Below are positions 1 to 64,000 of a DNA stretch of 64,000 bases, one piece after another. Below the pieces are notes generated by a model. The model was not told the DNA's origin. It saw nothing but the letters and a program-made list of their open reading frames with translations, and did no database searches. Made by a program: the position numbers and the translations under genes. Origin of the DNA: Mycolicibacterium sp. (GTDB lineage: Bacteria > Actinomycetota > Actinomycetes > Mycobacteriales > Mycobacteriaceae); assembly GCA_020637165.1 (NCBI GenBank), contig JACJWN010000008.1, positions 62,001 to 126,000 on the forward strand. Direction: 5' to 3'. Position 1 is the first letter of the stretch. Each line of letters opens with the position of its first letter.

Positions 1-323
1 ACGCCGATGAATTCACCGACCCCCTCGAACCCCCCGCCGACCGCCAGGCTGGTGCGCAGCGACGACGACGAGGTCAAAGCCGGGCCGTGCTCGAGGCGTG
101 CCAGCACATCGCGCACCGGGCGGTCGCCGGTGTTGGTCACCGTGGCGGTCACCGTGACCGTCGGGTCGCTGGAGGTGGTCACCACATCGGGGGTGACGCT
201 GTCCAGGCGGATGGTCAGCAGTGGAGGGGGCTCGGGGTCGGCCGCGGCGCTCGGCTGGATCAGCGGCAGGGCCAGCAGTGCGAGCGCCGCGAGAATGCGC
301 GGCAGCCGCTGCGGCACGCTCAA
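1..323 (-). CDS. Exported DUF6049-type protein, N-terminal part (Rv3909-like)
   Basis: This is the 5' end of a minus-strand gene whose 3' part lies beyond the window. Translation from TTG at 323 (or GTG at 317) gives a signal-like start, [19 protein letters not shown], followed by a Ser/Thr-rich segment typical of an exported beta-rich protein. Its start overlaps the stop of the Nudix gene (TTGA), so the two are probably translationally coupled. In M. tuberculosis a large exported protein, Rv3909, follows mutT4 in this arrangement. Function is unknown, and the family call rests mainly on position and the N-terminus. Confidence 0.65.
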
Positions 324-1039
324 CCCGCCGGTCCGCAACCGTTCGAACGGCGGTTGCGGGTGTGGGAATGAGTCTGGGGGTGGCGCCGTGGTTCCGACGG
401 GGGGAGCGGAGGCAGAGCGGCGGGCCCGTCGGACTGCAGCAGAGCGATCAGTTCGTGGGCGACCACGGCCAGTCGCCTTTCGTCGGCATAGGCCAGGCGA
501 TTGGGGAGTTCGGCCAACGGCACCCAGGCCACCTCGGTGACCTCGAGGTCCTCATCGCACAGTTCACCTCCCGAGAACCGCATCAGATAATGGTGGACGG
601 TCTTGTGCACCCGCCGGCCCTCGGTCACGAACCAGTAGTCGATGCTGCCCAGCGCGGCCAGCACGTGTCCGTGGATGCCAGTCTCCTCGGCGACCTCCCG
701 GATGGCGGTTTGCTCGGCAGTCTCGCCCTGTTCGATGTGCCCTTTCGGCAGCGACCACAGCATCCGCCCGCGCCGGTCGGTACGGCCGATCAGCGCGGCC
801 ACCTGCTCATGGCGGGGCCGGTCCAGCCCGTCGACGACAAGCCCACCTGCGGAGGTCTCGTGCACGGTGCGCAGCCGCGCGGCGGGGCGCCGGCGCGGGC
901 GCTGCTGATCGGGCTGGACTGATGGGGTCGGTTGCGGGGAATTCTCCGTCTCCGGGAGCGCTGGCGGGGGACCGGCCGCGCGAGAGCCACGGCGTCGACC
1001 GCGACGCCGTCGTGGCTTGGCCCGTTCGCCCTCCGACAC
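320..1039 (-). CDS. mutT4: Nudix hydrolase, MutT4-like
   Basis: A 239-residue Nudix hydrolase of the kind that cleaves nucleoside diphosphate derivatives. A basic, low-complexity N-terminus of about 60 residues ([13 protein letters not shown]) precedes the Nudix fold. The full Nudix box is visible around residues 100-122, as [16 protein letters not shown] followed by VAEETGI, matching GX5EX7REUXEEXGU. It is divergent from pcnA and followed by the exported Rv3909-like protein, the same trio as in M. tuberculosis. The preferred substrate cannot be read from sequence; the MutT4 name rests on synteny and the long basic N-terminus. Confidence 0.85.
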
Positions 1040-1126
1040 CCAAGCGATAGTAGCTGGACCGCATGGGGCAATCCTGGGCGCACTCGCCGGTCGGGCCCGG
1101 ACCGCGGCGCACTAGGCTCACCGGAC

Positions 1127-2578
1127 GTGTCCGACGCCACCGATGACGCCGAGCTGCTGACGCGAGCCGCCGTCGAGCTCAATCGGCACAACCACCTGCT
1201 TCGTGAGATCGGCGGGCGGTTCGCCCTCGCCGGCCGCGAGCTGTACCTCGTCGGCGGAAGTGTGCGCGACGCCGTGCTGGGTCGGTTGACCTCCGACCTC
1301 GACTTCACTACCGACGCCCGTCCGGAGGAGGTGCAGCACATCGTCCAGCCGTGGGCTGACGCGATGTGGGACACCGGGATCGACTTCGGCACCGTCGGGG
1401 CGGCCAAGGCTGGGCATCGGCTGGAGATCACCACCTTTCGGGCCGACAGCTACGACCAGGTGTCGCGCAATCCCCAGGTGCGTTTCGGCGACAGCCTCGC
1501 CGAGGATCTGGTGCGCCGTGATTTCACCGCCAACGCGATGGCGGTCCGGATCACGGCCACCGGCCCTGGGGAGTTCCAGGACCCACTGGGCGGGCTGACG
1601 GCGATACGCAACCGCATCCTGGACACCCCGGCGGAACCATCGGTGTCGTTCGGTGACGATCCGCTGCGGATGTTGCGAGCCGCCCGCTTCGTCTCCCAGT
1701 TGCGGTTCGGGGTGGCCGACCGGGTGCAGGAGGCCATCGTCGCGATGGCATCGCAGCTGTCCCGGATCACCGTCGAGCGGGTAGCGGTCGAACTGGACAA
1801 GATGCTGCTCGGCGCTGACCCGGTGGCCGGCATCGAGTTGATGGTGCGGACCGGGCTCGGCGAGGTGGTGTTGCCCGAGGTCGGCGGGATGCGGATGGCG
1901 ATCGACGAACACCACCAGCACAAGGACGTCTACCAGCATTCCCTGACCGTGTTGCGGCAGGCGATCGCCCTGGAGGACGCCGGTCCCGATCTGGTGCTGC
2001 GCTGGGCGGCGTTGTTGCATGACATCGGCAAGCCGGCGACGCGCCGCCACGAGGCCGACGGCGGGGTGAGTTTCCATCACCACGAGGTGGTCGGCGCCAA
2101 GATGGTCCGTAAGCGGATGCGGACCCTGAAGTACTCCAAACAGATGGTCGACGACATCTCCCAACTGGTCTACCTACACCTGCGCTTCCATGGCTACGGG
2201 GAGGGCCGCTGGACCGACTCGGCGGTGCGCCGTTACGTCGCCGACGCCGGACCGCTGCTGCCGAGACTGCACAAGCTGGTGCGCGCGGATTGCACCACCA
2301 GGAACAAGCGCCGCGCCGCCATGCTGCAGGCCAACTACGACGGCCTCGAGCGTCGGATCGCCGAACTGGCCGCCCAGGAGGATCTGGCCCGGGTCCGTCC
2401 CGATCTCGACGGCAACGAGATCATGCAGCTGCTCGGCATTCCGGCGGGGCCGCAGGTCGGCGAGGCATGGAATTACCTCAAGGAGCTCCGACTGGATCGG
2501 GGACCGCTTTCGCGGGAGGACGCCACCGCTGAGTTGCTCGCATGGTGGAACTCCCGAGGGGGAGAAGCCGTCGAATAG
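1127..2578 (+). CDS. pcnA: CCA tRNA nucleotidyltransferase / poly(A) polymerase family
   Basis: A 483-residue class II nucleotidyltransferase that adds or repairs the tRNA 3' CCA end. The start is placed at GTG 1127 (VSDATDDAELL), because the upstream extension is a shadow of the divergent Nudix gene. The nucleotidyltransferase signature LVGGSVRDAVLGR with the metal-binding DLDF lies at residues 38-60. A C-terminal HD phosphohydrolase-like motif, LLHDIGKPATR, follows near residue 305. Length and domain order match mycobacterial PcnA (Rv3907c). It is divergent from mutT4 and three bases upstream of the Asp-rich gene at 2582, suggesting co-transcription. Confidence 0.93.
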   Translation: MSDATDDAELLTRAAVELNRHNHLLREIGGRFALAGRELYLVGGSVRDAVLGRLTSDLDFTTDARPEEVQHIVQPWADAMWDTGIDFGTVGAAKAGHRLEITTFRADSYDQVSRNPQVRFGDSLAEDLVRRDFTANAMAVRITATGPGEFQDPLGGLTAIRNRILDTPAEPSVSFGDDPLRMLRAARFVSQLRFGVADRVQEAIVAMASQLSRITVERVAVELDKMLLGADPVAGIELMVRTGLGEVVLPEVGGMRMAIDEHHQHKDVYQHSLTVLRQAIALEDAGPDLVLRWAALLHDIGKPATRRHEADGGVSFHHHEVVGAKMVRKRMRTLKYSKQMVDDISQLVYLHLRFHGYGEGRWTDSAVRRYVADAGPLLPRLHKLVRADCTTRNKRRAAMLQANYDGLERRIAELAAQEDLARVRPDLDGNEIMQLLGIPAGPQVGEAWNYLKELRLDRGPLSREDATAELLAWWNSRGGEAVE

Positions 2579-2581
2579 GGC

Positions 2582-3052
2582 ATGGACTACTGCCTGGATA
2601 CCGGTGACGGTGCGGCGTCGATATGGAGCGGACCCGCCGAAATCGACCTTGACGGAGACGGCCTGCTCGATGACGTGTTCGCCGATCTGGACGGCGACGG
2701 GCTGGCCGACGAGGTGGGGCTGGACCTGGATGACGACGGGGAGCCCGAGGCGCGCTACACCGATGACGGTTCGGGCGCGTGGGCAGTCGGCGCCGGCGGG
2801 TCGGCAGTCCGGCCGCCGCGCTGGTTCGATCTCGACGGGGTCGAGCACACCGGGTCCGGGGCCGACGTCGACGGCGACGGCGAACCCGATCGGGTGCTCG
2901 ACGTCGATCGTGACGGCCTGGCCGACCGGGCGTTTCTGACCGATGGCCGGCTGATGACCGGATATGTCGACACCGATGGGGACGGTCGGTGGGACGTGGC
3001 GCTCATTGACGCCGACGGAGACGGAACGGCGGACGGCGCCGGTCCCGCCTGA
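2582..3052 (+). CDS. Asp-rich calcium-binding-repeat protein (Rv3906c-like)
   Basis: A small, very acidic protein of 156 residues made almost entirely of DxDGDGxxD loops, for example EIDLDGDGLLDDV, DLDGDGLADEV, DVDGDGEPDRV and DTDGDGRWDV. Such loops bind calcium in dockerin and thrombospondin-type-3 proteins. No signal peptide or membrane segment is visible. It starts three bases after pcnA, so the two probably form one transcript. A similarly placed protein, Rv3906c, neighbours pcnA in M. tuberculosis. Calcium binding is inferred from the loops; the cellular role is unknown. Confidence 0.75.
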   Translation: MDYCLDTGDGAASIWSGPAEIDLDGDGLLDDVFADLDGDGLADEVGLDLDDDGEPEARYTDDGSGAWAVGAGGSAVRPPRWFDLDGVEHTGSGADVDGDGEPDRVLDVDRDGLADRAFLTDGRLMTGYVDTDGDGRWDVALIDADGDGTADGAGPA

Positions 3053-3123
3053 CGTGCCGAGCGTGCGCTCACTGCGACTTTCGGAGTGGTTTCTCGCAGT
3101 GGCCGCACACTCGGCGACCAGCC

Positions 3124-3247
3124 GGCGCGCTCAGCGCCCCACGCGGTGCTCAATGGCGCGGCGGCTCTTCGCGCCGGCGCGCTCAGCGCCCCACGCGGTG
3201 CTCAATGGCGCGGCGGCTCTTCGCGCTGGCGCGCTCAGCGCCCCACG
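3124..3247 (+). repeat. 52-bp tandem repeat, 2.4 copies
   Basis: A direct repeat of period 52 bp begins with GGCGCGCTCAGCGCCCCACG at 3124, 3176 and 3228. The first two copies are nearly identical and the third breaks off after 20 bp. It lies between the pcnA operon and a convergent gene and just enters the last codons of the latter. It resembles mycobacterial minisatellite loci. The site also coincides with a possible inversion junction relative to M. tuberculosis gene order. Confidence 0.85.
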
Positions 3248-4008
3248 CCCGGCGGCCCGGCGAAGGCCTGCGCGATTGACAGCCATCGCTGGGCCGCCGG
3301 CCCGACCGCTTCGAGGTCGAGTCCGGCGCGGGGCCGTCGCTGGGTGACCAGATAGCAGAAGTCGACCGCTGACCCGGTGACCCGCTGTTCGGCATCTTCC
3401 GGGCCCCAGGTCCACCGGCTGCCGTCGGGAGCGGTCAGTTTCACGTGAAACGGTTCGGCCGGCGGGGTCAGGCCGTGCACGGTGAAAGCGAAATCGCGGG
3501 TGCGCACACCCAAATGGGCGATCGACTTCAGCCTCATCGACGGCGTGACCGCGACCCCGAGCGCGTCGGCCACATCCAGGCCGTGGGCCCAGGTCTCCAT
3601 CAACCGGGCGGTGGCCATCGAGGCCGCGCTCATCGGTGGCCCGAACCAACGAAGCTTGCGACCGTCGGGGACGGCGCGCAGCGCGGCGTGTAGTTCGTTG
3701 CGGGTTCGCCGCCAGTCGGCCAGCAACTCCTCAGGTGGCGCGGCCGCCAGTTCCTCGGCCGCCGCGTCGACGAAGCCGGCAGGATTCTCCTGCGCGACGG
3801 CCAGCAACTCGGTGAACCCCGCATCATCGGTGATCGAGGTCAGCGCCACCCGATCTGTCCACAGCAGGTGCCCGATCTGGTGGGCGATGGTCCACCCGGG
3901 AGCCGGCGTGGCCCGATTCCAGAATTGCGCCGGCAACCCGGCGACCAGGCTGTCGAGTGCCTCGCTCTCGGCCTGGAGGTCGTCGACGATCGGACTCGCG
4001 GCGGTCAT
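3235..4008 (-). CDS. TIGR03084-type metal-binding protein (DinB/MDMPI fold, Rv0036c-like)
   Basis: A 257-residue protein of the maleylpyruvate-isomerase/DinB-like four-helix fold. Start is ATG 4008 ([20 protein letters not shown]). The N-terminal helix pair has the typical [14 protein letters not shown] segment near residue 40, where the His residues would bind metal, and a second conserved stretch [15 protein letters not shown]. Length equals that of M. tuberculosis Rv0036c as I recall it, and the next gene is a transporter as in that genome. Enzymatic role is unknown; a thiol-dependent transferase is one possibility for this fold. Its 3' codons overlap the 52-bp tandem repeat. Confidence 0.8.
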
Positions 4009-4013
4009 GTTGC

Positions 4014-5312
4014 TCAGCGTAGTTCGCCGGGTGTTCGCTGCCTGCCGACCCTGGCGTGCACCGCCAGGCCGATCAGATAGACCGCCGAGCCTGCCAGCGC
4101 CAGCGCCGCCGAATGCCCGTCGGCCGGAATCACTGCGGCCGCCGCGGTGACCGCGATGATGAACGACATCCAGAACAGCGCATCCTGAACGGCGAACACG
4201 TGGCCGCGAAAGGCGTCGGTGACGTCGATCTGCATCGCGCTGTCCGCGCACAACTTCACCAACTGTCCGGCCAGTCCGAGGAAGAAACCGCACAGCACCA
4301 TCACCGCCAGGTTCAGCGTCGCGCCGGCCAGTTGGATCAAGGTCGCACACGCCAGCGCCGAGTTGGCGGTCGTGTAGCGGCCCCACCGGCGGATCGCCGA
4401 CGGTGCCAGCACGTTGGCAAGAAACGACCCGGTGCCGGTGGCGGCGACGAACACCACCGCGATGCCGAGCCCGGCGACACCCTCCGCACCGGTGTGGCGA
4501 ACGATGACCAGCACCAGCAGCGAATTGATGCCGAACACCATCCGGTGGGCGGCCAGGCCGGACAGCGTCGCAGCCACCGACGGGGTGTCGGCCACCGTCC
4601 GCACGCCGTAGGCCCAGCCGCTGGCCACGGCATAGAACGCCGAGCCGTGCACGGCCATGTGGTGCGGGCCGAGCACATGGCGCGGGAAGCGCACCGCCAA
4701 CAACAGGGCGGCGGCGATCGGGATTGCCACCAGGAAGATCACCGTGGCAGCCGCCGCGTCGCCGGCACCGACGATCCAGCGCGGCAGCAGCATGAAGTTG
4801 GCGCCCAGGAACGTCGCCGTTGCACCGGTGGCGATGGCCACCGAATTCATGGTGACCACCTGCTCGCGGGGCACCACATCGGGCAGGGCCGCCGAGAGTC
4901 CGGAGGTCACGAAGCGACTGAACCCGTTGACGATCAGCGCGCCACACAGGACGAAGAGGTCCCGGGTACCCGTCGCCAGCAACGCGGCGACAGCCACCAC
5001 GGACACCAATCTTCCGGCGTTGGCGACGATCAGCACCGCCCGCCGGTCCCAGCGGTCCAACAGCGCACCGGCAAAAGGGCCCAGCAGCGAATAGGGCAGG
5101 AACAGCACCGCGAACGCGCCGGCCACCGCCCACGGATCGGCCGCGCGCTGCGGGTTGAACAACAGCCCCCCGGCCAATCCGGCCTGGAACAGGCCATCGC
5201 CGAACTGCGTTGCCGCCCGCAGCTCCAGCAGCCGCCAGAAGTCGGCGAGTCCGCGCACCGACCGCCACAGCGAGCCGGCCGCGCGGTCGTGGTTCACCGA
5301 TTCACAGTACAA
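4014..5312 (-). CDS. Major facilitator superfamily transporter (Rv0037c-like)
   Basis: A 432-residue polytopic membrane protein with about twelve hydrophobic segments and the MFS loop [18 protein letters not shown] between helices 2 and 3. The substrate is not evident; the family includes drug exporters. It lies five bases upstream of the TIGR03084 gene on the same strand, so they probably form one transcript. The start could be ATG 5312 or GTG 5297 ([11 protein letters not shown]); neither has a clear ribosome-binding site. It is divergent from the AlgH-family gene. Confidence 0.82.
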
Positions 5313-5364
5313 ACAACGCCGCCGGGCATCGCTGTTCGCGCCGTCGCCGTGCCATGATGGTCAG

Positions 5365-5970
5365 GTGGCGCAGTCGGAGGATCCGGATGATTTCCTCGCG
5401 CCCGCGGCAAACCGGGTGCGGGCGGGGACGCTGCTGCTCGCCAACACCGATCTGTTGGAGCCGACGTTCCGGCGCAGCGTGATCTACGTCGTCGAGCACA
5501 ACGAGGGCGGAACCTTGGGCGTGGTGCTCAACCGTCCCAGCGAGACCGCGGTTCACAACGTGCTGCCGCAGTGGTCGGATCTGACCACCAAGCCTAAGAC
5601 GATGTTCATCGGGGGCCCGGTAAAACGCGATGCGGCGCTGTGCCTGGGTTCGTTGCGGATCGGTGTGGATCCGGAGGGCCTGCAGGGCCTGCGGCATGTC
5701 GCGGGCCGCATCGTCATGGTCGACCTCGACGCCGACCCCGACCTGATCGCCAACGCGGTCGAAGGGGTGCGGATCTTCGCCGGTTACTCCGGCTGGACCA
5801 TCGGCCAGCTCGAGGGCGAAATCGAGCGCGACGACTGGATCGTGCTCTCCGCACTGCCCTCCGATGTTCTGGTGCAACCGCGGGTGGACCTGTGGTCGCG
5901 GGTGCTGCGCCGCCAGCCGCTGCCGATGTCGATCCTGGCGACTCACCCCATCGACGTCAGCCGCAACTGA
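5365..5970 (+). CDS. YqgE/AlgH family protein (Rv0038-like)
   Basis: A 201-residue soluble protein of the YqgE/AlgH (UPF0301) family. The start is GTG 5365 (VAQSEDPDDF). Family hallmarks are visible: GTLLLANTDLLEPTFRRSVIY near the N-terminus, GGTLGVVLNRPSE near residue 50, FIGGPV near residue 80, and FAGYSGWTIGQLEGEI near residue 140. The family's biochemical role is not settled. It is flanked by the divergent MFS gene and a convergent membrane-protein gene, as in M. tuberculosis. Confidence 0.88.
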   Translation: MAQSEDPDDFLAPAANRVRAGTLLLANTDLLEPTFRRSVIYVVEHNEGGTLGVVLNRPSETAVHNVLPQWSDLTTKPKTMFIGGPVKRDAALCLGSLRIGVDPEGLQGLRHVAGRIVMVDLDADPDLIANAVEGVRIFAGYSGWTIGQLEGEIERDDWIVLSALPSDVLVQPRVDLWSRVLRRQPLPMSILATHPIDVSRN

Positions 5971-5992
5971 CCCCGTCCGGGCTAGGTCCGGC

Positions 5993-6349
5993 TCAGGAGC
6001 CGCAGATCTTCGCGCAGCCGCCGCAGCCCTGGCCGGAACCGCAGCCGCCGGCGGACTGCCGTCGGGCGGCATAGCGCGCGCCCTGCCAGGAACCGGCCCC
6101 GATCGTTGCGACGGCGCCGACTGCACCGCCGATCAACCCGATCAGCCCGATGCTCGGCGGCGCGACGAGCGCCGAGACGCCGCCGGCGGCCAGCATCACC
6201 GCGGCGGCCACCTGGGTGGGCGCCACCGCTCGCAGCACCTGCCCGGTGAGGTCGATAGCCGGCGTGCGGGTCAGCGTCCACAGTCCGGATCCGCCGATCA
6301 GCACGGCAAGGCCCAGACACACCACAGCCCCGACAACCATGGGCCTCAC
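5993..6349 (-). CDS. Small membrane protein (Rv0039c-like)
   Basis: A protein of 118 residues (115 if translation starts at the fourth-codon ATG, 6340) with three hydrophobic segments: [31 protein letters not shown] and IGLIGLIGGAVGAVATIGAG. It ends in a Cys/Gly-rich tail (GGCGSGQGCGGCAKICGS) that could coordinate metal or form disulfides. It sits between the AlgH-family gene and the secreted proline-rich antigen gene, matching the position of Rv0039c. No function is known. Confidence 0.7.
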   Translation of the reverse strand: MRPMVVGAVVCLGLAVLIGGSGLWTLTRTPAIDLTGQVLRAVAPTQVAAAVMLAAGGVSALVAPPSIGLIGLIGGAVGAVATIGAGSWQGARYAARRQSAGGCGSGQGCGGCAKICGS

Positions 6350-6382
6350 TGTACGAGACGTCGGGCCGCGGCCCGCCCGCTA

Positions 6383-7207
6383 CTACTGCGCCGGCGGTGT
6401 CGTGGCCGCCGTCGCGGTGGGGGCACTGACCCGGAACCCGTTGACGATCCCGTCGGTGGCGTTGGCCGTCGCGACCGCCTGGTTGGCCGCTGTGGTCACC
6501 GACAGCGAGAGCAGATACCGGTCGGATCCGGACTGTGCGATGACGTAGCGCCGGGAGGTGTTCAGCGTCATGTCGTTCTCGCGGTAGGTGCCGTCGATTT
6601 TCGCCGAGGGGAAGCCGCCAAAGTCGGCCATCGAGGCCGACGTCGACTGCCAGGCGAACAGTTTCTGACTGTCGACGTAGCCGTGGCTGATGGCCTCCCG
6701 CGGGTCGAAGTCGCCCACCAGCTTGTAGACCAGTAACTGCGCGTTGGACGTGTACAGGCCGTCACCGCCCTGACGGTCGGCGATCACGCTGAACGCGTCC
6801 GGAACATTCGGGTCCGGAACCACGCTCCAGCCCGTCGGGACTGGCAGCACGATGTTGAGCGCGGTGAACCCAGACGCCTGCTGCGGCTCCATCGCCACGC
6901 CCTTCTCCTTGAAGAACTCGGCCATCGTGCCGGAGGTGGCCGGGGGCAGCGGCGGCGCTGCCGGGGCGCCGCTCGCCTGGGCGGGCTCGGGTGCGGCTGG
7001 GCTGGCCGCCGGGGCCGGGCTGGCCGCCAGCGGGGTCGCGCCGGGGGTGACGGTGACGGTCTGCGTCACGGTCGCCGGGGCGGGTGCGGGCGGCAGGGGC
7101 AACACGGGTTCGGCTGATGCACTGGCCCCGGCGAACCCGAACACGGCCGCCGATCCGGCGGCTACACCCCCGATCAGCACCCGCCAGTTACGGGCAATCC
7201 TGTTCAT
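6383..7207 (-). CDS. mtc28: Proline-rich secreted antigen, LpqN-like fold (Mtc28-like)
   Basis: A 274-residue secreted protein. ATG 7207 gives a signal peptide ([19 protein letters not shown] then ASASAEP), followed by an Ala/Pro-rich linker to about residue 95. A globular domain follows ([19 protein letters not shown] ... [19 protein letters not shown]). The signal has no lipobox Cys, so it is probably released or wall-associated. Its position, divergent from leuS, matches the 28-kDa proline-rich antigen gene Rv0040c of M. tuberculosis. Function is unknown; the globular domain resembles LpqN/LpqT proteins. Confidence 0.85.
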
Positions 7208-7401
7208 CTGATCGTCCTTCTCAAACGGTCGGGCCACCCGGCTTTCCTGACGTGGGCGGCCCACTGGCTGTGCCCGCGACTGTAACCAGCCGAAACCGGG
7301 TTCGGCGGCGCTGGAACAGAGCTGGAACCAACCCCTGACCGGCTTGCGACGCAACCGATACCGGCCCGTTGCCGACCCCGGGCCACCGATACCCTGTCTG
7401 C

Positions 7402-10266
7402 GTGACCGAATCGCCGACTGCCAGCACCGACGCACGTGGGGAGGCCGCGGCGCCGCGGTTCCGCTACACCGCCGAATCGGCCGGCCGCATCGAGCAGCGT
7501 TGGCAGGACAACTGGAATCGTTGGGGCACCTTCAACGTGCCCAACCCGGTGGGTTCGTTGGCACCCACAGACGGGGCCACGGTGCCGCCGGACAAGATGT
7601 TCGTTCAGGACATGTTCCCCTACCCCTCCGGCGAGGGCCTGCACGTCGGTCACCCGTTGGGCTACATCGCAACCGATGTCTACGCCCGCTATTTCCGGAT
7701 GACCGGACGCAACGTCCTGCACGCGTTGGGGTTCGACTCCTTCGGCCTGCCCGCCGAGCAGTACGCGGTCCAGACCGGCACCCACCCGCGCACCCGCACC
7801 GAGGCCAACATCGCCAACTTCCGTCGTCAACTCGGCCGGCTCGGCCTCGGGCATGATCAGCGGCGCAGCTTCTCCACGACCGACGTCGACTTCTACGCCT
7901 GGACGCAGTGGATCTTCCTGCAGATCTATAACGCCTGGTTCGACCCCGAGCAGAACCAGGCCCGCCCGGTCGCCGATCTGATCGCCGAATTCGACAACGG
8001 CACAAAAGCACTCGCCGACGGAAGGAACTGGTCGGAGCTCAGCGCGGGGGAGCGCGCCGACGTGATCGACGCACACCGATTGGTCTACCGGGCCGACTCG
8101 CTGGTCAACTGGTGCCCCGGCCTGGGCACCGTGCTGGCCAACGAGGAGGTCACCGCCGACGGCCGCAGCGAGCGGGGCAACTTCCCGGTCTTCCGGAAAC
8201 GATTGCGGCAGTGGATGATGCGCATCACCGCCTACTCCGATCGGCTCCTCGAAGACCTCGATGTCCTGGACTGGCCTGAGAAGGTCAAGACCATGCAGCG
8301 CAACTGGATCGGGCGCTCCACCGGAGCTTCGGCGCTCTTCAGCGCGGGAGACGTTGACATCGAGGTCTTCACCACCCGGCCCGACACCCTGTTCGGGGCC
8401 ACCTACCTGGTGCTCGCACCGGAACACGACTCGGTGGACGGTCTGGTTGCACCCTGCTGGCCCGAGGGGGTGGATCCGCGATGGACCGGCGGTGCGGGCA
8501 ACCCCGGCGAAGCGGTGGCCGCCTACCGGCGTTCGATCGCTGCGAAGTCCGACCTCGAACGCCAGGAGAACAAGACCAAGACCGGGGTGTTCATCGGCAG
8601 CTATGTCACCAATCCGGCCAACGGGCAGCCGATTCCGATTTTCATCGCCGACTACGTTCTGCTCGGGTACGGAACCGGGGCGATCATGGCGGTGCCCGGC
8701 CACGATCAGCGTGACTGGGAGTTCGCCCGGGAGTTCGGACTCCCGATCATCGAAGTGATCGCCGGAGGCGATGTTTCGCAGGAGGCCTACACCGGCGACG
8801 GCACTCTGGTGAACTCCGGCTATCTCGACGGCCTGGATGTTCACGCCGCCAAGAAGACGATCACCGATCGACTCCAGGCCGAGGGCCGGGGCAGCGGCCG
8901 GGTTGAGTACAAGCTGCGGGACTGGCTCTTCGCCCGGCAACGTTACTGGGGGGAGCCGTTTCCCATCGTCTACGACGAAGACGGCCGAGCACACCCGCTA
9001 CCCGACTCGATGCTGCCGGTCGAACTTCCGGACATCGAGGATTACTCCCCGGTCCTATTCGACCCGGACGACCCGAACAGTGAACCCTCCCCGCCGCTGA
9101 ACAAGGCGGGGGACTGGGTGCACGTCGATCTGGACCTGGGCGATGGTCTGCGGCCCTACACCCGCGACACCAACGTGATGCCGCAGTGGGCCGGTAGTTC
9201 GTGGTACGAACTGCGCTACGCCGACCCGCACAACAGCGAGCAGTTCTGCGCCAAGGAGAACGAGGCGTACTGGATGGGTCCGCGACCGGAGGAACACGGC
9301 CCTGACGATCCCGGCGGCGTGGATCTCTACGTCGGCGGGGTCGAGCACGCGGTGCTGCACCTGCTGTACTCCCGGTTCTGGCACAAGGTGCTTCACGATC
9401 TCGGCCACGTCTCGTCCCGCGAGCCGTACCGGAGGCTGGTCAACCAGGGCTACATCCAGGCCTATGCCTACACCGACTCCCGGGGCGCCTATGTGCCCGC
9501 CGCCGACGTCGTCGAACGCGACGGCCGATTCGTGCTCCCGGGCGAGGACGGCGACATCGAGGTCTTCCAGGAATTCGGCAAGATCGGCAAGAGCCTGAAG
9601 AACTCGATCTCGCCCGACGAGATCTGCGACGGATACGGAGCCGACACCCTTCGGGTCTACGAAATGTCGATGGGACCGCTGGAGGCCTCCCGACCGTGGG
9701 CCACCAAGGACGTGGTGGGCGCGCACCGCTTCCTGCAGCGGTTGTGGCGGCTGGTGATCGACGAGAACACCGGCCAGACAAGGGTCTCCGAGGACGGTCT
9801 GACCGATGAGACGCTGAGGGTGATGCACCGGACGATCGCCGGTGTTGGTGAGGACTATGCCAGCCTGCGCAACAACACCGCCGCAGCGAAGCTCATCGAA
9901 TACACCAACCACCTCACCAAATCGGGCGTCACCGCCCGGGCCGCCCTGGAACCGCTGGTCCTCATGGCCGCTCCGCTGGCCCCGCACCTGGCCGAGGAGT
10001 TGTGGAACAAGCTGGGCCACAACGAGTCACTGGCACACGGGCCGTTCCCGCAGGCCGACTCGCGCTACCTCGTGGCCGATACCGTCGAGTACCCGGTCCA
10101 GGTGAACGGCCGGGTCCGCGGCCACGTCACCGTGGGGGCCGACGCCGACCGCGCGGCGGTCGAGTCGGCGGCGCTGGCCGATCAGAAGGTTCTGGGCTTT
10201 CTTGCCGGGGCTACGCCGAAGAAGGTCATCGTGGTGCCGGGCAAATTGGTGAATCTGGTCGTCTGA
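7402..10266 (+). CDS. leuS: Leucyl-tRNA synthetase
   Basis: A 954-residue class I aminoacyl-tRNA synthetase charging tRNA-Leu. GTG 7402 ([10 protein letters not shown]) is taken as start. The HIGH-type motif is [14 protein letters not shown] near residue 75. The CP1 editing domain shows [18 protein letters not shown] near residue 320. The KMSKS-type motif is [14 protein letters not shown] near residue 727. A C-terminal anticodon-binding region and the LeuRS tail ([13 protein letters not shown]) complete the usual length. It is divergent from mtc28, the conserved mycobacterial arrangement. Confidence 0.97.
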
Positions 10267-10287
10267 GCGCCGCTAAGCCCACCACGG

Positions 10288-10968
10288 TCACGGCTGCCGA
10301 CCCCGTGGGCGAAGGACCACCTGGTGGGTGTGAGCATCCGGCGGTGTGGCGACCACTGAGGCCACCACTCCGGCGACGGTCTGCGGGGTTAGGAAATTGG
10401 CCGGGTCGTACTGACCACCCTCGTAGGCGACTAGTTCGCGCTGCATGTCGGTGTCGACCCGGCCCGGATGGACGCTGGTGACACGAAGCAAGGGCTCGTC
10501 GGCGCGCAGCGAGTCGGCGAAGGCGCGCAGGGCGAACTTGCTGGCCGAGTAGGCGGCCAGTCCGGCGGAGACGTTCAATCCGGAGCCGGAATTGATGAAC
10601 ACCACCTGGCCGCGCGCGGCGCGCAGCGCCGGCAGCAGTGCCAGCGTCAACGCCACCGCTCCGGTGACATTGACCTCGAAAACGGCCCGCCACTCCTCTG
10701 GGCTGGACTCGGCCACCCGGCCCGGATACGCGACGCCGGCATTGTGCACCAGCACGTCGAGCTCGGCGAGAACCTCTGCCGCGGAATTGATCTCGTCGAC
10801 ATCGGTCAGATCCAACGGCCACGTGGTGGCCCCCAGCCGGTCGGCCAGAGCATCCAGGCGCGGTGAGGGCCGGCCGGCGAGTAGCAGGGTGTGGGTCGGT
10901 GCTAGCGCCTCGGCGATCGCGGCGCCGATACCCCCGCTCGCTCCGGTGATCAACGCCGTGGCCGCCAT
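10288..10968 (-). CDS. Short-chain dehydrogenase/reductase
   Basis: A 226-residue SDR oxidoreductase. ATG 10968 gives MAATALITGASGGIGAAIAE with the TGxxxGIG cofactor loop. NAG is seen in HNAGVAYPGRV, and the catalytic set appears as INSGSG and YSASK (Tyr and Lys). An acidic residue after beta-2 is lacking and AGRPSPR suggests NADP(H) preference, which is inference. The substrate is unknown. It is convergent with leuS and divergent, 54 bases apart, from the glucosylglycerate hydrolase gene. Confidence 0.85.
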   Translation of the reverse strand: MAATALITGASGGIGAAIAEALAPTHTLLLAGRPSPRLDALADRLGATTWPLDLTDVDEINSAAEVLAELDVLVHNAGVAYPGRVAESSPEEWRAVFEVNVTGAVALTLALLPALRAARGQVVFINSGSGLNVSAGLAAYSASKFALRAFADSLRADEPLLRVTSVHPGRVDTDMQRELVAYEGGQYDPANFLTPQTVAGVVASVVATPPDAHTHQVVLRPRGRQP

Positions 10969-11022
10969 GGCGGTTAGCCTACCGACCTGCGGTGCACCGG
11001 CCCCGCACCGCAGAATGAACAC

Positions 11023-12363
11023 GTGGCCTTCGACGCCGGCTTCGCGCCCACCCAACTCGCCGCCCGCGCCGCGTACCTGCTTCGCGGCAATGACCTCGGG
11101 GCGATGACCTCTGCGGCGCCCCGGCTTTACCCGCATATGTGGAGCTGGGACGCGGCGTTCGTGGCGGTCGGACTGGCCTCCCTGAGCGTCGAGCGGGCAG
11201 TGATCGAACTCGACACGCTGCTGTCGGCCCAATGGGCCAACGGCATGATTCCGCACATCGTGTTCGCCGAGGGCGTCACCGGCTACTTTCCGGGTCCGGA
11301 ACGGTGGGCGTGTTCACAACTGGCCGCCGCGGCACCGCCCGACCGGCAGACCTCCGGCATCACCCAGCCGCCGGTGCATGCGATCGCCGTGCAGCGCATC
11401 CTGGACCGTGCCCGCGCCAGGGGCCGGTCGACACGCGCGGTGGCTGAGGGGTTCCTGGACCACCGATGGGACGACCTGGTTCGCTGGCACCGCTGGCTGG
11501 CCGAGGCCCGAGACCCCGACCAGCACGGCCTGATCACGCTCTACCACGGGTGGGAGTCCGGTATGGACAACTCTCCGCGCTGGGACAGCCCGTACGCCAA
11601 CGTGATCGCCGGGGAGGTGCCGCCCTACGAGCGGGCCGACCGATTCATTGTCACCGATCCCGGCCAACGCCCCTCCGACGGCGAGTACGACCGCTACCTG
11701 TGGCTGCTCGAGGAGATGAAGTCGGTCGGCTACGACGACCGCCGGCTACCGGCGGTGATGAGCTTCGAGGTCCAGGACGTATTCGTCTCGGCGATCTTCG
11801 CCGTCGCCTGCGAGGTGCTGGCCAATATCGGTGAGGACCACAACCGGCCCAACTCCGATGTGCGCGACCTCTACGGCTGGGCCGAGCGGTTCCGGGCCGG
11901 GGTGGCGCAAACGGCGGACCAGAGATCTGGGGCGGCAAGGGATTTCGATCTGCGGGCCCAATCGTGGATCGTCACCGAGACCGTCGCGCAATTCGCGCCC
12001 CTGCTGTGCGGGGGTCTGGGCCATCAGCAGGAGCGCGCATTGCTGAAGGTCTTCGAGGGCCCGCGGTTCTGCGGACACCCCGACTTGAAGTTCGCGCTGG
12101 TTCCCTCGACCTCGCCGGTGTCGAAGGACTTCCGCCCGCGCGAGTACTGGCGGGGTCCGGTGTGGCCGGTGCTCACCTGGCTTTTCTCGTGGGCCTTCGC
12201 CCGGCGCGGATGGTCGGAGCGGTCCTTGATGCTGCGCCGGGAGGGCCTGCGGCAGGCCAGTGATGGCAGGTTCGCGGAATACTACGAGCCCTTCACCGGC
12301 GAGCCGCTCGGCAGCATGCAACAGTCGTGGACCGCCGCGGCAGTGCTGGACTGGCTCGGCTGA
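11023..12363 (+). CDS. ggH: Glucosylglycerate hydrolase, GH63 family
   Basis: A 446-residue (alpha/alpha)6-barrel hydrolase that splits glucosylglycerate into glucose and glycerate. The pool of glucosylglycerate accumulates under nitrogen limitation in mycobacteria. GTG 11023 starts the reading frame (MAFDAGFAPTQ). I recall the M. hassiacum enzyme as 446 residues with catalytic Asp182 and Glu419. Here residue 182 is the Asp in HGWESGMDNSPRWD and residue 419 is the Glu in GRFAEYYEP, an exact positional match. As I recall, the gene is confined to rapid growers, so it helps place the organism. It is flanked by an SDR gene and a convergent MarR gene. Confidence 0.9.
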   Translation: MAFDAGFAPTQLAARAAYLLRGNDLGAMTSAAPRLYPHMWSWDAAFVAVGLASLSVERAVIELDTLLSAQWANGMIPHIVFAEGVTGYFPGPERWACSQLAAAAPPDRQTSGITQPPVHAIAVQRILDRARARGRSTRAVAEGFLDHRWDDLVRWHRWLAEARDPDQHGLITLYHGWESGMDNSPRWDSPYANVIAGEVPPYERADRFIVTDPGQRPSDGEYDRYLWLLEEMKSVGYDDRRLPAVMSFEVQDVFVSAIFAVACEVLANIGEDHNRPNSDVRDLYGWAERFRAGVAQTADQRSGAARDFDLRAQSWIVTETVAQFAPLLCGGLGHQQERALLKVFEGPRFCGHPDLKFALVPSTSPVSKDFRPREYWRGPVWPVLTWLFSWAFARRGWSERSLMLRREGLRQASDGRFAEYYEPFTGEPLGSMQQSWTAAAVLDWLG

Positions 12364-12398
12364 GCCGTTCGGTCAGGCCGTTCGGTCAGGCCGCCCGT

Positions 12399-12857
12399 TC
12401 AGGCAGAGCCTTCGGCCTCGGCGAGCCGTTCCAGTGGCGCGAGGGCGTTGACCAGACTTTCCCGCTCACCGTCGGAGAGCCGCCCCAGTATCGAGGCGAG
12501 ATAGGCGCGGCGGGCATCGAGTGCTTCGTTGTACTGTGCGCGGCCCTCCGGTGTGACCTCCACCAGGACCGCCCGCATATCGGAGGGGTCGCGGGAACGC
12601 TTGACCAGGCCGACCCTTTCCAGGCGGCGGATGGCCACCGTCGTGGTCGGAGTCCGCACCCGCTCCCGGGCGGCCAGTTCGGTCATCCTGATGGGTCCGT
12701 TGTCCAGCAAGGTCAGCAGGAGCGAGGCCTGGGCCAGGGTGAGCTCTGGCCGCGAGCCCCGATAGGCGTCGCCGCGCCTGAGCATGTTGAAAAGTTTCGA
12801 CAGGACCCGTTGCAGGTCGGCGGCCAAATCCGAGACCGGGGCATCGGATCCGGACAT
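12399..12857 (-). CDS. MarR-family transcriptional regulator (Rv0042c-like)
   Basis: A 152-residue winged-helix regulator. Start is ATG 12857 (MSGSDAPVSDLAADLQ), because upstream residues look non-conserved. The wHTH core is ELTLAQASLLLTLLDNGP then IRMTELAARERVRTPTTTVAIRRLERVGLVKRS in sequence, with the wing at DPSDMRAVLVEVTPEG. It matches Rv0042c in position, between leuS and ino1. Ligand and regulon are unknown. The convergent neighbour encodes glucosylglycerate hydrolase. Confidence 0.85.
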   Translation of the reverse strand: MSGSDAPVSDLAADLQRVLSKLFNMLRRGDAYRGSRPELTLAQASLLLTLLDNGPIRMTELAARERVRTPTTTVAIRRLERVGLVKRSRDPSDMRAVLVEVTPEGRAQYNEALDARRAYLASILGRLSDGERESLVNALAPLERLAEAEGSA

Positions 12858-12939
12858 AGCTCGCCAGTCTAACCGTCCATCTCGGTCGGCAGGGCATGCG
12901 CCATCTGAACCGCTGGGGCGGCGGTGTGGCTGAGGGGTC

Positions 12940-13734
12940 CTAGCCGCCGGCTCGCCCGTCACGCCACCGCACCAGCGCCTCGGCCGGGCCGAGGTCGTAA
13001 TCCGGACCGTCGCAGCCGACCGTCATCAGGCTCACCCCGAGCCGGGCCAGCGCCTCGGCGCTGGCGAGCAGGTCGGAGGCGTCTTTGCCCTGCACCCCGG
13101 AGGACCGTTCGACGGTGCCCGGATCCCGGCCGGTGTCCGCGCAGTGCCGCGCCAGCACCTCAGCCTTACCCGGATAGGTGTCCGGGGTGGTGAAGCCGTG
13201 CCAGATGTCGGCGTGTTCGGCCACCAGCCGCAACGTCTTCTTTTCGCCCTGGCCGCCGATGAGGATCGGTATCCGGCGTGTCGGCGCCGGGTTCAGCACT
13301 GACAAGCGGGCCTTGATCCGGGGCAGTGCGGCCGCCAGGTCGTCGAGGCGGCTGCCTGCGGTGCCGAACGGGTAGCCGTATTCGTCGTAGTCCCGCTTCT
13401 TCCACCCCGATCCGATCCCCAGGATCAGCCGTCCCTCGGAGATGTGGTCCACGCTGCGAGCCATGTCCGCCAGGAGTTCGGGGTTGCGATAGGAGTTGCA
13501 GCTGACCAGCGCGCCAATCTCGACGCGCGAGGTCTGTTCGGCCCAGGCGCCGAGCATGGTCCAGCACTCGAAGTGGGCGCCGTCGGGGTCGCCGTAGAGC
13601 GGATAGAAGTGATCCCAGTTGAACACCACGTCGACGCCGAGGTCCTCGCAGCGGCGAACAGCGTCCCGGATGAACCCGTAATGGCTGGAGTGCTGCGGCT
13701 GCAGCTGAACGCCGATGCGAACGGGAAAGGTCAT
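12940..13734 (-). CDS. LLM-class F420-dependent oxidoreductase (Rv0044c-like)
   Basis: A 264-residue luciferase-like monooxygenase-fold protein. The start MTFPVRIGVQLQPQHSSHYG and the segments VFNWDHFYPLYGDPDG, LVSCNSYRNPELLADMARSV and GRLILGIGSGWKKRDYDEYG are typical of mycobacterial F420-dependent LLM enzymes. It ends with a variant of the usual substrate and cofactor motifs (LIGGQGEKKTLRLVAEHAD). The substrate is not evident. Its ATG overlaps the stop of the upstream hydrolase gene (ATGA at 13731), so they are translationally coupled, as Rv0045c-Rv0044c are neighbours in M. tuberculosis. Confidence 0.88.
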   Translation of the reverse strand: MTFPVRIGVQLQPQHSSHYGFIRDAVRRCEDLGVDVVFNWDHFYPLYGDPDGAHFECWTMLGAWAEQTSRVEIGALVSCNSYRNPELLADMARSVDHISEGRLILGIGSGWKKRDYDEYGYPFGTAGSRLDDLAAALPRIKARLSVLNPAPTRRIPILIGGQGEKKTLRLVAEHADIWHGFTTPDTYPGKAEVLARHCADTGRDPGTVERSSGVQGKDASDLLASAEALARLGVSLMTVGCDGPDYDLGPAEALVRWRDGRAGG

Positions 13735-14663
13735 GGGTACAGATTAGGCATCCGGGTGATGTCGGGGCCGAGCTCCAAAAGGAGGATCTCCACCAACGCC
13801 CGGGGCTGATCACCCTGAACCGAGTGGCCGGCCCCGGGGACGACGACGGTCCGCCGGAATCCCGGTGCGGTGCGGGCGAATTGTTCGGCGTCCTCGTCGT
13901 TAACGAAGAACGAGTCGGCTCCGCGCACCAGCGTCGTGGGTGTGCGCAGGTCGGGGACCCCGTCCCACAGGCCCTCGAAACCGCCGCCCTCGCGGAAGGA
14001 GTCGTAGCGCCACGACCAGGTGCCGTCGTCGTTGCGCTTGGAGTTGTGAAAGACGCCCCGCCGCAATGACTCCCGGTCGCGGTGCGGCGCGGCGGCCGCG
14101 GTGGCGTCAACCATCGCCGCGAAGCTGGGGAAGGTGCGCGCTGCTCGGACCAACGCCACGGCTCCCTTCTGCTGCTCAGTCATCTCGGCGTGCCGGTGCG
14201 GGGCGGAAGGGGTCACGTCGACCATCACCAGGGCGGGGACCAGATCCGGCGCGGTGATCGCCAGCTGCATGGCGGTCAGCCCTCCGAGGGACATGCCCAC
14301 CACCATTTCCGCGTGGGGCGCCAGTTCCCGGATCACCGGTTGGACGGCCGCGGCGTTGAGAGCCGGTCCGTAGTCGCCGTCCGGCCGCCAGTCCGACCGG
14401 CCGTGCCCGGGAAGGTCGATCGCCAGCGCCGGCATGCCCAGTCCGAGGATGACGGTGTCCCACGTGTGCGCGTTCTGTCCGCCGCCGTGCAGGAACACCG
14501 CCCGGACCGGTCCGTCGCCCCAAAGCAGGGCGCTCACCGGTCCCCGCCTGACGCGGGTCACCGGCGGCAGGGGACCAGTCACCCCGGCCTGGGCGGCGTT
14601 GTCGGGCAGCAGCGCGAACTCGTCGAGGCGGATTAGTTCGTCGTCAGAGAGCACAGGGTCCAT
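13731..14663 (-). CDS. Alpha/beta hydrolase, esterase (Rv0045c-like)
   Basis: A 310-residue alpha/beta hydrolase. ATG 14663 (MDPVLSDDELIRLDEFALL) is chosen. It shows the oxyanion segment FLHGGGQNAHTWD, the nucleophile elbow VVGMSLGGLTAM (Ser), an acid in the RGADSFFVNDEDAE region and the C-terminal GAGHSVQGDQP (His). The order and neighbours match the ester hydrolase Rv0045c. It is upstream of and overlaps the LLM oxidoreductase gene. The natural substrate is unknown. Confidence 0.88.
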   Translation of the reverse strand: MDPVLSDDELIRLDEFALLPDNAAQAGVTGPLPPVTRVRRGPVSALLWGDGPVRAVFLHGGGQNAHTWDTVILGLGMPALAIDLPGHGRSDWRPDGDYGPALNAAAVQPVIRELAPHAEMVVGMSLGGLTAMQLAITAPDLVPALVMVDVTPSAPHRHAEMTEQQKGAVALVRAARTFPSFAAMVDATAAAAPHRDRESLRRGVFHNSKRNDDGTWSWRYDSFREGGGFEGLWDGVPDLRTPTTLVRGADSFFVNDEDAEQFARTAPGFRRTVVVPGAGHSVQGDQPRALVEILLLELGPDITRMPNLYP

Positions 14664-14725
14664 ATAACGCGAAAGTGCGCCCAGATAGCGATGCCGCTGA
14701 TCTGGACGCACTTTACGTTGGGGAG

Positions 14726-15796
14726 TTACCCCTCGATGAACTCCTCAAGCTGAGTCCGGGCCACGTCGTCGGCCATCTGCTTGGGCGGGCTCTTCATCAG
14801 GTAGGCCGAGGCCGCCCAGACCGGGCCGCCGATCCCGCGGTCCTTGGCGATCTTGGCCGCCCGCACGGCGTCGATGATGACCCCGGCGGAGTTCGGCGAG
14901 TCCCACACCTCGAGCTTGTACTCCAGGTTCAGCGGGACGTCACCGAACGCGCGCCCCTCCAGCCGCACGTAGGCCCACTTGCGGTCGTCCAGCCAGCCGA
15001 CGTGGTCGGACGGGCCGATGTGGACGTCCTTGGTGTTGAACTCCTTCTGCAGGTTGGAGGTCACGGCCTGGGTCTTCGAGATCTTCTTGCTCTCCAGGCG
15101 CTCGCGCTCCAGCATGTTCAGGAAGTCCATGTTGCCGCCGACGTTGAGCTGCATGGTGCGGTCGAGCTGCACGCCGCGGTCCTCGAACAGCTTGGCCATG
15201 ACGCGGTGGGTGATGGTCGCACCGACCTGGCTCTTGATGTCATCGCCGACTATCGGCACGCCGGCGTCGGCGAACTTCTTGGCCCACACCGGGTCGGAGG
15301 CGATGAACACCGGGAGCGCGTTGACGAACGCCACACCGGCGTCGATCGCGCACTGGGCGTAGAACTTGTCCGCCTCCTCGGAGCCCACCGGCAGGTAGGA
15401 CACCATGACGTCGACCTTGTTTTCCTTGAGCACCTTGACCACGTCGACCGGATCCTCGTCCGAGAGGTCGATGGTGTCGGCGTAGTACTTGCCGATGCCG
15501 TCGAGGGTCGGGCCGCGGCGCACCGGAACGTTCATCGGCGGCACGTCGGCGATCTTGATGGTGTTGTTCTCCGAGGCGAAGATCGCCTCGGAGAGGTCGA
15601 AGCCCACTTTCTTGGCGTCGACGTCGAACGCGGTCACGAACTTGACGTCACGCACGTGGTACTGGCCGAGCGTGACGTGCATCAGGCCCGGGACGGTCGA
15701 GTTGGGGTCGGCATCCTTGTAGTACTGCACGCCCTGTACGAGCGAGGACGCGCAGTTGCCGACGCCGACGATTGCGACGCGCACTTCGTTCGTCAT
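14726..15796 (-). CDS. ino1: Inositol-3-phosphate synthase
   Basis: A 356-residue enzyme converting glucose-6-phosphate to inositol-3-phosphate with NAD+ as cofactor. This is the entry step to phosphatidylinositol, mannosides and mycothiol. Start ATG 15796 ([20 protein letters not shown]) shows the Rossmann GxGNxxSS motif. Family blocks include [20 protein letters not shown] near the C-terminus and [14 protein letters not shown] in the middle. Length agrees with mycobacterial Ino1. It lies downstream of the PadR regulator gene on the same strand, the conserved Rv0047c-ino1 arrangement, so PadR may control it. Confidence 0.95.
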
Positions 15797-15830
15797 GGAC
15801 GTTCTCCTTCTTGTACTTCCGGTGATTACT

Positions 15831-16376
15831 TCAGCTTTGGTCGGGGCGGCTCTGGGCCACCCGTTCCGCGGCAATGAGTTCGTTGAGCCACTTCACCTCG
15901 CGCTCGCTGGATTCCAGCCCGAGTTGGTGCAGCTGGCGGGTGTAGCGATCGAGCGAGGTTCCGGTGCGCGACACGGCCTGGCGCAACCCTTCGCGGCGTT
16001 CCTCGACCTGACGGCGGCGGCCTTCAAGGATGCGCATTCGCGCCTCGGCCGGTGTCCGGTTGAAGAAGGCGAGGTGCACCCCAAAGCCGTCGTCCGTGTA
16101 GTTCTGCGGACCGGTGTCCGCCACGAGTTCGGCGAAGCGCTGCCGGCCTTTGTCGGTGAGCTGGTAAACGCGGCGCGCTCGGCGTAGCACGGTGGTGCCC
16201 TCGGGCGCGGCGTCCTCGGCGATCAGCCCGTCGGCCTGCATCCGGCGCAGCGCCGGGTAGAGCGAGCCGTAGGAGAAGGCGCGGAACGCGCCGAGCAGCC
16301 CGGTCAGGCGCTTGCGCAACTCGTAGCCGTGCATCGGGGACTCCAAGAGGAGGCCGAGGACCGCCAGTTCCAGCAT
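15831..16376 (-). CDS. PadR-family transcriptional regulator (Rv0047c-like)
   Basis: A 181-residue PadR regulator with a Vir-type C-terminal helical domain. The start is ATG 16376 ([20 protein letters not shown]), which has a strong ribosome-binding site (GGAGGTGAGG) just upstream. The winged helix covers residues 1-80 ([15 protein letters not shown], then [16 protein letters not shown]). The C-terminal part is a charged coiled coil ([18 protein letters not shown]). It is 35 bp upstream of ino1 and probably co-transcribed. A perfect 11-bp palindrome at 16432 is a candidate autoregulatory site. Confidence 0.88.
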
Positions 16377-16431
16377 CTCCTCACCTCCTCTGCACACACC
16401 GTTACGGTGCTACGACACGTTTCCAAATCGT

Positions 16432-16442
16432 ATCGGACCGAT
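16432..16442. promoter_or_regulatory. Candidate PadR operator palindrome
   Basis: The sequence ATCGGACCGAT is an odd-length perfect palindrome about 55 bases upstream of the padR-like start codon, inside a locally AT-richer stretch. PadR proteins commonly bind palindromes in their own promoters. No binding data exist here, so the assignment is positional only. Confidence 0.35.
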
Positions 16443-16504
16443 ATATTCGGCGCCAAATCAGCTCCTCGGATGCGTCCATGGCGCGACGCTTGAGCTGTCC
16501 TCGG

Positions 16505-17347
16505 TCAGGGGTAGTTGATGCGTTTGACCGACCCGTCCGGGCCGAGCAGGAGGTAGCCGCCACCGAAGTCGCTGGACACGTAGATCGAGATTCCGAGCGA
16601 GCCGGGGGCGGTGGGATCCTTTGCCGGCTCGATGATCAGGTAGGTGCTGGTGACGTCCTCGACATTGATCCCCAGCGTCTCGGGCGCCCCGCGCAACGCG
16701 CCGACGATCGCCTTGGCGTCGAACGCTCCGAGGTCCACCACGGTGGCGCCGGCTTCCTTTGGCGCGGTGCTCGGGTCGTCGAATCCGCCCCGGTAGGTGT
16801 AGCTGAGTTCCCGGCGCTCGTCGCGCGGATCGGTGCGTTTCAGGACCGCGTACTCGGGGTAGATCACGATCTCGTAGCCGAGGGTGTCGCCGAATTTCTG
16901 CCGCATCTGCTCGAACAGCCCGGTCAGCCCGCCCAGCGAGTGAAGCTGTCTAGGCGGGGTCAGCACCACCGGCGCCACCCCGTCCGGTTTGGCTCCGGGA
17001 TCGGAGGTGAAGCTCAACGGTGAGCTGGTGTTGCCGTAGAGGCCCCAGCCGATACCGATACCCAAAAGCACCAGGACCGCGCCGGCGGCGAGCCGCACAC
17101 CCCAGCCGGGCCGCAACCGGCCGGGAGTCGTCAGGGCCGGAAGCCGCACCGGTGCGTTAGCCGTCTGCAGGTCGCCGACCAGCGATCGCAGTTCGCCCAG
17201 AGTGGCCGCTCTGGTGGCGGACTGCACCCGCTGAGCGTGTTCGGCCATGGATAGCTGGCCATCGGCGAGTGCCGCGTCGAGGATCTGACAGGTTCCGGTG
17301 CGGTCGCTGTCCTTGGCCCGGGTACTGGCCGTATGACCGATAGCCAC
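16505..17347 (-). CDS. DUF1707-domain membrane protein (Rv0048c-like)
   Basis: A 280-residue protein. Residues 10-60 form a DUF1707 domain (DSDRTGTCQILDAALADGQL, then SMAEHAQRVQSATRAATLGEL), which is common at actinobacterial N-termini. A single membrane segment (GVRLAAGAVLVLLGIGIGWG) follows near residue 90. The C-terminal extracellular domain of about 170 residues is unassigned (LGYEIVIYPEYAVLKRTDP). Start ATG 17347. The gene is divergent from the DUF5318 gene, as Rv0048 and Rv0049 are. Function is unknown. Confidence 0.8.
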   Translation of the reverse strand: MAIGHTASTRAKDSDRTGTCQILDAALADGQLSMAEHAQRVQSATRAATLGELRSLVGDLQTANAPVRLPALTTPGRLRPGWGVRLAAGAVLVLLGIGIGWGLYGNTSSPLSFTSDPGAKPDGVAPVVLTPPRQLHSLGGLTGLFEQMRQKFGDTLGYEIVIYPEYAVLKRTDPRDERRELSYTYRGGFDDPSTAPKEAGATVVDLGAFDAKAIVGALRGAPETLGINVEDVTSTYLIIEPAKDPTAPGSLGISIYVSSDFGGGYLLLGPDGSVKRINYP

Positions 17348-17417
17348 GGAGGTGATCGTAGGGCTTGTCCGGTCAGTCGCATATCGGCGTCAGCCCGGCC
17401 GACGTACTCTGGTCTCC

Positions 17418-17846
17418 GTGCGATTGCAGCGACAAGTGGTGGACTACGCCCTGCGGCGGCGTTCCCTGCTGGCTGAGGTGTATTCGGGTCGCACCGGGGT
17501 GAGCGAGGTCTGCGACGCGAATCCGTACCTGTTGCGGGCTGCGAAATTCCACGGAAAGCCGAGTTCGGTGATGTGCCCGATCTGCCGGAAGGAGCAGCTC
17601 ACCCTGGTGTCGTGGGTGTTCGGCGACCACCTCGGTGCGGTCTCGGGCTCCGCGCGCAGCGCTGAGGAGCTGGTACTGCTGGCGACCCGCTACACCGAAT
17701 TCGCCGTTCACGTGGTGGAGGTATGTCGGACCTGCAGTTGGAACCACCTGGTCAAGTCGTACGTGCTCGGATTGCCGCGCCCTGCCAAGGGTTCGCCGGG
17801 CACCAGGACGGCGCGCCGTTCAGGCGCGCGTACGGCCAGTGAATAG
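17418..17846 (+). CDS. DUF5318 protein with zinc-ribbon cysteines (Rv0049-like)
   Basis: A 142-residue protein beginning at GTG 17418 (VRLQRQVVDYALRRRSLL). Two CxxC pairs, VMCPICRKEQL and EVCRTCSWNHL, would bind one zinc ion. It directly precedes and overlaps ponA1: its stop codon lies inside the first codons of that gene. That coupling is conserved in mycobacteria (Rv0049-ponA1) and suggests a link to peptidoglycan synthesis, but no function is established. Confidence 0.82.
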   Translation: MRLQRQVVDYALRRRSLLAEVYSGRTGVSEVCDANPYLLRAAKFHGKPSSVMCPICRKEQLTLVSWVFGDHLGAVSGSARSAEELVLLATRYTEFAVHVVEVCRTCSWNHLVKSYVLGLPRPAKGSPGTRTARRSGARTASE

Positions 17847-20394
17847 CGGCGAGGGTCCGGAACGGCCTAGCACCGACGAGCCGACACCGGTTGCCGGTGC
17901 CGGCCGTGTCGCCCGTCATCGGGCCCCGGAGAGCGAGGACACCGCCCCGACCGACGCCGTCAGCACCGTGCGCCCGCAGGCCCCGCCAGATGACCGCCTG
18001 ACCGCCGTCATGGCGCCGGTCACGTCCGCCCCGAGCACCGATGAGCGCCGGGAGATGGACGCCGTCAGGGCCGCCCTCGGCGGCAAGCCCTCCGGCCCCC
18101 CGCCTGCTCCGCCTGTGGAGCCGCCGGCCTCCGGTGGTGGAGGCGATGGTGGTGGAGGCGAGACGCCGCGACCGGGAGGGCGGCGGCTGTTCGCCGGCTG
18201 GAGTCTGCGGCGCTGGCTGGCCGCGGCCATCGGTGTTTGCGTCCTGCTGCCGATCCTCACCTTTGCGTTGGCCTATCTGATCGTCGACGTCCCCAAGCCC
18301 GGAGACATCCGCACCAACCAGGTCTCGACGATCCTGGCCAGTGACGGCAGCGAACTCGCGAAGATCGTCCCCCCTGAGGGCAACCGGGTCGATGTCGAGA
18401 TCAACCAGGTGCCGGTGCAGGTCCGCAACGCGGTGATGGCCGCGGAGGACCGCGATTTCTACTCCAACCCTGGCTTCTCGATTTCCGGTTTCGCCCGGGC
18501 GTTGCAGAACAATCTGTTCGGAAACGACATCCAGGGCGGGTCGACGATCACCCAGCAATACGTCAAGAACGCCCTCGTCGGCGACCAGCGCACCGGGATC
18601 GGAGGCCTGATCCGCAAGGCCAAGGAACTGGTGATTTCCACCAAAATGAGCCAGCAGTGGTCCAAGGACGAAGTCCTGCAGGCCTACCTGAACATCATCT
18701 ACTTCGGCCGCAGTGCCTACGGGATCTCCGCGGCGTCCAAGGCCTACTTCGACAAGCCGGTCGACCAGTTGACCGTCTCCGAGGGCGCACTGCTCGCGGC
18801 GCTCATCCAACGCCCCTCGAGCCTGGACCCGGCGGTCGATCCGGAGGGCGCGACCGCGCGGTGGAACTGGGTGCTGGACGGCATGGTGACCATCGGCGCC
18901 CTCTCCCCGGAGGAGCGGGCACAGCAAGTATTCCCGCAGACCGTGCCTCCGGACCTCGCGAAGACCGAGAATCTCACGACCGGCCCCAACGGTCTCATCG
19001 AGCGGCAGGTGATCAAGGAACTACTGGATCTGTTCAACATCGACCAGCAGACCCTGAACACCCAGGGCCTGCAGATCACCACGACCATCGACACCCAGGC
19101 CCAGGACGCGGCGGTGAACGCGGCCGAGACCTACCTCGACGGCGAAATGCCGGAGATGCGCACCGCCGTGGTGTCGATCGACCCGCGAACCGGTGGGGTG
19201 AAGGCCTACTTCGGCGGGACCGACGCGACGGGCTTCGACTTCGCCCAGGCCGGCCTGCCCACCGGATCGTCGTTCAAGGTCTTCGCACTGGTGGCCGCTC
19301 TGGAGCAGGGCATGGGGCTGGGATACCAGGTGGACAGTTCGCCGCTGAAGGTCGACGACAAGCTGACGATCACCAACTCCGAGGGCATGGGCTGCGGCAC
19401 CTGCAATATCGCCGAGGCGCTCAAGCAATCGCTTAACACCAGCTACTACCGGCTGATGCTGAAACTGAAGAACGGCCCGTCCGACGTGGCCGACGCAGCG
19501 CACCGCGCCGGCATCCCGGAGAGTTTCCCAGGGGTGAAACACACCCTCTCCGAGGACGGTCAGGGCGGCCCGCCCGCGCCCGGCGTCGTCCTAGGCCAGT
19601 ACGAGACGCGGGTCATCGACATGGCGTCGGCCTACGCGACGCTGGCGGACTCCGGCATCTACCACCGACCGCACTTCGTGGAAAAAGTCGTCAACGCCCA
19701 GGGCGAGGTGCTCTTCGATGCCTCCGCCGAGGAGAACGCCGGTGAGCGGCGCATTGAGGCGGCAGTCGCCGACAACGTCACCGCGGCCATGCAGCCGATC
19801 CCCGGGTGGTCCAACGGCCACACCCTGGCCGGCGGGCGGCCGTCGGCGGGCAAGACCGGAACCCATCAGCTGGGCGACACCGGCGCCAACCGAGACGCCT
19901 GGTTCGTCGGCTACACGCCGCAGCTGTCGACGGCGGTATGGGTGGGCACTGTTCAGGGGGACGTTCCGCTGGTGAACAGCTGGGGCGGCCCGGTGTACGG
20001 GGCGGGCCTGCCCGCCGACATCTGGAAGGCGACCATGGACGGGGCCCTGCAGGGCACCGATTTCGAGTCCTTCCCGACCCCGGCGGAAGTCGGTGGCTAC
20101 GCCGGCGTGCCAGCGCCACCGCCACCGCCGCCGGCACCGGTCCGAGCGGAGCCCAGCCAGCCGAATTCCCCAGACCCGGCGGCTCCGCCACCGACCGGCA
20201 TCGAGGTTTTGCCCGGGGTGACCATCCCGTTCCCGCCGCCGCCGGGTCAGCCGTTCCCGCCGCCACCGCCGGGGCAGCCTTTGCCGCCTCCGCCGCCGGG
20301 GGAGCCATTGCCGCCCCCGCCGCCCGAGCCGCTGCCTCCGCCGCCGGCTGAGCCCGCTCCGGCGCCGTTGCCGCCTCCTCCGCCGCCTCCGTGA
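17839..20394 (+). CDS. ponA1: Bifunctional penicillin-binding protein, PonA1
   Basis: An 851-residue class A PBP that polymerises and cross-links peptidoglycan at the growing pole. GTG 17839 (MNSGEGPERPSTDE) starts it. A cytoplasmic Pro-rich N-terminus of about 115 residues precedes one membrane segment (LAAAIGVCVLLPILTFALAY). The GT51 transglycosylase shows AAEDRDFYSNPGFSISGF and QGGSTITQQYVKN. The transpeptidase shows SxxK (TGSSFKVF), SxN (SLNTSYY) and KTG (AGKTGTHQ). A long PPPPPG tail of about 90 residues ends the protein, as in mycobacterial PonA1. It overlaps genes on both sides in one operon. Confidence 0.95.
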   Translation: MNSGEGPERPSTDEPTPVAGAGRVARHRAPESEDTAPTDAVSTVRPQAPPDDRLTAVMAPVTSAPSTDERREMDAVRAALGGKPSGPPPAPPVEPPASGGGGDGGGGETPRPGGRRLFAGWSLRRWLAAAIGVCVLLPILTFALAYLIVDVPKPGDIRTNQVSTILASDGSELAKIVPPEGNRVDVEINQVPVQVRNAVMAAEDRDFYSNPGFSISGFARALQNNLFGNDIQGGSTITQQYVKNALVGDQRTGIGGLIRKAKELVISTKMSQQWSKDEVLQAYLNIIYFGRSAYGISAASKAYFDKPVDQLTVSEGALLAALIQRPSSLDPAVDPEGATARWNWVLDGMVTIGALSPEERAQQVFPQTVPPDLAKTENLTTGPNGLIERQVIKELLDLFNIDQQTLNTQGLQITTTIDTQAQDAAVNAAETYLDGEMPEMRTAVVSIDPRTGGVKAYFGGTDATGFDFAQAGLPTGSSFKVFALVAALEQGMGLGYQVDSSPLKVDDKLTITNSEGMGCGTCNIAEALKQSLNTSYYRLMLKLKNGPSDVADAAHRAGIPESFPGVKHTLSEDGQGGPPAPGVVLGQYETRVIDMASAYATLADSGIYHRPHFVEKVVNAQGEVLFDASAEENAGERRIEAAVADNVTAAMQPIPGWSNGHTLAGGRPSAGKTGTHQLGDTGANRDAWFVGYTPQLSTAVWVGTVQGDVPLVNSWGGPVYGAGLPADIWKATMDGALQGTDFESFPTPAEVGGYAGVPAPPPPPPAPVRAEPSQPNSPDPAAPPPTGIEVLPGVTIPFPPPPGQPFPPPPPGQPLPPPPPGEPLPPPPPEPLPPPPAEPAPAPLPPPPPPP

Positions 20395-22100
20395 CCAGGG
20401 CGCCGCAGGGTGCTCCTCTGAGTGTCTCGGGGACAACGGGGTCGGAGTCTTCCGCTGGATTCCTGGGGCGTCCCACCGTCTCGCCCCAGCCGTTGGCCGA
20501 TGACCTGCGCAGCGCCGACGACCGCGATCTGCCCAGCCGCACCGATGAATTGGGTGCCGCGCTCTCCGAGGTCGTCGGTGGTCCGGTCGGCCGGCGGGCC
20601 TTGATCGGCCGCACCCGGATGTTCACTCCGCTGCGGGTGATGTTCGCCCTCGCCCTGGTGTTCCTGGCCCTGGGTTGGTCGACGAAAGCGGCGTGTCTAC
20701 AAACCATCGGCAGCGGCGCGCCCGACCAGAAGGTCGCCAACTGGGAGAACCAGCGCGCCTACTACGAGTTGTGCTACTCCGACACCGTGCCGCTGTACGG
20801 GGCGGAGTTGTTGAGCCAGGGCAAGTTTCCCTACAAATCCAGCTGGCTGGAGTTGGACTCCCAGGGCAAACCCCAGAAGCAGTACGACGGCAGCCCGGCC
20901 GTGCGGTACATGGAATACCCCGTGCTGACCGGGGTCTACCAATACGTGTCGATGTCGCTGGCCAAGACCTACACGGCCGTCGCGAAAGCGACCAGGTTGC
21001 CGTTGCTCAACGGTGTCGCCGAGGTGGTGATGTTCTTCAATATCGCCGCTTTCGGCCTCGCACTTGCCTGGTTGGCGACGGTGTGGGCCACCGCGCTGCT
21101 GGCCGGCCGGCGGATCTGGGACGCCGCGCTGGTGGCCGTCTCGCCGATCCTGATTTTCCAGATGTTCACCAATTTCGACGCGCTGGCAACGGCATTGGCC
21201 CTAGGCGGTCTGCTGGCCTGGGCGCGACGCCGGCCTACCCTGGCCGGGGTGCTCATCGGCCTCGGGGTGGCCGCCAAGCTCTATCCGGCGCTGCTGTTGT
21301 TGCCGCTGCTGGTGCTGGGGGTGCGCACCGGCAGACTCGCCGAAGCGGCGCGGACGGCGGGAGTTGCCGTCATCACGTGGCTGGTCATCAACCTTCCGGT
21401 GCTGATGCTCTACCCGCGTGGCTGGTCGGAGTTCTTTCGGCTCAACAGCCGCCGAACCCAGGACATGGACTCGCTCTACAACGTCATCCGGTCCTTCACC
21501 GGTTGGCGGGGGTTCGATCCCGGTCTGGGTTTCTGGCAGCCGCCTCTGGTGCTCAACGGGGTGGTCGCCGCGCTGTTCCTGGTGTGTTGCCTGGCGATCG
21601 CCTACGTCGCGTTGACCGCTCCGACCCGGCCGCGGGTGGCGCAACTGGCCTTCCTGGTAGTGGCGGCCTTCCTGCTGGTCAACAAGGTGTGGAGTCCCCA
21701 GTTCTCGCTCTGGCTGGTGCCGTTGGCGGTGTTGGCGTTGCCGCACCGCCGGGTGCTGCTCGCCTGGATGAGCATTGACGCGTTGGTCTGGGTGCCGCGG
21801 ATGATGTACCTCTACGGCGAGCACAACAAGGGACTCCCCGAGCAGTGGTTCACCGCGACCGTATTGCTCCGCGACCTCGCGGTGGTGGGACTGGTGATCC
21901 TGGTGATCCGCCAGATCTACCGGCCGGCGCAGGATCTGGTTCGCGACCGGGGGCGCGTGGATGATCCAGGCGGCGGGGCGTTTGACGGCGCCCCGGACGC
22001 CTTTCCGTCGTGGTGGCCGCAACGGTTGCGGCCCCGGAATCGTCAGGAGGTGTGGGATGCAGGTGGCCATCGCGTTGTTCCCGCGGGTCACCGCACTTGA
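20391..22100 (+). CDS. GT87-like polyprenol-phosphate mannosyltransferase (Rv0051-like)
   Basis: A 569-residue polytopic membrane protein of the GT-C superfamily (DUF2029/GT87). The first 75 residues are cytoplasmic; about ten membrane helices follow, from VMFALALVFLALGWST on. Acidic residues after the first helix (YYELCYSDTVPLYG) fit the GT-C catalytic loop. Its start overlaps the ponA1 stop (GTGA at 20391), and its end overlaps the next gene by 44 bases. Mycobacterial GT87 enzymes use polyprenyl-phosphate-mannose for lipoarabinomannan-type glycans; the acceptor here is unknown. Confidence 0.82.
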   Translation: MTRAPQGAPLSVSGTTGSESSAGFLGRPTVSPQPLADDLRSADDRDLPSRTDELGAALSEVVGGPVGRRALIGRTRMFTPLRVMFALALVFLALGWSTKAACLQTIGSGAPDQKVANWENQRAYYELCYSDTVPLYGAELLSQGKFPYKSSWLELDSQGKPQKQYDGSPAVRYMEYPVLTGVYQYVSMSLAKTYTAVAKATRLPLLNGVAEVVMFFNIAAFGLALAWLATVWATALLAGRRIWDAALVAVSPILIFQMFTNFDALATALALGGLLAWARRRPTLAGVLIGLGVAAKLYPALLLLPLLVLGVRTGRLAEAARTAGVAVITWLVINLPVLMLYPRGWSEFFRLNSRRTQDMDSLYNVIRSFTGWRGFDPGLGFWQPPLVLNGVVAALFLVCCLAIAYVALTAPTRPRVAQLAFLVVAAFLLVNKVWSPQFSLWLVPLAVLALPHRRVLLAWMSIDALVWVPRMMYLYGEHNKGLPEQWFTATVLLRDLAVVGLVILVIRQIYRPAQDLVRDRGRVDDPGGGAFDGAPDAFPSWWPQRLRPRNRQEVWDAGGHRVVPAGHRT

Positions 22101-22695
22101 TGCGGTGGGACCGTACGAGGTGCTTCAGCGGGTGCCGAGCCTCGAGGTGGTGTTCGTGGGCCACCGCCGGGGAGAGGTGCGCACCGACAACGGCATGCTC
22201 GGTTTGACCTGTGACGCTGAATTCGACGAGGTGGCCAGACCCGACGTGCTGCTGGTGCCCGGCGGTGTCGGGACCCGAGCCCTGCTGCGGGATACCCCGA
22301 TGCTCGACTGGATTCGCCAGGTGCACCCCCATACCCTGTTCACCACCTCGGTGTGCACCGGGAGCCTGCTGTTGGGTGCCGCCGGTCTGCTCGAGGGACT
22401 CACTGCGACCACCCACTGGTCGGCCCAAGACATCCTCGCCTCGCTCGGTGCGCTGTATATGTCCCAGCGGGTCGTCGAACACCTGCCGCGCCGGATCATC
22501 ACCGCCGCGGGTGTCTCCAGCGGGATCGACATGGCGCTGCGGCTGGTCGAACTCCTGGTGGACCGCCAGGCGGCGGAAGCCAGTCAGCTGATGATCGAGT
22601 ACGACCCGAATCCGCCCTTCGACTCCGGCAGCCTCGCCAAGGCATCGGAGTCGACCCGGTTGCTGGCTTTGGAGTACTTCGGCCAGCGGCACTGA
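22057..22695 (+). CDS. DJ-1/PfpI family protein (Rv0052-like)
   Basis: A 212-residue class I glutamine-amidotransferase-like protein. ATG 22057 ([21 protein letters not shown]) has AGGAGG seven bases upstream, which fixes the start inside the preceding gene. The nucleophile Cys is in [18 protein letters not shown] near residue 105, and the acidic partner is the Glu of VGPYEVL. The length and GPYEVLQ motif suit the isonitrile-hydratase/transcription-factor-like branch, without its HTH. Substrate is unknown. It is last in the ponA1 operon. Confidence 0.85.
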
Positions 22696-22757
22696 TTTCC
22701 CTGATCAGGCGGCCCTGCGGTAGCCTTGCCCGGTTGCCGACGCAGGCGACCCTCCTG

Positions 22758-22775
22758 CCACGGAATACGCCGTGG
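22758..22775 (+). promoter_or_regulatory. Possible S6:S18 leader hairpin before rpsF
   Basis: CCACGG-AATACG-CCGTGG forms a perfect 6-bp stem 33 bases before the rpsF start, followed at once by CCGAACACGACC. In other bacteria the S6:S18 complex binds a leader hairpin with a CCG element in the rpsF mRNA to repress translation. The position fits, but the fold has not been compared to the known motif in detail. Confidence 0.35.
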
Positions 22776-22808
22776 CCGAACACGACCATAGGAGGTGATG
22801 AGGTTCCC

Positions 22809-23099
22809 ATGCGTCCATACGAAATCATGGTCATCCTTGACCCCACTCTCGACGAGCGCACCGTTGCCCCGTCCCTGGACACGTTTCTCAACGTGATCCG
22901 CGGTGACGGCGGAACGGTCGATAAGGTCGACATCTGGGGCCGCCGCCGGCTGGCCTACGAGATCGCCAAGCACGCCGAGGGCATCTACGCCGTCGTCGAT
23001 GTCAAGGCGGAGCCGGCCACCGTGTCCGAGCTCGACCGTCAGCTCAACCTGAACGAGTCGGTGCTGCGGACCAAGGTGATGCGGACCGATAAGCACTGA
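22809..23099 (+). CDS. rpsF: 30S ribosomal protein S6
   Basis: A 96-residue ribosomal protein ([20 protein letters not shown]) that pairs with S18 on the small-subunit platform. The body [21 protein letters not shown] is the S6 hallmark. ATG 22809 follows AGGAGGTGATGAGG, a strong ribosome-binding site. It heads the conserved rpsF-ssb-rpsR-rplI cluster. The mycobacterial form lacks the long acidic tail of the E. coli protein. Confidence 0.97.
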
Positions 23100-23199
23100 G
23101 CCCGACCGGGTGGACATCGCCGCGGAGTCGTCGTAGTGCCCTGTCGTAGTGGCTACGTAGGCTCGTCGGAGCATCCCCCGCCAATCCCAGGAGGACCTT

Positions 23200-23721
23200 G
23201 TGGCCGGTGACACGACCATTACCGTCGTCGGAAATCTGACCGCCGACCCCGAATTGCGGTTCACTCCGTCCGGTGCGGCCGTCGCCAACTTCACCGTGGC
23301 GTCGACCCCCCGGATCTACGACCGCCAGAGCGGGGAGTGGAAGGACGGCGAAGCGCTGTTCCTGCGGTGCAACATTTGGCGCGAAGCCGCCGAGAACGTG
23401 GCCGAGAGCCTCACCCGGGGCGCGCGGGTCATCGTGACCGGTCGGCTCAAGCAGCGCTCCTTCGAGACCCGCGAGGGCGAGAAGCGCACCGTCGTCGAGG
23501 TCGAGGTCGACGAGATCGGTCCTTCTCTCCGATACGCCACCGCCAAGGTGCACAAGGCGGGTCGCGGCGGAGGCGGGGGCGGCGGCTTCGGCGGCGGTTC
23601 CTCCGGGGGCGGCGGTGGTGGCGGTTCCCGTACCGCGGCCACCCAGACCAACGAAGACCCGTGGGGCAGTGCGCCGGCGTCGGGTTCCTTCGGCGGCAGT
23701 GACGACGAACCCCCCTTCTGA
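23200..23721 (+). CDS. ssb: Single-stranded DNA-binding protein
   Basis: A 173-residue SSB starting at GTG 23200 with CCAGGAGG upstream. Residues 1-110 form the OB fold ([20 protein letters not shown], then [20 protein letters not shown]). A Gly-rich linker ([17 protein letters not shown]) leads to the acidic tip DDEPPF, which recruits replication and repair partners. It lies in the rpsF cluster as in other mycobacteria and acts at replication forks together with DnaB, encoded 1.3 kb downstream. Confidence 0.97.
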
Positions 23722-23771
23722 CCATCCCGCGCCTCGGCGCGCACCATTCAAGAACGAAAGTGAACTGACAG

Positions 23772-24029
23772 ATGAAGGCCAAACCCACCAAGCGGCGTCC
23801 CGCACCGGACAAGCCGATCAAGACCCGCAAATGCGTGTTCTGCTCGAAGAAGGGGCAGAACATCGATTACAAGGACACCGCGCTGCTGCGCACCTACATC
23901 AGTGAGCGGGGCAAGATCCGTGCCCGCCGGGTCACCGGTAACTGCGTGCAGCACCAGCGTGACATCGCCATCGCCGTCAAGAACGCCCGCGAGGTCGCCT
24001 TGCTGCCGTTCACCTCGGCGACGCGCTAG
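23772..24029 (+). CDS. rpsR: 30S ribosomal protein S18
   Basis: An 85-residue basic protein, [20 protein letters not shown], with the zinc-ligand form CVFC ... [18 protein letters not shown]. Mycobacteria carry zinc-binding (C+) and zinc-independent (C-) S18 paralogues. This copy has the CxxC pair and is therefore the C+ form, like rpsR1 in the M. tuberculosis rpsF cluster. Start ATG 23772 has GAAAGTGA upstream. Confidence 0.95.
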
Positions 24030-24054
24030 ACCGATCGGAACGGAGCAACACACG

Positions 24055-24513
24055 ATGAAGCTGATCCTCACCGCTGAGGTCGACCACCTCGGAGTGGCTG
24101 GCGATACCGTCGAGGTCAAGGACGGATACGGCCGCAACTACCTGCTGCCGCGCGGACTGGCGATCGTCGCTACCCGCGGCGCGCAGAAGCAGGCCGACGA
24201 CATCCGCCGCTCGCGCGAGGCGAAGACGGTTCGCGACCGCGAGCACGCCGAGGAGATCAAGGCTGCGATCGCGGCACTGGGCCCGGTCGGGCTTGCCGTG
24301 AAGACCCACGACTCGGGCAAGCTGTTCGGCTCGGTGACCGCCAACGACATCGTCGCGGCGATTAAGAAGGCCGGCGGGCCGAGCATCGACAAGCGGTCGG
24401 TGCACCTGCCCAAGGCGCACATCAAGGCGACCGGCAGCCACAGCGTCGCGGTGCACCTGCACCCGGAGGTCGACGCCGAGGTCGCCATCGAGGTGACCAG
24501 CGCCGAGACGTAG
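24055..24513 (+). CDS. rplI: 50S ribosomal protein L9
   Basis: A 152-residue L9 with the N-terminal RNA-binding domain ([36 protein letters not shown]), the long connecting helix and a C-terminal domain ([17 protein letters not shown]). ATG 24055 follows CGGAGCAACACACG. It ends the rpsF-ssb-rpsR-rplI cluster, and a strong hairpin terminator follows 16 bases after the stop. Confidence 0.96.
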
Positions 24514-24529
24514 AAACCAATAACGGGAT

Positions 24530-24570
24530 ATCCCCGGTGCGGCCGCGAGGCCGCGCCGGGGATTTTTCTT
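24530..24570 (+). terminator. Rho-independent terminator of the rpsF cluster
   Basis: ATCCCCGG pairs with CCGGGGAT, with an inner GCGGCC/GGCCGC extension and a GCGA loop; TTTTTCTT follows. This is the clearest intrinsic terminator in the window and closes the ribosomal-protein/ssb transcript before dnaB. Confidence 0.85.
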
Positions 24571-25006
24571 GTCCGGCGAACTCGTCGGTGGTTCGTGACC
24601 ACAGCTAACGTAACCGCCCGTTAACTGGTTGCATAGGCAACGGCAACACAACACGCCCGAAACGGCAACTCGGGCCGACACGCCGATGGACTTCCCATCC
24701 ACAACTCTTCGATGCCAATAATCTGCGGTTTACGTGGACAAACGTTCAACAAATCCATAGTCATACACAGGTCTTCCACAAGCCCCCAACACAGTCTGCG
24801 CGGGTATCCACAGGCCGCTAACAGGTTGGTGAACAGGTCCGGTTTGTGGCCGCCTCAGCAACGTCTACCGTTTCCTCTCGGCAGCGGGTCAGCACCCATC
24901 GGGCACCGTTGTTGTCGGGGAGCAGACCTACCGTGATCGACAGGCGAATCGAACCTGAGTTCGATGCCGTGTGCAGTCCTGCAGAGCTGGGAGGAAGGGG
25001 AGCCGG
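24571..25006 (+). promoter_or_regulatory. dnaB upstream region with DnaA-box-like motifs
   Basis: This stretch has no credible gene and is AT-richer than its surroundings. Four 9-mers resemble the DnaA box: CCATCCACA at 24695, the reverse complement of TTGTCCACG at about 24733, TCTTCCACA at 24772 and GTATCCACA at 24804. None is a perfect consensus. The dnaB ribosome-binding site GGAGGAAGGGGAG lies at its 3' end. Regulation of dnaB by DnaA is a possibility only. Confidence 0.4.
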
Positions 25007-27640
25007 ATGGCGGTCATTGACGACCTCGGGCAGCCGGAACCACAGGCGCCACCACCGGCGGAGGATTTTGGACGTCAGCCGCCCCAGGACCTGGCCGCCG
25101 AGCAGTCGGTGCTCGGGGGCATGCTGCTCAGCAAGGACGCCATCGCCGACGTGCTGGAGCGGCTGCGCCCGGGGGATTTCTACCGCCCGGCCCACCAGAA
25201 CGTCTACGACGCGATCCTGGACCTCTACGGCCGCGGTGAGCCCGCCGACGCGGTCACCGTCGCCGCGGAACTGGACCGGCGCGGTCTGCTGCGGCGTATT
25301 GGCGGCGCGCCGTATCTGCACACCCTGATCTCCACGGTTCCCACCGCGGCCAACGCCGGGTACTACGCCGGCATTGTGGCGGAGAAGGCGCTGCTGCGCC
25401 GTCTGGTGGAAGCCGGCACCCGGGTGGTGCAGTACGGCTACGCCGGGGCGGAGGGGGTCGACGTCAACGAGGTTGTCGATCGCGCCCAGGCGGAGATCTA
25501 CGACGTCACCGAGCGGCGTACCGCCGAGGATTTCGTGCCGCTGGAAGCCCTGCTGCAGCCCACGATGGACGAGATCGACGCCATCGCCTCCCAGGGCGGG
25601 ATCTCCCGCGGCGTGCCGACCGGATTCACCGAACTGGACGAGCTGACCAACGGGCTGCACGGCGGCCAGATGATCGTGATCGCGGCACGGCCCGGAATGG
25701 GGAAGGCACTCAAGCTCGACACCCCGCTGCCGACGCCGACGGGTTGGACCACGATGGAAGAGGTCGCCGTCGATGATTACCTGATCGGAGCCGACGGTCG
25801 GCCGACGCGCGTCGTCGCTGCGACGGAGGTCATGTTCGACCGGCCATGTTTCGAGGTCGAGTTCTCCGACGGGTCGGTGATTGTGGCGGATGCGGAGCAT
25901 CAGTGGCTTACCGATACCCGCGCTTCGCGCAAGTCAGCCCAAGCTGCCGCCGCGGGCTACAACCGCTGCCGAAATCAGCGAACCTTCGCCGCAATCCGCA
26001 CTACGCGTGAAATCGCCGAGACGCTCAGGTGCTCGACACGAGACCGCAGGCTGAACCATTCCGTGGTCAACGCTGAGCCATTGCAGATGCCCGACCGTCA
26101 GCTGCTCGTGCCGCCCTACACACTCGGGGCCTGGCTGGGTGATGGCACAAGCGCCGCGGCGCAAATCACCACCGCAGACCCTGAAATCCTGATGCGCATC
26201 GAAGCTGAGGGTATTGAGACCCGCAAATCTGATGCCGCTCAATACCGCTACTCTCTGGTCCTCCCTCGCCACGCCGACGTCCCGCCACGAGAGTGCGTCG
26301 TCTGCGGTATGGAATTCGTACCCCAGACAAGCCAGGTGCGAACCTGTGGGCGTTCCTGCGGAGGACGCGCACGGTTCACCTCAGCCGCGGTGCCTGCACC
26401 GACCTGCCCGCGTTGCGGCGGTCCGTCCTGCGGGTTGCGCCTCTGCGAGGCATGCCATAACTCCGTCGGAACGCTACAAGCGAGGCTGCGGTCCATCGGC
26501 GTTCTCAATGCCAAGCACATACCGACTGAATACTTGCGAGCCTCCGAAGCGCAGCGCCGTGCACTGTTGGCCGGCTTGCTTGATACCGACGGGACCGTCA
26601 CGAACGGTGGGACGATCCAGTTCCATGTCACGGATCGGCGGTTGGCTGATGACGTATTCGAGCTCATCGTCGGGCTCGGCTACCGGTGTGGCCGCACAAC
26701 CAAACGTGTCCGCGGACGATCGGAATCGACCTCGACGGCCTTCATCCTGAACTTCTCCACCGAAGACGAGGTGTTTGCTCTACACCGGAAGGTCCAAGCG
26801 CATAAGGAAAGACGCTCCGCGGGCGGAACGGCTCGAACCAGTTCGCGCTTCATCACCGACGTTCGACCTGTCGACTCTGTTCCGGTTCGGTGTGTCCAGG
26901 TGGACAATAGTGACCAGATGTATCTCGCTGGCCGCGCGATGATCCCAACTCACAACTCCACCCTGGGCTTGGACTTCCTGCGATCCTGCTCCATCAAGAA
27001 CCGGCTTTCCAGCGTGGTGTTCTCCCTCGAGATGAGCAAGTCCGAAATCGTCATGCGGCTGCTCTCTGCGGAGGCGAAAATCAAACTCGCCGACATGCGT
27101 TCGGGCCGGATGAGCGACGACGACTGGACCCGGTTGGCTCGGCGGATGAGCGAGATCAGCGAGGCGCCGCTCTATATCGACGACTCACCGAACCTGACCA
27201 TGATGGAGATCCGCGCGAAGGCCCGCCGGCTCAAGCAGAAGTCGGATCTGCGGCTGGTGGTCATCGACTACCTTCAGCTCATGACCTCGGGCAAGAAGGT
27301 CGAGTCGCGCCAGCAGGAAGTCTCCGAATTCTCCCGGCAGCTCAAGCTATTGGCCAAGGAACTCGAGGTTCCGGTGGTGGCGATGAGCCAGCTCAACCGT
27401 GGACCGGAGCAGCGCACCGACAAGAAGCCGATGCTGGCCGACCTCCGCGAGTCCGGCGCCATCGAGCAGGACGCCGACATGGTGATCCTTCTACACCGGC
27501 CGGACGCCTTCGAGCGCGACGATCCACGCGGGGGAGAAGCGGATCTCATTGTCGCCAAACACCGTAACGGCCCGACGCGGACGGTGACGGTGGCGCATCA
27601 GCTGCACCTGTCGCGGTTTACGAATATGGCGCGGCAGTAA
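25007..27640 (+). CDS. dnaB: Replicative DNA helicase DnaB containing an intein
   Basis: The hexameric replication-fork helicase, translated as an 878-residue precursor and about 461 residues after splicing. ATG 25007 is chosen because of the GGAGGAAGGGGAG site before it. The N-terminal domain (LAAEQSVLGGMLLSKDAIAD) is followed by the RecA-like domain, whose P-loop ARPGMGK is split from STLGLDFLRS by the intein at 25706-26956. Walker B (LVVIDYLQLM) and the LRESGAIEQDADMVILLHRP block are intact. The C-terminus HLSRFTNMARQ is complete. Nine bases after its stop a Tn7-like island begins, so this 3' end is the likely attachment site. Confidence 0.97.
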   Translation: MAVIDDLGQPEPQAPPPAEDFGRQPPQDLAAEQSVLGGMLLSKDAIADVLERLRPGDFYRPAHQNVYDAILDLYGRGEPADAVTVAAELDRRGLLRRIGGAPYLHTLISTVPTAANAGYYAGIVAEKALLRRLVEAGTRVVQYGYAGAEGVDVNEVVDRAQAEIYDVTERRTAEDFVPLEALLQPTMDEIDAIASQGGISRGVPTGFTELDELTNGLHGGQMIVIAARPGMGKALKLDTPLPTPTGWTTMEEVAVDDYLIGADGRPTRVVAATEVMFDRPCFEVEFSDGSVIVADAEHQWLTDTRASRKSAQAAAAGYNRCRNQRTFAAIRTTREIAETLRCSTRDRRLNHSVVNAEPLQMPDRQLLVPPYTLGAWLGDGTSAAAQITTADPEILMRIEAEGIETRKSDAAQYRYSLVLPRHADVPPRECVVCGMEFVPQTSQVRTCGRSCGGRARFTSAAVPAPTCPRCGGPSCGLRLCEACHNSVGTLQARLRSIGVLNAKHIPTEYLRASEAQRRALLAGLLDTDGTVTNGGTIQFHVTDRRLADDVFELIVGLGYRCGRTTKRVRGRSESTSTAFILNFSTEDEVFALHRKVQAHKERRSAGGTARTSSRFITDVRPVDSVPVRCVQVDNSDQMYLAGRAMIPTHNSTLGLDFLRSCSIKNRLSSVVFSLEMSKSEIVMRLLSAEAKIKLADMRSGRMSDDDWTRLARRMSEISEAPLYIDDSPNLTMMEIRAKARRLKQKSDLRLVVIDYLQLMTSGKKVESRQQEVSEFSRQLKLLAKELEVPVVAMSQLNRGPEQRTDKKPMLADLRESGAIEQDADMVILLHRPDAFERDDPRGGEADLIVAKHRNGPTRTVTVAHQLHLSRFTNMARQ
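25706..26956 (+). other. Class 3 DnaB intein with LAGLIDADG endonuclease
   Basis: A 417-residue in-frame insertion between Lys and Ser of the DnaB P-loop. It starts with Ala (ALKLDTPLPTPTGW), not Cys or Ser, and ends in PTHN before +1 Ser. The class 3 triad is present: Trp67 in EHQWLTD, Cys396 in VRCVQVD and Thr415 in IPTHN. The endonuclease has LAGLIDADG-like blocks LGAWLGDGTS and LLAGLLDTDGTV. Between them is a Cys-rich insert with CVVC...CGRSC and CPRC...CEAC pairs that resembles zinc knuckles. A DnaB intein at this loop is known in M. smegmatis. The endonuclease reading frame is intact. Confidence 0.92.
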
Positions 27641-27649
27641 CGACCGACC

Positions 27650-27746
27650 TGTAGGTTCCGCTTTTCGGTGGCAAAATTCCGCTTTCAGTGGCAAAGCGTT
27701 GGCAATTTTGCCGGAAAGTTGTTAGGTCGGCTAGTCAACTGTTGAC
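27650..27746 (+). repeat. tnsA-proximal (R-type) end of element A
   Basis: Begins TGTAGGTTCCGCTTTTCGG. Two tandem sites of form TTCCGCTTT-N3-GTGGC start at 27656 and 27677, 21 bp apart, followed by a TTGGCAATTTTGCCGG segment. These are the presumed TnsB-binding sites. A perfect odd palindrome, GTCAACTGTTGAC, closes the conserved block at 27734. The same block recurs at 47888 and 62847. Confidence 0.85.
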
Positions 27747-27808
27747 GGTGGAGCGGTCCGAGTGCGACGCTGACGATGCGGTGGTTGCTTCACCGCGCGG
27801 AGCAAGCG

Positions 27809-28546
27809 ATGTCGGTTCCTATCCGCGTGGACTTGAATTCCGCGGTCGTCACCTACCGACCAGCGGCGGGTGAAGAGCGGTCGGTAACCGCTCACGAGGT
27901 GACGCCAAAGGGGTTGTTCGAGGGCCACCCATGGCGCACTTTCCGAAGCTACAACGGCCAGAGGCACTACTCGGGAACGTATTGGTCATCGACCCTTGGT
28001 GACCATGTCATCTACGAATCGCGCCTGGAACTCGCAAATCTCATTGCTGCCGATTTTGATCCCCGTGTTGAGCGGATCGCGGCGCAGCCGTTCCAACTGA
28101 CCGCAGAGGTGGAGGGTCAGCCGCGGCGGCACATTCTCGACTACATATGGGGATCTGACGAAAACCCGATTGTGGTTGACGTAGTACGCCGGGAGCGATT
28201 GAGCTACAACAAGGTTCAGCTTCTTTGCGCTTGGACGCGGGTCGTCGTCGAATCGATTGGCTGGAGTTATCTCGTGGTGTGTGAGCCCGATCCTGTCTGG
28301 ATTGCGAACATTCGCTTCCTTGCGGGTTATCGGCGTGAATGGCTCCTGAACCAGGATGTTCTGAAGGCGATCCGTTCTCACCGACTTCACTTTGCCGGGC
28401 TCTCGGTGGGTGAGACGGAATCACTCTTCAGTGCCCCACGATATCTGGTCCGACCCGTTCTGATGCACATGCTCTGGCGCCACGAATACACCTGTGATCT
28501 AACGCAACCCCTCAGGCCCGCAACACTATTGGAGGTTACATCATGA
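27809..28546 (+). CDS. tnsA: TnsA-like transposase endonuclease subunit
   Basis: A 245-residue TnsA-family nuclease, which in Tn7 cuts the 5' strands at the transposon ends. ATG 27809 (MSVPIRVDLNSAVV) is preferred over ATG 27776 because GGAG lies eight bases upstream; element B keeps exactly this ATG and its ribosome-binding site as a relic. PD-(D/E)XK-like residues are Glu70 (IYESRLELA), Asp111 (HILDYIWG) and Asp124 (VVDVVRRE). The Lys expected two residues after Asp124 is Val126, so activity is uncertain. Its stop overlaps the tnsB start (ATGA). Confidence 0.85.
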   Translation: MSVPIRVDLNSAVVTYRPAAGEERSVTAHEVTPKGLFEGHPWRTFRSYNGQRHYSGTYWSSTLGDHVIYESRLELANLIAADFDPRVERIAAQPFQLTAEVEGQPRRHILDYIWGSDENPIVVDVVRRERLSYNKVQLLCAWTRVVVESIGWSYLVVCEPDPVWIANIRFLAGYRREWLLNQDVLKAIRSHRLHFAGLSVGETESLFSAPRYLVRPVLMHMLWRHEYTCDLTQPLRPATLLEVTS

Positions 28547-30651
28547 GTTTTGCCGGAGTACGGATAGGCACTGGAACGCGATTCGTCTATGACGGCGAAG
28601 TGATCGAAGTTGTAGAGATACATGCAGTCAACGGGCCGCCTGAGGTCCTAGCGCGAGAAGTTCGGACTGAAGTCGTACGTCGAATCGCCCTGAATGAACT
28701 GATGTTCTCGCCCCGGGCACGTCTGCTCAGCGATAGCCCAGTGATCGCGTCGGAAGCCGCCCATGGGATGACCGCCTCACTCGCCTGGTCGGCGGCGTCG
28801 GAGTCGGCACGTTGTGAGGCCCGTGAACGGGCGGCCCACGTTCGTGAGGTGCTGACGGGCTACCGCTCAGGTACGGCGTCGGTGGCCGCCCCCGGAGAGC
28901 CGCGAGCGTGTTACTTGCCCCATCTGACTAAAGGTGCTCGGGTGGGCGCGAAGGCTAAGCAGCTCAACATAGGCAAGCGGACTCTCCTCCGGTGGATCAG
29001 CCGCTACGAGAAAGAAGGAGAAACCGGCCTCCTTCCGCACCTAGCGGTGGAGACGGCTCCGATCAGTCGTCGGTTCGAACTCTTCACCCAATTTGCACTC
29101 GACATCATGCGCGAGCAGGTCGACAAGTCACGACCCACCAAGGACTTTGTCTTCAGACATGCCAAAGCCAGATTGATCGGCACGTACGGCGCCGACGTCG
29201 TTCCCATACCGAGTAAAACGAGGGCCTATGAGATCCTCTCCGAGCTCAACAAGCTGTGTCCGCTATTCACCCTGAGCACCAAGCGCAATCGCGATATCGC
29301 TGGGCGCCCCGTCATGCCCTACGGAAAGCTTCATCCGGCCAGGCCGGGGGAGTACCTGCTGATGGATACGACACCGCTGGACGTTCTCGCACTGGACCCG
29401 CACACACTGCGGTGGGTCGGCGTGCAGTTGACGGTAGCGATGGACTGGTACTCCCGCTGCATCACGGGGCTGCGTCTTAGCCCGGTCTCGACCAAAGCGA
29501 TCGACGCGGCCGCGGTGCTCTATCAATCATTCCGGCCGGTCCCATCCGGCCGTGACTGGCCGGCGGAGGCCGTGTGGCCGCCCCATGGCGTGCCGCGATC
29601 CGTTCTCGTCGAAGCCGATGCCCTGCATCTGGCCAGCGTGTTCGCCGCCAACCCCGCGGTGGTTCCGGAGACGCTGGTCGTCGACCACGGGAAAATCTAT
29701 GTCGGCGAACACCTGACGAGTGCCTGCCGGCGACTCGGAATCTCGATACAGCCCGCACGTGTGCGAGTCGCCCACGATAAGGGCCCGGTGGAGCGATTCT
29801 TCCGCACCGTGCGCGAGGGGTTCCTGCTGGAGTTGCCCGGCTATAAGGGCCCGGATCTGTACTCCCGCGGGGTATTTCCGGAGCGCGAAGCTGTGTTCTT
29901 TATCGACGAATTGGAGGCACTGCTGCGCGAGTGGATTGCCGCGGTGTATCACCGACGGCCCCATGACGGGATCGGTGAGACCGGTCTGTGGGCGCTGAGG
30001 ATGTCCCCGGCGCAGATGTTCGAACACGGCGTCACCCGCGCCGGCTACCTTGAAGCGCCGCGCGACCCGTACCTGGCCTATCACTTCCTCGCAGTGGAGT
30101 GGCGCACCATCCAGCACTACGGATTCGAGATCGACCGTAGGTACTACCGCGGGCCGGGCCTCCAAGGCTATGCCGCCGGCGAGAAAAGCCCTTTCCAAGA
30201 GAGGGGAGGCCGGTGGCCGGTCCATGTTGATCCCGATGACGTCCGGCAGGTGTACTTCTTCGATCTGAAGAACACCAACCAATGGCACCCGCTTGCCTGG
30301 ACCGAAGCGGCGATGTGCGACGGGCCGATGAATGAGGACGGCCTGCACTTCGCACGAGATCTGGTGCGCGCGAAACACCACTACTTCGACGACAAACTAG
30401 CGCTCGCCGAGATGCTCGAACGTCGGCACCTCAGCCAGGGTCACACGATGGCCGAGCGGATAGCAGCCCTGCGGCTATCCCGTGAGCAGTCAACACTGAG
30501 CATTGACGCCAAGACCGCGGTTACGGTCGCCGAATTGCCCACCGCGCAGCGTCTTCTCCACGGTGACCCTCCCGGGTTTGAGGACGAACTCGATGACGAT
30601 CCCCTCATCGACGACGGCCACTTCTACGACGAGGTCCTGGAGGACGTATGA
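28543..30651 (+). CDS. tnsB: TnsB-like DDE transposase
   Basis: A 702-residue transposase that binds the ends and cuts and joins the 3' strands. A DNA-binding HTH segment (AKQLNIGKRTLLRWISRYEK) lies near residue 145. The RNase-H-like core has the three acids: Asp near 275 (YLLMDTTPLD), Asp near 380 (TLVVDHGKIY) and Glu near 417 (DKGPVERFFRTVRE). A Mu-type C-terminal barrel and a tail that would contact TnsC follow. It overlaps tnsA and tnsC by four bases each, giving one translationally coupled operon. Its length is close to Tn7 TnsB (702 residues). Confidence 0.92.
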   Translation: MSFAGVRIGTGTRFVYDGEVIEVVEIHAVNGPPEVLAREVRTEVVRRIALNELMFSPRARLLSDSPVIASEAAHGMTASLAWSAASESARCEARERAAHVREVLTGYRSGTASVAAPGEPRACYLPHLTKGARVGAKAKQLNIGKRTLLRWISRYEKEGETGLLPHLAVETAPISRRFELFTQFALDIMREQVDKSRPTKDFVFRHAKARLIGTYGADVVPIPSKTRAYEILSELNKLCPLFTLSTKRNRDIAGRPVMPYGKLHPARPGEYLLMDTTPLDVLALDPHTLRWVGVQLTVAMDWYSRCITGLRLSPVSTKAIDAAAVLYQSFRPVPSGRDWPAEAVWPPHGVPRSVLVEADALHLASVFAANPAVVPETLVVDHGKIYVGEHLTSACRRLGISIQPARVRVAHDKGPVERFFRTVREGFLLELPGYKGPDLYSRGVFPEREAVFFIDELEALLREWIAAVYHRRPHDGIGETGLWALRMSPAQMFEHGVTRAGYLEAPRDPYLAYHFLAVEWRTIQHYGFEIDRRYYRGPGLQGYAAGEKSPFQERGGRWPVHVDPDDVRQVYFFDLKNTNQWHPLAWTEAAMCDGPMNEDGLHFARDLVRAKHHYFDDKLALAEMLERRHLSQGHTMAERIAALRLSREQSTLSIDAKTAVTVAELPTAQRLLHGDPPGFEDELDDDPLIDDGHFYDEVLEDV

Positions 30652-31760
30652 CTACCAAAGCGCCGTCCCGCAGACCCGCCGAGCCCCATTTGGACAACCT
30701 GACCCTCTCCCGCAAAGAGGGATGGCGAGCATGTACCGAAGCCCCGAAGCGGATCGCCCCCGAGCTGCTGACGAAGAGCCAGATACGCCGCCTCAGTGAA
30801 GCGGCGGCCGACATCTACAAGCAGCGACGAGAGGACTGGCATAACAACCTCGGACCGCTGAAGACGCCGCAATTGGCTGCGCTGCACGAGGATCTGTGGG
30901 ACATCCTCGACAGCAACGCCCAGGACGGTGACCACGCCAAGGGAGCGGTCGCACTCGATGGCTATCCAGGACTGGGAAAGTCGACGGCGGTCGAGGCATT
31001 CGCCAAAGAGTTCCACCGACGAGAGATCCGCCGCCATGGTGAATTCACCGAGGTCGGCGATGAGCGGTGGCCGGTATGCCGAATCGGTATGCGCGGCAAC
31101 ACTTCCATGAGGGATTTCAACCGCGCGATGTGCGAGTTCTACGGCCACCCGGGATGGCGTGGCAGCACCGAGGAGTTGGGAAGACGGGCACTGGACTATG
31201 TGCTCAAGTGCGAGACGCGGCTGCTGATCATCGACGACCTGCACTTCCTGCACTGGCAGAACAAAGGCGGTATCGAGATCAGCAACAACTTCAAGTACAT
31301 CGTCAACGACTTCCCGATCACGCTGGTCTCCATCGGTATCGGTCTGATCGAACGCGGAGTCCTCATGGATGCCTCTTACGACGAACTGCTCGCACAGACC
31401 AGCCGCAGAACCACCGTTCTGACGATGGAGCCCTACCTCCTCAAGACCGAGTCGCAGCGACGTGACTGGAGAACCCTCCTAACGACCATCGAGCAGCGCC
31501 TCGTTCTCGGTGACAAACGCATCGGCATGCTCGCTGAAGACCTCTCCGACTACCTCTACGAGCGCAGCACCGGCCACATCGGTTCGCTGATGGACCTGAT
31601 CCGGCGGGGATGCGTCCGCGCCATCCGAACCGGCAAGGAGACACTCAACCGGCAGCTGCTGGACACCATCAAGATCGACAGCGCCGCTGAGAAGGGACGT
31701 AAGGAACTCGCCGCGGCATTCCGCACCCGGAAGCTCACCACCAAGCTCAAAGCGTCGTGA
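30648..31760 (+). CDS. tnsC: TnsC-like AAA+ ATPase, transposition regulator
   Basis: A 370-residue AAA+ protein linking the target selector to the transposase. Walker A is GYPGLGKST near residues 105-113 and Walker B is LLIIDDLHFL near 192-200. A sensor-1 region (FPITLVSIGIGLIERG) follows. The first 90 residues (HLDNLTLSRKEGWRACTEAP) are likely the TniQ/TnsB-contacting arm. Tn7 TnsC is longer (about 555 residues); this compact size resembles actinobacterial TniB-like ATPases. ATG overlaps the tnsB stop; tniQ starts four bases after its own stop. Confidence 0.92.
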   Translation: MTTKAPSRRPAEPHLDNLTLSRKEGWRACTEAPKRIAPELLTKSQIRRLSEAAADIYKQRREDWHNNLGPLKTPQLAALHEDLWDILDSNAQDGDHAKGAVALDGYPGLGKSTAVEAFAKEFHRREIRRHGEFTEVGDERWPVCRIGMRGNTSMRDFNRAMCEFYGHPGWRGSTEELGRRALDYVLKCETRLLIIDDLHFLHWQNKGGIEISNNFKYIVNDFPITLVSIGIGLIERGVLMDASYDELLAQTSRRTTVLTMEPYLLKTESQRRDWRTLLTTIEQRLVLGDKRIGMLAEDLSDYLYERSTGHIGSLMDLIRRGCVRAIRTGKETLNRQLLDTIKIDSAAEKGRKELAAAFRTRKLTTKLKAS

Positions 31761-31763
31761 ACC

Positions 31764-34367
31764 ATGAGCGTGACCGTCGTGCGCACACCGCCCCTGCGCG
31801 TCACCCCGGCTGCCGGTGAAGCGATCGACTCGTGGTTGGAACGCATCGCGCACCGCTGCAACGTGACCTGGCGGGAGCTGCGGGTCACACAAGGCGGGGT
31901 GATCCCGGCCGGCTCGGACGCCGACCGTTGGATTGGATGTCTCACCACAGAGCAGCGCGCGGCCCTGAACCTGTTCACCGGTATTGATCCGGTTGCGTTG
32001 CGCGCCATGACGCTGGAGGGCTATCCGGCGATTGCCGCCGGCATTGATCCCTGTACCGGTCTGGAGGCGGCGAAGTACCCGTGGCGGCACACCCACGCCT
32101 CCCGGTTCTGCCCGTTCTGCCTTGCAGAGACCGGCGGTGCGTGGCGCCTCGTGTGGCGCATGGTGTGGTTCTTCGCCTGTCCCAGGCATCATTGTCTGCT
32201 TGCGCATCGCTGCCCGGAATGCGGCGCCCCTCAGCGCCGTGGGCCCGTTTCGGGTGTTGTCCCGCAACCGGGACACTGCTCGGCACCTGTGAGTTCTTCG
32301 CCGAAGGACGTCGGTCTTCGATGCGGCGCGGACCTCACGCAGGCACCGGTCATCGCCTTGTCCCCGACCAGCGCGCTGCTCGAAGTGCAAGCAGTCATCG
32401 CCGAGACGATCCTTCACGATCAGGCGAATTTCGGCATTTACCAATCGAATCCGACGCCCGTGCCGCAGGTACTGGCTGACGTTCGCGCAATCGGGGACAA
32501 GTATCTAGCGGCTCTCGACCGAGGTGCCGTCAGCCCGCGATTCCCCGCTGCCGTCATGAGGGAATATCGGGATCTCTCTGATGAGGAGCGCACCGCAGCC
32601 GGGCGTGTGCCAGCGCGCGCCGTGCCTGCCGTCATCACTGCTATCGGCGCAACTGCAGCCATCGCAGTCGTGGGCCAGAGCGAACTTCGGGCGGCCGGCG
32701 CTGTCCTGTCGTCTATCTGGCCGCCGGGGAATCAAGGCAGAATCTCGTTATCCATCACCATGACCGGGCGACTCGGTGGCGATACCAGCGCGGCCCTGCG
32801 GGGTAGTTACCTGGAATGTCTAGCCCCGAAACTCGGTGCTGCCGAACAACTCCAATATCGAATCGGCACAACGTTGCCCACCAAGCCGGCCACCAACCTC
32901 GATCTCGTCCGGATCATGGCCACCCGCATTCCCACGATGCTGTGGTCCCAGTGGTCGCTGCGGCTGGCAGAACAGAACCTGTATCAGCGGTTCCTGCGTT
33001 CCGTGCTCTCGGTGGGTCTACTCCTGATTGGCCACGACATTAGAGTCGAAGAAGCGATCGCGGCCCTGGGCTGCCCGCAAGCACGGGCGAGCTTTCATGC
33101 TGGAATGCGCAATTTGTCGAAATCACCTCACTGGCCGGATGTCCGGAGTGCGCTCTACCGCTTGTCCGACTATCTGCGGGTGCACGGGTCGCCCATCAAT
33201 TACCACCGCCGCCGGCAGCTGAATTTCGATGGCCTGCTGACGGAACCGACCTGGCGAAGAATCTGCCGGGAGACAACTACCAGACCTGAAGGCATAACAG
33301 CGGTACGGACGTTTCTCATCGAACGCCTCACTGGGACTTCCCAATTTCGCACACCAGTGCCGAAACACCTGGAAGCCCAGCATTCCGCGACGTACCGAAT
33401 CCCCCTACGACTGACCCCCGAACTCAACGCCGCGCTGATCCGGCACGCTGAGCACTTCCTCGCCCAGCGCCAAATCCGGAATGAACCCGTTCAATGGAGT
33501 CCGCCGATTTCCCTTCTGGAGGGCCTCCATCTGCCAACCAATGGTGTATCGGTTGACGTCGACGAGATGCACCGATTAGTCAACCGTTGGCGCCACGGGG
33601 ACCTCTCCACCGCCGTCATACTCAAACGGCTCGGAGTCAGCGCCGAGGTCTTTCGGCAGGCCTGCGAGGAGAGCCCGACCCCTCGCGAACCGCGCCGTCC
33701 CTATCGGCGCACGGTGCCGAAGCCCCAACCTGCATCCGAGATGGCGCGCGCCGCTCTGCCGCCTGATCGGTTGCGACGGCTTTATGAAGTTGAAGGCCAG
33801 AGCCTCCGCGGCATCGGCGCCTCGATCGGGGTCTCACGCCAAACGGTCCTTCACTTGGCCCACGACTACGGGATTGTCATCACGCCGCATGGCAGGGGTA
33901 GGTACCACATCGACCCACAGTGGCTGCGTCAGCAGTACACCGAGAAAAAACGCTCACTGAGTGAGATCAGCGCCGAATGCGGTGTCAGTGTGGGCTGCAT
34001 AGTGAGTGCCGCTCGCCGCGCACAGATTCCTATGAGGGGACTCAGTCGTCGTTCTGCCGAAGAAGTCCTCGCAAACAGGAACGTTCCGCGATGGTTGGTG
34101 CCGGCCGTAACAACACAGGGTGGATGGGAACGGCTGCAGCGACTGCCCGACATCGCTTCGCACGAATCGTTCGCCGCCGCCGGACGAGCCCTCGGGGTGC
34201 CCGGCTTTAGTCTGGGAGCGCAAGTCGCCCGCGTCGAGCGAGACCTGGGCGGCCCAGTGCTCATCCGGGCGACCGAACACCACCCGCTGCGGTTGACGCG
34301 CTTGGGGAAGAAAGTTGTCGCCGCGGTAAGCGCCCTGCAACAAGCGGGTGGCCCCGCTGCAAGCTAA
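31764..34367 (+). CDS. tniQ: TniQ/TnsD-like target selector with C-terminal HTH domains
   Basis: An 867-residue TniQ-family protein, the likely reader of the dnaB 3' attachment site. The N-terminal TniQ domain (LRVTPAAGEAIDSWLERIAH) carries zinc ligands near residues 115-155 (RFCPFCLAET, ACPRHHCLLA, RCPECGAP). After a long middle region come two HTH motifs (SLRGIGASIGVSRQTVLHLA; SLSEISAECGVSVGCIVSA) near residues 680-750. The last 70 residues resemble a LysR-type winged helix (FAAAGRALGVPGFSL ... LRLTRLGKKVVAAV). The final gene of the tns operon, it converges with and overlaps the second tniQ by four bases. Confidence 0.88.
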   Translation: MSVTVVRTPPLRVTPAAGEAIDSWLERIAHRCNVTWRELRVTQGGVIPAGSDADRWIGCLTTEQRAALNLFTGIDPVALRAMTLEGYPAIAAGIDPCTGLEAAKYPWRHTHASRFCPFCLAETGGAWRLVWRMVWFFACPRHHCLLAHRCPECGAPQRRGPVSGVVPQPGHCSAPVSSSPKDVGLRCGADLTQAPVIALSPTSALLEVQAVIAETILHDQANFGIYQSNPTPVPQVLADVRAIGDKYLAALDRGAVSPRFPAAVMREYRDLSDEERTAAGRVPARAVPAVITAIGATAAIAVVGQSELRAAGAVLSSIWPPGNQGRISLSITMTGRLGGDTSAALRGSYLECLAPKLGAAEQLQYRIGTTLPTKPATNLDLVRIMATRIPTMLWSQWSLRLAEQNLYQRFLRSVLSVGLLLIGHDIRVEEAIAALGCPQARASFHAGMRNLSKSPHWPDVRSALYRLSDYLRVHGSPINYHRRRQLNFDGLLTEPTWRRICRETTTRPEGITAVRTFLIERLTGTSQFRTPVPKHLEAQHSATYRIPLRLTPELNAALIRHAEHFLAQRQIRNEPVQWSPPISLLEGLHLPTNGVSVDVDEMHRLVNRWRHGDLSTAVILKRLGVSAEVFRQACEESPTPREPRRPYRRTVPKPQPASEMARAALPPDRLRRLYEVEGQSLRGIGASIGVSRQTVLHLAHDYGIVITPHGRGRYHIDPQWLRQQYTEKKRSLSEISAECGVSVGCIVSAARRAQIPMRGLSRRSAEEVLANRNVPRWLVPAVTTQGGWERLQRLPDIASHESFAAAGRALGVPGFSLGAQVARVERDLGGPVLIRATEHHPLRLTRLGKKVVAAVSALQQAGGPAAS

Positions 34368-36406
34368 CCACCGCGATACGGCCGGCCCGGTGACCGAATC
34401 GCGATGCCGTAGTTGTGCGCAAGCCGAGTCACCATCTGCCGCGACAGCCCGTACCGGTTCGCGATGTGCGCCAGACTCTGCCGCTGCCCGATGTAGTGAA
34501 CTTCCAACGATTCTCTGGGCAGTATCCGCCGCGCGGCGCACACGCCGCGAGATCCCCCCGGCGGCACCAATCCGGCGGCCAAGTTGCTTTCCCGGAGAAC
34601 CCTGGACAGATTGACCTCCGCTCGGTGACCCCGCACCGGATCGCTGACGGCCCCCGATTCCCAACAGTGAGGGACCGTCGCGGGAACCCATGCCACCGGC
34701 TCGTCTGTGACGGCCTGTTCGGCTAGGAAGTGACCGGCGTAAGAGTCTGCGGTAGTGATGAATTCGCTGTTCAGCAATATCGGCAGGTCGGCCAACTTTG
34801 AGCGGAACTCCGGTGAGTCGATAGCCCAGCGCGCCCGGCTCCCGGGAGATCCGGTGATGCGTTCGTAGAGCCAACAGCGAGCAAGCGCGAGCCGCGGGCC
34901 GCGTCCCGGACTGATGCCCGAAGACAGGCAGATCTCGATCCACACCGACTCCGGCAGAAGGTTCCCGCACGACAAGGTCCGCCGACGCGCGTAGTCGATC
35001 GGCGCCCGCTCAGCGTCGAGCTGATCAGCCAGGTCCCCCAACGTGCGCCAGACCTCTCCGGCGCTACTGCTGCGTTCAATGAGCTGCAACACCCGTGACA
35101 CCGCCCGTGCGCTGGTGGCCGACCCCAGAAGCTCAGCGGCGGCGGAAAGACTTATGCGTGAACCAACGAGAACCACCGCGACGGCGAGAGCGGAACGCAC
35201 CTGGCTGAAGCCGACGCCGTCGCACCGCACGTTCAGACACAGTGGCGGCCACAATAGCGAGGGAAGCCAACGTGCTCGCTCGGGTGCACTACGTGGATGG
35301 GGACGCCGTGACGGTGGCGAATGCGTTCTGTAGCGCAGCTTGTCGCTCGCAGAAAGGTATGAAGACAACGCTGACAGTTGAGCTGAACGCAGCGTCGCGC
35401 TGATGCCGCGTCCCCAGCCGATGTTGGTGGCGCTCACTGATAGGCCGTGGCGCCGATTAAATGCGATCAGCCATCGCATGCGGCCGGCCGCCTCGGCGGG
35501 GTCTGCCGCGCTGAGGATGGATCCAGCAGCAGCGGCGGCGATTCCGCTCGCCACCGCAGAAGAATCTGCAGTCACTCCCCGGTAACTGAAAGCCGCTTCC
35601 TCCCTGGCGATTAGGAATTCCGCGATGACAGCGTCGCTTGTCAGGCGGCGAAGCTCATCGAGGTTGGGATAACGCAATATCCGACCGCCGAGAGCGCAGA
35701 GATCCGCGATCAGCGCGGACAACGGTACTGGCGCCCGGCCGTAAAGGCCCGTTTGCACAACGCCGGCGGACACCGCGGCGTCGATCATCTGCTGGACCGT
35801 CAGGATCGGATGGTCTTGTGCCAGTTGCAACACGGGCGCGCTTGACAGCTCGGTACCGCAGCGGGTGACGCCCCGGCCATGACAGCCGAGGAGCTTGTGC
35901 GCACAGAGGCCAGGGATTGGGATGAGGGCGACCGATGCCGGCACGCCCCGTTGCGGACCCTGGCAGGCAGGGCAGGCATCAGCCAGGAGGCAATTGTGTC
36001 GTAGACAGGCGAAACTCCACCGCAGCCGCCAGCTCAACATCCACCGCCCGCCGTTGTCGCCAAGGCAAGCTGGACAGAAGCGTGATCGACGCCTGCTGAG
36101 CCAGAGCATCGACTCGACCGATTCACGAGGGATATCCGGGCGGCCGAGCCGTCGAGCGATGTGGCTCAGCACCATGGCTCTGATGGCGCTCGGAGACTGG
36201 CCGGTGACAACGGACATGGATTTGAGCTGTTGGTCGTTCGTGGCGACGAGCCAACCGGCGGTGTAACTACGGCCACGTGCTGCCGTAAGACCGACACTGG
36301 CCAGGAGATCACCCCAAGCGCATTGCATCCGAGCGGCCAAGGCCTCAAGCCATGAGTCCACGGCCTCGCCTTCCACGGGTTGAACCCGCAACGGCAACGT
36401 GCGCAT
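34364..36406 (-). CDS. Second TniQ-family protein, divergent paralogue
   Basis: A 680-residue TniQ paralogue on the opposite strand. ATG 36406 (MRTLPLRVQPVEGEAVDSWL) is chosen because it aligns with the first TniQ start and has GGAGCGGG upstream; ATG 36454 would add 16 residues. Zinc ligands recur (RFCPACLGDN, ACLRHNCLLA, ACPACQGP). One C-terminal HTH (SLAHIANRYGLSRQMVTRLA) is present, but the second HTH and LysR-like wing are absent. It is divergently arranged with an XRE gene, across an 18-bp palindrome. A second target-site pathway is the obvious hypothesis; decay of a duplicate is the alternative, but the frame is fully open. Confidence 0.85.
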   Translation of the reverse strand: MRTLPLRVQPVEGEAVDSWLEALAARMQCAWGDLLASVGLTAARGRSYTAGWLVATNDQQLKSMSVVTGQSPSAIRAMVLSHIARRLGRPDIPRESVESMLWLSRRRSRFCPACLGDNGGRWMLSWRLRWSFACLRHNCLLADACPACQGPQRGVPASVALIPIPGLCAHKLLGCHGRGVTRCGTELSSAPVLQLAQDHPILTVQQMIDAAVSAGVVQTGLYGRAPVPLSALIADLCALGGRILRYPNLDELRRLTSDAVIAEFLIAREEAAFSYRGVTADSSAVASGIAAAAAGSILSAADPAEAAGRMRWLIAFNRRHGLSVSATNIGWGRGISATLRSAQLSALSSYLSASDKLRYRTHSPPSRRPHPRSAPERARWLPSLLWPPLCLNVRCDGVGFSQVRSALAVAVVLVGSRISLSAAAELLGSATSARAVSRVLQLIERSSSAGEVWRTLGDLADQLDAERAPIDYARRRTLSCGNLLPESVWIEICLSSGISPGRGPRLALARCWLYERITGSPGSRARWAIDSPEFRSKLADLPILLNSEFITTADSYAGHFLAEQAVTDEPVAWVPATVPHCWESGAVSDPVRGHRAEVNLSRVLRESNLAAGLVPPGGSRGVCAARRILPRESLEVHYIGQRQSLAHIANRYGLSRQMVTRLAHNYGIAIRSPGRPYRGG

Positions 36407-36453
36407 AGCGACCCGCTCCGCAAACTCGACTCCGGAATCTAAGCGTAATGCCA

Positions 36454-36471
36454 TGCCCTACTAGTAGGGCA
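36454..36471. promoter_or_regulatory. 18-bp perfect palindrome between tniQ2 and XRE gene
   Basis: TGCCCTACTAGTAGGGCA reads identically on both strands. It lies 48 bp before the tniQ2 start and just before the XRE reading frame. Such a dyad between a repressor gene and its divergent neighbour is the usual form of a repressor operator. It would let the XRE protein control both itself and the second TniQ. Confidence 0.7.
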
Positions 36472-36482
36472 GACACCGGCGC

Positions 36483-36779
36483 TTGCTGGCCGGATTACTT
36501 GGAGGCGTGCCAACGCGCCCGAGTCAGAACAACCCCGAGCGCGTCACGAACTGGGAGCGGTGGAGAGTCACGGTTGGCAACAACATCCGAGCAATCCGGG
36601 CCGGCAAAGGGATGACTCAAGAAGCTCTGGCCCTGCGATCTGGAGTTACCCGCAACGTTCTCATAGATGTGGAACTCGGTAAGCGCGGGATTCTCTACGA
36701 ACGGCTGATCGACATCGCCGACGCACTCGGTGTCCCCGTGGGCGACCTCTTTACCGAAGCAGACGACGCGAAATCCTGA
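36483..36779 (+). CDS. XRE/Cro-family HTH regulator
   Basis: A protein of up to 98 residues with a complete XRE helix-turn-helix domain, VGNNIRAIRAGKGMTQEALA through LIDIADALGVPVGDLF. The first ~25 residues are not conserved-looking. TTG 36483 or GTG 36507 are possible starts; GGAGG at 36501 is too close to the latter, so the start is uncertain. It is divergent from tniQ2 across the palindrome and 232 bp upstream of the nuclease-helicase. The 36,780-37,011 gap holds no recognisable gene. Confidence 0.75.
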   Translation: MLAGLLGGVPTRPSQNNPERVTNWERWRVTVGNNIRAIRAGKGMTQEALALRSGVTRNVLIDVELGKRGILYERLIDIADALGVPVGDLFTEADDAKS

Positions 36780-37011
36780 GGGGGGGAGGCCCAGAGTCGG
36801 CCGGCGTCTGTACATAGCGGGGATGGTTTTGGACGGCGGGACCGCATCGGCGAGTCAGGCGTGTGACCGAAACCATCACCTGATCCCTTACAGACTTCGC
36901 CGCACCGTTAACAGACGGCTCGACACTTGCATACCCGACCGGCGGCGCCCTTCCGAAAATGGGCCGCATGAGGGCCGAGGTGTCGGTTCTCAGTCTTAGG
37001 ATTCACTGCTC

Positions 37012-40000
37012 ATGGGGGATTTTGACAGCCTGGCTGCACGGTTCGACCCCGACCCACAGGTTCGGGGCCGGCAGTTCGAACGCGTCTGCAAGTGGTTCCT
37101 CGAGAATGACCCCGTATATCGCAGTGAAATTCGGCGGGTATCGCTCTGGAAGGACTGGCCGGCGCGGTGGGGCGGTGATGCCGGGATCGACCTGGTGGCC
37201 GAGGACCGTAACGGCGATTTGTGGGCGATTCAGGCCAAGGCGTATGACCCCAAGTATCGGGTTAGCAAGAAGGACGTCGACAAGTTCCTGGCCGAATCCG
37301 GCCGCAAGGTTTTTGCCTACCGGATGCTGATTGCCACCACCGATCTGATCGACCGCACCGGCGAGCGCACCATCCAGCAGCAGGAGAAGCGCAGCAGTTT
37401 CTTCCGCCTCAACGACCTGCGCGCCGCGGCGGTGGACTGGCCGGCCTCGCCGGAGCAGCTACGCCCGGCCAAGGAACGCAACCCCGCCACGCCGCGCCCG
37501 CATCAGGCCGAGGCGATCCGCGATGTGCTGAAGGGCTTCACAACCTCCGACCGCGGTCAGCTCGTCATGGCTTGCGGAACCGGCAAGACCCTCACCGGCC
37601 TATTCATCACCGAGGAACTGAAAGCCCAACGGACACTGGTGCTGTTGCCCTCGCTGTCGCTACTCAAGCAGACCCTCAACGAGTGGCGAGCCAATTGCGC
37701 CACGGACTTTGTGTCTCTGCCGGTGTGTTCCGACGACACCGTGTCCGACGCCGAAGACATCGCGATCGCCCATACCGCCGATCTCGGCGTTCCGGTTACT
37801 ACCGACCCGACGCAGATCGCGGCCTTCCTGCGCCGCAAGTCCGGCCCTTTGGTGGTGCTCTCGACGTATCAGTCCTCACCGCAGATCCAGGCGGCGTTCA
37901 AACTCGGCAGAGTCCCAGGATTCGACCTCGTGATCGCAGACGAAGCGCACCGCGTCGCCGGTCCGGTGTCCTCGGCCTTCGCCACCGTGCTCGACGCCGA
38001 TGCGATCAAGAGCGATCGGCGGCTATTCATGACGGCCACCCCGCGCTACTTCACCGGTCGCGTCCGCAAAGCGGCGCAAGAGGCCGACTATGAGGTCGCG
38101 TCGATGGACGACGGGAAGAAGTTCGGCCCGGTCTTCCACCGGCTGCCGTTCGGTGAGGCCATCGAACGTGACCTGCTCACCGACTACCAAGTTGTCGTCG
38201 TCGGTGTGGACGACGCGACCTATCAGGAATGGGCCGAGAAGGGCGCCCTGGTCACCCGCGACGGCACGACGATCGACAACGCCGCGACCCTGGCCGGGCA
38301 GATCGGTCTTGCCAAAGCGATGCGGAAATACGATCTGCGGCGGGTGATTTCGTTTCACTCTCGGGTCAAGCGCGCGCGCGAGTTCGCCACCTCGCTACCC
38401 GACGTCATCGACTGGATGCCAGCACGGCAGCGACCGAAAGGCACCCTGTGGTCCGACGTCGCCACCGGCGAGATGCCCGCCGGCGACCGCTACGTCTTGC
38501 TCCAACGCCTGGGCCGCCTCGATGACACCGACCGCGGCCTGCTGGCCAACGCCCGCTGCCTCTCCGAGGGCGTCGACGTGCCAACGCTCGACGGGGTAGC
38601 CTTCGTCGATCCCCGCCGCAGCGAGGTCGATATCGTCCAGGCGGTCGGCCGCGCGATCCGCAAATCCGAGTCCAAGACCGTGGGCACCATCGTGATCCCG
38701 GTATTTGTCGACCCCGACGCCGATCCCGAAGTAGCCCTGGACTCCTCGGCGTTCAAGCCAGTGTGGGACATCGTCAAAGCTCTCCGAGCCCACGACGCCG
38801 AACTCGGTGAGCTGCTCGATGCGCTGCGTCGGCAGATGGGACGCAAGAAAGGTAAACCCGGGCTGCCCGGGAAGATTCAGGTCGATCTGCCTGCCGCGAT
38901 CGGCCAGGATTTCTCGGCCGCGTTCAACGCTAGGCTCGTGGAGCAGACCACGCAGCCGTGGGAGTTTTGGGTGGGGCTTCTCGAGAGTTTCGCCGAAGAG
39001 TTCGGCCATGCGCGGGTTCCGCGCGGATACAAGCTAGACGGCTTCCAGCTGGACAACTGGGTTACCAACCAGCGGGCATTCAGGCGCCGAGGGATGCTCT
39101 CCGAGGAACGCCAGCGGCAACTGGAAGCCTTGCCCGGGTGGGCATGGGATCCCTTTGACGAGCAGTGGGAGGAAGCCTTTCGTCAACTTCAGAATTTTGT
39201 TGCCTCCCAGAGACATTCCCGCGTACCGCGGCCCGAAAGGCCACTTAGCACTTGGGTCCAGGCTCAGCGCGGCAAGTTCCTCAAGGGAATCCTTGACGAC
39301 GAGCGCCGTCAGCGCCTGGAAGCCCTTCCCGGCTGGACCTGGGACCCGTTCGACGATCAATGGGAAGCGGGATTTGCGCATCTGGTGGCCTACGTCGAGG
39401 AGCACGGGAATGCCTGGGTTCCCGGCCCGTTCACCGTGGCTGGATACCCGTTGGGCGCGTGGGCGGGGACGCAACGACAGCAATTCGCCAACGGGAAGTT
39501 AGACGAAGAACGTCGTCGGCGGCTGGAAGCCCTACCCGGCTGGACGTGGCGTGGCGTCCAGGTCGAACGGTGGGAGCAGGGCTTCGCCCAGCTGGCCGAG
39601 TACGTCGCGATCCACGGAACGGCACGCACCTCAGGTGAGGAGAAGTTTCAGGGTTTCCCCCTTGGCCGTTGGGTCAGCCGGCAGCGGGTCGCGCGTACCA
39701 ACGGTCAGCTCAGCGCAGAGCGTGCGGCCAGACTGGAGGGGTTGCCCGGCTGGGTCTGGGATGACATCGCCGCCCGCTGGGAGGACGGGTTCACCCATCT
39801 GCTCGACTACGTCGCCGAACATGGCACCTCGCGGGTTCCATTCAGCTACCGCAGTCCCGACGGCCTGCGCCTGGGGCAGTGGATCAACGTCCAACGCAAT
39901 GCCCACGCGGCTGGCACCCTGACCGATGACCGACGCAAAAAGCTTGAAGGCCTTACCGATTGGAGCTGGAACGCCCGGCTCCAATTGTGGGAGGACGGAT

Positions 40001-41874
40001 ACGACGCACTCTGCCGCTACGTCTCGGTAAACGGATCGGCTGCGCTGCCCTACGACTGCGTTTTCGAAGGTGTGAATCTCGGGCTCTGGGTGACCACTCA
40101 ACGCCGCGCCAACACCGAGGGCAAACTCTCCAAGACGAGGCAAAAGCGGCTCGAAGCGCTCCCTCACTGGGTTTGGGATGTCAAAGATGAGCAATGGGCG
40201 GCCGGACTCGCTCACCTTCTCAAATGGGTCGAAAGCACCGGCAGCAGTGCGGGGTTGCCGCGGGAGTACCTTGACCCCGAGGACGGCTACCAGGTGGGCA
40301 ATTGGGTTATCAACCAACGGGCGGCCCGCCGCCGAGGGAAGCTCGCGGAAGAACGGCAGCGCCAACTTGAGGAAGTGCCGGGCTGGTCGTGGGACCCCAA
40401 GTCGGACAGCTGGGAAGCGAAGTTTGCGACGCTGACTCGGTACGTGAACCAACACGGAGATACTCAAGTGCCGGCGGGATTGGTCTTCGAAGGGGTCCGG
40501 CTGGATTCATGGTGCAGGAACCAGCGGGCCGCCGCTAGCAGAGGGCGACTGAGCAAGGACCGCCGCCGTCGCCTGGAGGAGTTGCCGGGCTGGGTGTGGG
40601 ACACCTTCGATGCCCAATGGGAGAACGCCTACGTCGCGCTGTGCGCCTTCGTGAAACGTGAAGGCACAGCGTTGGTTCCGCAGTCACATCGCGAGGACGG
40701 GTTCGCGCTGGGGGGGTGGGTCAGCCAGCAGCGGAGCAAAGGGGCGAAGGGAGAGTTAAGTCCCGACCGTGCACGTCGACTGGAAGAGCTTCCCGGTTGG
40801 TCCTGGGATCCAAAGTCGGACTACTGGGAGTCGGCTTTCGATCTTCTCTGCGCGTATCAGCGGGAGAACGGGAAAACGGCTGTTCCTGGCAGCTTGATCT
40901 ATGAGGGGTTCAAACTCGGCGAATGGGTGGAACGCCAGCGATCCGCGTATCGGAAAGGAGCACTGGACCTGGCTCGCGTGCGTCGAATAGAAGCGATCGA
41001 CGGGTGGCTGTGGACGCCAACAGAAGACAAATGGGAGCGGGGCTTCACCGAGTTGGTCGCGTATGCCGCCGAACACGGTGACGCGCTGGTGCCTGTTGCC
41101 TACGCCGTCAACGGTTACCGGCTCGGTGGCTGGGTGAACACTCAACGACTGGCGTACTTCGACGGCACCATGCTCCCGGAGCGCCGGGCCCGACTGGAGA
41201 ACGTGTCCGGTTGGTCGTGGGATCCACTCGGCGACAGTTGGGAACGGGCGTTCAACCTTGTCGCCGACTACGCCAACGAGCATGGAACGGCCCGCATCCC
41301 AGACGATTACCGCGTCGGCGAGTTCGGTCTGGGTGCATGGGTGGGCACACAGCGCACCGGTCGGCGGAAAGGCACCCTGTCGGCTGACCGCGAAAAGCGG
41401 TTGGGCGCGTTGCCCGGATGGATTTGGGATCACTCACAAGCTCAATGGGACGACTCGATCGCAGCGCTGCGCCACTACCTTCAGGAGCACGGCGATACGC
41501 GTGTTCCCCAAGGACTGACCTTTGATGGTGTGCCGCTGGGTAACTGGGTGGCCCGGCAACGCCGCGAGTACGTGAAGGAGACGTTGGCCCCTGAGCGCCA
41601 GCAGGAGTTGGAGCGATTGCCGACGTGGAGTTGGGATCCCCGCGCCGATCAGTGGGAACAACGATTCACGTTGTTGAAGAGCTACGTCGACGAGCACGGT
41701 GACGCTCGTGTACCGGCTCCCTACAAGGTCGCCGGATTCGCCCTCGGCTCGTGGGTTCGCGACCAACGCGAAAGCTATCGCAAAGGGACCTTGGCACCGG
41801 ACCGTCAGAAGAGACTGGCGGCGTTGCCGCGGTGGAGTTGGGATGGGTGGCCCGGCAACGCCGCGAGTACGTGA
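37012..41874 (+). CDS. PD-(D/E)XK nuclease - DEAH helicase with 14 helicase-associated repeats
   Basis: A 1620-residue protein, cargo of element A. Residues 18-110 are an Mrr-like nuclease domain (GIDLVAEDRNGDLWAIQAKA; Asp59, Gln74, Lys76). A superfamily-2 helicase follows: Walker A ACGTGKT near 189-193, DEAH near 310 (VIADEAHRVAG), motif III (MTATPRYF) and motif VI (QAVGRAIRKSES). From about 643 to 1610 there are 14 repeats of ~69 residues (W-x5-F-x2-L-x2-Y ... G-x2-LG-x-W-x4-R ... LE-x-LPGW-x-W), the helicase-associated domain. The last nine residues are foreign, read through a duplication junction. A defence or restriction role is plausible but unproven. Confidence 0.85.
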   Translation: MGDFDSLAARFDPDPQVRGRQFERVCKWFLENDPVYRSEIRRVSLWKDWPARWGGDAGIDLVAEDRNGDLWAIQAKAYDPKYRVSKKDVDKFLAESGRKVFAYRMLIATTDLIDRTGERTIQQQEKRSSFFRLNDLRAAAVDWPASPEQLRPAKERNPATPRPHQAEAIRDVLKGFTTSDRGQLVMACGTGKTLTGLFITEELKAQRTLVLLPSLSLLKQTLNEWRANCATDFVSLPVCSDDTVSDAEDIAIAHTADLGVPVTTDPTQIAAFLRRKSGPLVVLSTYQSSPQIQAAFKLGRVPGFDLVIADEAHRVAGPVSSAFATVLDADAIKSDRRLFMTATPRYFTGRVRKAAQEADYEVASMDDGKKFGPVFHRLPFGEAIERDLLTDYQVVVVGVDDATYQEWAEKGALVTRDGTTIDNAATLAGQIGLAKAMRKYDLRRVISFHSRVKRAREFATSLPDVIDWMPARQRPKGTLWSDVATGEMPAGDRYVLLQRLGRLDDTDRGLLANARCLSEGVDVPTLDGVAFVDPRRSEVDIVQAVGRAIRKSESKTVGTIVIPVFVDPDADPEVALDSSAFKPVWDIVKALRAHDAELGELLDALRRQMGRKKGKPGLPGKIQVDLPAAIGQDFSAAFNARLVEQTTQPWEFWVGLLESFAEEFGHARVPRGYKLDGFQLDNWVTNQRAFRRRGMLSEERQRQLEALPGWAWDPFDEQWEEAFRQLQNFVASQRHSRVPRPERPLSTWVQAQRGKFLKGILDDERRQRLEALPGWTWDPFDDQWEAGFAHLVAYVEEHGNAWVPGPFTVAGYPLGAWAGTQRQQFANGKLDEERRRRLEALPGWTWRGVQVERWEQGFAQLAEYVAIHGTARTSGEEKFQGFPLGRWVSRQRVARTNGQLSAERAARLEGLPGWVWDDIAARWEDGFTHLLDYVAEHGTSRVPFSYRSPDGLRLGQWINVQRNAHAAGTLTDDRRKKLEGLTDWSWNARLQLWEDGYDALCRYVSVNGSAALPYDCVFEGVNLGLWVTTQRRANTEGKLSKTRQKRLEALPHWVWDVKDEQWAAGLAHLLKWVESTGSSAGLPREYLDPEDGYQVGNWVINQRAARRRGKLAEERQRQLEEVPGWSWDPKSDSWEAKFATLTRYVNQHGDTQVPAGLVFEGVRLDSWCRNQRAAASRGRLSKDRRRRLEELPGWVWDTFDAQWENAYVALCAFVKREGTALVPQSHREDGFALGGWVSQQRSKGAKGELSPDRARRLEELPGWSWDPKSDYWESAFDLLCAYQRENGKTAVPGSLIYEGFKLGEWVERQRSAYRKGALDLARVRRIEAIDGWLWTPTEDKWERGFTELVAYAAEHGDALVPVAYAVNGYRLGGWVNTQRLAYFDGTMLPERRARLENVSGWSWDPLGDSWERAFNLVADYANEHGTARIPDDYRVGEFGLGAWVGTQRTGRRKGTLSADREKRLGALPGWIWDHSQAQWDDSIAALRHYLQEHGDTRVPQGLTFDGVPLGNWVARQRREYVKETLAPERQQELERLPTWSWDPRADQWEQRFTLLKSYVDEHGDARVPAPYKVAGFALGSWVRDQRESYRKGTLAPDRQKRLAALPRWSWDGWPGNAAST

Positions 41875-42067
41875 AGGAGACGTTGGCCCCTGAGCGCCAG
41901 CAGGAGTTGGAGCGATTGCCGACGTGGAGTTGGGATCCCCGCGCCGATCAGTGGGAACAACGATTCACGTTGTTGAAGAGCTACGTCGACGAGCACGGTG
42001 ACGCTCGTGTACCGGCTCCCTACAAGGTCGCCGGATTCGCCCTCGGCTCGTGGGTTCGCGACCAACG
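41545..42067 (+). repeat. 299-bp tandem duplication in the helicase 3' end
   Basis: The sequence starting TGGGTGGCCCGGCAACGCCG at 41545 repeats at 41844, an offset of 299 bp. The second copy runs to 42067, where an IS21-family element interrupts it, and resumes at 46054. Since 299 is not a multiple of three, the second copy is out of frame and ends the helicase at 41874. The first copy still encodes the complete last repeat. The copies differ by very few bases, so the event is recent. Confidence 0.9.
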
Positions 42068-42183
42068 TGCCCATGGCCATGAAAAAGTCCCCACTGGTGG
42101 CCAGGTGGAGGTCCCCGGTTTTGGCCAAGTAAAAGTCCCCACCCTGTGTTCGTCGTGTTGATCAGGAACTGAGGGCCCCGGCG

Positions 42184-43749
42184 GTGACGGTGAAGGCGCC
42201 AACCATTCATCACCACCACCGGGGAGTTCCATTGAAGTCTGCGAAGGACCGTATGGACATCATTACTACCTACCAAGATCTCGGGTCGTACCGAGCTGCC
42301 GCCGATGCGTGCGGCACGACCCATAAGACCGTCAAACGGGTCATGACAAAGTTCTGGGCCGAGCAGGCCGGGGAACCGCCGGCTGTTCGGGCCGAGCGGG
42401 ACCACAACTACGATTCGGTGGCTGATCTGGTCGCCGAGCGGGTGGCCAAGTCCGAGGCTCGGATGTCGGCCAAGCGGATGCTGCCGATCGCCCGCGCCGC
42501 TGGCTACAGCGGATCGGACCGAAACTTCCGGCGCCTGGTGGCCGAGGCGAAAACGTTGTGGCGCAGGCAACATCACCGCGGCCGACGCCCTGCGGTGTGG
42601 TCACCGGGTGAGTATCTGGTGATTGACTGGGCTCAGGCCGCACCGGGGTTGTTCCTGTTCTGCGCGGTGTTGGCCTTCTCGCGCTGGCGGTTCGTGGCCT
42701 TCGCTACCGACCAGCGGGCATCGACCACGCTGGGGTTGATCGCCGAGGCGCTGTCGGCGATCGGTGGTGTGCCGGCCCGGGTGCTGGCCGATCGGATGGC
42801 GTGTTTGAAGGGCGGGGTGGTCGCCAATGTCGTGGTGCCCACCCCGGACTACGTGCGATTGGCCACCCATTACGGCTTCACCCCGGATTTCTGCCACGCC
42901 GAGGACCCGCAGTCCAAAGGCATCGTGGAACACCTGTGCGGCTACGCACAACGCGATCTGGCGGTCCCGCTGCTCACCGAGGCCGCCATCGCCGGGCGCA
43001 CGCTGGATCTGCGCACCGCCAACGCCGCAGCCCGCCGGTGGTGCACTGAAGTCAATGCCGCGGTGCATTCGGAGATCTGCGCGGTGCCCGATGAGCGGCT
43101 GGCCATCGAGCGTGAGCTGTTGCGGCCGCTGCCCTCGCTGCGCCTGCAGATCGGGACTCCGCCGCTGAGCCGCAAGGTCGACCGGCTCTCGTGTGTCCGG
43201 TATGCCTCGGCCCGCTACTCAGTGCCCACCCGGCTGATCGGTGCCACGGTGACCGTGGTGGTCGATCACGACAGGGTGTGTCTGCTGGAGCCAGCCACCG
43301 GGGTGGTGGTGGCCGAGCACCCCCTCGGCGCCCCGGGTAGCGCCTCGATCCTCGATGCCCACTACAACGGTGCTCGTCCGGCGCCGGATCGTGGGCCGCG
43401 CCCGAAAACCACGGTGGAGAAACAGTTCTGCGCCATGGGGTCTGACGCCGAGGCGTTCCTGGTCGGGGCCGCCGCGATCGGCAACACCCGGCTGGGCGCG
43501 GAGTTGGAGATCCTGCTGGCTCTCGGTGCCGCCCACGGCGAGCAGGCCCTTCTGGCCGCCCTGCATCGGGCGGTGGCGTTTCGCCGGTTCCGCGCCACTG
43601 ATGTGCGTTCCATCCTGGCTGCCGGCGCGGGGACCCCGCAGCCCTGCCCGGCCGGGGACGCGTTGGTCCTGGACCTGCCGGTGGCCCCGACCCGCTCGCT
43701 GGAGGCCTACAAGATCAGCCCGCTCATCGACGGTGGGGTGAGCTCATGA
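42184..43749 (+). CDS. istA: IS21-family transposase IstA
   Basis: A 521-residue IstA-type DDE transposase. An N-terminal HTH (YQDLGSYRAAADACGTTHKT) is followed by the rve-type core with acids in LVIDWAQAAPG, VLADRMACLKG and PQSKGIVEHLCGY. The C-terminal domain (RYSVPTRLIGATVTVVVDHD) is the usual IS21 form. The exact start is uncertain: GTG 42184 gives a His-rich leader, and a start near 42235-42255 is possible. Its stop overlaps the istB start (ATGA at 43746). Confidence 0.9.
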   Translation: MTVKAPTIHHHHRGVPLKSAKDRMDIITTYQDLGSYRAAADACGTTHKTVKRVMTKFWAEQAGEPPAVRAERDHNYDSVADLVAERVAKSEARMSAKRMLPIARAAGYSGSDRNFRRLVAEAKTLWRRQHHRGRRPAVWSPGEYLVIDWAQAAPGLFLFCAVLAFSRWRFVAFATDQRASTTLGLIAEALSAIGGVPARVLADRMACLKGGVVANVVVPTPDYVRLATHYGFTPDFCHAEDPQSKGIVEHLCGYAQRDLAVPLLTEAAIAGRTLDLRTANAAARRWCTEVNAAVHSEICAVPDERLAIERELLRPLPSLRLQIGTPPLSRKVDRLSCVRYASARYSVPTRLIGATVTVVVDHDRVCLLEPATGVVVAEHPLGAPGSASILDAHYNGARPAPDRGPRPKTTVEKQFCAMGSDAEAFLVGAAAIGNTRLGAELEILLALGAAHGEQALLAALHRAVAFRRFRATDVRSILAAGAGTPQPCPAGDALVLDLPVAPTRSLEAYKISPLIDGGVSS

Positions 43750-44545
43750 GTACCACCACGGTCAAGACTCCCCAAGTGGTTGCGCCGCGGTCGGTTCCCG
43801 AACTGGCCGCCGATCTGGACGCCGGGCTGCGCCGGCTCAAACTCGCAGCGATCCGCCGCACCGCACCCGAGGTCCTGCAGACCGCGAAGACCCAGCGGTG
43901 GACTCCCGAGGAAGTGTTGCGCACCCTGGTCGAGAGCGAGCTGGCCGCCAGGGACGCCTCCAACGTAGTCAACCGGCTCAAAGCCGCCGGGTTCCCAGTG
44001 GCCAAAACCCTGGACTCCTTCGACGTGGCCGCCTCCTCCATCCCCCGAAGGTGTTCGACTACCTGGCAAGTTTGGAATGGATACGCGCCCAACAGAATCT
44101 GGCGATCATCGGACCAGCCGGCACCGGTAAATCCCACACCCTGATCGCCCTGGGAACCGCCGCGATCCACGCCGGACACAAGGTCCGCTACTTCACCGCC
44201 GCCGACCTCGTGGAAACCCTCTACCGCGGCATGGCCGACAACACCGTCGGCAAGATCATCGAATCCCTGCTGCGGGTCGATCTGATCATCCTCGACGAAC
44301 TCGGCTTCGCCCCGCTCGATGACACCGGCACCCAACTACTGTTCCGCCTCGTCGCCGGCGCCTACGAACGCCGATCCCTGGCCATCGGATCACACTGGCC
44401 CTTCGAACAATGGGGCCGATTCCTACCCGAACAGACCACCGCGGTCAGCATCCTCGACCGCCTCCTGCACCACGCCACCGTCGTCATCACCGACGGCCAG
44501 TCCTACCGCATGAAAGACGCCCAACACCGAAAGGGGACCCACTAA
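43746..44545 (+). pseudogene. istB: IS21-family helper ATPase IstB, frameshifted
   Basis: The N-terminal 99 residues (LAADLDAGLRRLKLAAIRRT ... FDVAASSIP) read in the istB frame, and the AAA+ core (VFDYLASLEWIRAQQNLAII, GPAGTGKSH, LIILDELGF) continues in another frame. The break is at about 44040-44046, in a run of five C; one additional C would restore a continuous ~266-residue IstB. A mutation, a sequencing error in the homopolymer, or a programmed shift are all possible. The stop codon coincides with the CTAA target of the IS701-like insertion. Confidence 0.85.
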
Positions 44546-45974
44546 TACTGCAGCCGTAGATCGTGGTCATTGGTTTTCCCGTCGTCGGTAGTGGGATTGG
44601 CGGGCGCGGTATTGGTGTTGTCGGCGCCATTTGGACCAGGCCAGCAGGGTGGCCAGGGTGTGGTTGGTGTGCAGGAGCAGGGCGTCGAAGAGCCGGCGAA
44701 ACTCGTTGACAGTCAACCTGATCAGGCCGGCGACTGAGGGCTGGGCGTCGCGTTCGATGGCGGTGGCCACTGCGAGGAACGCGTGGGCGAGCATGGCCAG
44801 GGTGGTCCAGCGGTGCCAGGAGCACCAGCGCCGGACCTGGTGCTGGTCCAGACCGACCAGACCCTTGGCCGCCTGAAAGGACTCCTCGATACGCCAGCGC
44901 TGTCCGGCCACGGCAACCAAGGTGCGTAGCGGGACGGGTCGGGGGCTGTAGCAGCGCAGGTAGGCGTGCTCGCCGGTGCGGTCGTTGCGGCGGATCAGCA
45001 AATGATGGATGCCGGGGTCGGTGTCGTCTTCGGCGAGCAGCCGGAACCAGGCCCAGGAGTACATCCTTGGCCCGTGTGCGCCGGCGCCGGCGGAGTGGCG
45101 CTGCCAGGCATGCGGTGGGATCAGCCCCGGCAGGGCATCGACGCGCAACGGGCCGGCGCCGGTAGGAACCCGCCGGTTGGCCGCGATGGCCATCACATAG
45201 CCCAGGTTGTGGGCGCGGATGGCTGCCCGCAGACGCGGGTCGGCGCCATAGACCTCATCACCGGTCACCCAGGCAGCGGGAACGCCTGCGGCTACCGCCC
45301 GGTCGATCAGTTGCTTCGCCAGTTCCGGTTTGGTCGCAAAGCCACACTCGCTCTGAGGGATTCCCGCATCAGCGCAGCGGCCGGGGTCCTCGGTCCAGGA
45401 CTTGGGCAGATACAAAGCGCGGTCGATCAGGGCGTGTCCGCGCGGGGCTGCGTAGGTCAGATATACCGCCACCTGGGAGTTCTCAATGCGCCCGGCCGTC
45501 CCGGAGTATTGCCGTTGAACCCCGACGCTGTGGGTGCCTTTCTTGACATCTCCGGTCTCGTCGACGACCAGGATCGCCCCTGGGTCGCCGAAGGCGTCGA
45601 TGACGTAGTCGCGGACATCGTCACGCACCGCCTCGGCATCCCAGCGGGCCCGGCCCAGCAGGTGCTGAAACGCGTGCGGCGTGGCGGCGCCACGGTGCTC
45701 AGCGATGGTCCAGCAATTTTTTCGATCCAGGCCCGAGACCATCCCCGCGAGTAACTCGCCGGCATGGCGCAGTGGCTCGAAACGGGCAAAACGCGGCGCG
45801 ATGCGATCCAGCACCGCGGTGAACTCAGCCTGCCAACGCTGGGGGTCTACGCTATGAACCGCGGCGATCGCGGCATATTCAGATGTCTTCACAAACTCCG
45901 AACAATGCCGCGGTCACCGCCCTGACCAGTGCAGACACGCCGAATCCCACCAACCACGATCTACGGCTGCAGTA
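44546..45974 (-). mobile_element. IS701-family element nested in the IS21 element
   Basis: A 1,429-bp element with inverted ends TACTGCAGCCGTAGATCG at 44546 and its complement ending at 45974. CTAA on both sides (44542 and 45975) is the 4-bp YTAR duplication characteristic of IS701. It inserted exactly at the istB stop codon, so istB coding is unaffected by it. It carries one complete transposase gene. Confidence 0.92.
44567..45892 (-). CDS. IS701-family transposase
   Basis: A 441-residue DDE transposase. The first catalytic Asp is in ILVVDETGDVKKGTHSVGVQ; the second is in AWVTGDEVYGADPRLRAAIR; the Glu region is GQRWRIEESFQAAKGLVGLD. The spacing and the WRIEESFQ motif are characteristic of IS701. 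It appears intact and starts at ATG 45892, inside the left inverted end by about 80 bp. Confidence 0.92.
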   Translation of the reverse strand: MKTSEYAAIAAVHSVDPQRWQAEFTAVLDRIAPRFARFEPLRHAGELLAGMVSGLDRKNCWTIAEHRGAATPHAFQHLLGRARWDAEAVRDDVRDYVIDAFGDPGAILVVDETGDVKKGTHSVGVQRQYSGTAGRIENSQVAVYLTYAAPRGHALIDRALYLPKSWTEDPGRCADAGIPQSECGFATKPELAKQLIDRAVAAGVPAAWVTGDEVYGADPRLRAAIRAHNLGYVMAIAANRRVPTGAGPLRVDALPGLIPPHAWQRHSAGAGAHGPRMYSWAWFRLLAEDDTDPGIHHLLIRRNDRTGEHAYLRCYSPRPVPLRTLVAVAGQRWRIEESFQAAKGLVGLDQHQVRRWCSWHRWTTLAMLAHAFLAVATAIERDAQPSVAGLIRLTVNEFRRLFDALLLHTNHTLATLLAWSKWRRQHQYRARQSHYRRRENQ

Positions 45975-46053
45975 CTAACCACAACCAGAACTACCGCACA
46001 AGGTGGCGACTTTTACCTGGCCACCAGCGGGGACATCAACCTGGCCATTGACA

Positions 46054-46164
46054 CAACGCGAAAGCTATCGCAAAGGGACCTTGGCGCCGGACCGTCAGAA
46101 GAGACTGGCGGCGTTGCCGCGGTGGAGTTGGGACGCTCCCCCAAATGGACCACGAGTGACATGA
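46054..46164 (+). pseudogene. Detached 3' end of the nuclease-helicase
   Basis: After the IS21 target duplication the helicase sequence resumes (RESYRKGTLAPDRQKRLAAL, then PRWSWDAPPNGPRVT and a stop at 46164). This is the original C-terminus of the gene. It differs from the matching part of the first duplication copy by one base (GCGCCG versus GCACCG). It is no longer joined to an upstream frame. The following 46,165-46,277 holds no gene. Confidence 0.88.
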
Positions 46165-46277
46165 CGGTGGGAGCCTTTAGACCCGCGCATTCCGCTGACG
46201 TGCGACCCTCGATTACGTCTGAGTGCTGTTTTGGGGAGAACATCAAAGCGTGGGGGCCAGCCTTCGCTGCGAATTGC

Positions 46278-46727
46278 TCATAAGACAACGCCGCCATTGC
46301 TTGTCGCGGTGAAGAGATCGAGCTTAGGAGCGCCGCTGTAAATGGCGTCGCCGGCAACTAGCTCAAGGCCTTTGGCTATCGCGCAGGCGGCAATCCATCG
46401 GTCACCGGAATGCCTTTTACCTTGCAACGCGTGGCCGATCCGTCGACAGTCCGCCGCTAGCGTCGCGTAGGCGTCTACTACGTCGTCATCGGTGTTAATC
46501 GTCGGCATGCGGTCGAGAATGTCCATTAGTCGGCTCATTCGGGTGGTGCCCCAACCCGCTGACCGGGCTCCTGAAAGAGCTTCAGCCCGGGTCTGAAAAG
46601 AGATCAAGACGCGACGGCCGGTCAGATGTAGCTTCCAGCCCGCCACCCGAATGTCGGTAGAACTTTTGTTCACGTATACAAGGCTGAAGACATCTGTGTC
46701 GACGAGCGACGCAGGCAGCGGCTTCAC
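46278..46727 (-). CDS. PIN-domain ribonuclease toxin (VapC-like)
   Basis: A 149-residue PIN-domain protein, probably an RNase toxin. The four acids expected are visible: LVDTDVFSLVY near the N-terminus, the Glu of TRAEALSG, GDRWIAACAIA, and the Asp of VAGDAIYSGAPKLD. It overlaps the upstream 285-residue gene by four bases (46724-46727), as toxins overlap their antitoxins. It lies at the distal end of element A, where a toxin-antitoxin pair could stabilise the island. Confidence 0.82.
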   Translation of the reverse strand: MKPLPASLVDTDVFSLVYVNKSSTDIRVAGWKLHLTGRRVLISFQTRAEALSGARSAGWGTTRMSRLMDILDRMPTINTDDDVVDAYATLAADCRRIGHALQGKRHSGDRWIAACAIAKGLELVAGDAIYSGAPKLDLFTATSNGGVVL

Positions 46728-47581
46728 GAACGGGCGGCCCTCAAGAACTCGTCAAACTCCGTAGACGTGAGCTCGATGCCACCGTCGAAATCGGCACCGG
46801 GGGCGCTCAACAGAATCTCGCTGAGTGGTACGACATGACGCCCCAGATGAGCGGCGGCGGGATCATCGGCTCCGTGGACGCGCACGTTGTCGAGAGCGAC
46901 TAGTCGGCCGGATTGGTGGAGAACCGATTCTCCTTCCGCGACAACCCACTGGCCGACAAGCTGTCCTGCGACCGAATCATTCTCGACGTGTCTCAGTTCC
47001 ACAGCTTGGTCGACGTCATCACGCACCCGGAACTCATGAGAGCGCAGGTCGACCTTCTCCAAGCGTCCGTGAATCTGAGTTAAACCACCCAGCCGATCAC
47101 CTGGTGGGGACCATATCTCGGACTGAAGCCCAGCTACGTTGATTCCGATTGTTGGACGGGAAGCGGACGACAGCTCGGCACGAGGTGCCGCAACCCGTAG
47201 GGCATTAATCAGCTTGCTTGCGCTTTCGGCAACTAGTTCACTGACCCAGTCGGCCCGCCGATTATCTGAAATGCCCGCTAACACCTCCCAAAACCGCTCA
47301 TCAGCTAACTCCTGTTCGGGAATAGCGACGTCGAGTGTGTTAATGGGTCCTTTGGTGAACTGCAGGACGGTACTTCCAGCAGTGAGGCCACAGAGGCGCA
47401 GTTGCGAGAACTCTTCGACGTACTGTTTGGTCCGGCCCGGACCAGGTGTCTGAACGATATCTCTGCCGATTCGTAACGTCAGTTCCTGGAGAGCACTGGC
47501 GAGTCCGGAGAGATCCTTCGCGGCAATCTCCCCGTTCGGGGCAGCGGCGTCGATCAAGCGCAGCTCAAATTCGCTGGTCAT
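46724..47581 (-). CDS. Putative antitoxin partner of the PIN toxin
   Basis: A 285-residue protein from ATG 47581 (MTSEFELRLIDAAAPNGEIA), which has GGGGGTG upstream; an in-frame start at 47632 is possible. No strong family match is seen. Its last residues, GGIELTSTEFDEFLRAA, resemble the short C-terminal segments with which VapB antitoxins hold their toxins. The bulk (LSGLASALQELTLRIGRDIV) may be a nucleic-acid-binding or dimerisation domain. The unusual length for an antitoxin and the four-base overlap with the toxin gene are the main points; the role is inference. Confidence 0.55.
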   Translation of the reverse strand: MTSEFELRLIDAAAPNGEIAAKDLSGLASALQELTLRIGRDIVQTPGPGRTKQYVEEFSQLRLCGLTAGSTVLQFTKGPINTLDVAIPEQELADERFWEVLAGISDNRRADWVSELVAESASKLINALRVAAPRAELSSASRPTIGINVAGLQSEIWSPPGDRLGGLTQIHGRLEKVDLRSHEFRVRDDVDQAVELRHVENDSVAGQLVGQWVVAEGESVLHQSGRLVALDNVRVHGADDPAAAHLGRHVVPLSEILLSAPGADFDGGIELTSTEFDEFLRAARS

Positions 47582-47781
47582 CCAGATCACCCCCGTACTT
47601 GAGTCACCTACACGATCAACGGTAGGCCGCATCGGTCTGCAACGACAACCAAACGGGTCGCAATCCTGTCACAGCCTGCCGACGAGTACCGGCGCGGGAA
47701 CCGCCTAATCGACGACCTCTGAAAGCCCCGCCAATTGATCTTTTAGCCCCGGAATCGCACAATCGTGCGGTTCTCGGTTTC

Positions 47782-47882
47782 GCCACGAAAAGCGGAAAAA
47801 CCCGCTCGCCACCTCGAGCGGAAAATGACCGAAGGCGCAGTTTACCGCCGACTCGGTTCGCCATCGAAAAACGGAACCGACA
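47782..47882 (-). repeat. Distal (L-type) end of element A
   Basis: Three inverted sites of form GCCA-N6-GCGGAA lie at 47782, 47808 and 47860, with a 36-bp gap before the outermost. The terminus is ACGGAACCGACA, the complement of TGTCGGTTCCG, one base different from the proximal end. A related block occurs at 62741-62841 in element B. The spaced layout parallels the Tn7 left end. Confidence 0.82.
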
Positions 47883-47887
47883 GGTAC

Positions 47888-48036
47888 TGTAGGTTCCGCT
47901 TTTCGATGGCCAAATTCCGCTTTTGATGGCAGTAGATTGGCAATTTTGCCGGAAAGTTGTTGGGACGGCTACCTAACTGTTGACCGCAGAGCCTTCCCGG
48001 TGGGACGCTCATGATGCGCGGAGCAAGCGATGTCGG
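47888..48036 (+). repeat. R-type end of element B with tnsA start relic
   Basis: Begins TGTAGGTTCCGCTTTTCGA; the sites TTCCGCTTTTCGATGGC and TTCCGCTTTTGATGGC are followed by TTGGCAATTTTGCCGG, as in element A. The relic at 48016-48036 ends with GCGATGTCGG, the first codons of tnsA. The sequence then diverges. From 48,037 to 48,204 there is no gene. Confidence 0.85.
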
Positions 48037-48204
48037 CACTAATCATCACGAATACTGGCCCCATCTGCCGGAGACCACTGCGTCACTGCAGCTAGAGGCG
48101 GCGATCTTATTGTCGTGACGACAGACTGCTAAGTCCTGATTTGTGCGTTGCGGATCTGGGACGCGACTGTTATCCGTTGCTGCTCGTGCTGATTCACCCT
48201 TTGT

Positions 48205-49152
48205 GTGACCGTCATTGCCGTGGCCACGAGGAAATTGACGAAGTCCGACGTTCGGCTGGCCGCTCGCTGTGCGGCGGTGGCGTCGATGGGCGCGGCGGTG
48301 ATTCACTTCGCGGTCACGCCGATGCATTGGCGGGATTGGTTGCCATCGGGCGTGTTTTTCGCAGTCCTGGCCAGTTTTCAGCTGGTGTGGGGGTTGGTGG
48401 CGTGGTCGCGGCAGAACGCCTGGGTGCTATCCGCCGGAATTGCGGCGAATGTGGGCGCGGCCGGATTGTGGGTGATGTCCTGTATCAGTGGGCCGCCGGT
48501 CGGGCCTTCGGCAGGACAGCCTGAACCGGTAGGGGCAGCCGGGATTTGTGTTCTGCTGCTTCAGCTTTATGTCGTCATGGGCGCCGGGTGGGCGTGGTCG
48601 CGAATGCATCAGGCTGAAGAGGTTTCCGGGTTTGGGCGGGCGATGGTGCTCATGGGGGCCAACACGATCGTGGCCGGGGCGGTCACGTTGGGCTTGGCGG
48701 CCAGCTTGCAGGGCCACCATCACCATCACCATGGGGCAGCTGCCGAGGCGCAGGAGGGCCATCATTCCCATCACGAGGCGCACATGGACGGTGATGCCCA
48801 CATGGAGGGCCACATGGATGGCGCGCACATGGACGGCGACGCTCACATGGATGCAGACGGGCACATGGACGGCGGTCACCATCCGTCGGTCCCCCTGGCG
48901 CCCCCTGCAGGCACGGGGGCGCCGGAGGAGGAGCTGCCGGTGACCGACATGTCCCTTGAGGTCGACGGCGACCATCATGGGGAGCCCGGCGTGCCGGCTG
49001 CCGGTGGAGTGACCCAGCCAGCGCCGGAGGCCCCCGCGCCCCCCGCGGCGGTGCCCGCTGCGAAACCGGCTCCGGCGCAGTCTTCTTCGTCGGCGGTGGA
49101 GTCAGAGGGTGATGGTGACGCCGACGGTCACCAGCACCACCACGACGATTGA
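48205..49152 (+). CDS. Membrane protein with His/Met-rich metal-binding tail
   Basis: A 315-residue protein from GTG 48205. Four hydrophobic segments (AAVIHFAVTP, FFAVLASFQLVWGLVAW, VLLLQLYVVMGAGWAW, ANTIVAGAVTLGLAASL) occupy residues 20-175. The tail then contains a natural run of six His and repeats of the form HMDGDAHMEGHMDGAHMDGD, then a Pro/Ala linker and a final HQHHHDD. Such tails bind copper. It is the first gene of element B, convergent with a beta-propeller gene. No family name is recognised; copper storage or delivery is inferred. Confidence 0.7.
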   Translation: MTVIAVATRKLTKSDVRLAARCAAVASMGAAVIHFAVTPMHWRDWLPSGVFFAVLASFQLVWGLVAWSRQNAWVLSAGIAANVGAAGLWVMSCISGPPVGPSAGQPEPVGAAGICVLLLQLYVVMGAGWAWSRMHQAEEVSGFGRAMVLMGANTIVAGAVTLGLAASLQGHHHHHHGAAAEAQEGHHSHHEAHMDGDAHMEGHMDGAHMDGDAHMDADGHMDGGHHPSVPLAPPAGTGAPEEELPVTDMSLEVDGDHHGEPGVPAAGGVTQPAPEAPAPPAAVPAAKPAPAQSSSSAVESEGDGDADGHQHHHDD

Positions 49153-49165
49153 GCGCCCGACGGGC

Positions 49166-50257
49166 CTAGTGGTGTCCGCTGTGCGGATCAGACTGGGATT
49201 CACCCGGCGGCAAGGTCGACGGGCTGGGGATGTCGAGGGTGGTGCTGCTGGCCGGGGCGGTGGCGGGCGGTCGTGACGAGTAGCTGATGCCGCTGGGCTC
49301 GGTGCCGACGGGAATCGGGGGCATCGCCGTCGACGACGAGAGATCGACAGCGGTGACGGTGTTGTCGAAGCTGTTGGTCACCCACGCCCATTCGCCGGAG
49401 TCGTCGATCACCACGCCGTGCGGCCCGGCGCCGGTGGTGACCGTGCCGCGGGTGGTCATGGCTTTGGTGTCGATGACCGACAGCGTGTGTCCCTGGGCGT
49501 CCTTGGTGCCTTGGTCGGCGGAGACGACTTCGTTCCCGTCGGGGGTGAGGTAGAGCTGGACCGGCGCGTTGGGCACGGATGCGCTGCCGACCATTTTGCG
49601 TTGTGCCAGATCGACTTTCACCACGCTGGGGGGATCGCTGATCCCGGTGTAGGCGTACTTGCCGTCGGCGCTGACCGCCACTTGAGCGGGACTGGAGCCG
49701 ACGGGGATGGCGCCCAGGTATTTGTCGGTGGCCGGGTCGATGAGATCGACGGCGCCGTCCATCGTGTTGGCGACAACAATCACCGAGCCGCCGGCGGCGG
49801 CCCGCAGCCCGTGGGGCATGCCATCCAGGGTGATCCGCCCGGCCGGGCTCAGACCGGGACCCTGGTAGATCGACACCGTGCCGTCCCCGGAGTTGGTGAC
49901 GTACACCTTGCCGTTGGGCGCGTCGATGACATGGGCGGGATGGGGTCCGGTGGGCGCTGTGGCGGTCACCCGGTAGGTGGCGGGGTCGATCGCGACGACG
50001 AGGCCGGCGCTGCTGACCGCGTACACCACCGAGTTGTCACGGCCGACTTGGATGTTGTGTGGCCCTTTGATTCCGGTGAGGGTCATGGTCACCGTGTTGG
50101 TGGCGGCGTCGATGACCGACACGCTGTCGTGGCCCTCATCGGCGACCCAGACCGACCCCGACCGGGGTGGGGATGCCTGGGGCTTGCTCGAACATCCCGT
50201 CAGGGCTGTTGCAACAAGGGTGATGGCGGTGATCGCCCGGACTGCTGCTGTCGCCAT
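49166..50257 (-). CDS. YVTN beta-propeller lipoprotein
   Basis: A 363-residue exported protein. ATG 50257 (MATAAVRAITAITLVATALT) has AGGGGG upstream and yields a lipobox, LTGC, at about residue 22. Seven blades of the YVTN type follow (SVWVADEGHDSVSVIDAATN, KVYVTNSGDGTVSIYQG, YAYTGISDPPSVVKVDL, WAWVTNSFDNTVTAVDL). The C-terminus SDPHSGHH is His-rich. It probably follows the L,D-transpeptidase and DUF gene in one transcript. A second propeller is encoded at 61,583. The role in copper handling is inferred from context. Confidence 0.82.
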   Translation of the reverse strand: MATAAVRAITAITLVATALTGCSSKPQASPPRSGSVWVADEGHDSVSVIDAATNTVTMTLTGIKGPHNIQVGRDNSVVYAVSSAGLVVAIDPATYRVTATAPTGPHPAHVIDAPNGKVYVTNSGDGTVSIYQGPGLSPAGRITLDGMPHGLRAAAGGSVIVVANTMDGAVDLIDPATDKYLGAIPVGSSPAQVAVSADGKYAYTGISDPPSVVKVDLAQRKMVGSASVPNAPVQLYLTPDGNEVVSADQGTKDAQGHTLSVIDTKAMTTRGTVTTGAGPHGVVIDDSGEWAWVTNSFDNTVTAVDLSSSTAMPPIPVGTEPSGISYSSRPPATAPASSTTLDIPSPSTLPPGESQSDPHSGHH

Positions 50258-50357
50258 CGTGGCCCCCTGGTCGACGAAGGACGTACCGCGTCCTGACGTG
50301 GATTCCACGCTACCCGTGCTGACCCTCACGGCATTTCGGCCTCGCTGAACCGGACTT

Positions 50358-50816
50358 TCAGTGGCCGTGGTCGAAGACCACCAGAGTGTGGGCGAGTGCG
50401 CCGTCGACGAAGTAGGCGCGGCAGTCGAAATGGTCTTGAATCGTGGTGCCGATCTCGCTGGGCGCGTTGGCCACCCCGGAGACGTTGAGCACCGTGATAC
50501 GCGCAGTGTCGATTCCCTTGAGCGCTTCGCTGGCTGTCAGGGAGGAGAAGTCCCGGCCCTCGGTGTCGAGCGTGCTGGGCTCGGTACGGACATCGGAGAG
50601 AGTGGCCTTGTCCGGGGCGACCAGCCTTTTCATCACCTCGGCCTGGCATGTTTGTTGGGCGGCCTGCTCGGCGGAGTTCGCGGTCCCGCCGGGCTTTCCC
50701 AGCTGCAGTGCGCCGGTGGCGACGGCGACGGCGACAATGGCGGCGCCGGCGACGACCAGGGCGGCGATCCACAACAGCGGGCCGCGGTTGCCGCGATCAG
50801 CGTGGTGGTTGACCAT
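50358..50816 (-). CDS. Membrane-anchored protein of unknown function
   Basis: A 152-residue protein from ATG 50816 (MVNHHADRGNRGPLLWIAAL), which has AGGGAGCC upstream. One membrane segment (LLWIAALVVAGAAIVAVAVA) precedes a periplasmic domain (QTCQAEVMKRLVAPDKATLS, ITVLNVSGVANAPSEIGTTI, DHFDCRAYFVDG) with two Cys that may pair. It overlaps the 3' end of the L,D-transpeptidase gene, so both are one transcript. I do not recognise the family; small exported proteins of this layout are common in actinobacteria. Confidence 0.65.
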   Translation of the reverse strand: MVNHHADRGNRGPLLWIAALVVAGAAIVAVAVATGALQLGKPGGTANSAEQAAQQTCQAEVMKRLVAPDKATLSDVRTEPSTLDTEGRDFSSLTASEALKGIDTARITVLNVSGVANAPSEIGTTIQDHFDCRAYFVDGALAHTLVVFDHGH

Positions 50817-52176
50817 CGGCTCCCTGTTTCTCCAGTGTGTCGGCCGGGGCATCGGGGACGGTGGGTGGCGGCGGTTCATGGGTGGCACTGCCGGCCAGCC
50901 ACTGCGCCCAGGGGACGCTCCAGTCGCCGTTTTGCCACTGTTGCAGCGGGGCTCCGCCGGTGTCGCGGATTTCGACGATGTCTCCGGGCTGGGAGAAGTT
51001 GTAGAACCACTGGGCGTTCTCGGCGCTGAGGTTCAGACAGCCGTGGGAGACGTTGGTGTTGCCCTGGGCCCACACGGTGTCTTCCAGGGCGTGCAGGTAG
51101 ATGCCGTCGGTGCTGATGCGGGTGGCCCAGTTGATGGTTTGCTTGTAGCCCAGCCGGGAGTTGATGGGCAGGCCGTAGGTCGAGGAGTCCATGACGACGG
51201 GGTTCGCCTTGTCCATCACGGTGTAGATCCCGGGTTGGGTCCAGAAGCTGATGGTGCGCCCGCCGATGGTTTCGCTGCCGCCCATCCCCATCGACGTCGG
51301 CATGGTGCGCACCAGTTGGCCGTTGCTGAATACGCTGACCTGTTTGGTGACGTCGTTGGCGATCGAGACGTGGGCGTCGCCGATGCGGAAGCTCACGCTC
51401 GCGTCGGCTTGCCCGTACAGTCCCTGTCCGAGGGGGACGCCGTAGATGGTGGCGACGACGTTCACGGTGGTGCCGGGGGCGTAGTAGTGCTGGGGCCGCC
51501 AGTGCGCGGTCGCGTCGTCGACCCAGGTCCACGCACCGTCGATGGGCGGGTTGGTGGTTACGCGCAGGGCGCGCTGGGCGGCGGCGCGGTCAGGGACGGG
51601 CTCATCGAAGCGGGCGACCACGACGGTCCCGATTCCGTAGGTGCCGCCGTCGATGAGGTCGTGGTTGCCGGTGGTGGTCAGTCTCACCGCGGTCTGGTTG
51701 CCGGGGACCAGGGTGGTGAACGTCGACACCAGGGCGCGGGTGACGTTGTCGGCGCCGCGGCCGGTTGCGGTCACGGTGTAGCTGCGGCCGTAGCCCAGCG
51801 GCACGGTGGGTTTCCACACCGTGTTGTCCGGGGTCATCACGCCCTCGACGGCCTTGCCGGTCTCGTTGACCATCTCCACGTTCAGCAGGCTGCCGGCGGC
51901 CGCGGTGACGGTGACGGGGGCGAGCGGGTCGACGTTGTTCGCGTTGGGTCCGGGCTGCATGGCTAGCTGGACCGGTGCCGGTGCCGATACCGTCGCAGGT
52001 GAGGACCCGTGCGCCGAGTCTCCGTCGTGCCCACACAGCGGTGTCGGGCAGCGAAACACCCCCGGCATGGCGACCGCCAGGACGAGCAGGACGACCGAAT
52101 GAACCGCAAGCAGAGTGTTCCTCTGCAGCGTCCTGGATCCGAGCCGCGTGCCGGACATCTGGAGAAGGGCGCGCAT
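50797..52176 (-). CDS. L,D-transpeptidase, YkuD family with Ig-like domains
   Basis: A 459-residue wall enzyme that forms or edits 3-3 peptidoglycan cross-links. ATG 52176 (MRALLQMSGTRLGSRTLQRN) gives a signal anchor (LLAVHSVVLLVLAVAMPGVF). Two Ig-like domains lead to the YkuD domain, whose catalytic motif is HALEDTVWAQG ... VSHGCLNLS (His and Cys). The organisation matches mycobacterial Ldt proteins such as LdtB. Its start faces the copper ATPase gene across a region with a copper-box-like repeat, suggesting shared induction; wall remodelling under copper is an inference. Confidence 0.88.
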   Translation of the reverse strand: MRALLQMSGTRLGSRTLQRNTLLAVHSVVLLVLAVAMPGVFRCPTPLCGHDGDSAHGSSPATVSAPAPVQLAMQPGPNANNVDPLAPVTVTAAAGSLLNVEMVNETGKAVEGVMTPDNTVWKPTVPLGYGRSYTVTATGRGADNVTRALVSTFTTLVPGNQTAVRLTTTGNHDLIDGGTYGIGTVVVARFDEPVPDRAAAQRALRVTTNPPIDGAWTWVDDATAHWRPQHYYAPGTTVNVVATIYGVPLGQGLYGQADASVSFRIGDAHVSIANDVTKQVSVFSNGQLVRTMPTSMGMGGSETIGGRTISFWTQPGIYTVMDKANPVVMDSSTYGLPINSRLGYKQTINWATRISTDGIYLHALEDTVWAQGNTNVSHGCLNLSAENAQWFYNFSQPGDIVEIRDTGGAPLQQWQNGDWSVPWAQWLAGSATHEPPPPTVPDAPADTLEKQGADGQPPR

Positions 52177-52236
52177 GATGCCCAACCTAATCACCGAGCC
52201 ACTCTCGGTCGGTTCGCGTCCGGCCCGAGCCGGCAA

Positions 52237-52260
52237 TCTTCATCGAATCTTTGTCGAACC
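52237..52260. promoter_or_regulatory. Direct-repeat box 1, ldt/ATPase divergent region
   Basis: TCTTCATCGAATCTTTGTCG has TCTT at 52237 and 52248, 11 bp apart, 77-88 bases before the ATPase start. Three related boxes in element B have the same spacing and core CGAATCTT. OmpR/PhoB-type regulators bind 11-bp direct repeats, and one is encoded at 57,448. Confidence 0.65.
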
Positions 52261-52324
52261 CGCACAAGAACCCTGTGCTCACGGGGAAGCCTGGTAGCCA
52301 GCGGATCACGCGGACGGAGAACCC

Positions 52325-54703
52325 ATGCCGGAAAGCACTGTCCTCGACGTCGGCGGCTTGCACTGGGCGACCTCGACCGCGGTGATCGAGTCGGCGCTGC
52401 TGCGCCGGCCGGGTGTCAGCGCGGTGCAGGCCAACGCGGTCAACCAGACCGCGACGGTGACCTACGACCCGGCCACGACCTCCGTGGGTGAACTTGCGGA
52501 CTGGGTGCGCGACTGCGGATTCCACTGCGCCGGCCGCTCAGTTCCCCACCACGTCTGCGATCCGATGGCCGAACCGACGGCCCACACCGTCGAGACGGGC
52601 CATGTCCACCACGGCCATCACGCTCCCCAGGCGGGCCCGTCGCCGCACGAGATGATGGGACACGGCGGCCACGCAGGCATGTCGATGGACGCGATGGTGC
52701 GCGACATGCGCAACCGGTTCCTGGTGGCCTTGGTGCTGTCGATCCCGATCATGTTGTTCTCCCCGATGGGGCGGCACATGTTCGGATTCATGGTGCCGGC
52801 GCCGTTCGGCATGCGCGACGACGTCTTCACCTTCCTGCTGAGCCTGCCGGTCGTGTTCTACTCGGCGTGGATCTTCTTCGACGGCGCCTGGCGGGCCCTG
52901 CGAGCCCGGACTTTGGACATGATGGTCCTGGTCGCCGTCGCCGTCGGTACGGGCTGGCTCTACAGCGTCGGGGTGACCCTGACCGGCGGCGGCGAGGTGT
53001 TCTACGAGGCCGCCGCGATGCTGACAACCTTTGTGCTGCTGGGACATTGGTTCGAGATTCGCGCCCGGGGCGGGGCCAACGAAGCCATTCGTACCCTGCT
53101 CGAACTCGCGCCGCCGATGGCGGTGGTCGTCCGTGATGGTGAACCGGTGGAGGTGCCCACTGCGGAGGTCGTGGTCGGGGACCTGTTGTTGATCCGTCCC
53201 GGGGCGAAGATTCCCGTCGACGGCTCGGTCGAGGAGGGCGCCTCGGAGGTCGACGAGTCGATGGTCACCGGTGAAAGTCTGCCGGTGTCTAAAGCCCAGG
53301 GTGACAGCGTCATTGGCGCCTCGATCAACACCACCGGCACCTTGCGGGTCCGGGCGACCAAAGTCGGTTCCGACACCGCACTGGCCCAGATCGTGGCAAT
53401 GGTGCAGCAGGCCCAGAACTCCAAGGCGCCCGGGCAGCGGCTGGCCGACCGCGCGGCCTTCTGGCTCGTCCTGGTCGCGCTGATCGGCGGGACCGTCACC
53501 TTCCTGGTCTGGTGGGCCGTCGGGGCCGGAGTACAGGCCGCGCTGCTCTTCGCGATCACGGTGGTCGTCATCACCTGCCCCGACGCCCTCGGTCTGGCCA
53601 CCCCGACGGCCATCATGGTGGGCACCGGCCTGGGCGCCCAACGGGGCGTGTTGTTCAAAAACGCCACGGCCCTGGAGACATCGGCCCGGATCGACACCGT
53701 GGTGATGGACAAGACCGGCACCCTCACCAAAGGCGAGCCGGAAGTCACCGACTTCGTCGCCGAGGGGATCGGCGAGCAAGAACTGCTGGCTCTGGTCGCC
53801 GCAGTGGAGAAGGAGTCCGAGCACCCCTTGGCGGCGGCGATCGTGCGCTTCGCCACCGAAAAGGGCGCCGCAGCAGCCTCATTGACGGATTTCCGCAACG
53901 TGCCCGGCCACGGCGCCACCGCGACGGTCGCCGGCCGGCGGGTCGCTGTGGGCAACCGCAAACTCATGGTCGAGGAAGCAGTGGACTTCCCGACGGCGTT
54001 GATGAGCCGCCGCGATGAGCTCGCCGCCAGCGGGCGCACCGCGGTGCTGATCTCCGTCGACGGGCGCGGGGTCGGGGTGGTCGCCCTGGCTGACGCCGCG
54101 CGGGAGACGTCCGCTGACGCCGTGCGGGAGCTGCACGACCTCGGGGTGACGGTGGTCATGCTCAGTGGCGACAACCAGGCCACCGCCACCCGTATCGCCG
54201 ACCAACTCGGCATCGACACCGTCATCGCCGAGGTGCTGCCCGGAGACAAAGCCGCCAAGATCGCCGACCTGCAGAACCAGGGCCGAAAAGCCGCCATGGT
54301 CGGCGACGGCGTCAACGACGCCCCCGCTCTGGCCCAGGCCGATCTCGGGGTCGCGATCGGGGCGGGCACCGACGTCGCGATCGAAACCGCAGACCTGGTC
54401 CTGATGCGCTCAGATCCCCTCGACGTACCAATCGCCCTGCGCATCGGCAGAGGAACACTGCGCAAGATGCGCCAGAACCTCTGGTGGGCCGTGGGTTACA
54501 ACGTGATCGCCCTACCCATCGCGGCCGGGGTGCTCAAACCGGTGTTCGGGTTTGTGCTCCGCCCGGAGATCGCCGCCATGTCGATGTCGGGCTCCAGTCT
54601 TATCGTCGCCGTCAATGCCCTCATGCTCAAGCGCCTGAAACTGCCGGCACCCCCAGCGCCGAGCGCCTCAAGCGCCCAGCAGCCCGCAGCCACCGCGGTG
54701 TGA
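52325..54703 (+). CDS. P1B-type copper-transporting ATPase
   Basis: A 792-residue metal efflux pump. The N-terminal ferredoxin-like domain ([20 protein letters not shown]) lacks the usual CxxC. A His/Met linker ([22 protein letters not shown]) follows. About eight membrane helices, the actuator TGES, the phosphorylation DKTGT near residue 462, SEHPLAAA and [10 protein letters not shown] are all present. The membrane metal site reads ITCPDALGL near residue 418: CPD where CopA has CPC and CopB has CPH. It is induced, presumably, through box 1. Copper as substrate follows from the operon; CPD leaves some doubt. Confidence 0.9.
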
Positions 54704-54716
54704 CAGCCCGGCGCGT

Positions 54717-55124
54717 CTACCCCGAGGTCGGACCCAACGCTTGAATCGCCGCCCGCAGCTTGGCAGTGACCTCGTCGGCGACCTCCTGCAAGGCTGGGTC
54801 GCCGGTGACCTGAACCAGCAGTTGGGGATTCATCGCTTCCACCAGCACCCGGGTGTCATCGTCAGGGTCGGTGCGCACCACGACGTTGCACGGCAGCAGC
54901 AGCCCGATCTGGCGGTCGATGTCCACCGCCCGGTGGGCCAGTGGCGGGTTGCAGGCGCCCAGGATCAGGTAGTTCTCCATGTCCTGGTCCAATTTGGCCT
55001 TCAGGGTGGCTTTCATGTCGATCTCGGTGAGGACGCCGAAACCCTGGCCGGCGAGTGCCTCACGGGTGCGGGTCACCGCGTCGGCGAACGAGGACTGCAG
55101 GGCAGTCGAGATGGCAATGCTCAT
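54717..55124 (-). CDS. DUF302 family protein
   Basis: A 135-residue soluble protein. The sequence GFGVLTEIDMKATLKAKLDQ, then YLILGACNPPLAHRAVDID and LLPCNVVVRTD, is the DUF302 signature. The fold is known in other members but the function is not. It sits between the copper ATPase (convergent, 13 bp apart) and the DUF305 gene (divergent). The intergenic 55,125-55,305 holds direct-repeat box 2, which could serve both directions. DUF302 genes often lie in metal or sulfur loci. Confidence 0.88.
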   Translation of the reverse strand: MSIAISTALQSSFADAVTRTREALAGQGFGVLTEIDMKATLKAKLDQDMENYLILGACNPPLAHRAVDIDRQIGLLLPCNVVVRTDPDDDTRVLVEAMNPQLLVQVTGDPALQEVADEVTAKLRAAIQALGPTSG

Positions 55125-55211
55125 GGTGTTTCCCCCTCATGCGGCCCGTCACGGGTTCCTCTTCACCGAATTTGGCACGCCCATCCACCGGGTGGTGCGA
55201 CCGCAGGCTGT

Positions 55212-55234
55212 TCTTTATCGAATCTTCACAGAAC
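55212..55234. promoter_or_regulatory. Direct-repeat box 2, DUF302/DUF305 divergent region
   Basis: TCTTTATCGAATCTTCACAG has TCTT at 55212 and 55223, 11 bp apart, about 90 bases before the DUF305 start. It shares the core CGAATCTTCACA with boxes 3 and 4. Confidence 0.7.
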
Positions 55235-55305
55235 GGCTAGGACACCCCTATCAACGCGCGCAAGGCTGGAAGCCGAACGAACGTGACGACAACGAAAGGT
55301 ATGTG

Positions 55306-56079
55306 GTGAAGAAGACAAGGACTGTGGTGACCGGTATGGCTGCGCTGGCCACGGTGGCCGCCCTCGGGGCGTGTAGCAACACCGCGACCAAGGAAGCCAC
55401 GTCCTCGGCGGCGCCGTCGACGACCCAGACCTCCTCGGCTGCGCCGGCCGCCGCGCACAACATGGCCGATATGCACTTCGCGCAGATGATGATTCCGCAT
55501 CACCAGCAGGCCATTGAGATGAGCGACATCATCCTGGCCAAACAGGGCATCGACCCGCGCGTGGTGGACCTGGCCAAGCAGATCAAGGCCGCCCAGGGCC
55601 CGGAGATCGCGACGATGCAGGGCTGGATCAGCCAGTGGGGCATGGGCGGCATGAGTGGAATGCCGAGCATGAGCGGGATGCCCGGTATGGACCACGGCGG
55701 CATGAGCGGAATGCCCGGGATGGACCACGGCGGCATGCAGGACTCCGGCACACCGACCACCACCAGCATGATGCCCAGCGGCTCGATGATGCCGAGCGGT
55801 TCGATGATGCCCGGCATGGATCACGGCGGCATGGACATGTCCGGTATGGACGGCATGATGTCGCAGGCTGACATGGACGCGTTGAAGAGCGCCAACGGCG
55901 TCCAGGCCGCCAAGCTCTACCTGACCGGCATGATCAAGCACCACCAGGGTGCGCTCACCATGGCGCAGGACGAGATCAAGAACGGTCAGTCCACCGACGC
56001 TATCGCGCTCGCGAAGTCGATCCTGGAGAGCCAGCAGAAGGAGATCGACACCATGAACCAGATCCTGAGTTCGCTGTAG
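55306..56079 (+). CDS. DUF305 copper-binding lipoprotein
   Basis: A 257-residue lipoprotein from GTG 55306 (or 55303), with GAAAGG upstream and lipobox LGAC near residue 21. DUF305 halves (MHFAQMMIPHHQQAIEMSDI and LYLTGMIKHHQGALTMAQDE) flank a Met-rich insert with repeats of GMPGMDHGGMSG. The HH and MxxM motifs suit copper binding outside the membrane. It is followed 11 bp later by the CopZ-like gene, probably in one transcript under box 2. The insert makes it longer than a usual DUF305 protein. Confidence 0.88.
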   Translation: MKKTRTVVTGMAALATVAALGACSNTATKEATSSAAPSTTQTSSAAPAAAHNMADMHFAQMMIPHHQQAIEMSDIILAKQGIDPRVVDLAKQIKAAQGPEIATMQGWISQWGMGGMSGMPSMSGMPGMDHGGMSGMPGMDHGGMQDSGTPTTTSMMPSGSMMPSGSMMPGMDHGGMDMSGMDGMMSQADMDALKSANGVQAAKLYLTGMIKHHQGALTMAQDEIKNGQSTDAIALAKSILESQQKEIDTMNQILSSL

Positions 56080-56090
56080 GAGGAGAACCC

Positions 56091-56321
56091 GTGTCCCAGA
56101 CACAGACCTACCGGGTCCGGGGCATGACGTGCGGGCATTGCGTCGGGGCGGTGACCAGCGAGCTTCAAACGCTGGGCACCGTCACCGACGTCGCCGTCGA
56201 TCTTGTCCCGCAAGGTGATTCGACCGTGACCGTCACCAGCTCAGCCGCCTTGGATGCCGGGGCGGTGCGCGATGCGATCACGCGTGCCGGTTACGAACTG
56301 GTCGGCACACCCGCGGGCTGA
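56091..56321 (+). CDS. CopZ-like heavy-metal-associated chaperone
   Basis: A 76-residue HMA domain protein from GTG 56091, preceded by AGGAGGAG. The copper motif is RGMTCGHCVGAVTSEL near residues 11-26, with both Cys. The ferredoxin-like fold continues through VDVAVDLVPQG-type strands to AGYELVG. It would carry Cu(I) to the ATPase, whose own N-terminal domain lacks these Cys. Its last 31 bases overlap the convergent sensor-kinase gene. Confidence 0.93.
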   Translation: MSQTQTYRVRGMTCGHCVGAVTSELQTLGTVTDVAVDLVPQGDSTVTVTSSAALDAGAVRDAITRAGYELVGTPAG

Positions 56322-57451
56322 CCCTCACCCCGTGGCGCCGACGTCGCGGACGCCGGCACCGTTGCGGTGAAGGTGGTGCCGTGCCCGGGCCCGCGGCTGG
56401 TCACACTGACGTGGCCGCCGTGGGCCTCGGTCAGGGCTTTGACGATAGCCAGCCCGATACCGGAGCCGCCGCGTCCACGGTCGCGGGCGTAGTCGGCGCG
56501 GTAGAACCGCTCGAAGAGGTGCGGCAGGTGCTCAGGGGCGATCCCTTCGCCGTCGTCGGCGACGGTGAACACCACCTCGGTGCCGGTGCGGGTGGCCGTC
56601 AGGCTGACATGCCCACCGCACCGGGTGTGGCGCAGCGCGTTATCGAGCAGGTTGCCCAGCACCTGCATCAGCCGTTGCCGATCGGCCCACAAACGCCCAC
56701 CATTCGTCCGCGTGGTCAGGGTCACCCCCTTGACGGCGTACCGTTCGGCGGCAACAGCTTTCACCGCGCCGACGAGCTCATCGACGTCGACCCACTGCGG
56801 GGTGATCGCGGCGTGGGCGTCTTCGGCCTGGGCCAGCGCGGCGGCGTCGTTGGAGAACCGCACCAGCCGACCGGTCTGCTCGCGCAGCATCGCAATGGTT
56901 GGCGGGTCAAGGGTTTTCACGCCGTCCTCGACGGCTTCGAGGTAGGCCTCCAGGACCGACACCGGGGTGCGGATCTCGTGGGCGAGGTCACCAAAGAGTT
57001 GGCGGCGGGTGGACTCCACCGACTGCAGGCGCTGCGCCATCCGGTTGAACGCCACCGCCAGCTCGTCGAACTCCTCCCCGAGTCTCGGTGGAGCCACCCG
57101 GATGTCGTAGCGGCCCTCGGCCACCGCGGAGGCCGCCGCGGAGACCTCGGCGATGGAACGCTGCAGGCGCCGGCTCAGGTAGGCGGTCACCACGAACGCG
57201 GTCGACGCGGCCACCGTGATCGCCACCGCGATCGACAGCGCGGTCGCATGCTGATAGGCCTGCTCGGCGTGGAACTGCTCGTTGGAGTCGTGGGCCACCC
57301 CGGCCAGGTGCAGATGCTCACGGAACAGCGGCGGACCGACCAACGAGGCCACCACCCAGGTGGTCACCCCGCCGGCGAGCAGCACCAGAGTCTGGGCCAG
57401 CAACAGCCGCCGGCGCATACCGAACCCGGTGCGCGTTACGGGCGCGGTCAT
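56291..57451 (-). CDS. Sensor histidine kinase of a copper two-component system
   Basis: A 386-residue membrane kinase from ATG 57451 (MTAPVTRTGFGMRRRLLLAQ). Two membrane segments bracket a short periplasmic loop of about 35 residues (REHLHLAGVAHDSNEQFHAE, His-rich). HAMP, then the phospho-acceptor His158 in LAHEIRTPVSVLEAYL, and the ATPase N, G1 and G2 boxes (LGNLLDNALRHT, DDGEGIAPEHL, GGSGIGLAIVKAL) follow. Its ATG overlaps the regulator's stop (ATGA). Copper sensing is inferred from the neighbouring genes and the His-rich loop. Confidence 0.9.
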   Translation of the reverse strand: MTAPVTRTGFGMRRRLLLAQTLVLLAGGVTTWVVASLVGPPLFREHLHLAGVAHDSNEQFHAEQAYQHATALSIAVAITVAASTAFVVTAYLSRRLQRSIAEVSAAASAVAEGRYDIRVAPPRLGEEFDELAVAFNRMAQRLQSVESTRRQLFGDLAHEIRTPVSVLEAYLEAVEDGVKTLDPPTIAMLREQTGRLVRFSNDAAALAQAEDAHAAITPQWVDVDELVGAVKAVAAERYAVKGVTLTTRTNGGRLWADRQRLMQVLGNLLDNALRHTRCGGHVSLTATRTGTEVVFTVADDGEGIAPEHLPHLFERFYRADYARDRGRGGSGIGLAIVKALTEAHGGHVSVTSRGPGHGTTFTATVPASATSAPRGEGQPAGVPTSS

Positions 57452-58194
57452 TCCCCGCTGCCCATCCGGTAGCCCACCCCACGGACCGTGAACACGAACC
57501 GCGGATCGGCGGCATCGTCGCCGAGCTTGCGGCGCAGGTGCCCGAGGTGAACGTCGACCAAATGGTCGTTGCCGACCCACGGTTCGCCCCAGACCGCGTC
57601 GATGAGCTGGCGGCGGCTCCACACCACCCCGGGCCGCGATGACAGTGCCGCGAGAATGTCGAACTCGGTGCGGGTCAACGGGATCGACTCGCCATCAAGA
57701 AACACCTGCCGGCTGGCGACGTCGATCGACAGCGGCCCGAACGCCCGCGGTGGAGCCTCTACGGCGGCCCGGACCAGAGCCACGGGCACCGCGCGGGGAC
57801 GGCGCAGCATCGCCCTGATCCGGGCGACCAACTCCCGCGGGCTGAACGGTTTGGTCACATAGTCATCGGCCCCGACCGACAATCCGACGATCGTGTCCAT
57901 CTCGGTGTCGCGGGCGGTCAGCATCACCACATAGGCATCGGAGAACGTGCGCAACTGCCGGCAGACCTCCAAGCCGTCGATGCCCGGTAATCCCAGATCC
58001 AGCACCACCACATCGGGGTCGACCTCGCGGGCCACCGCCAGCGCGTCGGCCCCGGTATGGCAGACGGTCACCTCGAAGTGCTCGCGGGTCAGATAGCTGG
58101 CGACCACGTCGGCCAGCGCCGCCTCGTCGTCGACCACCAGGGCGCGATAGCCCAGGTCGGCGCCGCCCGCAACGGGCTCGGGGATCAGATCCAT
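57448..58194 (-). CDS. OmpR/PhoB-family response regulator
   Basis: A 248-residue regulator from ATG 58194 (MDLIPEPVAGGADLGYRALV), with GAAGG upstream. The receiver has Asp22-Asp23, phospho-acceptor Asp66 (VVLDLGLPG) and Lys115 (YVTKPFSP). The C-terminal winged helix (LTRTEFDILAALSSRPGVVW, LGHLRRKLGDDAADPRFVFT) is of OmpR/PhoB type and would bind 11-bp direct repeats. It is divergent from the multicopper oxidase across box 3 and probably controls all four boxes in element B. Confidence 0.93.
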   Translation of the reverse strand: MDLIPEPVAGGADLGYRALVVDDEAALADVVASYLTREHFEVTVCHTGADALAVAREVDPDVVVLDLGLPGIDGLEVCRQLRTFSDAYVVMLTARDTEMDTIVGLSVGADDYVTKPFSPRELVARIRAMLRRPRAVPVALVRAAVEAPPRAFGPLSIDVASRQVFLDGESIPLTRTEFDILAALSSRPGVVWSRRQLIDAVWGEPWVGNDHLVDVHLGHLRRKLGDDAADPRFVFTVRGVGYRMGSGE

Positions 58195-58230
58195 GCCTTC
58201 ATCGTGCCGTGCCGACGCAGCGCTTCCGCG

Positions 58231-58253
58231 TCTTGAGCGAATCTTCACACAAC
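58231..58253. promoter_or_regulatory. Direct-repeat box 3, regulator/oxidase divergent region
   Basis: TCTTGAGCGAATCTTCACAC has TCTT at 58231 and 58242, 11 bp apart. It lies 70-90 bases before the oxidase and about 40 before the regulator start, so it could also give autoregulation. Confidence 0.7.
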
Positions 58254-58320
58254 CAACACCAAACCCCCGGGCAGCGGGGAGCACAGTGGAAGCAGAACTC
58301 CACGACGAGGGGACTGGTAG

Positions 58321-59940
58321 ATGAGCAGGCAGGTTCTTGCCGCCACAACGCTGAGCCGACGCGGCTTCCTCGCCGCGAGCGTGCTGGGCGGCGCGGCGCT
58401 GGTCGCCTGCAACCGTTCCGCCACCGCGCCCAACGGCGCCGGTACGACCGATCCGATCGCGGCGGCCGAAGCCGCCCGCCCCCACACCGGAAAGACGGTC
58501 ACCGCCCGCCTGGCCCCCGGTCCGGCCGACGTCGACCTCGGCGGAACGCGGGCGCAGACTCTGGCCTACAACAACGCGGTTCCGGGCCCGATGATCCGCG
58601 CCAACGTCGGTGACGAGATCGCGGTCACCGTGGACAACGGTCTGGACCATCCGACGTCGATGCACTGGCACGGGCTGGCGGTGCGCAATGACATGGACGG
58701 GGCAGCGCCGGCCACCCCCAACGTCGATCCCGGGAAGAGTTTCACCTACCGGTTCACCTCGCCCTACCCGGGCACCTACTGGGCGCACCCGCACACCGGG
58801 CTGGACACCGACTACGGCCTGTACGTGCCGGTCATCATCGACGACCCTGCCGAGCCCGGCCGTTACGACGCCGAGTGGATCGTGATGCTCGACGACTGGA
58901 CCTCCGGAGTCGGCAGCAGCCCCGAACAGATCTACCAGGGACTGAAGTCGATGGGCGGCGGGTCCGGCCAGGGTCCGATGGCCGGCATGCCCGGCATGGG
59001 CCAGATGCCCGGCATGGGTGGCATGGGTGACATGGGACATATGCCCGGCATGGGGGGCATGGGCCAGATGCCCGGAATGGGCGGGATGGGGTCGATGCCC
59101 GGCACCCCCGGCGTGGGTGGTGCGTCCAGCAGCAATCTGCTCGGCGGCGACGGTGGCGACGTCACCTACCCCTACTACCTGATCAATGGCCGTATCCCCT
59201 CGGCGGCAACGACATTCACCGCCAGGCCCGGGCAGCGCATCCGCATCCGCATCATCAACGCCGGAGCCGACACCGCCTTCCGGGTCGCCTTGGCGGGTCA
59301 CCGGATGACGGTCACCCACACCGACGGATTTCCGGTCGTGCCCACCGACGTCGACGCCCTGCTGCTCGGCATGGGGGAGCGCTACGACGTCGTCGTCACC
59401 GCCGGGGACGGGGTGTTCCCGCTGGTGGCCTCCGCAGAAGGCAAGAACGCCGTGGCCCGCGCCCTGCTGTCCACCGCGACTGGGAGCGCGCCTGATGCTG
59501 CTTTCCGGCCACCGGAGTTGACCCGTCTTGTCGGCACTGTCGACACCTTCACCGCCACACCGCAGGTGCAGTTGCCGACCACCAGCGATCTGGCTCTGCA
59601 GGCCCGGCTGACCGGCACGATGATGGCCTACGACTGGGCGATCAACGGTCGGCCCTACGACCAGACAATCCCCCTGACCATCCAGGAAGGGCAGCACGCC
59701 ACGCTGACGTTCACCAACAACACCATGATGTGGCATCCCATGCACCTGCACGGCCACACCTTCCAGGTCATCAAGGCCGACGGCAGCCCGGGGCCGCGCA
59801 AGGACACCGTCATCGTCAAACCCATGCAAACCGTCACGACCAGACTGGCCGCCGACAACCCGGGAATCTGGATGCTGCACTGCCACAACGCCTATCACAT
59901 GGACGCCGGGATGATGACCACCCTCAACTACACCGGCTGA
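58321..59940 (+). CDS. Multicopper oxidase (MmcO/CopA-like), Tat lipoprotein
   Basis: A 539-residue exported oxidase that would oxidise Cu(I) to less toxic Cu(II). The start MSRQVLAATTLSRRGFLAAS has a Tat twin-Arg motif and lipobox ALVAC. Copper ligands are HWHG near residue 115, HPHTG near 155, HPMHLHGH near 472 and the HCH(N)AYHMDAGM type-1 site near 520. A Met-rich insert (repeats of MPGMGGMG) of about 50 residues lies between domains and could bind Cu(I). It leads the 58,321-60,795 gene group under box 3. Confidence 0.95.
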   Translation: MSRQVLAATTLSRRGFLAASVLGGAALVACNRSATAPNGAGTTDPIAAAEAARPHTGKTVTARLAPGPADVDLGGTRAQTLAYNNAVPGPMIRANVGDEIAVTVDNGLDHPTSMHWHGLAVRNDMDGAAPATPNVDPGKSFTYRFTSPYPGTYWAHPHTGLDTDYGLYVPVIIDDPAEPGRYDAEWIVMLDDWTSGVGSSPEQIYQGLKSMGGGSGQGPMAGMPGMGQMPGMGGMGDMGHMPGMGGMGQMPGMGGMGSMPGTPGVGGASSSNLLGGDGGDVTYPYYLINGRIPSAATTFTARPGQRIRIRIINAGADTAFRVALAGHRMTVTHTDGFPVVPTDVDALLLGMGERYDVVVTAGDGVFPLVASAEGKNAVARALLSTATGSAPDAAFRPPELTRLVGTVDTFTATPQVQLPTTSDLALQARLTGTMMAYDWAINGRPYDQTIPLTIQEGQHATLTFTNNTMMWHPMHLHGHTFQVIKADGSPGPRKDTVIVKPMQTVTTRLAADNPGIWMLHCHNAYHMDAGMMTTLNYTG

Positions 59941-59993
59941 CATCCGTTCAGCCGCAACGAGCTCACACCGAGAGAAAAGAAGGAGAGGTTCCC

Positions 59994-60269
59994 ATGATGT
60001 TCTGGTCCGACCACGACATGAGCGGATGGGGATACGCAGGCATGGTTATTGGAATGGTGTTGTTCTGGGCCCTCATCATCGTCGGGATCGTCGCCCTGAT
60101 CCGATACACCGCCGGCGCACCCCAAGCGAGAGCCGTAACTCAGTTGCCGCATTACAGCGATTACGAGTCACCCGAGCAGATGCTCGCTGCCCGCTTCGCC
60201 CGCGGGGAAGTCGACGAAACCGAATATCGCCACCGCCTCGACGTGTTGCGGGCCACCGCGCGCCAGTGA
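59994..60269 (+). CDS. SHOCT-domain membrane protein
   Basis: A 91-residue protein. A membrane segment (YAGMVIGMVLFWALIIVGIV, ALI) follows a short Met/His N-terminus (MMFWSDHDMSGWG). The C-terminal SHOCT motif is PEQMLAARFARGEVDETEYRHRLDVL in consensus form. ATG 59994 has AGGAGAGG upstream. It follows the multicopper oxidase by 53 bp, a common pairing in actinobacterial copper loci. Function is unknown. Confidence 0.82.
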   Translation: MMFWSDHDMSGWGYAGMVIGMVLFWALIIVGIVALIRYTAGAPQARAVTQLPHYSDYESPEQMLAARFARGEVDETEYRHRLDVLRATARQ

Positions 60270-60288
60270 ACAACCAGGCGGCCTGGCT

Positions 60289-60795
60289 GTGAGTGAACGG
60301 GCCCTCGCCTATCCGAGGGTGCTGCGCGCGATGCACCGCCAGCACTTCGCGGTGCTGGCCACCAGCGACACCGATGGCCATCCCGCATCTGCGGGGGTGA
60401 GCTACGGCCTGACGCCGTCTGGGGCGGTCATGTATGTGATGACCCGGCGGCACCTGCAGAAGGCCCGCAATGTCGCCGCCAATCCCGCTGTTTCTCTGGT
60501 GATTCCGGTGTCGCGCAGGCTGCTATGGCCGGTGCCGCCCGCAACGATTCAACTGCGCGGCCGCGCGGCGATCTGTGATTGGGCCGACGCCGAGGGCACC
60601 CAGGTCTTCTCCGGCTTCCTCCTTGGCCGCCAAATCCTCACCAGCTACCGCGAACTGCACGACCGAGGCGACTCCCGCATCTGCTTCCTCCGGATCGACC
60701 TGAATCCGGTGATCCGCACCTACCTGCTCGGCACCTCAATCTGGCGGGCGCGGCGCGACATGGAATCCGGCAGCGCCAGGGCGATTCGCCCGTGA
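60289..60795 (+). CDS. Pyridoxamine-phosphate-oxidase-like flavin/F420 protein
   Basis: A 168-residue split-barrel protein from GTG 60289 (MSERALAYPRVLRAMHRQHF). Segments FAVLATSDTDGHPASAGVSY, VMYVMTRRHLQKARNVAANP and VSLVIPV are typical of the PNPOx-like/FDOR family, which bind FMN or F420. The C-terminus (RICFLRIDLNPVIRTYLLGT) is intact. It follows the SHOCT gene by 19 bp in the oxidase transcript. A reductive role in copper stress is possible but not shown. Confidence 0.8.
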   Translation: MSERALAYPRVLRAMHRQHFAVLATSDTDGHPASAGVSYGLTPSGAVMYVMTRRHLQKARNVAANPAVSLVIPVSRRLLWPVPPATIQLRGRAAICDWADAEGTQVFSGFLLGRQILTSYRELHDRGDSRICFLRIDLNPVIRTYLLGTSIWRARRDMESGSARAIRP

Positions 60796-60836
60796 GCGCC
60801 ACCAGAAGGACTACCGCCCGTCTACTGGCTTCTCGG

Positions 60837-60859
60837 TCTTGAGCGAATCTTCACAAAAC
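60837..60859. promoter_or_regulatory. Direct-repeat box 4, before the GGM-repeat protein
   Basis: TCTTGAGCGAATCTTCACAA has TCTT at 60837 and 60848, 11 bp apart, almost identical to box 3. The next gene starts at 60992, 133-155 bases downstream. No other promoter candidate is clear in this 200-bp gap. Confidence 0.7.
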
Positions 60860-60991
60860 CAATACACAACCCACCGGCCCATGGGCGCACAGTCGAATTA
60901 GGCCCGCCAAGCGGTCGGAACACGGGCAGCGCGGGGGCCGCTCCGAATGTGCCAGCGCACGGCTAAGCATCACCAGAGAGGAACCAGCACA

Positions 60992-61426
60992 ATGACCGAA
61001 TCCCCAGAATCCACAACGGTCGTCTCACCGGTGACCACCGCCGAAGACGTCCACCGAAACAACCGGCTCTACCGCGCCCTGGCATGGGTCGGCATCGTGG
61101 CCGGCATCCTTTTCATCATCGCAGTGGTCTTCTTCTCCGGATTCTTCGCAGCCCGCGCCTCGGGCGGCTACGGGTGGCACCGGGGCTCGCAGAGCGGGCA
61201 GATGCAACCCGGCGGCACCATGGGCGGAGGCTGCCCCATGATGCAGATGCAACCGGGCGGAATGGGTGGCATGGGACAAGGTGGCATGGGACAGGGCGGT
61301 ATGGCGCCTGGTGGGATGCCCGGCGGTATGGGACCCGGCATGATGCCCGGCATGGGGCCGGGTGGGATGACAGGGCCGACCCCCGGCTCGACAACGACGA
61401 CGCCACCATCGGCCGGCCAACGCTAG
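60992..61426 (+). CDS. Single-pass membrane protein with Met/Gly repeats
   Basis: A 144-residue protein from ATG 60992 (MTESPESTTVVSPVTTAEDV), with GAGAGGAACC upstream. One membrane segment (VGIVAGILFIIAVVFFSGFF) is followed by an outside tail of MQPGGMGGMGQGGMGQGGM-like repeats and a CPMM motif. Met-rich tails of this kind bind Cu(I). It stands alone under box 4. The family is not recognised; a periplasmic copper buffer is a reasonable guess. From 61,427 to 61,582 there is no gene. Confidence 0.7.
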   Translation: MTESPESTTVVSPVTTAEDVHRNNRLYRALAWVGIVAGILFIIAVVFFSGFFAARASGGYGWHRGSQSGQMQPGGTMGGGCPMMQMQPGGMGGMGQGGMGQGGMAPGGMPGGMGPGMMPGMGPGGMTGPTPGSTTTTPPSAGQR

Positions 61427-61582
61427 GACGTTCCCTTCCGGACTATCCAGACCCGATCCAAAGCGGCTCCGCACGCCGGAGCACCCGCACCGAACCACGC
61501 TGACAACTGAGATCCATCTCGAGAAGCCGGGGCGGGAACACGCCGCCCGCGAGTCGTTTCGGTTCCAGCACAACGGGTTCCG

Positions 61583-62707
61583 CTACTGGTGGGATTCGGC
61601 AATCAGAACGGCGGGGTGCCCGTCGCGGTCGTGTGGGATGGGGTAGTAGCGGCGGTGGGTGGCGGGGTCGACAGCCACGACATGGGCGTCCTCGGCGAGG
61701 AATTCGGGCCCGGCGCCGGTCAGTGTCTGGCCCTGTAGGTCAAAGGTGGTGACGATGCCGCTCTCGGCGGCGACGACGAGGCGGTGCGCTCCGGGGTCAT
61801 AGGCCAGCACGTCGGGGTTTTGGCCGACCGTCGTGGCTGCGGTGACGGTGCGGGTGGTCAGGTCCACGGTGAGCAGGGTGTCGTTGTGATCGCAGGCCAC
61901 GAAGGCCAACCGGTCGGTGCTGTCGATCGCTAACCCGTGGGGATGGTCGCAACCGGGCAAGGCAATCCGGTCGCCAACCTTCATTGATGCCGGGTCGATC
62001 ACGGCGAGGTCGTTGGCGCCCTGCACGGCCACCAGCATCAGATCGGCGATGGGGTCGTAGCCGACATTGCCGACCTCGCTGCCGGCGTCGACGGTTCTCA
62101 GTGGGTGCAGATCGCCTGCGTCGACGACAGTTTCGGTGCCGGCGGTTTCGTTGGTGGTCCAGATGGCGTTGCGCCGCGAATCGTAGGCAATGCCATCGGG
62201 ATAATCGCCGGTGGGCGCGCGGCCGACGACCTGCCCGCTCGTCTCGTCGATAGCCACAATCTGGTTGTCACCGGTCGCGGTGGCGAACACCCGGTTCAGC
62301 GGGGCGACCGCGAGCACGCCGTGTACCTGAGCCAGAGCGGGGATGGTGCGCACCACCCGATTGGCGTGAACGTCAACCTCGATGACCTCACTGGCTCCCA
62401 AATGGGCGATGAACATCAAGCCGCGCGAGCTGTCGATCGTGGCGTAGTCGAAGCGGGAGTTGTTGCCCGGCAACACGATTTCGGCCGGCGGGTGCCCCGA
62501 TGGTGTCGGGACCGTGTTGCAGGCCGCGAGGGTCAGAGCCGCCGCGATCACCAAACGGGCACAGACACCACGACTCTCTGCGGGTGCCGAGTCGAGCACC
62601 CACGGCGTCTTCGACGGCCGGGAAATGGCGATAGATCCATGCAACCACCGCGTCAACAGCATCGGAAAGAGTGCCGGGGTGTGAACATCCTGTGCCAGGG
62701 ATCGCAC
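61583..62707 (-). CDS. Second YVTN beta-propeller lipoprotein
   Basis: A beta-propeller protein of up to 374 residues. The lipobox LTLAAC appears at about residue 60 when read from 62707, so a start further in, near GTG 62599, is more likely. Blades include GLMFIAHLGASEVIEVDVHA, RVFATATGDNQIVAIDETSG, NAIWTTNETAGTETVVDAGD and LAFVACDHNDTLLTVDLTTR. It differs clearly from the propeller at 49,166, so it is not a recent duplicate. It is the last gene of element B and its 5' side reaches the L-type end. Confidence 0.75.
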   Translation of the reverse strand: MRSLAQDVHTPALFPMLLTRWLHGSIAISRPSKTPWVLDSAPAESRGVCARLVIAAALTLAACNTVPTPSGHPPAEIVLPGNNSRFDYATIDSSRGLMFIAHLGASEVIEVDVHANRVVRTIPALAQVHGVLAVAPLNRVFATATGDNQIVAIDETSGQVVGRAPTGDYPDGIAYDSRRNAIWTTNETAGTETVVDAGDLHPLRTVDAGSEVGNVGYDPIADLMLVAVQGANDLAVIDPASMKVGDRIALPGCDHPHGLAIDSTDRLAFVACDHNDTLLTVDLTTRTVTAATTVGQNPDVLAYDPGAHRLVVAAESGIVTTFDLQGQTLTGAGPEFLAEDAHVVAVDPATHRRYYPIPHDRDGHPAVLIAESHQ

Positions 62708-62740
62708 TCAGAACGGCACAACCGTACGGTTCTCGGATTC

Positions 62741-62841
62741 GCCACAAAAAGCGGAAAAACTCCCTCGCCAAGCAGAGCGGAAAAACCCAGAAGGCTGAGC
62801 TCACGGCCGTATCGGTTCGCCAATAGAAAGCGGAACCTACA
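62741..62841 (-). repeat. Distal (L-type) end of element B
   Basis: Three inverted sites GCCA-N6-GCGGAA lie at 62741, 62767 and 62819, the same spacing as in element A. The terminus AGCGGAACCTACA is the exact complement of the R-type TGTAGGTTCCGCT. The similarity to element A extends outward to about 62,716. Confidence 0.85.
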
Positions 62842-62846
62842 GACGA

Positions 62847-64000
62847 TGTAGGTTCCGCTTTTCGATGGCCAAATTCCGCTTTTGATGGCAGTAGGTTGGC
62901 AATTTCGCCGGAAAGTTGTTAGGACGGCTACCCAACTGTTGACGGTAGAACCGTCCCCGAATCAGCATGGCTACTGCAGCTGCGGCGACTTCACGGAAGA
63001 TCATGCCGACCGCTGGTACGGCGCGGCCGTTCCCACTCTGACGGGTCGAGAATAGATACCCGAACTAGCAGTGGTCGGCCAGCGGCCAGCCCACCAGCGC
63101 TAGGGCGTGTCCCGTAACCGTTTCGGGGTGGGGCTGGCAGTGTCGGGAGGGTGTCGCGTTTGCAGGTGCTCTCCGATGAGATGTGGGCTCAGATTGAGCC
63201 GTTGATGCCGGTGGCTTCAGCCAAGGGCGGCAGGCCCTTTCGTGATCACCGACTGGTGGTGGAGGCGATCATCTGGCGGTATCGGACGGGTTCGCCGTGG
63301 CGGGATGTGCCTGAGTCCTTCGGGGCGTGGAAGACCGCGTGGCGCCGCCATGATCAGTACAGCAAGGACGGCACCTGGGATGCCATCCTGGCCGCGGTGC
63401 TCACTGAGGCCGCTGACGCCGATCTGATCGACTGGGCGCTGAGTGTGGACTCCACGGTCAACCGTGCCCATCAACACGCCACGAACCTCCCGCGGGACAC
63501 AGGGGGATCCGTCGAATTACAAGAATCTGTCCGTCGAGCCTGCTGACCATGGCATTGGCCGCTCACGGGGCGGGCTGAGCAGCAAGATTCACCACCTCGT
63601 TGACGGTGCCGGGATGCCCCTGGTGGTGCTGTGCGGGCCCGGTCAGGCCGGGGACGCCCCGATGTTCCCGGTTCTGCTCAGCCACCTGCGGGTGGCCACC
63701 AGCGGTCCGGGACGGCCCCGCACGCGCCCCGACAAAGTCCGCGGGGACAAGGCGTACTCGTCCAAAGCGATCCGTGAGTTGCTGCGGTCACGGGGCATCC
63801 AGGCAGTGATCCCGCAGCCCGCCGACCAGATCGGCCACCGCAAGCGCCGCGGCAGCGCTGGCGGACGCCCACCGGCATTCGATGCCGAAGACTACAAGGG
63901 CCGCAACGTCGTTGAACGCAGCTTCCAACGCACCAAGCAGTGGCGCGGCATCGCCACCCGGTATGACAAACACAACCTCAACTACCGTGGCGGCGCCGTC
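62847..64000 (+). mobile_element. Third Tn7-like unit, element C, 5' part
   Basis: An R-type end begins at 62847, 5 bp (GACGA) after element B. It is nearly identical to that of B for about 90 bp, through TTGGCAATTTCGCCGG and CAACTGTTGACGG, then diverges. No tnsA relic is visible. From 62,950 to 63,102 there is no gene, then an IS5-family element starts. The other end lies beyond the window, so it is not known whether C is complete. Confidence 0.75.
63151..64000 (+). CDS. IS5-family transposase in two frames, partial
   Basis: The first frame, GTG 63151 to a stop at 63546, has the IS5 N-terminus (DEMWAQIEPLMPVASAKGGR) and the first catalytic Asp in SVDSTVNRAHQHA. From about 63,506 the homology continues in the +1 frame (DPSNYKNLSVEPADHGIGRS, GDKAYSSKAIREL, NVVERSFQRTKQWRG) to the window edge without a stop. 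The frame change is at a run of five G near 63,502-63,506. IS5 members of this group use two overlapping frames, so a programmed shift is possible; decay is the alternative. A left inverted end is near 63,103 (GGGCGTGTCCCG). Confidence 0.85.

Follow-up and report, generated by a model that had tools for sequence, protein, structure and literature searches.

Results

The units and their ends

The window, a 64,000-nucleotide stretch of a Mycolicibacterium genome, is part of a 257,831-bp contig and carries, beyond the 3' end of dnaB, an array of Tn7-like units (Table 1; positions are those of the window, also beyond its end). R tips (TGTAGGTTCCGC) begin at exactly 27650, 47888, and 62847, and L tips (..CGGAACC[T/G]ACA) finish at exactly 47882 and 62841, with all ends pointing the same way. 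Tips read TGT..ACA, and the asymmetric L and R ends are arrays of TnsB-type repeats that are predicted to be TnsB sites. Identity to R1 over 132 nt is 81% for R2 and 76% for R3, and the two L/R junctions of the window share 83% over 247 nt, far above chance. The initial annotation had described three R and two L ends in one orientation and exactly 5 bp apart; this is true inside the window, where GGTAC and GACGA separate the neighbors, but not beyond it, where the spacer AAAA at 87656 is 4 bp long.

Table 1. Features at the dnaB locus, in window positions
Feature	Position	Strand	Remarks
dnaB, replicative helicase	25007..27640	+	3' end is the attachment site; start codon uncertain
CGACC, left copy of 5-bp target duplication	27645..27649		right copy 98577-98581, after L end at 98576
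E1	27650-47882		only unit with complete tnsABC and tniQ frames
R end of E1	27650..27780	+	repeats TTCCGCTTTnnGRTGGC, presumed TnsB sites
tnsA-like	27776..28546	+	NF033179; Lys of E..D..DxK triad replaced by Val
tnsB, DDE transposase	28543..30651	+	D275, D381, E417 invariant in 26 sequences
tnsC, TniB-type AAA ATPase	30648..31760	+	
TniQ/TnsD-like target selector	31764..34367	+	867 aa, C-terminal HTH
Second TniQ protein	34364..36454	-	696 aa
E1 cargo, defense-like	37012..41874	+	Mrr nuclease, helicase, 14 helicase-associated repeats
Insertion sequences within E1	42184..45892		IS21-type (istA/istB) and DDE_5-type
L end of E1	47752..47882	+	tip CCGACA, not CCTACA
Spacer GGTAC	47883..47887		between E1 and E2; GGTGC in G167
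E2, cargo-only copper regulon	47888..62841	+	14,954 bp; 97% identical unit in G167
R end of E2 and tnsA stub	47888..48036	+	stub 40 bp in G167, 17-bp gap here
Copper-type P1B ATPase (CopA-type)	52325..54703	+	in E2
CopM-family metallochaperone	54979..56079	+	in E2
Sensor kinase and response regulator	56291..58194	-	in E2
Multicopper oxidase (copper_res_A-like)	58321..59940	+	in E2
L end of E2	62717..62841	+	
Spacer GACGA	62842..62846		between E2 and E3a
R end and start of E3a	62847..64000	+	cargo-only, iron uptake; E3a ends at 72509 on contig

On the full contig the array continues ~53 kb past the window. Seven L ends and four R ends are clear: L tips beyond the window end at 72509, 87655, 98576, 111765, and 114818, and an R tip begins at 87660 behind AAAA. 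There are also a degenerate L tip near 117046 and divergent R tips at 98585 and 111771. Probes made from the ends match the 3.85-Mb genome at four places for R and seven for L, all on the array contig. Units and remnants in the array number at least seven; the initial annotation was right about a Tn7-like array at this site, the dnaB 3' end, but its count of three units was too low. The outer limit of the island falls at about 117.05-123.2 kb, where sequence homologous to the array flank of another genome (G182) starts. Nesting of one unit within another is ruled out for E1-E4 because, reading on from R1, an L end is met before any R end.

Transposition genes and cargo

The predicted TnsB of E1 scores above the Pfam cut-off for Mu-transpos_C and below that of rve_3, with TnsB matches in the PDB down to E = 6e-20. 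TnsC matches TniB (1.2e-9) and AAA_22, and the two TniQ proteins match the TniQ domain (1.6e-20 and 2.5e-20). TnsA is recognized by NF033179 (E = 1e-67), with no match from Pfam, and its DxK motif reads DxV in the clade of the window. Because this TnsA lacks the catalytic Lys, insertion may be replicative, and because no resolvase family matches any of the 10 scanned E1 proteins, recombination would be needed after replicative transposition. Within the window, tblastn searches with TnsA, TnsB, TnsC, and TniQ, together with Pfam/NCBIfam scans, place transposition genes of this kind in E1 only, as first proposed. Beyond the window, tblastn finds a second, broken set in E5, with a tnsA homologue at 98781-99476, a tnsB fragment, and a tniQ remnant.

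Units E2, E3a, and E4 have complete ends and no transposase genes; E3b is likewise cargo only and has lost its R end. The initial annotation had read the locus as one autonomous unit accompanied by cargo-only units with complete ends, and had described E2 as a 15-kb copper regulon between proper ends. Both descriptions agree with our gene assignments (CopA-type ATPase, CopM, two-component system, and multicopper oxidase in E2), and units recur in other combinations in other genomes. A 5' stub of tnsA is retained in E2 and in a unit of G329, which makes E2 a deletion derivative. The ends of E2, E3a, and E4 are conserved while the adjoining DNA is unrelated.

Of 41 genomes, two contain E2 at 97% or more, namely its own and the sister genome G167, each time directly behind an E1-type unit; E2 alone at a dnaB locus was not found in these 41 genomes. 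A near-mode search of 72,556 plasmid records gave 111 matches to E2, of which the best listed covers 28% and none reaches 80%. Nor were E2, E3b, or E4 found as single units with a duplication on both sides. A copy of E3a in G390 is 99.6-99.9% identical, with 6 mismatched and 9 gapped positions over about 8.7 kb, although the dnaB genes of these genomes are 13% different. That copy has GCTGC on both sides, in a CTG tract on two contigs with 10 bp of left flank on the contig, compared with GACGA and TCTTG here, and within those 10 bp no end of another unit lies in 5-bp contact with it. The GCTGC pair favors movement of a cargo-only unit.

The dnaB attachment site

The last 58 aa of dnaB are matched in 387 of the 396 genomes of the genus. 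In 20 mycobacterial genomes, one case being a plasmid-borne dnaB, related elements have their R tip 11-21 nt past the last conserved Arg codon of dnaB, and the distance past dnaB is 14-16 nt in three Streptomyces and 9 nt in a Nocardia. Of the 16 genomes with the closest dnaB, 10 have a clear R tip at this gene. Of 30 dnaB loci, 16 were read and 13 were not parsed by the pattern; no R tip was seen at the remaining one (G372). Titles and abstract openings in the literature, with thin coverage of subscription journals, include nothing on arrays of cargo-only units or on dnaB serving as an attachment site.

Target duplications

The CGACC pair encloses E1-E4 (27650-98576) on one contig, whereas E1 alone is flanked by CGACC and GGTAC. 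With CGACC both before R1 and after the L end at 98576, the most recent insertion has the look of a single 71-kb block, E1-E4, and not of E1 by itself. This placement suggests that E1 and E2 did not arrive here one by one, but it does not speak against the units as separate modules. The initial annotation had named movement of the whole 35 kb as one unit only as the outcome that would count against separate units. One duplication spanning E1-E4 comes close to that outcome.

In eight genomes the flank on the dnaB side was read together with one or more L flanks. Exact 5-bp matches were found in five of them (CGACC in the genome described here, G000; CACAC in G167; TTTTT in G182; GCTAA in G106; CTTTT in G329) and none in G032, G346, and G016. 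When the dnaB flanks were permuted among the eight genomes, five matches arose in 18 of 40,320 orders. This test omitted the second L flank of G032, which is of the other end type; a rerun that added five flanks, either degenerate or of the other end type (29 instead of 24), left the outcome unchanged. The low complexity of TTTTT, CTTTT, CACAC, and the CTG tract surrounding E3a in G390 gives each of these matches less weight than 1 in 1024, and the paired flanks lie on different contigs in G106, G167, G182, and G329. In G167 the CACAC pair, in a CA tract, surrounds E1'-GGTGC-E2 across two contigs. The dnaB flank of G016, GCGGC, matches none of its four L flanks, with CGGCT being a one-base shift. 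No genome was found with the E1-E4 block at another location.

Spacers and neighboring ends

Spacers measure 4-5 bp at 15 of 23 junctions (five of 4 and ten of 5), and the remainder are 3, 7, 8, 9, 12, 16, 17, and 25 bp, one each. The clustering at 4-5 bp is roughly as expected from 5 bp plus or minus insertion jitter; 6-bp spacers are absent, whereas independent jitter predicts 6 as often as 4. By the junction pattern, there is no L-spacer-R joint behind dnaB in G172, G347, G020, G072, G160, G255, and G297, each of which has TnsB behind dnaB in a region of 6.7-80 kb. Tandem joints are therefore not universal. Since E1 differs between G000 and G167 (the L ends are 73% alike and the cargo is different), the likeness of GGTAC to GGTGC may be due to chance, at about 1.6%. 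In G167, the L end of E2 changes from E2 to E4 sequence within the conserved end, and thus homologous recombination also reshapes arrays.

The initially proposed stacking free of target immunity is not shown by the neighboring ends, on which the evidence goes both ways. Where a duplication was matched (five genomes), the older end adjoining the newest insertion is tip-less or belongs to another end type in four, as expected if immunity were at work. Junctions between ends of the same type do exist; those in G127, G182, and G032 are not tied to dnaB on one contig.

Discussion

It is probable, judging from the ends and duplications, that the island was built by Tn7-like transposons homing to the 3' end of dnaB and that its front moved in as a multi-unit block. 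A TnsD-like TniQ protein would read the conserved dnaB end, and TnsABC would insert the element 11-21 nt beyond it, with the R end facing dnaB and a 5-bp duplication. This insertion would leave dnaB intact and the site reusable, so that newcomers would settle between dnaB and older units, displacing the latter outward. The substrate could be any stretch that starts at an R end and closes with an L end farther downstream, given cognate TnsB sites: a single unit, several units together, or a cargo-only deletion derivative on which the E1 proteins act in trans. E1-E4 would have entered in a single event that produced CGACC, and the inner spacers GGTAC, GACGA, and AAAA could be fossil flanks of earlier sites. 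Homologous recombination between conserved ends would later delete or exchange units.

A more speculative version of this proposal, which we put forward tentatively, is that such arrays behave as Tn7-like "trains." TnsB would skip the inner ends, an engine and its cargo-only wagons would move as one between dnaB sites, and the couplings would keep the duplications of earlier hosts; movement would perhaps be replicative and finished by homologous recombination. If so, the spacers would be a readable itinerary and arrays would gain one wagon per stop, and replicative movement completed in this way would also account for the swapped ends.

Alternatively, the array could have grown in place, with single units in circular or linear form, carrying a short L-spacer-R joint, recombining through their conserved ends into a CGACC-flanked resident. 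The outer duplication and random inner spacers would then require no block transposition. The recombinant L end of G167 (E2 interior, E4 tip) is evidence that ends recombine, the 4-5 bp clustering of spacers fits, and the lack of a resolvase match among the 10 scanned E1 proteins would make recombination necessary after replicative transposition. However, spacers of 7-25 bp need a different origin, and GGTRC lies to the left of E2 in two genomes with differing outer duplications; we consider growth in place unlikely.

That the cargo-only units are dead relics, carried in blocks alongside an autonomous unit but never mobilized in trans, also seems to us quite improbable. Such a history would fit the position of both known copies of E2 (97% or more) behind an E1-type unit, the lost R end of E3b, the origin of E2 by deletion, and the tns-less units of G016, which differ in end subtype from its autonomous unit. 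It does not fit the near-identical E3a of G390 with GCTGC on both sides and no 5-bp contact with the end of another unit in its 10 bp of left flank, nor the preservation of E2, E3a, and E4 ends beside unrelated DNA. By sequence, cargo-only units are likely to be mobilized in trans.

Serial insertion at dnaB, unit by unit, with the CGACC pair a coincidence, has very little to recommend it in this lineage, although newest-in-front stacking is seen in G106 and G182. It predicts the same 5-mer on both sides of E1, and it fails as the source of all spacers because the flanks of E1 are CGACC and GGTAC; moreover, a chance CGACC match is expected at about 0.7% with seven L flanks read, and four further genomes match. 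That the array is an assembly artifact joining repeated ends can be practically dismissed: the draft genome is in 32 contigs and the ends are repeats, but cargo differs on either side of the joints, an E1'/E2-kind joint recurs in a second draft genome (G167), and the one-contig genome G016 also holds an array with joints, which argues against assembly error.

Several known systems are close to this island. Parks and Peters, in 2007 and 2009, reportedly described Tn7 islands and tandem insertions in which separate elements had inserted one after another. Those Tn7 genomic islands likewise make repeated use of one att site, whereas here a single duplication surrounds a multi-unit block and some units have no transposases. 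As in mini-Tn7 and other non-autonomous derivatives (Ds of Ac being an analogy), ends lacking transposase genes would be served in trans, but the present units are natural and carry large adaptive cargo, unlike laboratory constructs. Composite transposons likewise mobilize everything between the outer ends of two copies; here the outer pair is the R and L of a heteromeric transposon, and inner units carry their own R and L ends.

With Tn7 at attTn7 (the 3' end of glmS), as generally understood and as covered in part by Benler et al. (2021; PMC8649781), the island shares TnsA-, TnsB-, TnsC-, and TniQ/TnsD-like genes adjoining the R end, insertion just beyond the 3' end of an essential conserved gene, a 5-bp duplication, and asymmetric ends with several repeats. 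It differs in its dnaB target, a TnsA without the catalytic Lys, two TniQ proteins, its end sequences, and the stacking of several units. The Clade 2 Tn7-like transposons of the same study, mainly from Actinobacteria, have TnsA, TnsB, TnsC, and TniQ in actinobacterial hosts, and the placement of our elements with them is by host alone. The word dnaB is absent from the main text of that paper, and the portion available describes no cargo-only units or multi-unit blocks.

A reusable att site, cargo-only units, joint movement of several units, and recombination between ends would together provide a concrete route for assembling adaptive islands (copper, iron, and defense) at a safe chromosomal site and shipping them among mycobacteria. 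The role of target immunity in natural stacking becomes testable as well, since same-type and different-type neighbors can both be read. Finally, dnaB can be named as a Tn7-type attachment site across Actinobacteria, for which plasmid-borne dnaB offers a vehicle. TnsB relatives are encoded on a 396-kb M. avium plasmid (70%) and behind dnaB on an M. alvei plasmid (53%).

Layout of the tandem array

The source genome is a Mycobacterium draft of 3.85 Mb (32 contigs, 94% complete) whose contig 31 supplies the window at 62001–126000; coordinates above 64000 continue the window numbering over the next 96 kb of that contig. The tandem array of R and L ends, described as three units in the initial annotation, is confirmed and is extended by ends mapped on the contig beyond the window. 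All four whole-genome matches to a 130-bp R-end probe and all seven to an L-end probe lie on this contig. No R tip follows the L tip at 72509, the R end of E3b having been lost. By tblastn, tns genes are confined to E1 and, in broken form, to E5.

Features of the array behind dnaB, in window numbering
Feature	Position	Content or remark
dnaB, 3' end	27640	
R tips, starts	27650, 47888, 62847, 87660	
L tips, ends	47882, 62841, 72509, 87655, 98576, 111765, 114818	
Degenerate L tip	near 117046	
Divergent R tips	98585, 111771	other repeat type, TTCTCA in place of TTCCGC
Spacers, array order		GGTAC, GACGA, none at 72509, AAAA, CGACCACT, GCTGC
E1 (autonomous)	27650-47882	tnsA, tnsB, tnsC, TniQ protein (867 aa), second TniQ (696 aa, opposite strand), Mrr/helicase protein, insertion sequences
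E1 TnsA	27776-28546	
E2	47888-62841	copper genes
E3a	62847-72509	FTR1, imelysin, and DyP genes, P-type ATPase
E3a insertion-sequence-like stretch	63104-64041	transposase frame
E3b	72510-87655	MFS transporter, PLP enzyme, metal ATPase, kinase
E4	87660-98576	two-component system, mannosyltransferases
E5 (older)	98585-111765	
E5 tnsA homologue	98781-99476	tblastn
E5 tnsB fragment	99493-99963	tblastn
E5 tniQ remnant	101180-103303	tblastn
E6 (older)	111771-114818, then remnants	HipA-like gene

Target duplications and probable movement as a block

What is new here, and most open to testing, is the proposed movement of several units as one block. In G000, the genome of the window, the 5-bp sequence CGACC stands before the first R tip (27650) and again after the L tip at 98576, and this pair encloses E1, E2, E3a, E3b, and E4 (70,927 bp). 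Without the CGACC-bounded block, the distance from the conserved Arg codon of dnaB to the old divergent R tip would be 18 nt, within the observed range. Behind the block lies E5, a once autonomous and now dead element with ends of the TTCTCA family and an IS3-type element adjoining its tnsB fragment.

In eight genomes, the five bases that precede the R tip on the dnaB side were checked against the L-tip flanks available from the same genome. A match was found in G000 (1/7), G167 (1/4), G182 (1/3), G106 (1/1), and G329 (1/2) and none in G032 (0/1), G346 (0/2), or G016 (0/4); among these 5 of 24 matching flanks, TTTTT, CTTTT, and CACAC count for less because they are of low complexity, and the pair lies on one contig in G000 only, those of the other matching genomes being on different contigs. 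When the dnaB flanks were permuted among the eight genomes, 18 of 40,320 orders gave five matching genomes (mean 0.9), and adding five extra flanks left the outcome unchanged.

The array differs in G167, another draft genome, whose dnaB is 80% identical to that of G000 at the DNA level. Its E2 is 97% identical to that of G000, adjoins an E1-type unit via the spacer GGTGC, and has on its other side CACAC, the same 5-mer that flanks dnaB in G167. E1 matches its G000 counterpart at 91% and 85% in two stretches and at 73% in the L ends, and carries different cargo. In G167, the E2 L end matches the G000 E2 sequence until the conserved end and E4 L-end sequence thereafter to the tip, as could result from deletion of E3a–E4 via L-end recombination, from their insertion by the same route in the other lineage, or from gene conversion of the tip.

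Cargo-only units as probable satellites

The proposal that cargo-only units are satellites moved in trans, first made for E2, is likely to hold for E3a; for E2 it is plausible. Over about 8.7 kb, E3a of G390, a genome whose dnaB is 87% identical to that of G000, shows 6 mismatches and 9 gap positions relative to the G000 unit (99.94, 99.6, and 99.7% identity in three aligned stretches), and it lacks the insertion-sequence-like stretch. It has GCTGC at either side, in a CTG tract, the left flank on the contig being 10 bp only. Mis-binning might account for the genome in which this E3a is found; it would not account for flanks that differ. Positions 1–19 of G390 contig C457 look like a sequencing adapter, a small assembly blemish. 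Stretches of E3b (3.4–6.2 kb) are 98–99% identical in G032, G111, and G257, and the near identity of both units across genomes suggests that they travel separately and recently.

The R end of E2 in G167 runs on into 40 bp of tnsA, 17 bp of which are deleted in G000, and a unit in G329 retains 138 bp of tnsA; these remnants mark such units as derivatives that arose by internal deletion. E3a and E4 have in common with E1 their first 110 and 85 bp, respectively, and no more.

Target immunity and spacing of the units

According to PMC11406308, a resident Tn7 copy is a strong barrier to another Tn7 insertion nearby. In four of the five duplication-matched genomes, the neighbor of the newest insertion is of another end type (G000, G182, and G329) or tip-less (G167); G106 has a same-type neighbor instead. 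Same-type joints do exist, three in G000 and one each in G167, G182, G127, G106, and G032. Together, these observations suggest that immunity may be working but incomplete, or that the joints may stem from recombination. The earlier claim that stacking evades target immunity is unproven.

In 56 loci (0.94 Mb), 23 distinct joints fitted the L-spacer-R pattern; ten spacers measure 5 bp, five measure 4 bp, and lengths of 3, 7, 8, 9, 12, 16, 17, and 25 bp occur once each. Independent draws of old and new tip positions from 13 dnaB distances predict a broad peak at 3–7; the observed peak at 4–5, with no 6, is sharper and not fully explained. A 4-bp spacer would arise if the new 5-bp target reached one base into the old tip.

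In the one-contig genome G016, at least three units that lack tns genes stand after an autonomous unit behind dnaB, and the spacers are CCTGA, CGGCTGTAG, GGTGT, and GCAG. Because neighboring end subtypes differ, these units are not necessarily satellites of the leading one. The same pattern found no joint behind dnaB in seven genomes with TnsB present (G172, G347, G020, G072, G160, G255, and G297), which argues against the generality of arrays.

dnaB as the target and the TnsA active site

In relatives, an R tip directly follows dnaB. Of 30 loci, reading covered those of the 16 genomes nearest by dnaB C terminus. In 10 of these, an R tip is clearly present within 20 nt; the other six comprise two decayed-looking ends, one other repeated end, two loci with none, and one at which the contig stops. 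Measured from the last conserved Arg codon, the distance to the R tip is 11–21 nt in 20 mycobacterial genomes (one of these tips being behind the plasmid-borne dnaB of M. alvei pJCM12272), 14–16 nt in three Streptomyces, and 9 nt in one Nocardia. In at least 17 of the 396 genomes of the genus, a TnsB relative is encoded no more than about 5 kb beyond dnaB on the contig that carries it. At dnaB of G390, a repeated end of different sequence, TGTCGAGATGCAACGAAGATTGACAA, begins 14 nt beyond the Arg codon; it recurs within the G182 array and possibly represents another element family at the same site. In G106, two successive R ends, about 90 bp apart, lie directly behind dnaB.

The DDE triad of E1 TnsB is invariant across 26 sequences and aligns with solved TnsB chains. 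E1 TnsA had no Pfam match and was assigned to NF033179 (E = 1e-67). Across 30 aligned rows, a few of which are duplicates, the third catalytic block of TnsA reads DVK or EVK in Streptomyces, Nocardia, and part of the mycobacterial relatives; the window clade has DVV, DVM, DVT, or DVA instead, and most of this clade has VVDVVRxER in place of VVDVKP. In TnsA of the window clade, Val occupies the position of the PD-(D/E)xK lysine of the Streptomyces and Nocardia relatives, which may point to replicative movement or to a shifted active site. Parks and Peters reportedly treat Tn7 islands. In the part of PMC8649781 consulted, tnsA catalytic-site mutations abolish cut-and-paste and retain replicative transposition, adjacent insertion leads to multiple ends, and dnaB does not occur. 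The consulted part of PMC10293859 describes tandem tniQ genes and no dnaB site (0 occurrences of dnaB), and that of PMC6360697 holds nothing bearing on dnaB-site arrays. Titles and abstract openings of the literature searched mention neither dnaB as a Tn7-type site nor cargo-only arrays.

The 14-repeat helicase gene contains a perfect 224-bp duplication, and a 99% copy of one of its repeat stretches lies past the insertion sequences, at 46054 (window 41545-42067 and 46054-46133). Interruption of the gene together with partial duplication is the probable explanation.
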